Below, in pieces: positions 1 to 34,558 of a DNA stretch of 34,558 bases (its first letter is position 1; every line of letters starts with the position of its first letter). Below the pieces are notes generated by a model, which saw only the letters and a list, made by a program, of their open reading frames with translations, did not search any database and was not told where the DNA came from. This DNA comes from a virus, in IMG/VR virus record IMGVR_UViG_3300009151_005171, positions 1 through 34,558 of that record; one strand, 5' to 3'. The position numbers and the translations under genes were made by a program.

Positions 1-757
1 TACCATCGGGCGCAAAATACCAACCTGCAGTTATTAAGTTATTTGGATCAGTTTCGTTAATTGCTTCTAAGCTAATACCTTCTCCGCTTGTAATATGAAA
101 TCCCATACCGACTCTAATAGAGGTATGTGCGCGATCAAATACAATTCCGCCATTTACTGGCAAGTTTAAATCGCCATTATTATCAAATTTCCATTGATGT
201 GCAGCAGTACTAAATTCGGTAGCAATAGTTGCACCAGTTGAATCAACCCACATCCAAGTTTCTTCGCTATGTGAATTGTCTGGTCCAATTGTTATACCTG
301 TAAAGTTTAGTTCACCAGTACCGGCGACACCTTTTAATGTGCTACCGTTAATAATGCTGCCGTCTGCTAAATGTAATACGCCATTCGTATCTAATTCTAG
401 TCTATAATGTTGATTTGGATTTGTTGCGTTTGTGTTATATAGTTTAGAAGTTGTAACTTGATCAATGCTATTTGTAGTAAACCCTTCGCCTAATTTAACC
501 CCGCCTAAAAATGACGGCGTGGCTACTTCGTTAAGTGCAGCTACCCCAGGAATGCCTTGTTCACCGACAACTCCCGGTATACCTTGTAGTCCAGTATCGC
601 CGACAAAAAATGATAACGCGGACCAATGAGCAGTGCCGTTACCAATTTTAATTTTATGTAGATCAATATCTAAACCAAGTTCGCCTTGACTTAGCACTGT
701 GTTATTTGCAGTCCAATTTGCTGTAGTATCTCTTCTTATTTGTATTTTGTTTGCCAT
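1..757 (-). CDS. Virion tail/fibre protein, 3' end outside window
   Basis: The frame is open from the ATG at 757 to the left edge, giving about 252 residues with the C-terminus missing. The N-terminus (MANKIQIRRDTTANW, then GELGLDIDLHKIKIGNG) is the small domain common at the start of phage fibre and tropism-determinant proteins. It is followed by seven consecutive Gly-X-Y triplets (GDTGLQGIPGVV..GIPGVA), a short collagen-like rod. The rest is Gly/Asn/Thr-rich, beta-structured sequence of the sort seen in fibre shafts. The start codon overlaps the TAA of the preceding gene (TAATG) and follows a strong GGAGGAG ribosome site. It is the third gene of a coupled virion block after the giant protein. 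Its role in the tail or fibre is inferred from composition and context. Confidence 0.8.
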   Translation of the reverse strand, partial: MANKIQIRRDTTANWTANNTVLSQGELGLDIDLHKIKIGNGTAHWSALSFFVGDTGLQGIPGVVGEQGIPGVAALNEVATPSFLGGVKLGEGFTTNSIDQVTTSKLYNTNATNPNQHYRLELDTNGVLHLADGSIINGSTLKGVAGTGELNFTGITIGPDNSHSEETWMWVDSTGATIATEFSTAAHQWKFDNNGDLNLPVNGGIVFDRAHTSIRVGMGFHITSGEGISLEAINETDPNNLITAGWYFAPDG

Positions 758-1116
758 TATGCAGCTCCTCCGTCAATTAGCATATCTGTAAATGTTGCTG
801 TAGTAGTATTACCACCATCAAAAATTAGATCATCAAATACTGTAGATGCAAACCCACCATCTACAGGTGCAGCTGTATTATATAAATCAAGTGCATTATT
901 TGGGTCGTCGTAAGTAGCAGATAATCCAAACAGAGTACCGTTGGCTATCATTTCTGCTATTGTGTCTTGTATAAGTTCTTTGAGATTGGCAGTTGTTCCG
1001 CCTGTAAGTGTGTATAATTCTGTAAAGTTAGCATTAATTTTATTAAATGCGACCCTTAACGGGTCGCCACTCTTATCATTTGCTGCTTGTCCAATATTTA
1101 TTGTTTGTTTAGCCAT
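757..1116 (-). CDS. Small virion protein sharing the giant protein's N-terminal module
   Basis: This 119-residue protein opens with MAKQTINIGQAANDKSGD and continues LRVAFNKINANFTELY. The pattern (IG..xND..GD..R.aF.K.N.NF..LY) recurs almost unchanged at the N-terminus of the 3781-residue protein just upstream and is frequent in phage structural proteins. The C-terminal half is rich in Gly, Asp and Thr, with two similar elements, VDGGFAST and IDGGAA. The start ATG overlaps the giant gene's TAA (TAATG), and its own TAA overlaps the next start, so the three genes are probably translationally coupled. A virion component, perhaps sharing an attachment site with the giant protein, is the inference; no enzyme motif is visible. 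Confidence 0.8.
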   Translation of the reverse strand: MAKQTINIGQAANDKSGDPLRVAFNKINANFTELYTLTGGTTANLKELIQDTIAEMIANGTLFGLSATYDDPNNALDLYNTAAPVDGGFASTVFDDLIFDGGNTTTATFTDMLIDGGAA

Positions 1117-4100
1117 TATGCTCTCCCTACTGCAATTTCAATAACTCCGGCTTCACCGTAGTCTTTATTTTCTAATGCTTTACCGATAATAGCACCAAGT
1201 ACTGGATTTAATGCTTTGATTGCAAAACCAGGTGTATTTGATGTTGTTAATAGATCACCTTTTTTAACTCTACCAATGACTTTACATGGTGTACGACCTG
1301 CTAGTGCAATACAAACCTTAATCCCTCGTTGTTCTGAGTTCATAACATAGGCTGGGTTAGTAGTAACAACACCTGCAAGTCTTGTATCATTTGTAGTTGC
1401 AGATGAAGTTACTTCTTTATCACCACCAAAAACTAATACTGTGCCTGGATTATATTCTTTATCACCTTCGTAGTATTCAGCTAAGTCAGCGTAGGTTGCT
1501 TGCAATTTACTAGCACCGGTCAATGACCAATTACCTTGTATCGTTCCTGTTCCTGTGTCAGTACCGTTTGTGGTAATATTGTATGCTTTTAACGTAACAC
1601 TATTAGTATTAAGATCAAGCTGGCTGCTTGCAGCAAACGCCCATTGGCCAGTAATTGTACCAGCAGTTGCAGCAGCACCTGCATTTAAACTTGTTGTTTT
1701 AAATGAAGTCCCGGAAGCAGTAATATCAAAGCTACTACTTGCTGCAAGTGACCATGCCCCAGTAATTGTACCAGTAGTTGCAACAGCACCTGTAGTCAAC
1801 GTTCTCGATTTTAAAGTTCCTAAAGAAACATCAAGCTGACTATCAGCTTGTACTGCATACTGTCCGGTAATTGTGCCTCCAGTTGCAGGTGCACCAGTTG
1901 TTATCGTAGTTGCTTTTAATGTACCATTTGATGTATCAAAAGTCCCGTAAGTCGTAATAGTAGTATTACTTCCGGTTGAACCAGTTGCTGTTAAATAATC
2001 AAAACCAGCTGGTGTTGTAAATGTAGTCGTTAACGGTGCAACTGTAGTAGTTGAAATAGTTTTATAACTATTAACAGACAACTGCGCCATATTAATTTCA
2101 CCCAATGTTCCAGTTTTTACAATTTTATTTGCAGCACCTACAGTTGTTACACCAGTAACCGAGTAAGTATTATTTGCACTGTTTGAACCATCGTACGATA
2201 CTAGCATCACACCCGAGCTAGCAAACGCTGAATTTTTAATGCCGTCACCACCCGACACTATTGCACCGAACGTTACTTCTATCGGAGTTGCTGCACTATT
2301 ACCGGAATTACCTATCACTGAGTTTGAGCTTATAGTTTGAAGTTTTCCTAGTGCAACTCCGTTTGCAGCGATTCCAACAAACCCGTTCGATACTGTAAAT
2401 TGCGAATTATTAAATGTCGATACACCGTTAAGAGGTGTTACAGTAACTCCGGTAACCGCAGTCGTTACGACTACAGAAAGAACAGTCGAATCATAAGTTA
2501 CAGAAGTCGTATTACACGATATAACAGTGTAAGTACCGTTAAACCCTGATGGAACAACACCGGCTACTGTAATCTGAGTAGTTGCACTAAATGGTGCAGG
2601 TGATACAGTTACAAACGTTAATGTTACTCGTCCTGCAATAGTACGGGCAATATTTGTAATCGATACGCTGCTAACTGATGCTACGCTATTAGCTAATGCA
2701 AGTTTAGTTTGGTTAATTGCTGCAGATGCACTAATTTTAGCATCAGTAATAGTATTATCGGCAAGTGCTGACACTAATCCAGTGCCGTTGTAGCTAATAG
2801 TAACAGTGCCAGTCAGCGTCGCGTTATTCCATTTAGATGTAGAACCGTTATACACTAACATTTGCGAAGCAGATGCGCTTGAAATTAAAACATCAGTTGC
2901 TTGGCTTAAATTTTCATGAGATGCTACTTGTTGGATAACAAATGCCTTGTTAGCAGCACTTAATGGATCAACGATTCCTGCATCTATTGGTAAAGTTACG
3001 CCGGATGTAGATACGTTGTTAATTGCATTATTACCTAAGTTTAATGCAGCTTTCATTGTTGTTATACCGTTAAGTGCTAAGAATCCCGGACCAACGAGAG
3101 AAGATAACGCAATTGGAGTACCACCGTGATCTAATCCTAATCGTTTATCGATATACGCACGAATTGCACTCTGTACCGGTACAGTATCCGATGAATTGTT
3201 CGTCATAGTCGAGTCTGTTGAAAATTCGCTAACAACAACCCCGCGTTTAAATCCTAACCCGTCTAAATTTGATAATGCTATACTTGCACTAAATGTTACA
3301 GTACCTGTTCCCTGATCAACAGTAAAGAATCTCCCGACACGGAAAATACCGTTTTGATCAGTTGACACATAAAAACAGCGTCCTACTCCGTCTTCTTTAA
3401 CTTCGTACGGTTGAGTGGCTGCAATTGCAGGATTTCCGTAAATTTGATAAGGATAGTTAGTAGTCGAGTAACTTCCGGTTCCGATATCTAAAAAGTCATG
3501 ACTAGTAGCGCGGCATGTACTAATACGTGTAGTAACCTGCGCAGTAACCCCGCCTTGATAGCCAAATCTCAGGGTGTAACCGATAGTTGTACTAAATGCT
3601 CTACTTATGCCAAGGGTCAAAGCTGATGAATTAGTAGTTTCTTTGGTAAATGTAGTAGTAGCTGACGCCCATGTTCCTGGGTTACCAGGGTATACTAATG
3701 TTATTGACGTAGCGGTACTAGCAAAACACACCCACGTGCCGTTATATAATGGATTAGTAGAACCTGCAGCAACTTTATAGTATGCACCGACTGTAGGCGC
3801 AGTGGTTGTACTAAATGCAAATGTTGCCAAATACGGTTCGAAATTAGTTACCGTATCGGATGCAGGACCGGCTGTAAATGTCCATCCTGTAGTTGTACCT
3901 GCAGTAGTAGTGATGCCAGTTACTCCGCCTGAAGTTGCAGTTAATGTAAAGGTAGTTGACCCGTTAGTAGTCATTATATAATACATTGTCGGGTTAGCGT
4001 AGGTCGAAATACTACCACCGCCTGTTAAATTGCCACTAATCGTTACAGTTTGGCCTACTACTAATGTAGTACTGGTTGCAGTGCATGAAAATTGACCAGC

Positions 4101-7100
4101 GGTTCCGGTAATAGCAACACCGCTTATTACAAATGCACCTGTTTTACCTGCTTTATATATTATTTTATTAGTAAAACTGCTAGCAGTTATTGATGTACCA
4201 AACGAGAATCGAGTAACATACGATATCAGTGTGCCGGATGCAGTTGATACTGTTAGATTTGAACCTCCTAACGCAGTGCTAACTGAAATACCGTTAACTG
4301 CACTACATACCTCCGTAATGTAATAGGTTGTACCGATAGTAATTCCGCCAAATGTTGCACCGGTTGATGTAGGTAACGTAAAAATAATTCGATTACCAAC
4401 AGCTAATCCAGTAGTTGTGTTAATAGTTATTAAATTGTTTGTACCAGTAATCGTTGTACTTGCCTGTGAAACAGTTTGACTAACTGTCCAAGTACTACCT
4501 GCACTTGTTCCGGTTCCTGTAAGATTCGCAACAATGTATGTCCCTGCAGGTATTGTGCCGCCGGTTAAATACATCCCGACTGCAACTGTTCCTGCAGATA
4601 CGGTACCGACTGTTAACGTTGTTCCAGTTATGCCAGAAGTTAGCATTGTTGCAGTAGCGTTAGTAGTTGCTGAAATAGAACCAAGAACACCGGGATCAGT
4701 TGAATATAACGCAGATAATGTTGTAGTCGATTCTCCTGCACTTGCAGTAACGGTTACAGTCGGTGAAGTTGTTAATACTGCAGCCAATGACGCAGTGCGT
4801 GTACGATAGATGTCTTGAATAAGTATGTCCGGTGTTGAGGTATATCCGAACCCTGGATCTACAATAGTAATAACATCAATTGCTCCCAATGCAGTAATAG
4901 TACACGTTGCGACTGCATTGCTCGATGCGCCACCGCCTATAATTGTAATAATAGGAGCTGCAATATACCCTAAACCGGTATCAATTTTTGTTATCGATGC
5001 TAACAACGATGCAGCAGTTGCACTAACTGTAGCACCTGACGGAATCCAACATGCCGGACTTACAGTAAACTGAGTGTTACTATCAACTGATTGAATAATT
5101 GTGTATGTACCAGCTGCAAAATATGACCCGGATGTTACACTTGAAATAATCATACCAGGATTTAGACCAATAGTTGTTGCAACTGTGACTTTTGTGGTGT
5201 TTAACACCTCTACTACTTGAACTGGTTTATTATAGTTTACAAATCCGTTATTTGCAATTGTAATAAAGCTATCAACTGCTGGTAGTTGTGCATCTTTCGA
5301 ATATGGAACGTCAAATGTTATAATTCTAGAAGTTGAATTACCTATTTGAGCAACTGAACTTTTAAAAGTTAATGCGTTTACTACCGTGCCGTCTGCCGAA
5401 TTATTTGCAATTGGTGTTTGATCAATTACAAGATATGCATTTGCAGAAACACCAAACGAAATTGTACCACTAGGGGTGCCAACGCCAACTGATGTACTAA
5501 CAATTACTGTTGTATATTGTGTAACTGTACTATATGTCGAAGATATAACTGTTTGCGTTGTAAATCCTGTTCCGGAAATAATGTCGCCTGCAACTAAAAG
5601 GCGAGGTTGCAGGTTGCTAATTATTAGCGTACTAGTTGCACTAGTCCAATTAACATAAGTACCGGTTGCAATTGTTTTAGCAGCAACATATCGAATAACT
5701 CGGTGCGTTCTGCCGTGCCACGTTCCGATATAGGTTCCTTTATTAATTTGATCGATTGTTGACTTAACCTCAACTGGTTCTACTGCAATCTTTGTATCAC
5801 CGATCTTCGAACCTTGGGTTTTACTTACATCATCCGGGTCAACAGTAGAAACGTGTATCGGATCAACATAGAATTTATAATAACTATACGAGGTATCAAT
5901 TTGTAAAACAGATACATTTGCAGGTAATGTTTCGCCGGTTGATAATGTTAAATTGTAAGCAATAACTCGATATACGTCCGATAAGTTGTCAGCAAACTGT
6001 AATGCAGTAGACGGTCGAGTTGGTTTTACATTTGCAATATCGGTGAATTTAAAATTCTGTAATGCTCTTACTGCAATTACCTGGCCATCGTATAATGCAG
6101 TGGTTAATCCAGTTAATGATGTTCCGTTACTACCTGCAGTGCTTAAATTAATGCGAAGCACATTTTGTCCGTTGAAACTTATAGATGTATGCTCGATTGA
6201 GCTAACTTGGTATCGAGTAATATCACCGCCGTTTACTGAATGATCAATTTCAACTTCGGAAGTATTTGTTGGTATATATTCGTAATTATAAACCCATATC
6301 GACAATGCCTTACTAGTTGAAGTAGGTACCATTTCGTTGATCGTAGTACCTTGTTTGTAAACATGCATTGTTTGGACTAAATTGTGCGAAAGCTTAACTT
6401 GATCAGGTTGTTCAGTTACATCGTACCCGGATGAGCGTAAGCCAAAATGTCCATGAGAATTTGAACCGCCAACTGATCGAATTTGTCCACCATTATTAGA
6501 CCAGTAATGCGTCCAACAATAATATGAGAATGTTGATACTTGTTCTGATACTGCTCCGTTTGTACAAACAATCGCATAACCTAAATCATTAATCATTGCA
6601 AAGTCATTTGCAAGCATTGATTTATTGCCGCCCATTTCGATGTTAATTGCTAACCCGCCACCGGTATTTAAGAAACTAATTACCGAATTTCGAATAGTTG
6701 TTTTCGAAGTTTGGATCGAAGACCTGTCGGCTATCAATGCAGCCGGCTGCCCAGAAATTACAGGATTTACTGTTGTTGTAGTAGTATCGTAATCACCGTC
6801 TGCAACATAATCAATCAAAATATCGCATAATCTAGCAAGTGATGTAGCATACGTACTATATGCAGTCGGTGCCAACGTCGTTATTTGTGTTTCATAGTTC
6901 CCAGTTGATTTAGTCCAACCTGTTGATCCCTGGACAATAAACGGAAGAATATACTTTAGTCGAGTAAATGCAGCCACGTGGAATGTTTCTTCGCCGGTAA
7001 TGTAACTTACTGCGAGTCTGTAATATGCTTCGGCAGTGTCTTTAATCTGGCTGTTTGATGCTTGCGCAACTCCGCCGTAGAACATGTCATAAGTCATAGC

Positions 7101-10100
7101 ATCAACAATATATCCAACGTCTCGTTGACATGTAACTGAATTGTAAAACGGAATCAATTTAATTACAAAATTTGATGCAATGTATGCAGAAATTTCATTT
7201 TGGATAAATGTCCTATTTGCTTGTATAATTGTTCTTGCTTTTGCAATGTCATCTGTATTGGTTACCCCAACCGGATTAGGGAAAGTTACAGCCGCCAGCC
7301 CTGTTAGCCCTTGATCGATAATATTGGCAATAATTGTCATGTTCTCGATAAGTCGAGATTGTGCAGTTGAGTCAGTAATATTTGCTAATGCCAAGTCTTT
7401 TGCTTTATTAATGCCGGCAATAGTTAATACTTTTTGGTTTGCAGCAACTACACTAGTGTACGACCGCAAATAAGATAATCCAGCTTTAATAGTTTGAAAA
7501 TTTGATCCCAAAACAATGTCAAATCCTACTGCATCTAATATTAATCCGACATCGCGGGCGCACTTGGTATCGTTGTACGATAATAACCCAGCAGTCGTGT
7601 ACAAGTAAGGCGTAGCAGTATCTAACGTTAATACCGCAGTTCCGCCAGTAACAGCACCTGTATCGATCGTTTGCGACCAACTTACAACATCGTTAATTTG
7701 ATAACGATAACCTTCAACGTAAAATGCACACGGTGGTTGCGGGGGACGAACATCAAGGCCGCTGTTGGTACCGCCAGACACTGTAATTGTTATACCAACA
7801 TCATTAATTGCAATAATTGTACCGAATACACGACCGGTAAATCCGTCGACAAATTGTCCACCTGCAAAACGTTTTTGGTTATTACTCTGTGAGAAACTTG
7901 AACATACTTGGCCGTACGGCGATTTTGTTTTAATTTGGCCGGCCGGATCGAGTACCATTGCAAACCCGCCTTGGCCTTGGAAGGTTACATCGGTTATTCG
8001 AGTTGCATCGTTACACAAAAATACGTCGATGTCTTTGTTGTTCTTAGGTGTACTAGTTACGTCTAAAGGATTAGTTAAATAATGTCGACCGTAGTTTGTA
8101 GTAGTATACAAAAACCACGATCCTGACGAGTAAGTTGTACTAGTAAATGGATAGATTATTGAACAATTTAAAATATTACCACTTACTGAATTAACAATAG
8201 CTTTCCCTCGTTTTGCATTGCCAAAAGTTAGATAGTTATCAACTAACACTTTGCCTATCCAGCTCGACGGTACTTGCCCTGAGTCTAACGTAATGGCAAT
8301 ATCTCCACTACTCGCAGCACCTAAACTAATACCAACTGATGTTGCATAATTAGTACCTGTGTAATTAATTAACCCTATCTCTAGCGCGTCGATAATAGCA
8401 TCACGGTAAAAGAATAGCGTAACCCACGGGCTTTGACTAATTCTATCTCGAGGACGAATAATTGCTCTACGGAAATCGTCTCCTTTTATCGAACAGTTTG
8501 CCGGTAATCGAATAGGCAAATCTTCGTAGTAAATACCACTTTCTACAAAAATTGTAATGTTTAAATCTTTAACAGTTTCGCCGAATTCAATTTGTTCGCC
8601 GACAACAAAGAATCCAGGTTTAGATGATCGGACTTGTATAGTGTCAACACCTGCTCCGCTACTTCGCAAATATTTTACAATTGTTGCATACGCAGCAGAT
8701 GCTACACCTACTAAAACTTTTGCAGGAATAATATCGTTATTCGTTTCCGAACCTTGATCGACTGCAATGCCACCGTTGGAAATAGCAATGTTCCATATAC
8801 CGCTCCCGTAGGATACTGCAGGTGCACTACCGTACCCTTGTGCAATAATACTTAATAACGTATTCATGTTGTTAGTGAATTCGGAAATTGCACTTGCGCT
8901 TGCAACAGGTGTTAATGTACCGCCAGTGACATTTATCAACGCACTAGGTAATGTTAGCAATGTGTAGTGTGCAGACAATGTTAGTCGTTGTACAATTGCA
9001 GTCTGGTATCTAGTTCGAGTTGTAAGGTTTAACACTTGAATGCTTAATTCTTTTGCAAAGTTAATAGCATCGACTGTTTCAGTGTATTGTGATCCAATTG
9101 CAACAGATTTAGCACTGGCATTTTTAAAATAGCTTTTACCTGCGTTCACTGTCTGGTAATTTGCCAGTAATGAATTGGACGGATTCACGTCAGTGTAACT
9201 AGTAAGTAAGTCGATTGACATTGCGTCGATAATTAATCCGACATCTCGATTACATATCGACTCGTCATAATTAAAGCCACCTTTGAATGTTGTGTTAATA
9301 AATGCAATTGTATCTGCAGCAATCGTATCTTTATTGTTAACTATAACACCTCGCGCTGCGACTAAATCAGTATCATACCCGATTGTAGTAGGATATGCTA
9401 ACACAGTAATCGGGTCATCAGTCGGTTCACCGTTTTCAACGATATCTTTAATTAAATTAAATAAGGTGCCAAGTGTAGTAGTAGTAGCAGTGCCGTCTGC
9501 CCACAACGAGTTTCGTGTCTGGGAAGCTGACGAATAGACCGGAGTAACTACTTGATTACGGGCAACATCCTGTGCAACAGATTGCGCATGACCAATTGCG
9601 TCGATTGTTGCTGCTAGTTCATTTGAACTAATATTTAGAATTAATTGATTATCACTGGCGCTGCGATAAGCGTTAGCAACATCAAAACTTGCAGCATTTC
9701 CGCCGTAGGTTAAATCATAGCAAACACCTGCTAATATATATTTTATATCTCGTTTGCAACTATTTGCATTATATACTAATCCCGGATAGGTTGAAATGTT
9801 TGCAGCAATATATGCAACTGATTCTTCGGCAATAAATTCTAAGTTAGCTAATATTGCCTCTCTTGCATGAGTTATACCAGGTGCAGTTCCTGCTTTGCTG
9901 ACATAAGTCGGTAAGCCAATCGTGCTGAAACCTAGTTCTAGCGAATCAATAATAATTCCAAATAAATCAGTAATAGTACCAGTGATAACACTATTATTAA
10001 TTACAGGAAAGTAGTAATTAATATATGATGGCAGGGTTGCAATTAAATCAGTTGTGTCAGCAACAATTGCGTCTTTAACATTCCTTAATGTCAGTGCACC

Positions 10101-12461
10101 ACCTGTGTAATCAGGTAATACAACTGTCGGCGATGTATTATTTTCAATAATGTCAGCAATAGTTGCTAAATTTGTCGAAATTGATGACGATACAGTTGAT
10201 CCTCCGGTTAACGTGTCGTTTCTGTATTGGTTAATAGTCTGTTGGTATATTGTAGGAATTGATCCGTTAACAATGACAGCCTGAACTAACGTATTAATAC
10301 GGGCAATTGCAGCAAGGGTTGCACTAAGTTCAAAATCTGCAATCTGCAATGTTGAAAAAATCCAATATCGACGACCTGCATACACACTTTGGCTGTTTCC
10401 GCCGTACATAAAATCGTAAATAAGTCCTCGGATCATAAATTCTATATCACGTTTGCAGGTGCTTTTATTAAATGACACGTCTGGAAAGGATGCAGTTAAA
10501 TATGAAATAATTTCAGCTTGAATAAATTTAACATTTTCTAATAATAATATCTTAGCATTTTCTTTTCCGATCGGGGTGCTTGCTAGATTTGGAAAGGTCA
10601 CTGTTGGCATTTTATTATATAACACTATATTTGTTATTGTAGTTGCTAGTGTTTTAATAAAAGATACTGCAGTTGGTGTTATTTTAACTTGTGAAATTTC
10701 TAAAATCGTGTTTAATAAATTATACCGGTCAACTGTACCGTTGACAGTAGATGCACCGATTACATTACTTGCAAATGATACCGATGCAGTCGTTGATGCA
10801 GTTACAATTTTAACACCGTTTAACGATGACGGTGTCATTCCTGCAACTAGAATTGAGCTACCTACAGGGTATGCATTAGTTAATCCAGCCGATAACACTA
10901 ATGTCATTATGCTTCCGCTGCCATGGCCTTCACTGACTGCGTACGGGTTAAGGCTTAGCAAGTCGGCAAATTGCTCATTACTTAAATCAGTTTGTGCAGA
11001 TGAGAATGCAAGTGCAACCTGCATTGATTGATAATTTGTTTGAAAAACTAGATCGTAGCAAATTGCATCAATTACATCTTGAATGTAAGTGTCTAAGTAG
11101 GCAGTGCTATACGAAAAATTAATAATCTGATCTCTTGCAAATTTTATCGCATCGACTGTTTGAATTAATTGGTCACTTAGCACTTTTGAAGAAATTGAAT
11201 TAAAATACCCATTTGCTGCGCGTTTAGTATTATATGTAGTATTCAATACTAAATCGTAGCCAATTCCGTCTAAGATTAATTTTACGTCTCGTAAACATTT
11301 TCCTGCATCGTACGAAAACGAGTTTACATATTTCTTATTGATATATGCAATTGTTTCTGCTTGGATAAATGCACGGTTTGCTTGTAATAAATCATATGCT
11401 GCAACGTGGCCGACTTTCCCAGTGTTGCCGTTTATTAAGGTAACTGATTGAATAGTCGAATATATTTGATCAACGCCACTGGTATATGTAATACGCTGGC
11501 GATATGGTCCAGGTTCTTGACTGGCTAACGTAATTAAACTGTCAGCTTGCTGTGCTGCCTGTGAAATTGTTTTATATGCATATTGCCAAAATCTTCCTTC
11601 TTTACCGACAGGTGTTTTAGTTTGAAGATTGTTACCGCTAGTAGCCGAAACATATAAATTAACATTACTTGAAAACGTACTATTATCAACGTAAAATTTA
11701 GTAGCAGCTTGCAAATCAGCAACACCATTTGGTGTACCTGCACCAGTCATCGGAGTCGGGTGATCGTTTAAGAATAATTCACCTGTCATCGTATCACCTG
11801 TGCGTAATACTACATTCTTACGAGGAACTGCTTCGTTTGACAAATAGTTACCGGTTAATGTTGCATCGTAACCTACTACTCCTGACTGAGCAGAGTATGG
11901 CTCATCACGTAGCCGTAACGGTCCAGGAACTACTAGTCCGTTAATTTCAGTACCTACAATTCTATCAGTAGTTAATCGAACATAATTAGCGTTTGCATAT
12001 CCTACATTAAGAGCTAACTCGTTAATTGTAGTAGTATACCCTTTACTTTGCCACAGGCTATTAAATGCATCAACTAACGCTTGACTCGGGTTAGGTACTC
12101 GTCCGATGGCTAAATTATTTGCATTAAATGCTGCACCAATTTGCGGAAATAAATCACCTGCTAAATTTGCAACATCTGCATTAATTGTAAGTTTTAACGG
12201 GTCTGAAAGATCAACTGTTATACCACTGCCACCGATAATATCCCTTGCTGATAATGTGTCACCTTCCGGCGTTGCCATAATAATTTGATTTTGATCATAA
12301 GTGCTGCCGTCATCAAGGTTTTCAAATTTAATTGTGCCGTTTGCGCCAACTACTGCATATAATTGATCAAAATTTTCATTAACTTTGCGAAATGATTCTC
12401 GAATACTATCACCGGTCCCGTCATTACCTTGTACGCCGATGTCGATTAGTTGTTTTGCCAT
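1116..12461 (-). CDS. Giant repeat-containing virion/tail fibre protein (3781 aa)
   Basis: This single uninterrupted frame covers a third of the window. Residues 1-37 form the MAKQ..IG..ND..GD..R module shared with the next gene. Residues about 210-257 carry the LRTGDTMTGELFL...AATKFYVDN element typical of phage tail fibres. Residues about 389-1790 hold seven copies of a C-x-RD-(V/I)-x3-(I/L)-x5-(Y/F)D motif, one of them degenerate. Around 1300-1345 there is a beta-helix-like stretch (FVESGIYYEDLPIRLP), and around 1490-1550 and 1940-2010 there are Gly-rich segments. Residues about 2490-2960 are very rich in Thr, Ser and Gly. Four 35-37-residue repeats follow at about 3505-3650, then a terminal domain from about 3655 beginning ADLAEYYEGDKEYNPGTV. 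A GATAAATA late-type octamer and a GAGGGA ribosome site precede the ATG. Such giant proteins are known from marine T4-like phages, but their precise role is not established. Fibre or baseplate-attached function is inferred. Confidence 0.85.
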   Translation of the reverse strand: MAKQLIDIGVQGNDGTGDSIRESFRKVNENFDQLYAVVGANGTIKFENLDDGSTYDQNQIIMATPEGDTLSARDIIGGSGITVDLSDPLKLTINADVANLAGDLFPQIGAAFNANNLAIGRVPNPSQALVDAFNSLWQSKGYTTTINELALNVGYANANYVRLTTDRIVGTEINGLVVPGPLRLRDEPYSAQSGVVGYDATLTGNYLSNEAVPRKNVVLRTGDTMTGELFLNDHPTPMTGAGTPNGVADLQAATKFYVDNSTFSSNVNLYVSATSGNNLQTKTPVGKEGRFWQYAYKTISQAAQQADSLITLASQEPGPYRQRITYTSGVDQIYSTIQSVTLINGNTGKVGHVAAYDLLQANRAFIQAETIAYINKKYVNSFSYDAGKCLRDVKLILDGIGYDLVLNTTYNTKRAANGYFNSISSKVLSDQLIQTVDAIKFARDQIINFSYSTAYLDTYIQDVIDAICYDLVFQTNYQSMQVALAFSSAQTDLSNEQFADLLSLNPYAVSEGHGSGSIMTLVLSAGLTNAYPVGSSILVAGMTPSSLNGVKIVTASTTASVSFASNVIGASTVNGTVDRYNLLNTILEISQVKITPTAVSFIKTLATTITNIVLYNKMPTVTFPNLASTPIGKENAKILLLENVKFIQAEIISYLTASFPDVSFNKSTCKRDIEFMIRGLIYDFMYGGNSQSVYAGRRYWIFSTLQIADFELSATLAAIARINTLVQAVIVNGSIPTIYQQTINQYRNDTLTGGSTVSSSISTNLATIADIIENNTSPTVVLPDYTGGALTLRNVKDAIVADTTDLIATLPSYINYYFPVINNSVITGTITDLFGIIIDSLELGFSTIGLPTYVSKAGTAPGITHAREAILANLEFIAEESVAYIAANISTYPGLVYNANSCKRDIKYILAGVCYDLTYGGNAASFDVANAYRSASDNQLILNISSNELAATIDAIGHAQSVAQDVARNQVVTPVYSSASQTRNSLWADGTATTTTLGTLFNLIKDIVENGEPTDDPITVLAYPTTIGYDTDLVAARGVIVNNKDTIAADTIAFINTTFKGGFNYDESICNRDVGLIIDAMSIDLLTSYTDVNPSNSLLANYQTVNAGKSYFKNASAKSVAIGSQYTETVDAINFAKELSIQVLNLTTRTRYQTAIVQRLTLSAHYTLLTLPSALINVTGGTLTPVASASAISEFTNNMNTLLSIIAQGYGSAPAVSYGSGIWNIAISNGGIAVDQGSETNNDIIPAKVLVGVASAAYATIVKYLRSSGAGVDTIQVRSSKPGFFVVGEQIEFGETVKDLNITIFVESGIYYEDLPIRLPANCSIKGDDFRRAIIRPRDRISQSPWVTLFFYRDAIIDALEIGLINYTGTNYATSVGISLGAASSGDIAITLDSGQVPSSWIGKVLVDNYLTFGNAKRGKAIVNSVSGNILNCSIIYPFTSTTYSSGSWFLYTTTNYGRHYLTNPLDVTSTPKNNKDIDVFLCNDATRITDVTFQGQGGFAMVLDPAGQIKTKSPYGQVCSSFSQSNNQKRFAGGQFVDGFTGRVFGTIIAINDVGITITVSGGTNSGLDVRPPQPPCAFYVEGYRYQINDVVSWSQTIDTGAVTGGTAVLTLDTATPYLYTTAGLLSYNDTKCARDVGLILDAVGFDIVLGSNFQTIKAGLSYLRSYTSVVAANQKVLTIAGINKAKDLALANITDSTAQSRLIENMTIIANIIDQGLTGLAAVTFPNPVGVTNTDDIAKARTIIQANRTFIQNEISAYIASNFVIKLIPFYNSVTCQRDVGYIVDAMTYDMFYGGVAQASNSQIKDTAEAYYRLAVSYITGEETFHVAAFTRLKYILPFIVQGSTGWTKSTGNYETQITTLAPTAYSTYATSLARLCDILIDYVADGDYDTTTTTVNPVISGQPAALIADRSSIQTSKTTIRNSVISFLNTGGGLAINIEMGGNKSMLANDFAMINDLGYAIVCTNGAVSEQVSTFSYYCWTHYWSNNGGQIRSVGGSNSHGHFGLRSSGYDVTEQPDQVKLSHNLVQTMHVYKQGTTINEMVPTSTSKALSIWVYNYEYIPTNTSEVEIDHSVNGGDITRYQVSSIEHTSISFNGQNVLRINLSTAGSNGTSLTGLTTALYDGQVIAVRALQNFKFTDIANVKPTRPSTALQFADNLSDVYRVIAYNLTLSTGETLPANVSVLQIDTSYSYYKFYVDPIHVSTVDPDDVSKTQGSKIGDTKIAVEPVEVKSTIDQINKGTYIGTWHGRTHRVIRYVAAKTIATGTYVNWTSATSTLIISNLQPRLLVAGDIISGTGFTTQTVISSTYSTVTQYTTVIVSTSVGVGTPSGTISFGVSANAYLVIDQTPIANNSADGTVVNALTFKSSVAQIGNSTSRIITFDVPYSKDAQLPAVDSFITIANNGFVNYNKPVQVVEVLNTTKVTVATTIGLNPGMIISSVTSGSYFAAGTYTIIQSVDSNTQFTVSPACWIPSGATVSATAASLLASITKIDTGLGYIAAPIITIIGGGASSNAVATCTITALGAIDVITIVDPGFGYTSTPDILIQDIYRTRTASLAAVLTTSPTVTVTASAGESTTTLSALYSTDPGVLGSISATTNATATMLTSGITGTTLTVGTVSAGTVAVGMYLTGGTIPAGTYIVANLTGTGTSAGSTWTVSQTVSQASTTITGTNNLITINTTTGLAVGNRIIFTLPTSTGATFGGITIGTTYYITEVCSAVNGISVSTALGGSNLTVSTASGTLISYVTRFSFGTSITASSFTNKIIYKAGKTGAFVISGVAITGTAGQFSCTATSTTLVVGQTVTISGNLTGGGSISTYANPTMYYIMTTNGSTTFTLTATSGGVTGITTTAGTTTGWTFTAGPASDTVTNFEPYLATFAFSTTTAPTVGAYYKVAAGSTNPLYNGTWVCFASTATSITLVYPGNPGTWASATTTFTKETTNSSALTLGISRAFSTTIGYTLRFGYQGGVTAQVTTRISTCRATSHDFLDIGTGSYSTTNYPYQIYGNPAIAATQPYEVKEDGVGRCFYVSTDQNGIFRVGRFFTVDQGTGTVTFSASIALSNLDGLGFKRGVVVSEFSTDSTMTNNSSDTVPVQSAIRAYIDKRLGLDHGGTPIALSSLVGPGFLALNGITTMKAALNLGNNAINNVSTSGVTLPIDAGIVDPLSAANKAFVIQQVASHENLSQATDVLISSASASQMLVYNGSTSKWNNATLTGTVTISYNGTGLVSALADNTITDAKISASAAINQTKLALANSVASVSSVSITNIARTIAGRVTLTFVTVSPAPFSATTQITVAGVVPSGFNGTYTVISCNTTSVTYDSTVLSVVVTTAVTGVTVTPLNGVSTFNNSQFTVSNGFVGIAANGVALGKLQTISSNSVIGNSGNSAATPIEVTFGAIVSGGDGIKNSAFASSGVMLVSYDGSNSANNTYSVTGVTTVGAANKIVKTGTLGEINMAQLSVNSYKTISTTTVAPLTTTFTTPAGFDYLTATGSTGSNTTITTYGTFDTSNGTLKATTITTGAPATGGTITGQYAVQADSQLDVSLGTLKSRTLTTGAVATTGTITGAWSLAASSSFDITASGTSFKTTSLNAGAAATAGTITGQWAFAASSQLDLNTNSVTLKAYNITTNGTDTGTGTIQGNWSLTGASKLQATYADLAEYYEGDKEYNPGTVLVFGGDKEVTSSATTNDTRLAGVVTTNPAYVMNSEQRGIKVCIALAGRTPCKVIGRVKKGDLLTTSNTPGFAIKALNPVLGAIIGKALENKDYGEAGVIEIAVGRA
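1503..1937 (-). repeat. Four tandem 105-111 bp repeats near the end of the giant gene
   Basis: The DNA encodes four successive units of 35-37 residues following the pattern GTLK..xITTGA.ATxGTITGQW..AASSQLD. The Asp codons closing successive units lie at 1935, 1830, 1725 and 1614 (spacings 105, 105 and 111), and the fourth unit runs directly into ATYADLAEYYEG. Copies differ at many positions, so the array is old rather than freshly amplified. It probably forms a regular beta shaft leading to the terminal domain. Confidence 0.75.
7075..11310 (-). repeat. Seven dispersed CxRD motifs in the giant protein
   Basis: The motif is seen at residues about 389 (CLRDVKLILDGIGYDL), 459 (degenerate, YIQDVIDAICYDL), 669 (CKRDIEFMIRGLIYDF), 902 (CKRDIKYILAGVCYDL), 1070 (CNRDVGLIIDAMSIDL), 1634 (CARDVGLILDAVGFDI) and 1778 (CQRDVGYIVDAMTYDM). 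Copies are usually preceded by a helix-like element with YI and A, and often followed by GGN or a nearby YF or YR pair, so a larger repeat unit of perhaps 150-230 residues is likely. The gap between 1070 and 1634 holds the beta-helix-like part. Confidence 0.75.
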
Positions 12462-12494
12462 ATTGAATTTCCCTCATTGGAGTTGTCTATATGG

Positions 12495-12502
12495 TATTTA
12501 TC
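12495..12502 (-). promoter_or_regulatory. T4-late-like promoter octamer (GATAAATA)
   Basis: GATAAATA reads on the minus strand 33 bases before the start of the giant virion gene. T4 late promoters use TATAAATA and T4-like marine phages tolerate a variable first base. An identical octamer precedes the 493-residue fibre gene, which strengthens the call, although an 8-mer in AT-rich DNA can arise by chance. Confidence 0.5.
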
Positions 12503-12536
12503 AAACAGTTTTTGTAACCTTAATGTAAATAATATA

Positions 12537-12824
12537 ATGTTTATAAAATCAGAATATGTATTAACTTCATTTTTTCGTCAAAGCAAATTAAAACAAGAGC
12601 ATTCGTATATTCGAAAAAAAGAAGTTATTACATTTAAATGCGATAGTTGCAGTGAACTATTTGTAAGAGACAGAGGAAAAATGGATCCTAAGCGATTAAG
12701 TAACAACTATTACCACGTTTGCAGTAATTGCGATGCTAAGAAATTCGCTCAGGAAAAAGGAGTTGAAATTCGTAAAGTTTGGGATATGCCAGTCAGTAGT
12801 CTTAAGACACTAGATCAGTTTTAG
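12537..12824 (+). CDS. Small zinc-finger protein, unknown function
   Basis: The 95-residue product has two Cys pairs, CDSC at residues 35-38 and CSNC at 62-65, separated by a basic stretch (RDRGKMDPKRL). This is a four-cysteine zinc-ribbon or treble-clef-like arrangement that might bind nucleic acid. I chose the ATG at 12537 (MFIKSEYV) because an upstream in-frame ATG at 12450 lies inside the opposite giant gene and would add 29 unlikely residues. No clear ribosome site is visible before either, so the start is uncertain. The gene is isolated on the plus strand between two minus-strand units, and its last 23 bases overlap the end of uvsE convergently. Function is unknown. Confidence 0.65.
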   Translation: MFIKSEYVLTSFFRQSKLKQEHSYIRKKEVITFKCDSCSELFVRDRGKMDPKRLSNNYYHVCSNCDAKKFAQEKGVEIRKVWDMPVSSLKTLDQF

Positions 12825-13830
12825 CCTGTTCGTATAGTGCAAAACTTGCTAAGTTCTTGCCTTTGCTTTCACACATGATATCAAATTTGTCCCAAAATGT
12901 TAATGCCCATGCATTAACAGCAGTGTTCCAATAAAAATCACTGTGCGCTCTAAGTTTGCCTTTTTTGTAGCCGGCTTCTAGGAGTACATCAAGAACTGGT
13001 GCGGTATGAATGTCATGATTGGGTAAAACATCTTCACGAGAAACAGAATAATGAAGAGTAGGCCTAACGCCGCGCCAACTGTCAATAACTTGATTGACTC
13101 TGCTGTCATCGGGTTTGATATACTCTCCAGATTTGATAAAATGATGGTGAATATCAAGAACGACGGGAACCCTGTCGCAAATAGTAAGGCAGTCATTAAG
13201 TCCATGTGTAATTTCCTCGTTTTCTATAGTAATACAGTTGCGTGCCTCAGGACTAAGGCGGTCGTATGCTTTTAAGAATCCTGCAGGGCCAAGTCTGCCT
13301 GCAATGTGTACGTTAATTTTCATATCTTGAAACTGTTTGCCGTAACCCATCCAGCGAGCCATGTCTGCATGATATTCAAATTCTTCAATGCTGCGTTCGA
13401 CTACCTCCGGACGATCGCTTGCCAAGACGCAAAACTGTCCAGGATGAAAACTAAGCCTAACGTTACGATCACGGGCAACATCCCCAATTTGAACAAAATG
13501 TTTTTCTGCGTAGTCTCTAACATCCGGTCTGCGATAAAATTCAGAAAACAAAGTGTGAGTATATACAGGCAACACATCACTGCCAATACGTACCATTCTG
13601 AGTTGCTCATTAAGTGTTCCTACCTTTTCAACCAAGTTGTAAACGGAATTAATATTGGCAATCATTAACTCCCATAATTTTTGTTCTGCTACTTCACGTG
13701 ATTGACGATTAAGCCAGGCAACGGTAGTAGTGCCAACATTATATTTTTTGCAAGCATCGGTAGATTTAATACCGTTTACTTGATTAGGATTGTCAATCCA
13801 CTTACACGCAAAACCAATTTTGTTTGTCAT
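12802..13830 (-). CDS. uvsE: UV damage endonuclease UvsE/UVDE
   Basis: The 342-residue protein matches the UVDE family, TIM-barrel, metal-dependent endonucleases that nick DNA 5' to UV photoproducts and start an alternative excision repair. Visible hallmarks are the N-terminal IGFACKW, RMVRIGSDVLP (about 78-88), LSFHPGQFCVL with His129, INVHIAG with His175, CITIENEE with Glu203 and Glu205, VVLDIHHHF with Asp226 and the following histidines, LHYSVSRE with His260, and AHSDFYW with His296. These supply the expected set of His, Glu and Asp metal ligands. It is the last gene of a three-gene unit: its ATG overlaps the TGA of the phosphomannomutase-like gene (ATGA). It likely lets the phage repair sunlight damage, a role filled by DenV in T4. 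Confidence 0.92.
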   Translation of the reverse strand: MTNKIGFACKWIDNPNQVNGIKSTDACKKYNVGTTTVAWLNRQSREVAEQKLWELMIANINSVYNLVEKVGTLNEQLRMVRIGSDVLPVYTHTLFSEFYRRPDVRDYAEKHFVQIGDVARDRNVRLSFHPGQFCVLASDRPEVVERSIEEFEYHADMARWMGYGKQFQDMKINVHIAGRLGPAGFLKAYDRLSPEARNCITIENEEITHGLNDCLTICDRVPVVLDIHHHFIKSGEYIKPDDSRVNQVIDSWRGVRPTLHYSVSREDVLPNHDIHTAPVLDVLLEAGYKKGKLRAHSDFYWNTAVNAWALTFWDKFDIMCESKGKNLASFALYEQAKTDLVS

Positions 13831-14519
13831 AGTGATGTTAATATACTCCAGGTATGTTGCCAGTTTTTAACATTATAGCATTGACCGCATGCATCGTCAA
13901 TGATTCGTTTTGCCAATGTGTAATCGTTCCCGCACGGGTCAATCCTATCCCCAAAGAACGTAATTTCTTGATCTACTAAAAAATTTAATATTTGAGATTT
14001 ATCAAACCCTTTTTGAAAAATATCAATGCTAATCTGCCCTCCTATTACTGCATGCAGATTTGGCCAGTTAGCATTAATTTCTTTAGTAAGGTAGTGTCGC
14101 TGCTGAGATATAATATCCCATCCTGCATATTTAATACGCTGTTCTCTAGTTGCATGTTGTCCGACATATGAAAAATTTAGCATACCTGGTCTGTCTTCAA
14201 AATGATTTCCAAATTTAGGATATTTAGTTTCATCTAATTTAGCATTTAAAAAAATATGTAAATTTTCCGGGCTAGTCCAATCACTCCTATATAATAATTT
14301 TCCGTGCGTGTAAATTTCGTTCCCGGCAGAGTTAAAAGAGTAGCTAACATTGTTAACAATGTCTTCTCCGAGCTGCTCTATTGTTTTTGAAATATCACTA
14401 CCGGTAACTAGCATAACTCTGTGAGTGGTCATAAATGATTTAAACCAGTGCTTAAACTCAACGTCCATTGCTAATCTTGACAGGGTCAACGTTCCGTCAA
14501 CATCAAAAAGATATATCAT
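13827..14519 (-). CDS. Phosphomannomutase-like HAD phosphatase (eukaryotic PMM type)
   Basis: This is a 230-residue HAD-superfamily protein of the eukaryotic-type phosphomannomutase (PMM/SEC53) group, which interconverts mannose-6-phosphate and mannose-1-phosphate. Motif I is FDVDGTLT (Asp6 and Asp8), motif II is LVTGSD, and the cap-like region carries EDRPGMLNFSYVGQ, close to the PMM signature RNGMLN.SP.G. The later motifs SIDIFQKGFDKSQIL and FFGDRIDPCGNDYTL match the PMM pattern of a DK pair followed by FFGD...GND. Length fits the family. It overlaps queD (ATGA) upstream and uvsE (ATGA) downstream. The product could feed GDP-mannose-type sugar synthesis for the glycan island, but a different sugar-phosphate substrate cannot be excluded. 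Confidence 0.85.
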   Translation of the reverse strand: MIYLFDVDGTLTLSRLAMDVEFKHWFKSFMTTHRVMLVTGSDISKTIEQLGEDIVNNVSYSFNSAGNEIYTHGKLLYRSDWTSPENLHIFLNAKLDETKYPKFGNHFEDRPGMLNFSYVGQHATREQRIKYAGWDIISQQRHYLTKEINANWPNLHAVIGGQISIDIFQKGFDKSQILNFLVDQEITFFGDRIDPCGNDYTLAKRIIDDACGQCYNVKNWQHTWSILTSL

Positions 14520-15061
14520 CTATAGTAAACGCTTCTTGATTTAGGAGTTTCCCACCAATCAATGTGATGAACCTTAACGCCAAGATGTTGCATTTTTTCT
14601 TCAACTAAATCAGCCATCCATTTGCTAAGATTCTCGCTAGTAGGTACAAAATTAACAATGAAAAATCCTTCATAGTACTCGCACTCGGATTCAGCTGAAT
14701 CTTGATATTCTGCAGGATCTATGTACCAACCTGCTACATAATCTGTATCAGGTACGCATACACTGACTAACTCTTTTTCACCGATCATTTTATCGTAAAG
14801 CGGGTCATTTTTATCAATAATAAATTGATGATCGATATATGTATTAATCCATTTCTTAAGCCATTCTAAATGTCTAAAATCAGTTATCATGCCGGTTGCA
14901 TCGAGTTTATCTGCGGTTAAAAACACTTGCATTTTACCTTCATGCCCGTGCAAATGTCGACAAGCACATTTTAAATCCGCAGCATATTTTCCATTAAGTG
15001 TTTGCGTGTGAACTCTGTGGCCGTAACAAAATTCAAAAGTCTTATCAATAATCCAAGCCAT
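14516..15061 (-). CDS. queD: 6-carboxy/6-pyruvoyl-tetrahydropterin synthase (QueD-like)
   Basis: This 181-residue protein belongs to the PTPS/QueD family, which converts dihydroneopterin triphosphate to a tetrahydropterin, an early step to 7-deazaguanines. Zinc ligands are His15 (FCYGHRVH) plus His38 and His40 (CRHLHGH), with the catalytic Cys at 34. GMITDF at 57-62, a DHQF at about 77-80, PTSENLSKW and the terminal WWETPKS (Glu171) complete the signature. An insert around 95-130 makes it longer than E. coli QueD. The start follows TAAGGATTAGT and lies just below a consensus promoter, so it heads the queD-PMM-uvsE unit. No QueC, QueE, FolE or transglycosylase partner lies in the window. In phages such genes serve either DNA guanine modification or host tRNA queuosine. 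Confidence 0.9.
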   Translation of the reverse strand: MAWIIDKTFEFCYGHRVHTQTLNGKYAADLKCACRHLHGHEGKMQVFLTADKLDATGMITDFRHLEWLKKWINTYIDHQFIIDKNDPLYDKMIGEKELVSVCVPDTDYVAGWYIDPAEYQDSAESECEYYEGFFIVNFVPTSENLSKWMADLVEEKMQHLGVKVHHIDWWETPKSRSVYYR

Positions 15062-15087
15062 ACTAATCCTTATTAGTTAAAAGTTAT

Positions 15088-15116
15088 ATTATATAGTCAT
15101 TATGATGAGAAGTCAA
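15088..15116 (-). promoter_or_regulatory. Sigma70-type promoter for queD-PMM-uvsE
   Basis: On the minus strand TTGACT (15111-15116) and TATAAT (15088-15093) are separated by exactly 17 bases. The -10 box ends 26 bases before the queD ATG. The -35 hexamer contains the TGA stop codon of the upstream membrane-protein gene. This is an early or host-polymerase promoter by sequence. Confidence 0.8.
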
Positions 15117-15511
15117 TCAGTTTTAGAAGATCGACAGGTGGCAATGCTAGGGCAATTATCGCATACTTCGCCAGTAACTGTTTGTTTACAGTGCAATATT
15201 ACTTTTACATCTGCAAGTTCATCTACAACATCTGATAAAATCGTAAATTCATCTTTAGTACGATTAATAAGAGTTGTTAGTGACTGCATAGTCCAATACC
15301 ACCAGTTAACTGAAACAATAAGAAGAATCGAAATAAAAACCCACCACAAACTTTGTTGGCGGGTATTAGTAATCCAATCCCATGAGAATATTAAGATAAC
15401 TATACTAATAAAAACGACACTACTAGCTAACAGCCAATACCGTCGTTGATTGTTAATTTCATTAAGGTCGGCATCATTCTGAGAAAGCAACTTAGTCAGT
15501 CGTTCCTTCAT
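15113..15511 (-). CDS. Two-helix membrane protein with C-terminal cysteine cluster
   Basis: With the ATG at 15511 the product has 132 residues. A charged N-terminal segment (MKERLTKLLSQNDADLNEIN) is followed by two hydrophobic segments at about 25-43 and 54-74 joined by a short polar loop (NTRQQS). A soluble C-terminal tail of about 55 residues carries Cys108, Cys117, Cys120 and Cys126. The start is chosen because it forms an ATGA overlap with the fibre gene's TGA; an in-frame ATG at 15538 is the alternative. Two short helices after a fibre gene would suit a holin or other lysis or membrane protein, but nothing in the sequence proves that, and a metal-binding tail would be unusual for a holin. 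Function is unknown. Confidence 0.7.
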   Translation of the reverse strand: MKERLTKLLSQNDADLNEINNQRRYWLLASSVVFISIVILIFSWDWITNTRQQSLWWVFISILLIVSVNWWYWTMQSLTTLINRTKDEFTILSDVVDELADVKVILHCKQTVTGEVCDNCPSIATCRSSKTD

Positions 15512-16989
15512 CGCCCGATTGCACCGAACGGTTCCCATTCACCGGGTTGACCGTCAACTAAACAAATCCAACCTACATATCCGGTAATTGTTGGATTTTG
15601 ATTCCAACAGATATCACCTTTGTAAAACACACCCTCATTCGGTGGCATTATACCTGTGACAAACTTTTTATTATTAAAACTAACGTTACCGTTTACTGAT
15701 AAACTAACAGTTGGATCTGGATTATTAACACCGACAGATAATGATCCAAATACTTTAACTGGACGTCTAGGTAAATTAATGTTTCCTATTATAGTTTCGC
15801 TGCTATCTGCAAAAAGTATATTTTGGTTTGCAATATTCAATGCAAGGTACGAGCTTGCAGTAACTTCCGGACCAGTTATAGTTAATGAATGCGTGCCTAA
15901 TGTCGATTTAAGATTATCTGTAGATAAATCTGCGATTGCTGCTTCTCCTGCGACAACTAGCGAAGTAAGTTGACCAACAGATGTAAGATTTGAGCTTCGA
16001 ATACAGTCGCCGAGTTTTGAATCATAAATTACAGGATTACCGTTAATGTAATATGCTTGCTCTGCACCGATTTCGATTGATACTTGAGTTTTTAACCTAT
16101 CTGGATTGTTAACAAGGACAAACGACCGTTGGCAATCAGAATCAAGCCATACTAACCCTTTATTGTAGATCGGATCATGCTGTGACCCTTTAAATTCTAA
16201 AGAACTGGTACGTTCAATTCTTGTATCTGCTTCGATATTTGATGCATAAATCGATCCAAACACTCGCAATACACCTGATTTACTTATTTCGTCGCTAATA
16301 TGGACTTCACCGTTGTGTTTAACAGTAATGCGAGGAATGTTGTCACTAGTGATTGCAAAATCATGGTTTGAATATGTACCTACTGTTGCTAACCCAACTT
16401 TCGGACTACCTAGTGCAATTTCGACATCGTTATCGATAATACTAATTGATGCATTTGGATCTTCAGTTCCTAAACCTAATCGATTATAACTTGTATTAAA
16501 GAATGCAAATTCACCAATATTAGCGTCACCGGTTACTGTTAATGAGTTTAATGGTCCTACTTTTCTAAGATTACTGTTTGTAATAGTAGTACCCAGGCTG
16601 TTAACTGTTAGAACAGGAATGTTATCAATTTTATATGCTGCTTCTGCAATAAGATCAAAATCACCGTTAGTCCATAGTCTATTTCCATTGCGATATATTA
16701 ATTGAATATTACCGTTGCCCCACGCCCATGAAAATCCTTTTCCTACGAGTTCTTCTTCTGAGTTAGTAACCCAATTTCCTAACTCGGCTGCGACACCGTG
16801 TTTAGTAATTAGATTATCAACTTGAATAGTTTGTGCAATAATTGTGCTTGATACTGTTAGATCACCGTTGAGGTTAATACTTCCGTTAATGTCTAATGTA
16901 TTTGGTAATGCTACTGGTCCTTCTAACGTCGAAAGAATCAGTTTATCGATAACAACTTTATCGTTTTGAATGTTGAATATTTGAGTCAT
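15508..16989 (-). CDS. Tail fibre-like virion protein (493 aa)
   Basis: The sequence is rich in Asn, Gly, Ser, Thr and Val, with many short beta-strand-like repeats (DINGSINLNGDLTVSST, SLTVTGDANIGEF, SLSVNGNVSFNNKKF) of the kind that build trimeric phage fibre shafts. Phrases such as RLGLGTEDPNASISI and SVGVNNPDPTVSLSV recur, another fibre habit. The C-terminus, with GDICWNQ and VGWICLVDGQPGEWEPFG, resembles the capping segment of many phage fibres. No signal peptide or catalytic motif is evident. A GATAAATA octamer sits 18 bases before the ATG, and the membrane-protein gene overlaps its stop by ATGA. A receptor-contacting or fibre structural role is inferred. Confidence 0.8.
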   Translation of the reverse strand: MTQIFNIQNDKVVIDKLILSTLEGPVALPNTLDINGSINLNGDLTVSSTIIAQTIQVDNLITKHGVAAELGNWVTNSEEELVGKGFSWAWGNGNIQLIYRNGNRLWTNGDFDLIAEAAYKIDNIPVLTVNSLGTTITNSNLRKVGPLNSLTVTGDANIGEFAFFNTSYNRLGLGTEDPNASISIIDNDVEIALGSPKVGLATVGTYSNHDFAITSDNIPRITVKHNGEVHISDEISKSGVLRVFGSIYASNIEADTRIERTSSLEFKGSQHDPIYNKGLVWLDSDCQRSFVLVNNPDRLKTQVSIEIGAEQAYYINGNPVIYDSKLGDCIRSSNLTSVGQLTSLVVAGEAAIADLSTDNLKSTLGTHSLTITGPEVTASSYLALNIANQNILFADSSETIIGNINLPRRPVKVFGSLSVGVNNPDPTVSLSVNGNVSFNNKKFVTGIMPPNEGVFYKGDICWNQNPTITGYVGWICLVDGQPGEWEPFGAIGR

Positions 16990-17007
16990 AATTTGGTCTC
17001 TTTTCTA

Positions 17008-17015
17008 TATTTATC
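17008..17015 (-). promoter_or_regulatory. T4-late-like promoter octamer (GATAAATA)
   Basis: GATAAATA reads on the minus strand in the 49-base gap between the 412-residue gene and the 493-residue fibre gene, 18 bases before the fibre start. It is identical to the octamer before the giant virion gene, as expected for late structural transcription units in T4-like phages. Confidence 0.55.
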
Positions 17016-17038
17016 CAAGAAACCTAATTGATTTCAAA

Positions 17039-18277
17039 CTACGATGCGGCTTTAAGCAGAATTGTTTCTTCGTTTATTCGACCGTTTAATTTAGTGTCAG
17101 TTGCAGTAATATCATCTAGGAATCTGCGTAGTGCAACTTTACTTGCTGATTTAAATTCTTTGAGTTTTTCATCCGGTTTGCGTATTGTTTTTTGAATACT
17201 TTTATGTTCGTCAAAACCTACAATACTTGATCCTTTTACAGTTAGCGGACCTGTCATTTCGTCTGCAACGTATTTGCCAAGTTTTCTATTCTTAGTGTTG
17301 TACACCCATAGTTCTTTAGCACTAACAATCTCAGTAGGATTAATAGAAACAAGTTTTAACGGTTCAAATGTTTTTAAGAATTTTAGTTTTAAAACAAGTT
17401 TATCTTTAGGCACTGCTTTAACTGTTCTTGGCTTTTTATTAATTTTAGCTTCTTCTGCAAGCATTACACATGCAGATTCGACTTCTTTATAAAATGTAAT
17501 TAAAGAACGAATTTGTTTTTTACTGCGATGTGAATATGCTTCTTGCAACTGCTCGTACACATCGTGCAATTCTGCATCTGCGGGTTTACCAGCGGCAAGT
17601 TCTTCTAACTCAGCAAGCGCAGGCGCGTACATATCTTTTATAACACGGGCATGTGCAGCTTTTGCTTCTTTTCCTTTGAGTAAATTTAAAATTTTAATTG
17701 CTTTTGGATCAAACGCATCTGCATCTGTAATCCAACTCTCGACCGCCTCTTCGATATCTGCAGTCATGTTAACGGCTGCATCTTTAACCCGTGTTTGGAT
17801 GCTGATCACAGGAGCCGGCTTTTTAACTTCGTCATCCTCTGGGTCAATGTCGTTAAGACCAGCGTCGATGGTTGCAGCAACTGCTGTTCTTAACCATACC
17901 GTAGCATCTCTTCTACCGTTAAATTCAGGGTGAGCTGGTGGCATACCACGAAGTAAACAACTAGCAATAGAACCCATAGTAGTACTTGTTCTCCAATCTT
18001 TAGTAGCTTTGTAATCGGAGATTTCTTTAGTTGTGAAGTCATTTTGCATCATCCATTTAAGTACTGCAGGTTTTAAATCTTTACTACTAAATTGTAAATT
18101 ATAATAATGCATAGCGTTGTGCCATTTTCTACTATAATCTTTAGTCGATAATTCTTCCCAGCCGTCCCAAGTTGGACTTGTGTCTTTCTTCGCATTTTCT
18201 CGTATTGTAACTGAAGAAATTTTAGGTTTTGCTTTTTTTGGTTTTGCGGTTGAGCCTGCTACTTTTATTGTTGCCAT
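17039..18277 (-). CDS. Conserved-looking phage protein, unknown function (412 aa)
   Basis: I chose the ATG at 18277 (MATIKVAGSTAKPKKAKPK). The frame continues 20 residues further up, but that stretch is hydrophobic and overlaps the promoter at 18309-18337. The N-terminal 25 residues are Lys/Pro/Ala-rich and basic. The middle is largely charged helix (for example APALAELEELAAGKPADAE) and the C-terminal third is basic and mixed alpha/beta (ELWVYNTKNRKLGKY, then KGSSIVGFDEHKSIQK). There is no signal peptide, membrane segment or recognised catalytic motif. It lies between the fibre gene and the glycan island and has its own consensus promoter, unlike the fibre gene. I do not recognise a function; a nucleic-acid-binding or scaffold-like role would be a guess from composition. 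Confidence 0.7.
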   Translation of the reverse strand: MATIKVAGSTAKPKKAKPKISSVTIRENAKKDTSPTWDGWEELSTKDYSRKWHNAMHYYNLQFSSKDLKPAVLKWMMQNDFTTKEISDYKATKDWRTSTTMGSIASCLLRGMPPAHPEFNGRRDATVWLRTAVAATIDAGLNDIDPEDDEVKKPAPVISIQTRVKDAAVNMTADIEEAVESWITDADAFDPKAIKILNLLKGKEAKAAHARVIKDMYAPALAELEELAAGKPADAELHDVYEQLQEAYSHRSKKQIRSLITFYKEVESACVMLAEEAKINKKPRTVKAVPKDKLVLKLKFLKTFEPLKLVSINPTEIVSAKELWVYNTKNRKLGKYVADEMTGPLTVKGSSIVGFDEHKSIQKTIRKPDEKLKEFKSASKVALRRFLDDITATDTKLNGRINEETILLKAAS

Positions 18278-18308
18278 ATAAATTCTCAGTAATGTAAAAA
18301 TTGTTGTT

Positions 18309-18337
18309 ATTATATAATAAAAAACGGGTGTTGTCAA
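18309..18337 (-). promoter_or_regulatory. Consensus sigma70-type promoter for the 412-residue gene
   Basis: On the minus strand TTGACA (18332-18337) and TATAAT (18309-18314) are both perfect and separated by exactly 17 bases. The -10 box ends 31 bases before the ATG at 18277. The TGA stop codon of the upstream glycosyltransferase-like fragment is embedded in the -35 box. Confidence 0.85.
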
Positions 18338-18669
18338 CTATTTAATTCTTGCCATATATTATTAATTATTTCATAAGTCGGAGCTAGCTGGTCATTATAT
18401 TTTTGCTGATAATTATTAAATATTTTTTGATTGTGAATTAACACAGGTTCTAATTCTTTTCGTAAATTGATTAATTCATTAACTGTAAGCTTTGATAATT
18501 TTTTTAACTCTCGCAGTATTAATTTAAGTTTAACATTAATATCGTCAACATCGTCGTATTCTTCTGACCACCATTGATCAAATGTACGATATCCTATTTT
18601 TTGTAGATACTTTAGATGCCCTTTACTTGCAATTATAATAAATGGTTGGCCAATAGAAATCGGTTTCAT
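18334..18669 (-). CDS. C-terminal fragment of split glycosyltransferase-like gene
   Basis: The 111-residue frame begins MKPISIGQPFIIIASKGHLK and contains YLQKIGYRTFDQWWSEEYD. This is the C-terminal part of the protein family encoded at 20794, 25509 and 28950, where the same segment reads KPI..FQPFVLIG...LGFKTFSEVIDESYD. In those intact relatives it follows SEKIF or GEKTL without a break. Here the preceding frame stops at SEKT and this one starts at an overlapping ATG (ATGA), in the -1 frame. It may be expressed by translational reinitiation as a separate chain, or the two halves may be one gene broken by loss of one A in the run at the junction. See the partner entry for the N-terminal part. 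Confidence 0.7.
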   Translation of the reverse strand: MKPISIGQPFIIIASKGHLKYLQKIGYRTFDQWWSEEYDDVDDINVKLKLILRELKKLSKLTVNELINLRKELEPVLIHNQKIFNNYQQKYNDQLAPTYEIINNIWQELNS

Positions 18670-19643
18670 GTTTTCTCACTAAAAAATAACGGCGAAAATT
18701 TAATTTGATTACTGTTAAATGCGCTTGCTACCTCGTCTTCGGTTATCGTTTCTGTTACTAACGATAAGAAAGTCTGACGATGATGATCTTCGGTTAATGA
18801 AAATGCTGGATTTATTATTGATAAATCGTATTCGAGATATAATGGATGTAAACTATCGATAATAATCGCAGCGTCATGTAAATCGTCTCTGTTATATTCG
18901 TGTACAAGATGTTGAGTCAATGTCGACGAAGCATAATAACTGACGATTCCCTTATTTAAAATTAAATTACGTTGTAATTCGCACACTAGTAAAGTTCTAT
19001 GCTTTCTAGTTGCACGATTGTAGCATAAAAATAAATTAGCATCAGTCGAAGGTGTGTAATCTATAATGTTCGAATATTGCTGCCAATTTGCTTGAAATGA
19101 GGATACAGGGTGATATGTAAAATTAGTATTACTAGGTGGAATTTCAAAATTACCATGAATAAAATGGACTTGATTTTTTTTAAACTGATACGCATTGATC
19201 CACTCTTGTAAAATATCCCAATCAGGTATTCCGCATGATCCTTCAATCGGATGTATAAACACTATCCTTGCACGATCTGCAGCAACATCATTGATAACAG
19301 TGTTGCTAATAAATTTAAATCCGTAGGGCTGCATTTTAAAAAAATAATTTCGAGTTCGTATAAAAATAGGATATATATATTTGGTGTTTGAATCGTTGAC
19401 ATTGCAAAATTTAATATTTCTATAATTGTGAAACCGTTCGGTTTTATATGCAGGTAATTTGAAATGTGCTAGATTGTTATGATCGTGATTTAATGCGTTT
19501 AATTTTTGTTTAAAATATTTTCGATCATGGCTAAACGGCAAAGTTAACTTGCCGTTTATACAGAAATTAGCAGGCCAATTATTAGGCACCCACCAATCAT
19601 AGTAGTCACTCCAGTTATCAAATGCAAATATAATATTGTTCAT
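18666..19643 (-). CDS. N-terminal part of split glycosyltransferase-like gene
   Basis: The 325 residues carry the family features in the same order as the intact relatives: IYPIFI, ARIVFIHPIEG (compare KILIANPWEG), VHFIHGNFEIPP, NLFLCYNRATRKHRTLLVCEL (compare KFICLNRRSHAHRFAIFTKL), then LSLVTETITEDE and a terminal FFSEKT. The frame ends exactly where relatives continue with KP and the PF.(L/I)IG segment, which is supplied by the next frame. Together the halves give about 435 residues, near the 392-417 of the intact copies. The promoter at 19654-19682 leaves almost no 5' leader and no ribosome site is visible. The glycosyltransferase assignment rests on a GT10/exostosin-like C-terminal pattern and island context, so it is tentative. 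Confidence 0.65.
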   Translation of the reverse strand: MNNIIFAFDNWSDYYDWWVPNNWPANFCINGKLTLPFSHDRKYFKQKLNALNHDHNNLAHFKLPAYKTERFHNYRNIKFCNVNDSNTKYIYPIFIRTRNYFFKMQPYGFKFISNTVINDVAADRARIVFIHPIEGSCGIPDWDILQEWINAYQFKKNQVHFIHGNFEIPPSNTNFTYHPVSSFQANWQQYSNIIDYTPSTDANLFLCYNRATRKHRTLLVCELQRNLILNKGIVSYYASSTLTQHLVHEYNRDDLHDAAIIIDSLHPLYLEYDLSIINPAFSLTEDHHRQTFLSLVTETITEDEVASAFNSNQIKFSPLFFSEKT

Positions 19644-19653
19644 TTATTTTTAA

Positions 19654-19682
19654 AGTATAACATCATTCTACTTATCTGTCAA
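19654..19682 (-). promoter_or_regulatory. Consensus sigma70-type promoter for the split gene
   Basis: On the minus strand TTGACA (19677-19682) and TATACT (19654-19659) are separated by exactly 17 bases, in the 62-base gap between divergent genes. Only 10 bases separate the -10 box from the ATG at 19643, so a start seven bases beyond it would leave a leader of about four bases. I see no equally good promoter for the plus-strand gene. Confidence 0.8.
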
Positions 19683-19705
19683 ATACTTTTTTACTAAATA
19701 TCTTG

Positions 19706-20206
19706 ATGTATACTCAAGGAACAATTCAAAATTTTTGGAATACTCAGCATACTACACTTGCATATATTCCGACAGAGTTTAAAAATCAAAATGATGTTAA
19801 CATGTGGTTAACTAGCGGATTTAATCAAGAAAATTTAATATTTGATCTATATGACATGAGTAATCCTACACCTAAATGGGCCGAATCGTTTTTTCGTTCC
19901 TTTAATGGAAATCATATAACACTAAGTTTTATGAGAATGAAAACAAATACAGCTCTTCCGTATCACGCTGACTTGTTTAAAAAATATATTCAGATTAATA
20001 AAATATTAGATCCTTCTAAAATTTCAAGAGCTGTTGTGTTTTTAGAAGATTGGCAACCTGGCCATATTTTAGAAATTAATGGGAAATCTATATCGCAGTG
20101 GCACGCAGGTGATTATGTGTTATGGAACTATGATACTCCGCACATGGCTGCAAATTTAGGATTAGTCCCGCGCTATACTGCACAGATTACGTTCACGAAT
20201 GTTTGA
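19706..20206 (+). CDS. 2-oxoglutarate/Fe(II)-dependent oxygenase-like protein
   Basis: The 166-residue protein has the minimal jelly-roll oxygenase signature: an H-x-D pair at His87 and Asp89 (LPYHADLFKKY), a distal His146 (DTPHMAANLG) and Arg156 (PRYTAQIT), which would bind iron and 2-oxoglutarate. The intervening RAVVFLEDWQPGHILEING resembles the aspartyl/asparaginyl hydroxylase-like branch. Substrate is unknown; a sugar, lipid or protein side chain is possible. I chose the ATG at 19706; a TTG lies just before it. It opens a three-gene plus-strand cassette (oxygenase, aminotransferase, glycosyltransferase-like), and its stop overlaps the next start by eight bases, indicating coupled translation. 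No convincing ribosome site or promoter is visible upstream. Confidence 0.75.
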   Translation: MYTQGTIQNFWNTQHTTLAYIPTEFKNQNDVNMWLTSGFNQENLIFDLYDMSNPTPKWAESFFRSFNGNHITLSFMRMKTNTALPYHADLFKKYIQINKILDPSKISRAVVFLEDWQPGHILEINGKSISQWHAGDYVLWNYDTPHMAANLGLVPRYTAQITFTNV

Positions 20207-20816
20207 TACTATAGACAAATTTGAAAAGATAATTGCAGAATTTTACGGAGCACCGTATGCAGTTAGCACAGATTGTTGTACGCACGCAATTGAATTGTGT
20301 TTACGGCTAACTGCTGCAAATAATGTAACGTGTCCTAACCATACCTATATTTCAATTCCGCATACATTTAACAAGTTAAATTTATCATGGTCATTTAGCA
20401 ATGATAGGTGGAAGGATTATTATTTTATAGGAAACACACATATAGTCGATGCTGCTGTATTGTGGAAAGAAAATTCGTATATTCCTGCTACATTTATGTG
20501 TTTAAGTTTTCAATTTAAAAAGCACTTATCATTAGGTCGAGGCGGAATGATACTATTAGACAACAAAATAGCATATGAAAAATTAATAAGAATGAGTTAC
20601 GATGGTCGAAGTCGAAATTTATCATGGGCAGAACAAGACATTAGTACAGTTGGGTATCATTACTATATGACACCAGAAACTGCGCAACTTGGTATTTCTA
20701 AATTAAATTTAGCAAAAGAAAAAATACCAAAACTGTGGTCGTCAAGTGACTACCCGAATTTATCAAATATGCAAATTTTTAAGGAAAATAATAATGGACG
20801 GATATCTTTTAATTGA
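20199..20816 (+). CDS. Short DegT/DnrJ/EryC1-type aminotransferase
   Basis: The sequence follows the PLP-dependent sugar aminotransferase family: an N-terminal FYGAPYAVSTDCCTHAIEL segment, CPNHTYISIPHTF, HIVDAA with Asp84 (cofactor nitrogen partner), and the Lys region CLSFQFKKHLSLGRGGMIL with Lys108 as the probable Schiff-base residue. GYHYYMTPETAQLGISKL matches the family's later Y..R...A..G..QL element. It has only 205 residues, against about 370 usually, and stops soon after that element, so the C-terminal domain is missing. A shortened but active form or a partner-dependent enzyme is possible. The overlap with genes on both sides argues it is maintained rather than decaying. It likely adds an amino group to a keto-sugar nucleotide. 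Confidence 0.8.
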   Translation: MFDTIDKFEKIIAEFYGAPYAVSTDCCTHAIELCLRLTAANNVTCPNHTYISIPHTFNKLNLSWSFSNDRWKDYYFIGNTHIVDAAVLWKENSYIPATFMCLSFQFKKHLSLGRGGMILLDNKIAYEKLIRMSYDGRSRNLSWAEQDISTVGYHYYMTPETAQLGISKLNLAKEKIPKLWSSSDYPNLSNMQIFKENNNGRISFN

Positions 20817-21972
20817 ATCTATTGATCAGGTGCGAACTGAAAAAACATTTGTCCGCAATGATTATCGAAGTACGATGTCGCAATATACAGAGACGCGTCT
20901 TTTTTTGAGAATGAAATATAAGATGCAGCCTACCGAGGCACTTGTACTAGTAGTAATGTACACAGACATGTCTGAAATTAATAAAATTGTTGATTACATT
21001 AACGAGTGTCGCTTTTCAAAATTATATTTCTTTGTCGAAGATGTGTTTAGACTTTCGTTGCCGAACAAACCTGCTGATTGTATAGATAGGTCACTAATTA
21101 ATCGATACCCGACAGAAGTTATCGCAGGAGAGTTAGAAGTTATTTCTCAAATTTTAAATCAAACAGCAGTTGAATATGAAATTTATCATAATGAGTACAA
21201 TTCGAGTTTTTTTGAAAAAAAATATAATCTAACAATTAATTATTTTGATATATTTTCTGCATCTATACCTGTAAATAAATGGATGGCGTATCAATTTACT
21301 TCGGTATTTGATTTTAAGATATCTTGTTTTAATCTAAGAAAAGATATTATTAGATTCTATATAGTTGCGTTGTTATATGGATCACCGTGTGTTATTTTAA
21401 CCTTAGGTAATCATTTTACAGTCGGCGAAGTTATCGATAATCAGCAACTGCCAGTTAACAAGTTTAGACCTGATATTACGAAAAAAATATTAGAAACTAC
21501 TGAATTTTTTAACAACAATAATGTTAAGTTAGAGTGGGATATTGCGTTTGATCAAAAAATTGATATTAAATATTTTGAATATAGCAATGTAATGCCTGCA
21601 GTCGTTAACAGCTTCTTAAGTCTAGTAACAGAAACAAGTTATTATTATCCAATGCCAACTTTTGGAGAAAAGACACTAAAACCAATTGTTGCACACCGAC
21701 CATTTATTATGATTGCACCTGCAGGGACTATTGCATTACTTAAAAATCTTAAATTTAAAACTTTTGATCAATGGTGGGACGAAAGTTACGATTTGATAAT
21801 TGATAATCATAAACGTCTAGAAGCAATTTATGATATAGTTGAAACAATTCTAAAAAAAGATAATCAAGAGTTAGTACAGATGCTAAACGAAATGCAACCT
21901 GTACTAGAGCACAATTACAAAAATCTCCGACATCTTCGAACTAATATGTGTTCTATTAATCATCTCGAATAA
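20794..21972 (+). CDS. Glycosyltransferase-like family protein (plus-strand copy)
   Basis: With the ATG at 20794 (MDGYLLIESIDQ), preceded by an AAGGAAAA ribosome site, the product has 392 residues; the frame runs open to 20746 but that would deepen the overlap with the aminotransferase gene. It belongs with three other genes in the window: the C-terminal FGEKTLKPIVAHRPFIMIAP and FKTFDQWWDESYD match their SEK.FKP..PF..IG and KTF...DESYD elements, and LSLVTET matches the split copy exactly. The central motif is weak (CFNLRKDIIRF in place of CLNRR..HR), making this the most diverged copy. The pattern is reminiscent of GT10/exostosin-type C-terminal halves; activity is not shown. It overlaps the nucleotidyltransferase gene convergently by 17 bases. 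Confidence 0.6.
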   Translation: MDGYLLIESIDQVRTEKTFVRNDYRSTMSQYTETRLFLRMKYKMQPTEALVLVVMYTDMSEINKIVDYINECRFSKLYFFVEDVFRLSLPNKPADCIDRSLINRYPTEVIAGELEVISQILNQTAVEYEIYHNEYNSSFFEKKYNLTINYFDIFSASIPVNKWMAYQFTSVFDFKISCFNLRKDIIRFYIVALLYGSPCVILTLGNHFTVGEVIDNQQLPVNKFRPDITKKILETTEFFNNNNVKLEWDIAFDQKIDIKYFEYSNVMPAVVNSFLSLVTETSYYYPMPTFGEKTLKPIVAHRPFIMIAPAGTIALLKNLKFKTFDQWWDESYDLIIDNHKRLEAIYDIVETILKKDNQELVQMLNEMQPVLEHNYKNLRHLRTNMCSINHLE

Positions 21973-22696
21973 TATCAGATTCGCTGCATGCAGTCCCGTG
22001 TTGTATTTCTATAATTTTGCATGGAGTGTTATACGGATTTGCTAACTTGTGCCAAGTGTTATTAGGAATGCAAAAGTTAGAATGTGCAGATAGTCGTTTT
22101 GAAGAATTATCTTCAAATTCAATCATACATTCTCCTTCACTAACGTGCCAGTATTCGGATCGATACTCGTGTTTTTGCATACTAAGACTTTTTCCAGGTA
22201 GAATAGTTAGTTCTTTTACTTTAGTACCTACAACTTCGTGTAGAACTCTATAATGTCCCCACAGTCGATCGGTTTTAGGTGCTTTCCATTCATCTAATAA
22301 CCAACTACTTGAATTTTGTTTAGTGCTACCTCCTACACCAAATACAAAGTCTACTCCTGCGATAGCCATTTCTGGAATGTTATCAGAAGTTCTATCGCCC
22401 CCGTTTGCAAAGATAATACGATCATTTGGATATAACATTTGAACTTGTTTAATTGCATCGACTGCATGATCGCTGTCATCATAAAATTGAATACAATGGT
22501 CTACAGATTTAAGATGTGAAATAATATGCAATCTCTCACCGATTAACATAAATGTCCTACCTTTTTTTCGAATCAACCAATCGTCACTGTTCACGCCAAC
22601 AACTAATCGATCCCCTAATTGTTTAGCTGCTTTAAAATATTCAATATGTCCACTGTGTAAAGGATCAAACCCTCCGGTAACTAACACTACTCTCAT
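21956..22696 (-). CDS. Nucleotidyltransferase-cupin fusion (sugar-phosphate activation)
   Basis: The 246 residues contain two domains. Residues 1-135 are a cytidylyltransferase-like fold with GGFDPLHSGHIEYF (His14 and His17 of the HxGH motif), GVNSDDWL, and a basic KKGR segment, like the HldE C-terminal and glycerol-3-phosphate cytidylyltransferase group. Residues about 150-240 are a cupin resembling the type II mannose-6-phosphate isomerase domain: LWGHYRVLHE, LPGKSLSMQKHEYRSEYWHV, and IPNNTWHKLANP. The pair suggests one protein that isomerises and then nucleotide-activates a sugar phosphate. It follows the sugar dehydrogenase gene by 17 bases and is last in the long minus-strand run. Which sugar is used cannot be told from sequence. 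Confidence 0.85.
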   Translation of the reverse strand: MRVVLVTGGFDPLHSGHIEYFKAAKQLGDRLVVGVNSDDWLIRKKGRTFMLIGERLHIISHLKSVDHCIQFYDDSDHAVDAIKQVQMLYPNDRIIFANGGDRTSDNIPEMAIAGVDFVFGVGGSTKQNSSSWLLDEWKAPKTDRLWGHYRVLHEVVGTKVKELTILPGKSLSMQKHEYRSEYWHVSEGECMIEFEDNSSKRLSAHSNFCIPNNTWHKLANPYNTPCKIIEIQHGTACSESDIIRDD

Positions 22697-22713
22697 TTAA
22701 TGTAATCTCTCTA

Positions 22714-23937
22714 TTAGTTAATTATTCTAGTATTGCCGTAGTGTATTACTGTTGATCCCGGAACACACGTAATTGTTCGCCACGGGTCTAGAATAACACT
22801 TCCCGGTTCAATATAAAAGTAAAACTGATCTGGTTTTATTTCGACCCCTGTGCCAAAATATGAAATTACTGGATTGTGTGCCATTAATATTACGGCCCTG
22901 CCACCTGCAATATCACCAGTCAACGGGTCGGCATACGACACTCTTATACCTTCTGCTTCTATAAAATGCCCTACTAATTCGCTGTAGCTGCCGATAGTGT
23001 ATTCAACATACGGTTTGTAAGCTCGGCCGTGAATAATTACAGGTAAGTTATATTGTTTAGATAGATCTACAAGTTTAAGTGCCATATGTTTAGCCTGTTG
23101 ATCTCTACTCTGCATTATTGTTTGAAATAAGTCGTATCCTAATTCAAGTTTTTCAGCTAAAAACCTTAATGCAATGTTATCTCTCGGGTGGCATGCTCCT
23201 GCATCACCTAGACCTGCAGTTAGGTATCGCGGACCGGTGATTCGTTGCGTAGCGTTTTTAAGGGCGTCGGTAACCACATCAACATTAATATTTCCATTTT
23301 TTTCTGCAACATCTTGAATCATATTTACTAATCCAATTTTTGCAGAAATAAAGGTGTTATAAAAAACTTTAATTGCTTCAGCTTCGTCCCAAGTTCCGAT
23401 ATTTATCGTTGGATCGTTTTGCATTAGCGGTTTATAAAAATCAACTAATAATTTTGCATCACCTGTGCAAGATCCATCTTCTGTTCCGATAATTATACAC
23501 TCTGGATTAATCATATCCCACTTGACACTGCCCATTGCAATTAGATAAGGGTTGTATACAAAGCGAGAATTAGTAATTAACGGTTTTAAATGCGCTCTGA
23601 CTGTTCCGGGTAATACAGTTGAGATTAATACTACTAGTTGATCCGGTGTAACATACTGATTAATCTCGTTAAGAACTTGTTGAACAATACTATAGTCAAA
23701 ATCTTTTGCCGGTAAATTCGAAATAGGACTACTACCACCGTATCTCGGATCGTGTGGCGTCGGTACTGCAACAAATATTATATCTCTGTCTAATACTGCT
23801 GCGCTAATAGAATCCATTATTAGAATACGAGCAGCAGGATCTTTAACTATATCATACCCTACCACATCGTATTTTTCTGCCATTACTTCTGCACACGGCA
23901 ATCCCAATTTTCCGCATCCTATCATTAAAATTTTCAT
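22714..23937 (-). CDS. UDP-glucose/GDP-mannose dehydrogenase family protein
   Basis: The 407-residue protein has the family layout: an N-terminal NAD-binding Rossmann segment (MKILMIGCGKLGLPCAEVM), VAVPTPHD at about 56-63, STVLPGT, a central EAIKVFYNTFISAKI with Lys190 and Asn194, and the catalytic cysteine Cys249 in GLGDAGACHPRDN. The UDP-sugar binding C-terminal region follows, with HGRAYKP near 305. It oxidises the C6 hydroxyl of a sugar nucleotide to a uronate. One oddity: the usual PEFL motif with its catalytic Glu reads NPYLIAMGS, so Tyr replaces Glu. I believe phage homologues share a similar sequence. AGGATATTT precedes the start. It likely supplies uronic-acid building blocks for the island's glycan. 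Confidence 0.85.
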   Translation of the reverse strand: MKILMIGCGKLGLPCAEVMAEKYDVVGYDIVKDPAARILIMDSISAAVLDRDIIFVAVPTPHDPRYGGSSPISNLPAKDFDYSIVQQVLNEINQYVTPDQLVVLISTVLPGTVRAHLKPLITNSRFVYNPYLIAMGSVKWDMINPECIIIGTEDGSCTGDAKLLVDFYKPLMQNDPTINIGTWDEAEAIKVFYNTFISAKIGLVNMIQDVAEKNGNINVDVVTDALKNATQRITGPRYLTAGLGDAGACHPRDNIALRFLAEKLELGYDLFQTIMQSRDQQAKHMALKLVDLSKQYNLPVIIHGRAYKPYVEYTIGSYSELVGHFIEAEGIRVSYADPLTGDIAGGRAVILMAHNPVISYFGTGVEIKPDQFYFYIEPGSVILDPWRTITCVPGSTVIHYGNTRIIN

Positions 23938-23967
23938 AAATATCCTATTATTTGTTTTGTGTTTATA

Positions 23968-24687
23968 TTATTGTGTATAACAGACATTGTTTAAAACATT
24001 TTTAAGGTTAGGCACTAACCATTCGAGGGTTAATCGACTATGGTCAGCTGAAACATAATGAAAATTAGGCAAGGGTTTAATGTGGTTGTGTTGTAACCAC
24101 TGATACCCGTTGTCAGGTATCCAATTAACTTTTTTAGCTAGCCATTGATACGGCTCGATAAATAAATCCTGCATTGGCACAAACCAAGACCAAAAAATAC
24201 ATGGCACGTTAAAACTGTCACACAGGTATTGAAGTGTAATTATATCTTGCATAACTTTATAATTTATCCATTTACTCATTGCAACTTGTGGTACCCACAC
24301 ATTGTCGATTTTTGTTGTTTCATTTATAAACGATGCAAAATTATCTTGGTTATTTACTATGTTCCATGTATAACATCCGATATCATTAATTCGATGGCCG
24401 TCACACAGCGAAACATCGTTGTTTTGTGACTTGTTTTCAAAGGCAGAAAAACCAGTTACAACTCTTGAAGGTTCTGTCAATTGGATAACAACCACATCGA
24501 CATTATTATTACTAAGTGCGTAGTGTAGTTTTTCAATATAAAAACTATTGCCTGCTCCGCAACTTGATGCCCTAATTAGGTCCATATCCCAGGCTGTTGC
24601 TAAAAAATAAGGCCAGCTTTCGCCGTAACTAGTCGATGAATGGCTATCGCCCATTGCCAATATTGTTTTTTTAGTAGATATATTCAT
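23968..24687 (-). CDS. SGNH/GDSL-type hydrolase
   Basis: Block I is MGDSHSS near residue 12 (nucleophile Ser), block II has SSCGAGNSF supplying the oxyanion Gly, and the C-terminal block reads VSADHSRLTLEWL, giving the Asp-x-x-His or Asp-His pair. The 239-residue length is normal. No signal peptide is seen, so it would act inside the cell. SGNH enzymes remove or transfer acetyl and other acyl esters on glycans, lipids and peptides. The start lies one base after the stop of the preceding gene, itself SGNH-like, and AAGGAAAA precedes it. The two neighbours are similar in plan but not near-identical, so they may act on different positions. Confidence 0.75.
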   Translation of the reverse strand: MNISTKKTILAMGDSHSSTSYGESWPYFLATAWDMDLIRASSCGAGNSFYIEKLHYALSNNNVDVVVIQLTEPSRVVTGFSAFENKSQNNDVSLCDGHRINDIGCYTWNIVNNQDNFASFINETTKIDNVWVPQVAMSKWINYKVMQDIITLQYLCDSFNVPCIFWSWFVPMQDLFIEPYQWLAKKVNWIPDNGYQWLQHNHIKPLPNFHYVSADHSRLTLEWLVPNLKNVLNNVCYTQ

Positions 24688-24688
24688 G

Positions 24689-25507
24689 TTATATTTTTCC
24701 TTTTCCTTTTAATTGCAATAATAAGAAATTATCAACGTAATATTCATGCGAGTCAACTGAAGGATGGACGTGATCATCATAAAAAGTTAAATCTTGATCT
24801 TTACAGTATTCGTATAACCCACTACTTTCTTTCCAAAATACCCAATCTTTAAAATTTATCATGTCATATAAATATTTAACATTTCTGTAAATATCGTAAG
24901 TCATAGGTTCATGATGCACCCATCGGTTAAGGATATCTAAACATGCTGGATAGTGCATTATGTCCATATATGTTTGGTTTATCAATTTAATGCCCATGCT
25001 TGCACAGTACCATTGTAACCGTAACATATTTTCGTACGACTGGATAGCAAGGTTTTCATTACAATAGAACTTAGATATTAAATGTCTATTAAATCTTGAA
25101 ATATGTTGATTTGTAAAACTGTCGTGCATCGAGCCACTAAGATATCCGTCTTTCGGGTACACACTGCAGCTTTCGTTTTCTTTAGTATCGATAAAATTTA
25201 CAGGATTTGTTGCCCATTCTTCTGGATTGTGTAATGTTACAAAGTCAGGCAACTCGGGTGAAATAAATAAATCTTTTCTGTCTATTCCGGACCACATCAC
25301 TGCAACTAAAATATTTTTCGGATCTACGCCGTTGTCGATTAATATTTGTGTTTGAAAGATCGCAGTTTTTGCAATCCATGAATTTCCGCAAGATCCTTGA
25401 CCCCGATTGTATAAACCTGCATTCAATCTTTCTGCGAGAAAATGCGGCCACCGTTTTTCGTAGTTATCTGAAAAACTACAGCCCGATGTAACTAAGTGGG
25501 TAATCAT
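24689..25507 (-). CDS. SGNH-like hydrolase, second copy
   Basis: The 272-residue protein begins MITHLVTSGCSFSD, where Ser in GCS takes the place of the usual GDS nucleophile motif; GQGSCGNSWIAK is block II, VAVMWSGIDRKD resembles block III, and DDHVHPSVDSHEYYVDNFL holds the Asp and His of block V. The Cys-for-Asp change in block I is common in phage-associated SGNH-like proteins. There is no signal peptide or membrane segment. The gene follows the glycosyltransferase-like gene at 25509 by one base, with GAGGA as ribosome site, and is followed by the next SGNH gene after one base. A role in adding or removing acyl groups on the product of the adjacent transferase is inferred. Confidence 0.75.
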   Translation of the reverse strand: MITHLVTSGCSFSDNYEKRWPHFLAERLNAGLYNRGQGSCGNSWIAKTAIFQTQILIDNGVDPKNILVAVMWSGIDRKDLFISPELPDFVTLHNPEEWATNPVNFIDTKENESCSVYPKDGYLSGSMHDSFTNQHISRFNRHLISKFYCNENLAIQSYENMLRLQWYCASMGIKLINQTYMDIMHYPACLDILNRWVHHEPMTYDIYRNVKYLYDMINFKDWVFWKESSGLYEYCKDQDLTFYDDHVHPSVDSHEYYVDNFLLLQLKGKGKI

Positions 25508-25508
25508 T

Positions 25509-26762
25509 TTAATCCTCTAATAAATCGTGTAATTTGTTCGATAATAAATCAATCGACATGCGTTGGCGTTCAATAAACAAGTCATGATTGTATTTTAATA
25601 TTGGCCATATTTGCTTCAATACTTCTTCTAAATCGTCTCTTGAAATAAATTCTACAATAGCAGCGGTTGCTTTTTGCAGACGTATATTTTTATCAGGTTC
25701 TAAATCATAACTTTCGTCAATTACTTCAGAAAATGTTTTGAAACCTAATGTTCTAAACGTTTCTAATCCAAGATGGGATCCGATAAGCACAAACGGCTGA
25801 AAAAATATTATTGGTTTAAAAATTTTTTCACTGTAAAACCCTTTAATATCAACAAATGTTTCTGCTACAACATGTAGATAACTGCTATAAAATTTTTCAG
25901 AATTCGCATCTTCAACTGGATTTGGAATTTGGCTGCTTCCCCAATCAACCGGGTCAATTTCAACTGGTAAATGATATGGAATTTCATTTTCAATATTAAG
26001 ATGGACCCATTCTTGATAAATTTCAGGATAATAACATTCAAATGCAGTTTTTTGCGCATTGTAATAGCTAAATATCGGTGCATTGTCGTCTGCTGAATTG
26101 CCTGTTTTTGAGAGACTTAATAATCCTTGATCTCGGTACGGAAATAATTTAGTAAATATTGCAAATCTGTGAGCATGCGATCGTCTATTTAAACAAATAA
26201 ACTTAAATTTACGAGGCCCATTTTCAAAGATTGCAGCATACCCTTTTTTCCGGTCATCGTCAATGTTGCGCCATCTTGTATGCATTTCCCAAATATTATA
26301 ATATAGTATTGCATAGTTTGGAGAAGGAGTCATATTGCCGCACATTACTACAAAATTTGCATACGATAAGTCGTATCGGACCTTTAACGGTTCGACAATG
26401 TCGTCGTACCATTCTAACTGCCATCCTTCCCACGGATTAGCTATTAGTATTTTACACATGCCGTTTTTGATTGATTGTATTATGCTAGCAGGAATACCTA
26501 ATACATTAACATATTCTCTCAATTGCGAAAAATCATACATTATCGGATAATAAAATTTAACGTCTTTTGGAATTGTAGTGTGTGTGTTAAATATTCTTTC
26601 ATAGTCGTTATCGACTCCTAAAAAAGCACCGGGCGAAAGAGAATTAATAATTCCGTGCTTGCAAATAACAGATCGCGGAGTTGCGTTTTGAAACGGAGAT
26701 CTATTTAAAATATAAAAGTTCTTGCCGTTGTTTTCAAAAAATAAGTTAATTTTGGATGTCAT
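25509..26762 (-). CDS. Glycosyltransferase-like family protein
   Basis: The 417-residue protein contains, in order, INLFFENNGKNFYILNRSPF, FYYPIMYDFSQL, KILIANPWEGWQ, FVVMCGNMTPSP, KFICLNRRSHAHRFAIFTKL, FYSEKIFKPIIFFQPFVLIG and LGFKTFSEVIDESYD. These elements recur in the genes at 28950, 20794 and the split 18334-19643. The Lys after Glu in SEK and the following PF..(I/L)G are reminiscent of donor-binding segments of GT10 fucosyltransferases and exostosins; I infer a glycosyltransferase fold but no family is proven. It overlaps the upstream SGNH gene by 17 bases and is followed after one base by another SGNH gene, so transferase and hydrolase genes alternate here. Confidence 0.65.
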   Translation of the reverse strand: MTSKINLFFENNGKNFYILNRSPFQNATPRSVICKHGIINSLSPGAFLGVDNDYERIFNTHTTIPKDVKFYYPIMYDFSQLREYVNVLGIPASIIQSIKNGMCKILIANPWEGWQLEWYDDIVEPLKVRYDLSYANFVVMCGNMTPSPNYAILYYNIWEMHTRWRNIDDDRKKGYAAIFENGPRKFKFICLNRRSHAHRFAIFTKLFPYRDQGLLSLSKTGNSADDNAPIFSYYNAQKTAFECYYPEIYQEWVHLNIENEIPYHLPVEIDPVDWGSSQIPNPVEDANSEKFYSSYLHVVAETFVDIKGFYSEKIFKPIIFFQPFVLIGSHLGLETFRTLGFKTFSEVIDESYDLEPDKNIRLQKATAAIVEFISRDDLEEVLKQIWPILKYNHDLFIERQRMSIDLLSNKLHDLLED

Positions 26763-27516
26763 TTAGTTTTCCTATTAAAAATTCCGAAATTAGTAAGTGG
26801 CCGACTGCATTAGGGTGACCGCATTTAAATACGTCATTGCTTGCAATAGTGTGAACTGAATTAGAAATATAATTATTATCTAGCAATCTTCTCCACTCTT
26901 CTTCATACTTTTTAACAATGCCAATATGCCAATAGTCTGGATCTATAAACGGCATATATTTGTTACCTACAACCGGTAGCATATGAAATAATAAATAATT
27001 TTTAGTCTTTGCTCCTATTAATGATTTAATTGCGTATACCTGATGCATTGTTTCTAAAAAAATACTGTCGTCGGTTTGTAATGTCATTATACGTTTTAAT
27101 GAGTTATCAATAGTAGAATCATGAAATTCAGGAAAGTGATGCGCAGTAATGTGAAAATATCTCATAAATCGATTATCATAGAATTCTTTTCGTATCGCTT
27201 CCGTCAACCCTATTAAAATTAAATCACCGTCGCAGTAAGATGCATTCATTCGCTCGTGTGCTTCTGTTACAGTATCAGGTGATTCGATATTTAATAAGTA
27301 ATTGCAAACTAACCTAAATATAGTAGCGTTGCTGCATCCTGGAATTGCTAAGTTTTTAACAGGAACGTTAAACTGTTTTCCTAGCAATGCAGGCCATGCA
27401 AGGTTACTAGGGAAATTATAATCAATGTGGTTTTCTAATTTTTTTATATTATCGGATAACCCTTGGCCAAATGTATTTGAATCACCGAATACTACAATTC
27501 GTTTTATGTCATGCAT
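26746..27516 (-). CDS. SGNH/GDSL-type hydrolase, third copy
   Basis: The 256-residue protein carries a canonical block I (RIVVFGDSNTFGQGL), block II (NLAIPGCSNATIFRL, with the Gly and Asn), block III-like LIGLTEAIRKEF, and a C-terminal CGHPNAVGHLLISEFL providing the catalytic His. That makes it the most canonical of the three hydrolases in the window. No export signal is visible. It overlaps the radical SAM gene by eight bases upstream and the glycosyltransferase-like gene by 17 bases downstream, so the three are very probably translated together. An acyl transfer or deacylation on a sugar or lipid intermediate is the likely reaction; the substrate is unknown. Confidence 0.8.
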   Translation of the reverse strand: MHDIKRIVVFGDSNTFGQGLSDNIKKLENHIDYNFPSNLAWPALLGKQFNVPVKNLAIPGCSNATIFRLVCNYLLNIESPDTVTEAHERMNASYCDGDLILIGLTEAIRKEFYDNRFMRYFHITAHHFPEFHDSTIDNSLKRIMTLQTDDSIFLETMHQVYAIKSLIGAKTKNYLLFHMLPVVGNKYMPFIDPDYWHIGIVKKYEEEWRRLLDNNYISNSVHTIASNDVFKCGHPNAVGHLLISEFLIGKLNDIQN

Positions 27517-28915
27517 GGGTTGCTAACCTTTTACAATAATTTTTAAATTCGATTAACTCAGGGAATGTTTGATTAAAATTTGTGTTTTTTCGAATGTCAT
27601 ACTCAGTGACAAACTTATAAAAATCTATACAATTTTGATCCCACGTGGCTTGATCAGGTTCTTCTTCTAGTAAATTACAGATTAAATCTATTCTATGGAT
27701 GTCACTTTCGTACAGCATTGCATAATGGCCAGTTTGTAAAAAATTACTATCTTTATATTTTTCTACTAATTTTTTTAATTTTAAAATAGTATTAGATTTT
27801 AACTCAGTAGGCGCTAAATTTAAATGTAAGTATGGTGGCCATCTTAAATAGTTAATGCTAAGAATGATTGTATTTTCAGAATATGATTTATAGTATTTTT
27901 TTCTTAGATTTAAAATTTCTTCTAAGAACTCATCTAATGTACTTAACGAACAAATATTTACAGTTGACATTATTCCAACAAATGCATTGCTTGGAAGATT
28001 TTCAATTAAATTTTCTAAATTATTATGCCATTCTTGATAATTTAATCCATACCGAATATATTCTGCTTGTGCACCAGTAGACTCGTTACTAGTAAACAAT
28101 TGAATTTGTTTAATCCGAGGAGCAATATTGTTAATATATTTAATCAATCGTTGAATTAAATTAACAGGCACATTTAAATTTGTGTTAATACCTAATATTA
28201 AATTAGGATTTAAATTTGGATCGTTTTCTAATTTTTCAAGAAGGTCCCATACATCTTTACTTAATAATGGCTCACCCCCTGTCAATCGTAAATTCTCTAA
28301 ATTTTTAGATAGTTCAGGCCACCATTTCCAAAATGCAGTAACGTAGGGATTTTCTTCTTTGTGGTGATACGGAAACCGATTTATTTGTTTTAAATGATCT
28401 AAATTACCAGTATTCCAACTTGTGGGATACGGCCCATGCGAGGTTATTTCTTCGACCCATCTACTACTAACATCAGGACTGCAATATGCACATTTAAAAT
28501 TACAAACATTTGAAAAACTAATTTCTAAATATGACGGATTAATATTTTCTGTTTTTGTTTCTAATATCAACGGAATATGTTTCCACGCCCACGGTTCAGT
28601 TGTTTTATAATACCGATCGCTATAAGTCCCACCAAGATCTTCTGCCTTCCAACAATAATCACATTCGGCTGGTCGGTTACCATCTAACATTTCCTGCATC
28701 TGTTTCTTTTTAAATTGGGTGTTATGTAGCGCAGTATGATCCTTTTCTAATTCGTCAAGCGGTATTTTATGAGGAGCAGGATGGTGACAACTATGATTCC
28801 ATCCTGTTTGCAAGTACAGTGTCGTTTGCAGCCATTTAGCTGCACAAAATGTAGGACCTATGTTATCAAGTTCGGTAACCCGTGTTGAAAAAAATTGTGT
28901 TTGCTCGTCGATCAT
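27509..28915 (-). CDS. Radical SAM protein, twitch/SPASM-like
   Basis: The core iron-sulfur motif is CNFKCAYC (Cys138, Cys142 and Cys145) after a LEISFSN strand, followed by the SAM-binding LTGGEPLL at about 211-218 and GINTNLN. The N-terminal 100 residues add Cys24, Cys43 and CDYC at 85-88 within RPAECDYCWKAEDLGG, which could ligate an auxiliary cluster. At 468 residues it is longer than a bare radical SAM domain. Reaction is unknown: phage and bacterial relatives of this layout lie in polysaccharide and peptide-modification clusters. AGGAACTCA precedes the ATG. The neighbours are a glycosyltransferase-like gene upstream and, with an 8-base overlap, an SGNH hydrolase downstream, which argues for a sugar, lipid or short-peptide substrate handled by the same pathway. 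Confidence 0.85.
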   Translation of the reverse strand: MIDEQTQFFSTRVTELDNIGPTFCAAKWLQTTLYLQTGWNHSCHHPAPHKIPLDELEKDHTALHNTQFKKKQMQEMLDGNRPAECDYCWKAEDLGGTYSDRYYKTTEPWAWKHIPLILETKTENINPSYLEISFSNVCNFKCAYCSPDVSSRWVEEITSHGPYPTSWNTGNLDHLKQINRFPYHHKEENPYVTAFWKWWPELSKNLENLRLTGGEPLLSKDVWDLLEKLENDPNLNPNLILGINTNLNVPVNLIQRLIKYINNIAPRIKQIQLFTSNESTGAQAEYIRYGLNYQEWHNNLENLIENLPSNAFVGIMSTVNICSLSTLDEFLEEILNLRKKYYKSYSENTIILSINYLRWPPYLHLNLAPTELKSNTILKLKKLVEKYKDSNFLQTGHYAMLYESDIHRIDLICNLLEEEPDQATWDQNCIDFYKFVTEYDIRKNTNFNQTFPELIEFKNYCKRLATHA

Positions 28916-28949
28916 TGAGTTCCTGTTAAATTAAATTTCTATATAATAA

Positions 28950-30197
28950 TTATAATAAATTTTTTAAATCTAAAGATAATTGGTCAAATATCAAATCAAA
29001 TCGCTGAACAAGCAGCGAATGATTATGATCAAGTATTGGCCAAAGGTGTTGCATTACTTCATGCAAGTCATTTCTGTTTAAAAAATCAATAGCTGCATTT
29101 GTTGCTTTTTCTACCCTAAGCTCATTGTCAATTTCATCATCGTAGCTTTCGTCAATAACATCTGAAAATGTTTTATAGCCTAACTGCCGAAGTCTAGCTA
29201 ATCCTTGATATTGGCCTATAAGAACAAACGGTTGGAAATAAATAAAAGGTTTAAATATTTTTTCGCTAAAAAACCCCGTATTTTCTACTTTAGTTTCGCA
29301 AACAATATGCAAATAACATTTATAAAATTTTTCAGAGTACAAATCGGTAGTAGGATTCGCTTCGAGAAAATCGTACGGATCAAGTTCTGTAGGTAAAACT
29401 AATGGTAACGATTCTCTAATTTTTAAATTTCCCCACTCTTTATGTATGTCAGGGAATTTTTTTCTGAATAATCTTTTTTGTACATCAAAGTACAATAACC
29501 TTGGCGGCTTGTCATCGTCGCAAAAGCCTGTTAACCAAAAGCTAAGTAATCCCTGATTGCGATACGGAAATAATTTAGTAAGTACTGCAAATCTAAAGTA
29601 TGCTGCACGGCGATTTAAACAAATAAACTTATATGTACGTGGACTTTGATTAAAAATAGTATCGTGTGCAATCTTTCTATCGTTATCGGTATCTCGGTGT
29701 CTAGAAGCTATCTCCCAGTGATTAAAATATACAGTATTGTACCTACAATGATTGGTATAGTTAGCAGACATGATTACAAATTTATCAACAGTTATGTGGT
29801 TGTTAGCTGCTATTGATTCAACTAAACGTTCGTATGTTGGCCAACACCACCCTTCGTACGTGCATACTATTAGCACTTTGCACGTTCCTGTTTCGATTGC
29901 CGAAAGAATATTAAATGGAATAAAAAGACTGTCAACGTGATCTAATAGTTGAGTAAGGCTAAAGATTATAGGATAGTAAAATTTTTTCCCTTCAGGTATA
30001 GCAGTGTTAACTACAAATCTTTTAAAAAATTGTGATCCTTGTCCACCGAAATATGCATCAGTATGGCAATTATTTGTACATTCAACAATTACCTGTGGTA
30101 CTAAATCGGCCGGAATTGCATTTAAATACGGTTGCCTGTTAAAAATTGAGGCATGAATACCATTGTTCTCAAAGTATAAGTTAATTTTTTCTGTCAT
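28950..30197 (-). CDS. Glycosyltransferase-like family protein
   Basis: The 415-residue product is the closest relative of the 25509 protein along its whole length: INLYFENNGIHASIFNRQPY, FYYPIIFSLTQL, KVLIVCTYEGW, FVIMSANYTNH, KFICLNRRAAYFRFAVLTKL, GFFSEKIFKPFIYFQPFVLIG and LGYKTFSDVIDESYD. The pair therefore arose by duplication within or before this island. The same tentative glycosyltransferase inference applies. AAGGACAATA precedes the ATG. It stands between the tandem sulfotransferase-like genes and the radical SAM gene, with gaps of 20 and 34 bases, so it should be cotranscribed with both. There is no membrane segment; a cytoplasmic enzyme is likely. Confidence 0.65.
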   Translation of the reverse strand: MTEKINLYFENNGIHASIFNRQPYLNAIPADLVPQVIVECTNNCHTDAYFGGQGSQFFKRFVVNTAIPEGKKFYYPIIFSLTQLLDHVDSLFIPFNILSAIETGTCKVLIVCTYEGWCWPTYERLVESIAANNHITVDKFVIMSANYTNHCRYNTVYFNHWEIASRHRDTDNDRKIAHDTIFNQSPRTYKFICLNRRAAYFRFAVLTKLFPYRNQGLLSFWLTGFCDDDKPPRLLYFDVQKRLFRKKFPDIHKEWGNLKIRESLPLVLPTELDPYDFLEANPTTDLYSEKFYKCYLHIVCETKVENTGFFSEKIFKPFIYFQPFVLIGQYQGLARLRQLGYKTFSDVIDESYDDEIDNELRVEKATNAAIDFLNRNDLHEVMQHLWPILDHNHSLLVQRFDLIFDQLSLDLKNLL

Positions 30198-30217
30198 TAT
30201 TGTCCTTGCACACCCAT

Positions 30218-30865
30218 TTAAAAGTTATACCCAAATGTTTTAATATCAATATAATGTAGTTCTGCTATAAGATTTTTAGTTTCGTCGGAATAATATGAAC
30301 GGTATTCTGTTTCTGATATATCAAATCGAAACGGACTAGTATTAGTATCATCCAAGCAAAAATATTCCATTAACGGTTTAATATCAATTGCTGCATGCTC
30401 ACCCCTAATAATATAAGTTGCTTGTTGATACCCGGTTGATGATATATAACTTAACCAATTCATTTGAGGTGTAAGCGTGTGATAGTGGGTGTGTATTCTG
30501 TTAGAATTAATATCTTTTACAAATTTGTTCACTGTATTAGTAACTTTGCCCGTTTCGATGGTCTTTCTAAATTCTCGAACTATATCCGGCAACGTATCTA
30601 TGTCTGCGTCAAGTACGTTTTTAATTTTATATATAAATCTTGCCCATGGATTCATCACAATACCGATTGTTGATATTTCTGGATAAAGTGCATGAACTTC
30701 TTTAAGACTTAATCTGTTATCTTCAATTTCATAATCTTGTATCATCCGTAATGCTGAAATTTTTTGATTAAGAAACCATTCATGTAGAGGCCATGCGTAA
30801 TATGCACACATCTGCGGTACGATAATTGTAAAACGCGAATCGTCAGTTTTGTAAGTTTTTTTCAT
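30218..30865 (-). CDS. Sulfotransferase-2-like protein, copy 1
   Basis: The 215-residue sequence has the central and C-terminal pattern of the Sulfotransfer_2 family: GIVMNPWARFIYK (family vRdPy.R..S.y, the 3'-phosphate binding strand), TPQMNWLSY, YIIRGEHAA, and a closing YRSYYSDETKNL...HYIDIKTFGYNF, which matches the yYtdet..lv...y..Di..FgY ending. However, the N-terminal loop that should hold the PAPS-binding Lys (PKTxxT/S) reads IIVPQMCAYYAWP, with Gln and no GT/S pair. It may use another donor, bind without catalysis, or be diverged. The next gene upstream is a clear paralogue. Intergenic spacing of 27 bases suggests cotranscription. Confidence 0.65.
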   Translation of the reverse strand: MKKTYKTDDSRFTIIVPQMCAYYAWPLHEWFLNQKISALRMIQDYEIEDNRLSLKEVHALYPEISTIGIVMNPWARFIYKIKNVLDADIDTLPDIVREFRKTIETGKVTNTVNKFVKDINSNRIHTHYHTLTPQMNWLSYISSTGYQQATYIIRGEHAAIDIKPLMEYFCLDDTNTSPFRFDISETEYRSYYSDETKNLIAELHYIDIKTFGYNF

Positions 30866-30892
30866 TATGATTTAAAGATAGTATTATTTATT

Positions 30893-31537
30893 TTAAAATT
30901 TATATCCAAATGTTTTTATGTCAGTGGCATGTAACTTAGCGACAAAATTTTTAATTTCATCTGTGTAATACGGATAATAATCTAAAGTTGGAAAATTAAA
31001 ATTAAAAGGCTCGTGATCTGTTAGACAAAAATAATCAATTAATGGTTGAGTATCTTCGGCTGCATACTCGCCGCGAACTATGTATTCAACTTGAGTTCTG
31101 CATCCGTTATTGAAATTATAACTTAACCAATTCATTTGTGGTTTTAAAAAATCACAAAAACACCAGTTTTGATCTTCGCTAATTTTAGCTAACAATCTAT
31201 TTAAATTACGTGCAACTTTGCCTGTTTCGATTGTTTCTTTAATACTTATATCAATAGACGACAGGGTGTCAGGGTCATATTCTAATATTTTAATATACCT
31301 ATAAATAAATCGAGCCCATGGATTCATTACAACACCAATGGTTGAAATTCCAGGATACAGTTCATGAACTTCCTTAAGATTTAACCTTCCGCTTTCAATT
31401 TCGTAATCTTGTATTAGTCTCAATCTTGCAACTTCGTTTTTAGTTAACCATTCATGTAGCGGCCATGCGTAATATACACTCATCTGAGGTGCAATAATTG
31501 TAAAGAATGAATCATCAGTTTTGTAAGTAGTTGACAT
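30893..31537 (-). CDS. Sulfotransferase-2-like protein, copy 2
   Basis: The 214-residue protein is about half identical by eye to the downstream gene, sharing TYKTDDS, PQM..YYAWPLHEW, IQDYEIE, VMNPWARFIY, ETIETGKV, PQMNWLSY, YI.RGE.AA, YFCL and DIKTFGY. It shows the same family ending (YYTDEIKNFVAKLHATDIKTFGYKF contains the typical Di..FgY) and the same altered N-terminal loop (IIAPQMSVYYAWP). The consistent change in both copies implies a functional subfamily rather than random loss. Its ATG lies one base past the TAG of the upstream conserved gene, so it should be translated right after it. A glycan-directed transferase is the likely role, not proven. Confidence 0.65.
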   Translation of the reverse strand: MSTTYKTDDSFFTIIAPQMSVYYAWPLHEWLTKNEVARLRLIQDYEIESGRLNLKEVHELYPGISTIGVVMNPWARFIYRYIKILEYDPDTLSSIDISIKETIETGKVARNLNRLLAKISEDQNWCFCDFLKPQMNWLSYNFNNGCRTQVEYIVRGEYAAEDTQPLIDYFCLTDHEPFNFNFPTLDYYPYYTDEIKNFVAKLHATDIKTFGYKF

Positions 31538-31538
31538 A

Positions 31539-32366
31539 CTAAGTCCAAAGGTAATTGCGAACTTTAATAAGTCTAATCATCATTTCTTCGTCTTGTGTTT
31601 CATGAAACTCTTCAATTTCAGCCGAAAGATCTCTCAGTGGTTTTGCTTCTGCGCGTTCTTCTTCGGTTTCGTCATGTGCTAAGATGTCACCATGGTTTTC
31701 ACGCATGCGATCGTAATATGCACTTAGACCTGATTCTTCCATGGGCTCTGAACGATTTGGATATTCTACAGTCCACCAGGTATATAAGTCTAATACTTCC
31801 TGAGCTGCAATTGCTTGAGGAGTTAATTTACCATAGTTCTCGTCATCCTCTTCGACTCCCCAGCTTGGGTCATAGGTCAAACTTCTTGCCCAATCTAAGT
31901 AACCAAGTCCGGCTTGTTTACAGCGCCACTCGCGGGTACGACTAAACAACCAGCTCGAAGGTGCATTGTACTTTTGGCTTTCAGATTCGTTCCACCGGAC
32001 ATGGTTCTGTGCTAGTTCAGTTTCGACAAAATCAACAAGCTGGTTAAACAAGCAAGGTAAAAATCTGTATCCTACATCGCACCAATCACCGGGCTTAATA
32101 TCTCTCGAATGTGCAGTTAGCGCATGTGTTTTTGTTACCCATCTGTTGTTAATGTAATATTTCACATTATAGAGTTTATCTGGTATGAACATTATAATAT
32201 TTTGTGCAGTATCAAGGGCATTGTCTGCGATCCAATATCGAAGCGGGTGGTTAGTCTTTGCAAGTTCCTTGATTGCTTTCCACCCCGGGCCAGTTTCAAA
32301 TTCGGGATACGTAGTACCGCGGATCCAATCCGCAAACTCACTGCATGACCAATAGTTACTTCTCAT
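31539..32366 (-). CDS. Conserved-looking phage protein, unknown function (275 aa)
   Basis: The N-terminus MRSNYWSCSEFADWIRGTTY, followed by PGWKAIKELAKTNHPLRYW, is a sequence I believe is widely conserved in T4-like and other large phages, without an assigned role. The middle is Trp- and Tyr-rich (PGDWCDVGYRFLPCLFNQL, SRTREWRCKQAGLGYLDW) and the C-terminal third is strongly acidic (EEDDENYG, HDETEEERAEAK). No signal peptide or catalytic motif is obvious. AAGGATAACAAACAA before the ATG is a slightly distant ribosome site lying inside the end of the pyrophosphatase gene. It belongs by position to the housekeeping genes rather than the glycan island, though only one base separates it from the sulfotransferase-like pair. 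Confidence 0.7.
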   Translation of the reverse strand: MRSNYWSCSEFADWIRGTTYPEFETGPGWKAIKELAKTNHPLRYWIADNALDTAQNIIMFIPDKLYNVKYYINNRWVTKTHALTAHSRDIKPGDWCDVGYRFLPCLFNQLVDFVETELAQNHVRWNESESQKYNAPSSWLFSRTREWRCKQAGLGYLDWARSLTYDPSWGVEEDDENYGKLTPQAIAAQEVLDLYTWWTVEYPNRSEPMEESGLSAYYDRMRENHGDILAHDETEEERAEAKPLRDLSAEIEEFHETQDEEMMIRLIKVRNYLWT

Positions 32367-32373
32367 TTGTTTG

Positions 32374-32748
32374 TTATCCTTGTTTAATTAAAAATTGTTC
32401 AAGTTCAGGAGCTTTCCACCCTTCTGGTTTTAGAATCTTTCCGTCTTCACGTTTACGTACTTTACCTGTCTCTGCGTCAATCTTAGCAAAGTTAGTTGCC
32501 ATTACTTCATTCCATGCACCTTCACCATCTGCACCTAAAGAATGAATAGCACCTATTGTTACAACTAAGATGTCAATTAGTGCATCAAGTTGTTCAATTT
32601 TATCATCTTGATCAAATGCAACAGACAGTTCGTCAACTTCTTCTTTGATTAAGTCTAAGTACATATTATATTGTAATTCGTTGTAATTGTTAACAGTTTG
32701 ATCGCCAGCTACCATAAATTTTTCTTGATCTTTAAATACGTTTAACAT
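32374..32748 (-). CDS. MazG/HisE-type nucleotide pyrophosphohydrolase
   Basis: With the ATG at 32748 (GGAG six bases before it) the protein has 124 residues; a GTG four codons up is also in frame. The all-alpha NTP pyrophosphatase core is visible: KEEVDEL with Glu36, Glu37 and Glu40, then a helix with EQLDALIDILVV supplying Glu52 and Asp55/Asp59, the four-residue acidic set that binds magnesium. The C-terminal NFAKIDAETGKVRKREDG and GWKAPEL stretch is typical of phage MazG/PRA-PH-like proteins. It would hydrolyse nucleoside triphosphates or an alarmone-like nucleotide to the monophosphate. Its start overlaps the stop of the 49-residue gene upstream (TAATG). Confidence 0.82.
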   Translation of the reverse strand: MLNVFKDQEKFMVAGDQTVNNYNELQYNMYLDLIKEEVDELSVAFDQDDKIEQLDALIDILVVTIGAIHSLGADGEGAWNEVMATNFAKIDAETGKVRKREDGKILKPEGWKAPELEQFLIKQG

Positions 32749-32897
32749 TAAGCACTCCACATTTTAATTGGCCAAAACACCATGCGATTTGTCCATGACA
32801 CTATACTTCCAGCATCGTCGTCATTACCAAATGATAACGTTGCAAACGTTGCACCTGTTATGTAGTACGGTACAACTATAAATATTAAAATTTCCAT
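32748..32897 (-). CDS. 49-residue hydrophobic/membrane peptide
   Basis: This short frame fills what would otherwise be a gap. It starts at ATG 32897 after a good AGGGGAAATGTA ribosome site and ends in a TAA that overlaps the next ATG (TAATG). The peptide starts MEILIFIVVPYYITGATFAT, a single hydrophobic segment, then SFGNDDDAGSIVSWTNRMVF and WPIKMWSA. One N-terminal membrane helix with a polar, Trp-containing tail is the natural reading. Coupled start and stop and the ribosome site support a real gene. It does not resemble a family I know; a small inner-membrane modifier of the host is a guess. Confidence 0.7.
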   Translation of the reverse strand: MEILIFIVVPYYITGATFATLSFGNDDDAGSIVSWTNRMVFWPIKMWSA

Positions 32898-32919
32898 TAC
32901 ATTTCCCCTTGTTTGATAT

Positions 32920-33186
32920 TTAATTTAATGTGTCGTCTGACCAGCGTAAAATGAACCATGTCATATCTTGTTCACTTTCAAAGGCCCAGGTATCGCAGCT
33001 AACAAAGAACTTTCCTTTACAGTTTTCTTTAGCCCATGATTCCATTTCATCGTTAGTTTCGATTAACAACTTTGTGTAACCGAGTTCGAGATGCGCTTCG
33101 ACAATCAGCGCGTTTTGGATATCTCTGTCAATTTCTTTTTGAATTTGTGTGTAAAGTGGATCGTTTAAATCGTCTTCATTGATCAT
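32920..33186 (-). CDS. Small phage protein, unknown function (88 aa)
   Basis: The 88-residue acidic protein begins MINEDDLNDPLYTQIQKEID, with a predicted helix rich in Gln, Asp and Glu, and ends with WAFESEQDMTWFILRW. No Cys-pair metal site, membrane segment or catalytic motif is apparent. It is the first gene below the consensus promoter at 33215-33243, with a leader of about 22 bases that contains no obvious ribosome site. It is followed after 22 bases by the 49-residue membrane peptide gene. Early expression is implied; early T4-like genes of this size are often host-takeover proteins, which is only an analogy here. Confidence 0.65.
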   Translation of the reverse strand: MINEDDLNDPLYTQIQKEIDRDIQNALIVEAHLELGYTKLLIETNDEMESWAKENCKGKFFVSCDTWAFESEQDMTWFILRWSDDTLN

Positions 33187-33214
33187 AATTAGGTGTGTTA
33201 TATAGTGTAGTAGT

Positions 33215-33243
33215 ATTATATATTAAAAATTAAAGAATGTCAA
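33215..33243 (-). promoter_or_regulatory. Consensus sigma70-type promoter for the long minus-strand operon
   Basis: Perfect TTGACA (33238-33243) and TATAAT (33215-33220) on the minus strand are separated by exactly 17 bases. The -10 box ends 28 bases before the ATG at 33186. From here all genes down to 21956 lie on the same strand with gaps under 35 bases and no visible terminator, so the transcript may be about 11 kb. Confidence 0.85.
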
Positions 33244-33282
33244 GAGTAAAGATTATGATACTACCTTACGTTAAATATTAGC

Positions 33283-33837
33283 ATGTATAAATTAATAGAA
33301 TGGTCATCGAATTTAGATTTATCTGAATTTTATAAAAAAGCAGAACAACGTGGGTTTGATAATAATGCTAGTCAATCTGCAATGGTAAATTGTTTTGATA
33401 ACGAAAGACTAGCTAAGATTTGGATACTGTATCAAAACGACCATGCAGTAGGAAGCGTGGCAGCACATAGTTTAGATATTTTAGGTTCGACCTCTTATAG
33501 AATATGCGCAAGGACCTGCTCATTTGCAGAAGCAAGACCGAGTCGCGCACTAATTACAATTAATAGATTGATCCTTGAACATCAAAATTTAACAGCTCAA
33601 TTTTTTATCCCTGCTGCAATCGACTGGTGCGGTAAAACTAGTAATATGTATATTTCAAGCCACCCTAGTAATGTTGGTACTCAACGGCTAGTGCATAACA
33701 TCTATTGTCCTACTCTTGAAAAACACGGAATTTTGACCAAATCGATTGATCTCGAATACCGCGGACACCTCCAAACTTTTTGGAAATTAAATGTTTCAAA
33801 TTTTTTAACAGATTTAGCTAAGTATCCAAGGTGGTAA
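33283..33837 (+). CDS. Unknown phage protein, possibly GNAT-like
   Basis: The 184-residue protein starts at ATG 33283, shortly after the divergent promoter region. KIWILYQNDHAVGSVAAHSL followed by SYRICARTCSFAEARPS has the look of a central beta strand pair and the start of an acyl-CoA loop as in GNAT acetyltransferases, but the Q/R-x-x-G-x-G/A motif is not clearly present, so this is weak. Other stretches (AQFFIPAAIDWCGKTSNMYI, GHLQTFWKLN) give no further clue. No membrane segment or signal peptide is seen. It is a lone plus-strand gene whose end overlaps the zinc-ribbon gene by 20 bases. I see no strong promoter for it; a TATGAT at about 33254 lacks a good -35. Confidence 0.6.
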   Translation: MYKLIEWSSNLDLSEFYKKAEQRGFDNNASQSAMVNCFDNERLAKIWILYQNDHAVGSVAAHSLDILGSTSYRICARTCSFAEARPSRALITINRLILEHQNLTAQFFIPAAIDWCGKTSNMYISSHPSNVGTQRLVHNIYCPTLEKHGILTKSIDLEYRGHLQTFWKLNVSNFLTDLAKYPRW

Positions 33838-34003
33838 CAACCGTAACGCATCCGGTTGGTTTAGGTCGAATATATGGTTTCTTAATAAATTCGATATGAC
33901 AATCTACGCATATAAACATTTCTCTAGATGTAATAATTAACATACCTGCGCCACATTGTGGACACAGGTTTCCTGTTACTGCTTCATATGACTGTGTAGT
34001 CAT
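33818..34003 (-). CDS. Small zinc-ribbon protein (61 aa)
   Basis: The 61-residue protein has a classic pair of knuckles, CPQC at 14-17 and CVDC at 32-35 (GNLCPQCGAGM ... MFICVDCHIEF), forming a rubredoxin-like zinc ribbon, followed by a basic tail (KKPYIRPKP). Such tiny ribbons are common in T4-like phages and may bind nucleic acid or RNA polymerase; no target can be named. Its ATG overlaps the TGA of the DNA ligase gene (ATGA), so it is probably translated by coupling. Its 3' end overlaps the opposite-strand gene by 20 bases. Confidence 0.7.
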   Translation of the reverse strand: MTTQSYEAVTGNLCPQCGAGMLIITSREMFICVDCHIEFIKKPYIRPKPTGCVTVVTTLDT

Positions 34004-34558
34004 TTAGTCTTTCCCATTGCGCTATCAAACTGATCTTTAACTTGTTGTAATGAATCAGCTGTTGTTTTATCTTTTCTAAACTCTACAAATCTTGGTAAGA
34101 ACAAACTGTAAAGTCCATTGCTTGTTGTAGGCGGCATAATATTGTTAGATCTAACTGCCATAATTGTGCCATATAACTCATCTTTACGATTAAAGATGTC
34201 ATTACGTAACTCGTCACTAAATCCTGATACATTAACTTCTAACAATTGATCAGATGTTCTACAAGTAATAGACCCAAACAATGCAGCATTTTTACCATTA
34301 CCTTCTGTAAACGCTACAATTTCTAAATCAACATCTACTTCAAGTTTAAGTTTAACTTGGTCTTTGCTCGTACCGTCACGCCATTTGGCATCTGGGCGTT
34401 TAATAATAGTACCTTCAAGTCCTTGTTCAATTAGTTCAAGATAATGTTTAAATGCTTCTTCCCATGAAAACACTAATTTTGTTTCAATCATTTGTACATG
34501 TTGATAATCAGTTACTGCTTGCGATGCAACTTGATTTTTTAATGGATAGTATCTATCA
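34000..34558 (-). CDS. ATP-dependent DNA ligase, C-terminal part (T4 gp30-like)
   Basis: The frame is open to the right edge (reading DRYYPLKNQVASQ upstream of the first Met at 34491), so this is the C-terminal part of a longer gene. GLEGTIIKRPDAKW is ligase motif IV and DQVKLKLEVDVDLEIV is motif V with its Lys pair, followed by an OB-fold-like segment (ALFGSITCRTSDQLLEVNVSG) and the terminal LPRFVEFRKDKT. The layout fits the T4 gp30 type of phage ligase, which seals nicks during replication, recombination and repair. The adenylated lysine (motif I) lies outside the window. It is followed by the zinc-ribbon gene through an ATGA overlap. Confidence 0.88.
   Translation of the reverse strand, partial: DRYYPLKNQVASQAVTDYQHVQMIETKLVFSWEEAFKHYLELIEQGLEGTIIKRPDAKWRDGTSKDQVKLKLEVDVDLEIVAFTEGNGKNAALFGSITCRTSDQLLEVNVSGFSDELRNDIFNRKDELYGTIMAVRSNNIMPPTTSNGLYSLFLPRFVEFRKDKTTADSLQQVKDQFDSAMGKTK

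Follow-up and report, generated by a model that had tools for sequence, protein, structure and literature searches.

Does a dense block of sugar genes in a T4-like phage known from metagenomes alone encode one working pathway, and on which acceptor would that pathway act? The question is raised by a virus record of 34,558 nucleotides (IMGVR_UViG_3300009151_005171; hereafter the window), in which genes for building and for attaching sugars occupy a 14-kb island.

A sugar gene island in a T4-like phage

Every gene that the initial annotation had listed at positions 18334–31537 was found there, and most of its family assignments stand (Table 1). Neighbouring island genes are separated by −23 to +59 bases, and the G+C content of the island is 33.1%, compared to 38.2% in the left flank and 36.7% in the right. 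The end at 31537 may be too short, as a further ORF (U) starts 1 base on. Homologues of U occur on four other distinct contigs, all in loci with transferases, a co-occurrence that is partly selection because these contigs were fetched by transferase or 6-dehydrogenase. The window carries a DNA ligase fragment (phrog_114) and tail PHROGs, and a gp23-type capsid gene is present in 10 of 12 virus records among the related contigs; the window record, a 34.6-kb fragment, has no full capsid gene. A megablast search of window positions 1–20000 against 50,697 phage records gave no match.

Table 1. Features of the island in the window, with the evidence for each assignment.
Feature	Position	Strand	Assignment	Evidence
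GTa	18334..19643	-	Family transferase in two ORFs (18666-19643 and 18334-18669)	Frame change
OX	19703..20206	+	2OG-Fe(II)-oxygenase-like	HxD motif; PF05118 E 0.05
DegT	20199..20816	+	DegT-type aminotransferase-like, miniature, 205 aa	PF01041 1.7e-16
GTb	20794..21972	+	GT-B family transferase	ATG 20794; GTG start at 20746 in ORF list
NT-cupin	21956..22696	-	Fusion of RfaE2-like nucleotidyltransferase and mannose-6-P-isomerase-type cupin	PF01467, PF01050
UGD	22714..23937	-	UDP-glucose/GDP-mannose-type 6-dehydrogenase	phrog_9148 1.4e-92, 311.6 bits
SG1	23968..24687	-	SGNH-like	GDS motif; catalytic His block DHSR, not canonical
SG2	24689..25507	-	SGNH-like	GCS ... DDHVHP; DUF6071 E 8e-8
GTc	25509..26762	-	GT-B family transferase, structure modelled	AlphaFold and fold match
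SG3	26746..27516	-	GDSL/SGNH-like	PF00657 E 0.001, under its cut-off; Asp of DxxHP missing
Radical SAM	27509..28915	-	N-twitch radical SAM enzyme	NF033640 1.1e-92, 311.2 bits vs cut-off 170
GTd	28950..30197	-	GT-B family transferase	46% identical to GTc over the whole length
ST1	30218..30865	-	Sulfotransferase-fold protein	phrog_3347 E 1e-5; no canonical PAPS 5' loop
ST2	30893..31537	-	Tandem paralogue of ST1, 56% identical	phrog_3347 E 3e-5
U	31539..32366	-	Function-unknown protein; island membership tentative	1 base from ST2

The transferases form one family with a predicted GT-B fold

The four glycosyltransferase-like genes that had been described as related do form a single family, except that one of them, GTa, is split. 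Its ORF 18334-18669 matches the C-terminal part of GTb (39% over 82 aa, E 3e-17), and the profile of ORF 18666-19643 pulls the same transferase family, with a weak direct match to GTc (E 0.02). By sequence the two ORFs look like one family member, so that one of the four transferases would be broken, and GTa is probably a decaying copy. The C-terminal ~100 residues of GTb are 37% identical to GTc and 35% to GTd.

The AlphaFold (AF2) model of GTc is confident (pLDDT 90.2, pTM 0.91), and its fold neighbours in the VIA list include a GT10 α-1,3-fucosyltransferase (Z 13.4), an exostosin (Z 12.6) and T4 β-glucosyltransferase (Z 12.1). GTc is thus predicted to be a GT-B glycosyltransferase, nearest to α-1,3-fucosyltransferase and exostosin, and the model speaks against the earlier proviso that structure prediction might reveal a family without enzyme function. 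The GT-B fold is common to GT10, GT47 (exostosin) and GTc, but identity is only ~10% and no Pfam family matches GTc at E 1 or below. For 89 family members, there is no GT family among the 25 listed of the 75 Pfam families matched. A PDB sequence search with GTb gave no match; the family profile returned three rows at E ≤1, the best being a glycosyltransferase at a non-significant E 0.19. The nearest entries in the viral library are mostly named 'uncharacterized', and tblastn searches with GTc, GTb and a central family member found no match in the 50,697 phage records. The model therefore places the family among proteins that probably work like GT-B enzymes, without filing it in GT10 or GT47.

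The family is large, with 498 relatives in the retained stretches, and shares the pattern R...E...EK...ExYD...R...N, in which R199, K313, E350, Y352, D353, R361 and N392 are present in 89 of 89 sequences and E301 and E312 in 88. Thirteen contigs encode a UGD–transferase fusion (13 non-identical ORFs, 781–787 aa), and one ORF of 681 aa is an SGNH–transferase fusion. All 14 fused transferase parts keep E112, R199, E301, E312, K313, E350, Y352, D353, R361 and N392. The UGD–transferase fusions are 57–96% identical among themselves and may represent one event; the regular expression (S/T)EK..KP missed all 13, where P317 is replaced by A and K316 varies.

Three firmly assigned enzymes could supply the sugar

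The assignments of UGD, the nucleotidyltransferase–cupin and the radical SAM enzyme are firm at the sequence level. UGD has a Rossmann motif (GCGKLG) and a catalytic-cysteine motif (C249 HPRD), both characteristic of such dehydrogenases; its score against TIGR03026 is 149.6 bits, below the cut-off of 189.8. The nucleotidyltransferase–cupin contains HSGH and HEYRSEYW, and the same fusion was present in 30 of 44 distinct hits. The radical SAM enzyme, which scores far above the cut-off for N-twitch proteins, combines a CNFKCAYC motif with four conserved N-terminal cysteines; tblastn found no match for it in the 50,697 phage records. BtrN, a characterised twitch enzyme, oxidises an aminocyclitol (PMC9012708). 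The twitch domains described in the available part of that paper are C-terminal extensions, whereas the four extra cysteines of the window enzyme are N-terminal to its radical-SAM motif. Within the portion of the literature covered, no phage paper was found by title for 'twitch domain-containing radical SAM'.

The core recurs, clusters and is sometimes fused

A comparison of island gene content across relatives had been proposed as a check, with scattered genes as the adverse outcome. We fetched loci by UGD only and kept the best 80 of at least 598, of which 62 were distinct; their median UGD identity of 71% is biased upward by this choice. These 62 loci hold the transferase in 50, the nucleotidyltransferase–cupin in 31, SGNH genes in 19, and a radical SAM enzyme in 50, the last by an iterated profile that could include other subfamilies. 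UGD, transferase and radical SAM occur jointly in 42 of the 62, showing that the core is not scattered. With the stricter NF033640, radical SAM and transferase queries were both found in 20 of 20 large contigs, chosen by size from loci already known to hold UGD or transferase.

These 20 contigs, treated as circular, were used for a clustering test with 64 of 68 transferase rows (four weakest dropped), 19 of 28 UGD rows (without nine partial matches that scored below 185 bits) and radical SAM rows above the cut-off. A transferase lies within 3 kb for 13 of 19 UGD genes, compared to 1.6 expected and a maximum of 7 in 2000 rotations. The corresponding values are 8 of 19 for UGD–radical SAM (1.4 expected, rotation maximum 6) and 16 of 64 for transferase–radical SAM (4.9 expected, rotation maximum 15). 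In subsets of these data, the observed radical-SAM counts stay inside the range given by the rotations: UGD–radical SAM pairs number 2 of 10 in the transferase-selected contigs (maximum 4), and transferase–radical SAM pairs 10 of 23 (maximum 12) and 6 of 41 (maximum 8).

The joint glycan pathway, at first deduced from overlap and spacing, thus gains further support from the clustering of UGD with transferases, the GT-B model and the protein fusions. As the core recurs in dozens of uncultured phages, in many cases with its order preserved and in some with its proteins fused, it is very likely one working pathway.

Accessory enzymes vary between phages

The weaker assignments by sequence are the oxygenase, the three SGNH-like proteins and the sulfotransferase-fold pair. 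SGNH hydrolases are marked by a G[DC]S block and a DxxH(P) block. The N-terminal block is present in SG1, SG2 and SG3, while SG1 and SG3 each lack a canonical catalytic residue in the C-terminal one (Table 1); SG1 has no match in Pfam or PHROG. The proposed acylation of the product relies on these proteins and, with both canonical motifs kept only by SG2, is not supported as stated.

DegT aminotransferases carry a PLP-lysine block, which reads SFQFKK here, in a protein far shorter than the ~360–390 aa of full-length members. Homologues on other contigs form a subfamily of 195–228 aa beside members of 366–395 aa. The ST1 model (pLDDT 79) has heparan-sulfate 6-O-sulfotransferase as its top fold match (Z 10.1), and the 50 VIA matches listed are all sulfotransferases; Foldseek returned no sulfotransferase at E ≤0.001. 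The 5'-phosphosulfate loop that binds PAPS contains Lys/Gly-Thr, and 12 aligned sequences show no conserved Lys or Gly-Thr after strand 12–15. An aminated sugar would depend on this miniature DegT, and a sulfated one on a sulfotransferase fold that lacks its cofactor loop; neither is supported as stated, and DegT and the sulfotransferase-fold genes are each present in just 3 of the 62 UGD loci. Since DegT, the sulfotransferase-fold pair and the oxygenase (homologues in 9 of 62) fall outside the core, the product must differ between phages.

Cellular relatives point to sugar chemistry

We rejected the idea of a virus-only transferase family, as the gene is present in isolates such as Methylobacterium, Caulobacter, Shimia and Azospirillum. 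An earlier scan of bacterial genomes with one family alignment gave 97 pattern hits and 0 relatives, a result overturned by a family-wide exact pattern, with which 50 of 56 bacterial loci were found to hold a relative by HMM. In Methylobacterium C25 the family gene has genes for GDP-mannose dehydratase, epimerase and DegT proteins as neighbours; Shimia has the dehydratase beside it, and Nitrospirillum and Caulobacter B11 have genes of the epimerase family there. Ten neighbour proteins hand-picked from named isolates comprised seven sugar-nucleotide or DegT proteins, one methyltransferase and two without a match. The neighbour alignment covered 105 of 138 listed ORFs from 24 loci, two of which (L164, L170) are phage-like MAG contigs; 98 families were matched, many of them non-sugar (for example four 2-hydroxyacid dehydrogenases and two MFS). 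UGD is rare (3 hits in the 56 loci) and no nucleotidyltransferase–cupin was found in them, so the cellular context backs the sugar chemistry and not the full set.

Neomarinimicrobiota MAG contigs with UGD, transferases, SGNH, radical SAM and a short DegT were considered as a case of most of the island in a bacterium. T4-type capsid genes lie on two long contigs of this assembly, the contig identity being inferred from match positions, and we therefore read those contigs as phage binned into the MAG.

Relation to published phage glycan clusters

The earlier statement that no named system has this gene set is partly wrong, since sugar/LPS islands of T4-like aquatic phages are an already published kind. 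The host recognition clusters (HRCs) of pelagimyophages hold rfaE, UDP-glucose 6-dehydrogenase, glycosyltransferases and radical-SAM cassettes, and their proposed role is host surface change against co-infection (PMC7029224, in the part available). Pelagimyophages and cyanomyophages are T4-like aquatic phages whose HRC is a hypervariable region with glycosyltransferases by the tail fibres; the island of the window also lies near tail genes, and the combination of several glycosyltransferases with rfaE-like and UGD sugar enzymes is an HRC-type feature of the window. In contrast, the available text names GT8 as the commonest HRC transferase family and mentions neither a UGD–transferase fusion nor genes of the SGNH or sulfotransferase-fold type; the words 'SGNH' and 'sulfotransferase' are absent from the main text.

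UGD-centred glycan clusters are also found in three further T4-like phages, Bellamy and S-SSM7 of Synechococcus and HTVC008M of Pelagibacter; they combine UGD with glycosyltransferases and a methyltransferase and, in HTVC008M and S-SSM7, with a 2OG oxygenase, as in the window. Their UGD proteins are 59% (Bellamy), 47% (HTVC008M) and 28% over 76% of the length (S-SSM7) identical to that of the window. The window differs from these clusters, which all have NadE-like genes and, in Bellamy and HTVC008M, a carbamoyltransferase. Neither the window transferase family nor an N-twitch radical SAM enzyme was found in the records of these three phages, P-SSM2 or the 66-kb AG-345-E15 record (0 of 5 each); the same two queries matched all 20 large contigs. 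In the portion of the literature covered, only PMC7029224 brings together radical SAM, UDP-glucose 6-dehydrogenase, glycosyltransferase and myophage, and no description of the exact gene set was found, which is no proof of absence.

Proposed pathway and its acceptor

The genes present, their recurrence and fusions, the modelled fold and the conserved residues are observed; from these we infer a set of reactions, their order, an acceptor and a purpose. UGD would oxidise a nucleotide hexose (UDP-glucose, judging by homology) and so yield a nucleotide uronic acid. The RfaE2-like nucleotidyltransferase–cupin would activate and isomerise a second sugar or polyol phosphate, and the analogy with BtrN suggests that the radical SAM enzyme probably acts on a sugar carbon, by oxidation or epimerisation. 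The products would be joined to the acceptor by several GT-B transferases that diverge rapidly, and the SGNH proteins might add or trim acyl groups. On balance, we favour one phage glycan-assembly pathway whose acceptor is most likely a host envelope glycan, reached from the cytoplasmic side; an altered cell surface during infection would then hinder phages that compete for the host. A crude count based on hydropathy places a protein with at least four TM segments within 5 kb of UGD in 2 of 62 loci, and the same count found one in 10 of 56 bacterial loci; as most UGD loci have no multi-pass membrane protein, any surface alteration would depend on export machinery of the host.

The same scarcity of membrane proteins would suit a possible, if less probable, acceptor for this pathway, the virion itself, whose tail fibres or capsid would be glycosylated in the cytoplasm to hide or tune the particle. 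In the window, no more than 1.4 kb separates the island from tail genes, a 3781-aa fibre lies to the same side, and virion glycosylation of mycobacteriophages is mentioned in the available part of PMC12619734. However, tail adjacency is not a general rule for the one tail family examined: phrog_677 was found in 7 of the 20 large contigs, in none of these 7 within 20 kb of a full-length UGD in linear coordinates. A regular expression for tail-connector proteins matched none in the 62 loci and is given no weight, being unchecked on the window's own protein. The neighbourhoods of some cellular relatives also contain GDP-sugar genes, much like clusters for surface polysaccharides, which speaks against the virion.

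The T4 β-glucosyltransferase among the nearest folds raises a further alternative, that the transferases sugar-coat phage DNA against restriction as the T4 α- and β-glucosyltransferases do, and virus-encoded transferases that hypermodify DNA are cited in the part of PMC12619734 available. We consider this improbable: PF00303 (thymidylate synthase/dCMP hydroxymethylase) is missing in 12 of the 20 large contigs and present in 8, though the records are possibly incomplete, and neither the fusions to UGD and SGNH nor the cellular relatives in sugar clusters fit a DNA target.

A comparison of two near-identical strains shows a raised share of amino-acid changes in the island (28 N, 14 S) relative to the flanks (8 N, 18 S), with a Fisher p of 0.006 when 31539–32366 is counted with the flanks and GTa is left out; a relative of 99.3% identity has lost GTa except for a remnant. 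These changes, the split transferase and the lower G+C would suit a loose assortment of genes acquired from hosts ('stuffer DNA') that does little or nothing, an explanation that we regard as improbable given the recurrent order, the in-frame fusions, the UGD conservation among loci chosen by similarity, and the residues that stay invariant in proteins mostly 17–46% identical.

We also put forward, tentatively, a broader possibility: an undescribed widespread system in which a supply module of UGD, nucleotidyltransferase–cupin and radical SAM makes a radical-modified uronic-acid-type nucleotide sugar, and a hypervariable Pfam-less GT-B family, sometimes fused to UGD, places it on a lineage-chosen target, envelope or virion. 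The fusions in frame, the repeated gene order and the residues that never vary speak for a functional island of this type. The UGD–transferase fusion, the radical SAM enzyme with its probable extra cluster and the large transferase family offer handles for bench work. For sugar genes of such aquatic T4-like phages, among them the LPS genes of cyanophages, the available part of PMC3037559 leaves open if they are functional or stuffer; if the proposed system is real, diversification of the transferases would track phage–phage or phage–host competition.

Layout of the sugar-gene island

The window is the entire IMG/VR record (34,558 bases) and, judged by its genes, comes from a T4-like phage: one end holds a fragment of a DNA ligase gene (phrog_114), and the opposite end holds the tail genes, including one with a product of 3781 aa. 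Sugar-related genes are densely packed across 18,334–32,366, the majority on the minus strand and with intergenic gaps of –23 to +59 bases, and G+C is lower in 18,334–31,537 (33.1%) than in the flanks (38.2% and 36.7%). ORF, Pfam, PHROG and NF033640 matches showed that the gene list of the initial annotation is essentially right. The ORF named U lies beyond the end given there for the island and has homologues in four further distinct contigs, all with transferases, in loci fetched by transferase or dehydrogenase. Three consecutive genes adjoin the tail genes, encoding a phrog_8420 endonuclease, a phrog_29277 protein and a QueD-like protein.

Features of the window
Feature	Position	Remark
Endonuclease, phrog_29277 and QueD-like genes	12802–15061	
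GTa	18334–19643	family transferase, split
2OG-oxygenase-like gene	19703–20206	
DegT	20199–20816	miniature
GTb	20794–21972	family transferase
Nucleotidyltransferase–cupin	21956–22696	
UGD	22714–23937	nucleotide-sugar 6-dehydrogenase
GTc	25509–26762	family transferase
Radical SAM enzyme	27509–28915	N-twitch, NF033640
GTd	28950–30197	family transferase
ST pair	30218–31537	sulfotransferase fold (model)
U	31539–32366	
MazG-like gene	32374–32760	

The transferase family has a predicted GT-B fold

Direct protein comparison showed that GTc and GTd are relatives over their full length and that a C-terminal part is common to GTb, GTc, GTd and a small ORF of the broken GTa, while no convincing match to the intact GTb, GTc or GTd was found in Pfam or PHROG. 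At least 498 family relatives are among the 599 stretches kept in a conserved-motif scan of IMG/VR, and 236 full-size members from the fetched loci form 157 groups at 60% identity. The initial annotation had left it to structure prediction whether these transferase-like proteins are enzymes; a confident GTc model (pLDDT 90.2, pTM 0.91), built on an alignment of 89 family sequences, predicts a GT-B fold, which is an enzyme-type fold. Compared with known structures, the model matches H. pylori alpha-1,3-fucosyltransferase (Z 13.4), exostosin-1/2 (Z 12.6) and T4 beta-glucosyltransferase (Z 12.1), and Foldseek placed trehalose-phosphate synthases at the top (E 5e-4). Of the best 22 matches in a viral structure library, 20 belong to uncultured Caudovirales phages and one to a mimivirus, all 21 being uncharacterized proteins; the remaining match is named as a nucleotide-sugar dehydrogenase. 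Residues R199, K313, E350, Y352, D353, R361 and N392 are invariant in 89/89 sequences, and E301 and E312 (88/89 each) and E112 (83/89) nearly so. Judged by sequence order, R, E and EK are presumably arranged as they are where GT10 enzymes bind GDP-fucose.

Motifs of the other island enzymes

UGD keeps its Rossmann motif and catalytic Cys, and the nucleotidyltransferase–cupin likewise keeps HSGH and cupin motifs. The radical SAM protein has CxxxCxxC and, N-terminal to it, four further conserved Cys (C24 in 99%, C43 in 95%, and C85 and C88 in 100% of 178 full-length sequences), which would be enough to hold an additional cluster as in BtrN. By this analogy the protein may parallel BtrN, described in PMC9012708 as oxidising an aminocyclitol. 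The DegT protein, a putative aminotransferase, belongs to a set of 195–228-aa miniatures; its gene overlaps the oxygenase-like gene by 8 bases, as at the fetched locus L090:10514–11104. Both SGNH motifs are kept in only one (SG2) of the three SGNH-like proteins. The ST pair has a modelled sulfotransferase fold, but the PAPS loop is absent from all 12 aligned sequences of its family, and a 'sulfated' product is therefore not supported. Members of this family (the pair and L341–L356) carry NPW.R and DI...Y.F motifs, and possibly use another donor or have no catalysis.

Recurrence, clustering and fusion of the gene set

Using UGD alone, we fetched 80 loci (the best 80 of at least 598), 62 of them distinct as judged by shared identical proteins, and scored their gene content with profiles made from the window's genes. 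Transferase and radical SAM genes each occur in 50/62, the nucleotidyltransferase–cupin in 31, SGNH in 19, the oxygenase in 9, and DegT, the sulfotransferase-fold protein and U in 3 each. The comparison across related phages suggested in the initial annotation thus returned a core trio of UGD, transferase and radical SAM, found together in 42/62 loci (24 also with the nucleotidyltransferase–cupin, 13 also with SGNH), and a recurrent order: transferase, radical SAM, transferase, UGD and nucleotidyltransferase–cupin on one strand is frequent in the fetched loci and matches the window's minus strand.

Clustering was assessed in 20 contigs of 104–326 kb, at a distance of 3 kb and against 2000 rotations of positions. 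A transferase lies within 3 kb of UGD in 13/19 cases (1.6 expected, rotation maximum 7), a radical SAM gene within 3 kb of UGD in 8/19 (1.4 expected, maximum 6) and within 3 kb of a transferase in 16/64 (4.9 expected, maximum 15). When the contigs were divided by the way they were found, UGD–transferase exceeded the rotations in both sets (7/9, maximum 4; 6/10, maximum 5) and UGD–radical SAM in one (6/9, maximum 5), the second giving 2/10, within the maximum of 4; transferase–radical SAM was above the rotations in neither (10/23, maximum 12; 6/41, maximum 8). Two large phage contigs, G010 (record of L047) and G007 (record of L160), each contain an array of N-twitch-type radical SAM genes, with 17 and 14 NF033640 matches, some below the cut-off.

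UGD is joined to a family transferase in 13 non-identical ORFs (781–787 aa) and an SGNH domain in one 681-aa ORF; a 788-aa viral-library entry named dehydrogenase likewise matches the transferase model. The 14 fused transferase parts lie outside the 89-sequence alignment, and all keep E112, R199, E301, E312, K313, E350, Y352, D353, R361 and N392, with P317 replaced by Ala in 13 and K316 variable. As the 13 UGD fusions are 57–96% identical overall (transferase halves 41–94%), they may share a single founding event. In our view no other single observation argues as strongly as the fusions for a shared pathway of dehydrogenase, transferase and SGNH. The nucleotidyltransferase–cupin fusion is itself conserved in 30 of 44 distinct matches.

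Divergence among loci and strains

UGD has a median identity of 71% to the window's in the 62 loci, which were selected by UGD, and the best-matching transferase 28% in 49 loci; with that selection allowed for, this pattern suggests that the supply enzyme is stable and that the transferases change fast. In a strain with 99.3% identity, represented by two contigs identical to each other over the compared stretch, window 18,397–19,662 (1266 bases) is missing. The junction shows a microhomology of 5 bases, and a GTa remnant is left; GTa has therefore been lost there, and is split in the window. Strain differences are 28 nonsynonymous and 14 synonymous in 13 island genes versus 8 and 18 in five flanking genes (p 0.006), but 22 of the 26 flank differences fall in one gene, so the raised nonsynonymous share in the island is only a hint. 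The MazG-like gene is 94.3% identical between the strains, against 99–100% for the others that were compared, likely through recombination.

Cellular relatives and possible targets of the proposed pathway

Exact matching of a family-wide DNA pattern in 84,980 bacterial and archaeal genomes, which gives lower bounds, found at least 56 loci, 50 with a true family relative, isolates among them. In Methylobacterium C25 the genes beside the family gene encode GDP-mannose 4,6-dehydratase, an epimerase and a full-length DegT; GDP-mannose 4,6-dehydratase adjoins it in Shimia biformata and epimerase-family genes in Nitrospirillum and Caulobacter B11, and DegT lies 4.5 kb away in Methylobacterium J-030. 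The 105 neighbour ORFs from 24 loci gave 6 GDP_Man_Dehyd and 3 Glycos_transf_2 matches (98 families in total). Island genes are rare in the 56 loci (UGD 3 matches, short or long DegT 6, radical SAM 10), and the nucleotidyltransferase–cupin was not found in them. These neighbours support a role of the family in nucleotide-sugar chemistry in cells, and, given that scarcity, the complete combination seems to belong to phages. Several matches sit in assemblies with T4-type capsid genes; one such assembly, a Neomarinimicrobiota MAG, includes two long contigs bearing most of the island (L164 and L170; PBPT01000016 and PBPT01000082), which probably stem from large phages and were assigned to the bacterial genome in binning.

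Precedent and the cellular relatives make the host envelope our first choice of acceptor. The virion is a serious rival, since no multi-pass membrane protein is found near UGD in 60/62 loci; DNA is an unlikely acceptor. LPS-type clusters have been described in cyanophages (PMC3037559) and host recognition clusters in pelagimyophages (PMC7029224). Bellamy, HTVC008M and S-SSM7 have annotated UGD islands. Neither the window's transferase family nor the N-twitch radical SAM was found in any of five named phage records (these three, P-SSM2 and the 66-kb AG-345-E15 record). We therefore regard the island as a new version of a published kind; its real new component is a GT-B family that Pfam does not cover, tied to UGD by order and fusion.
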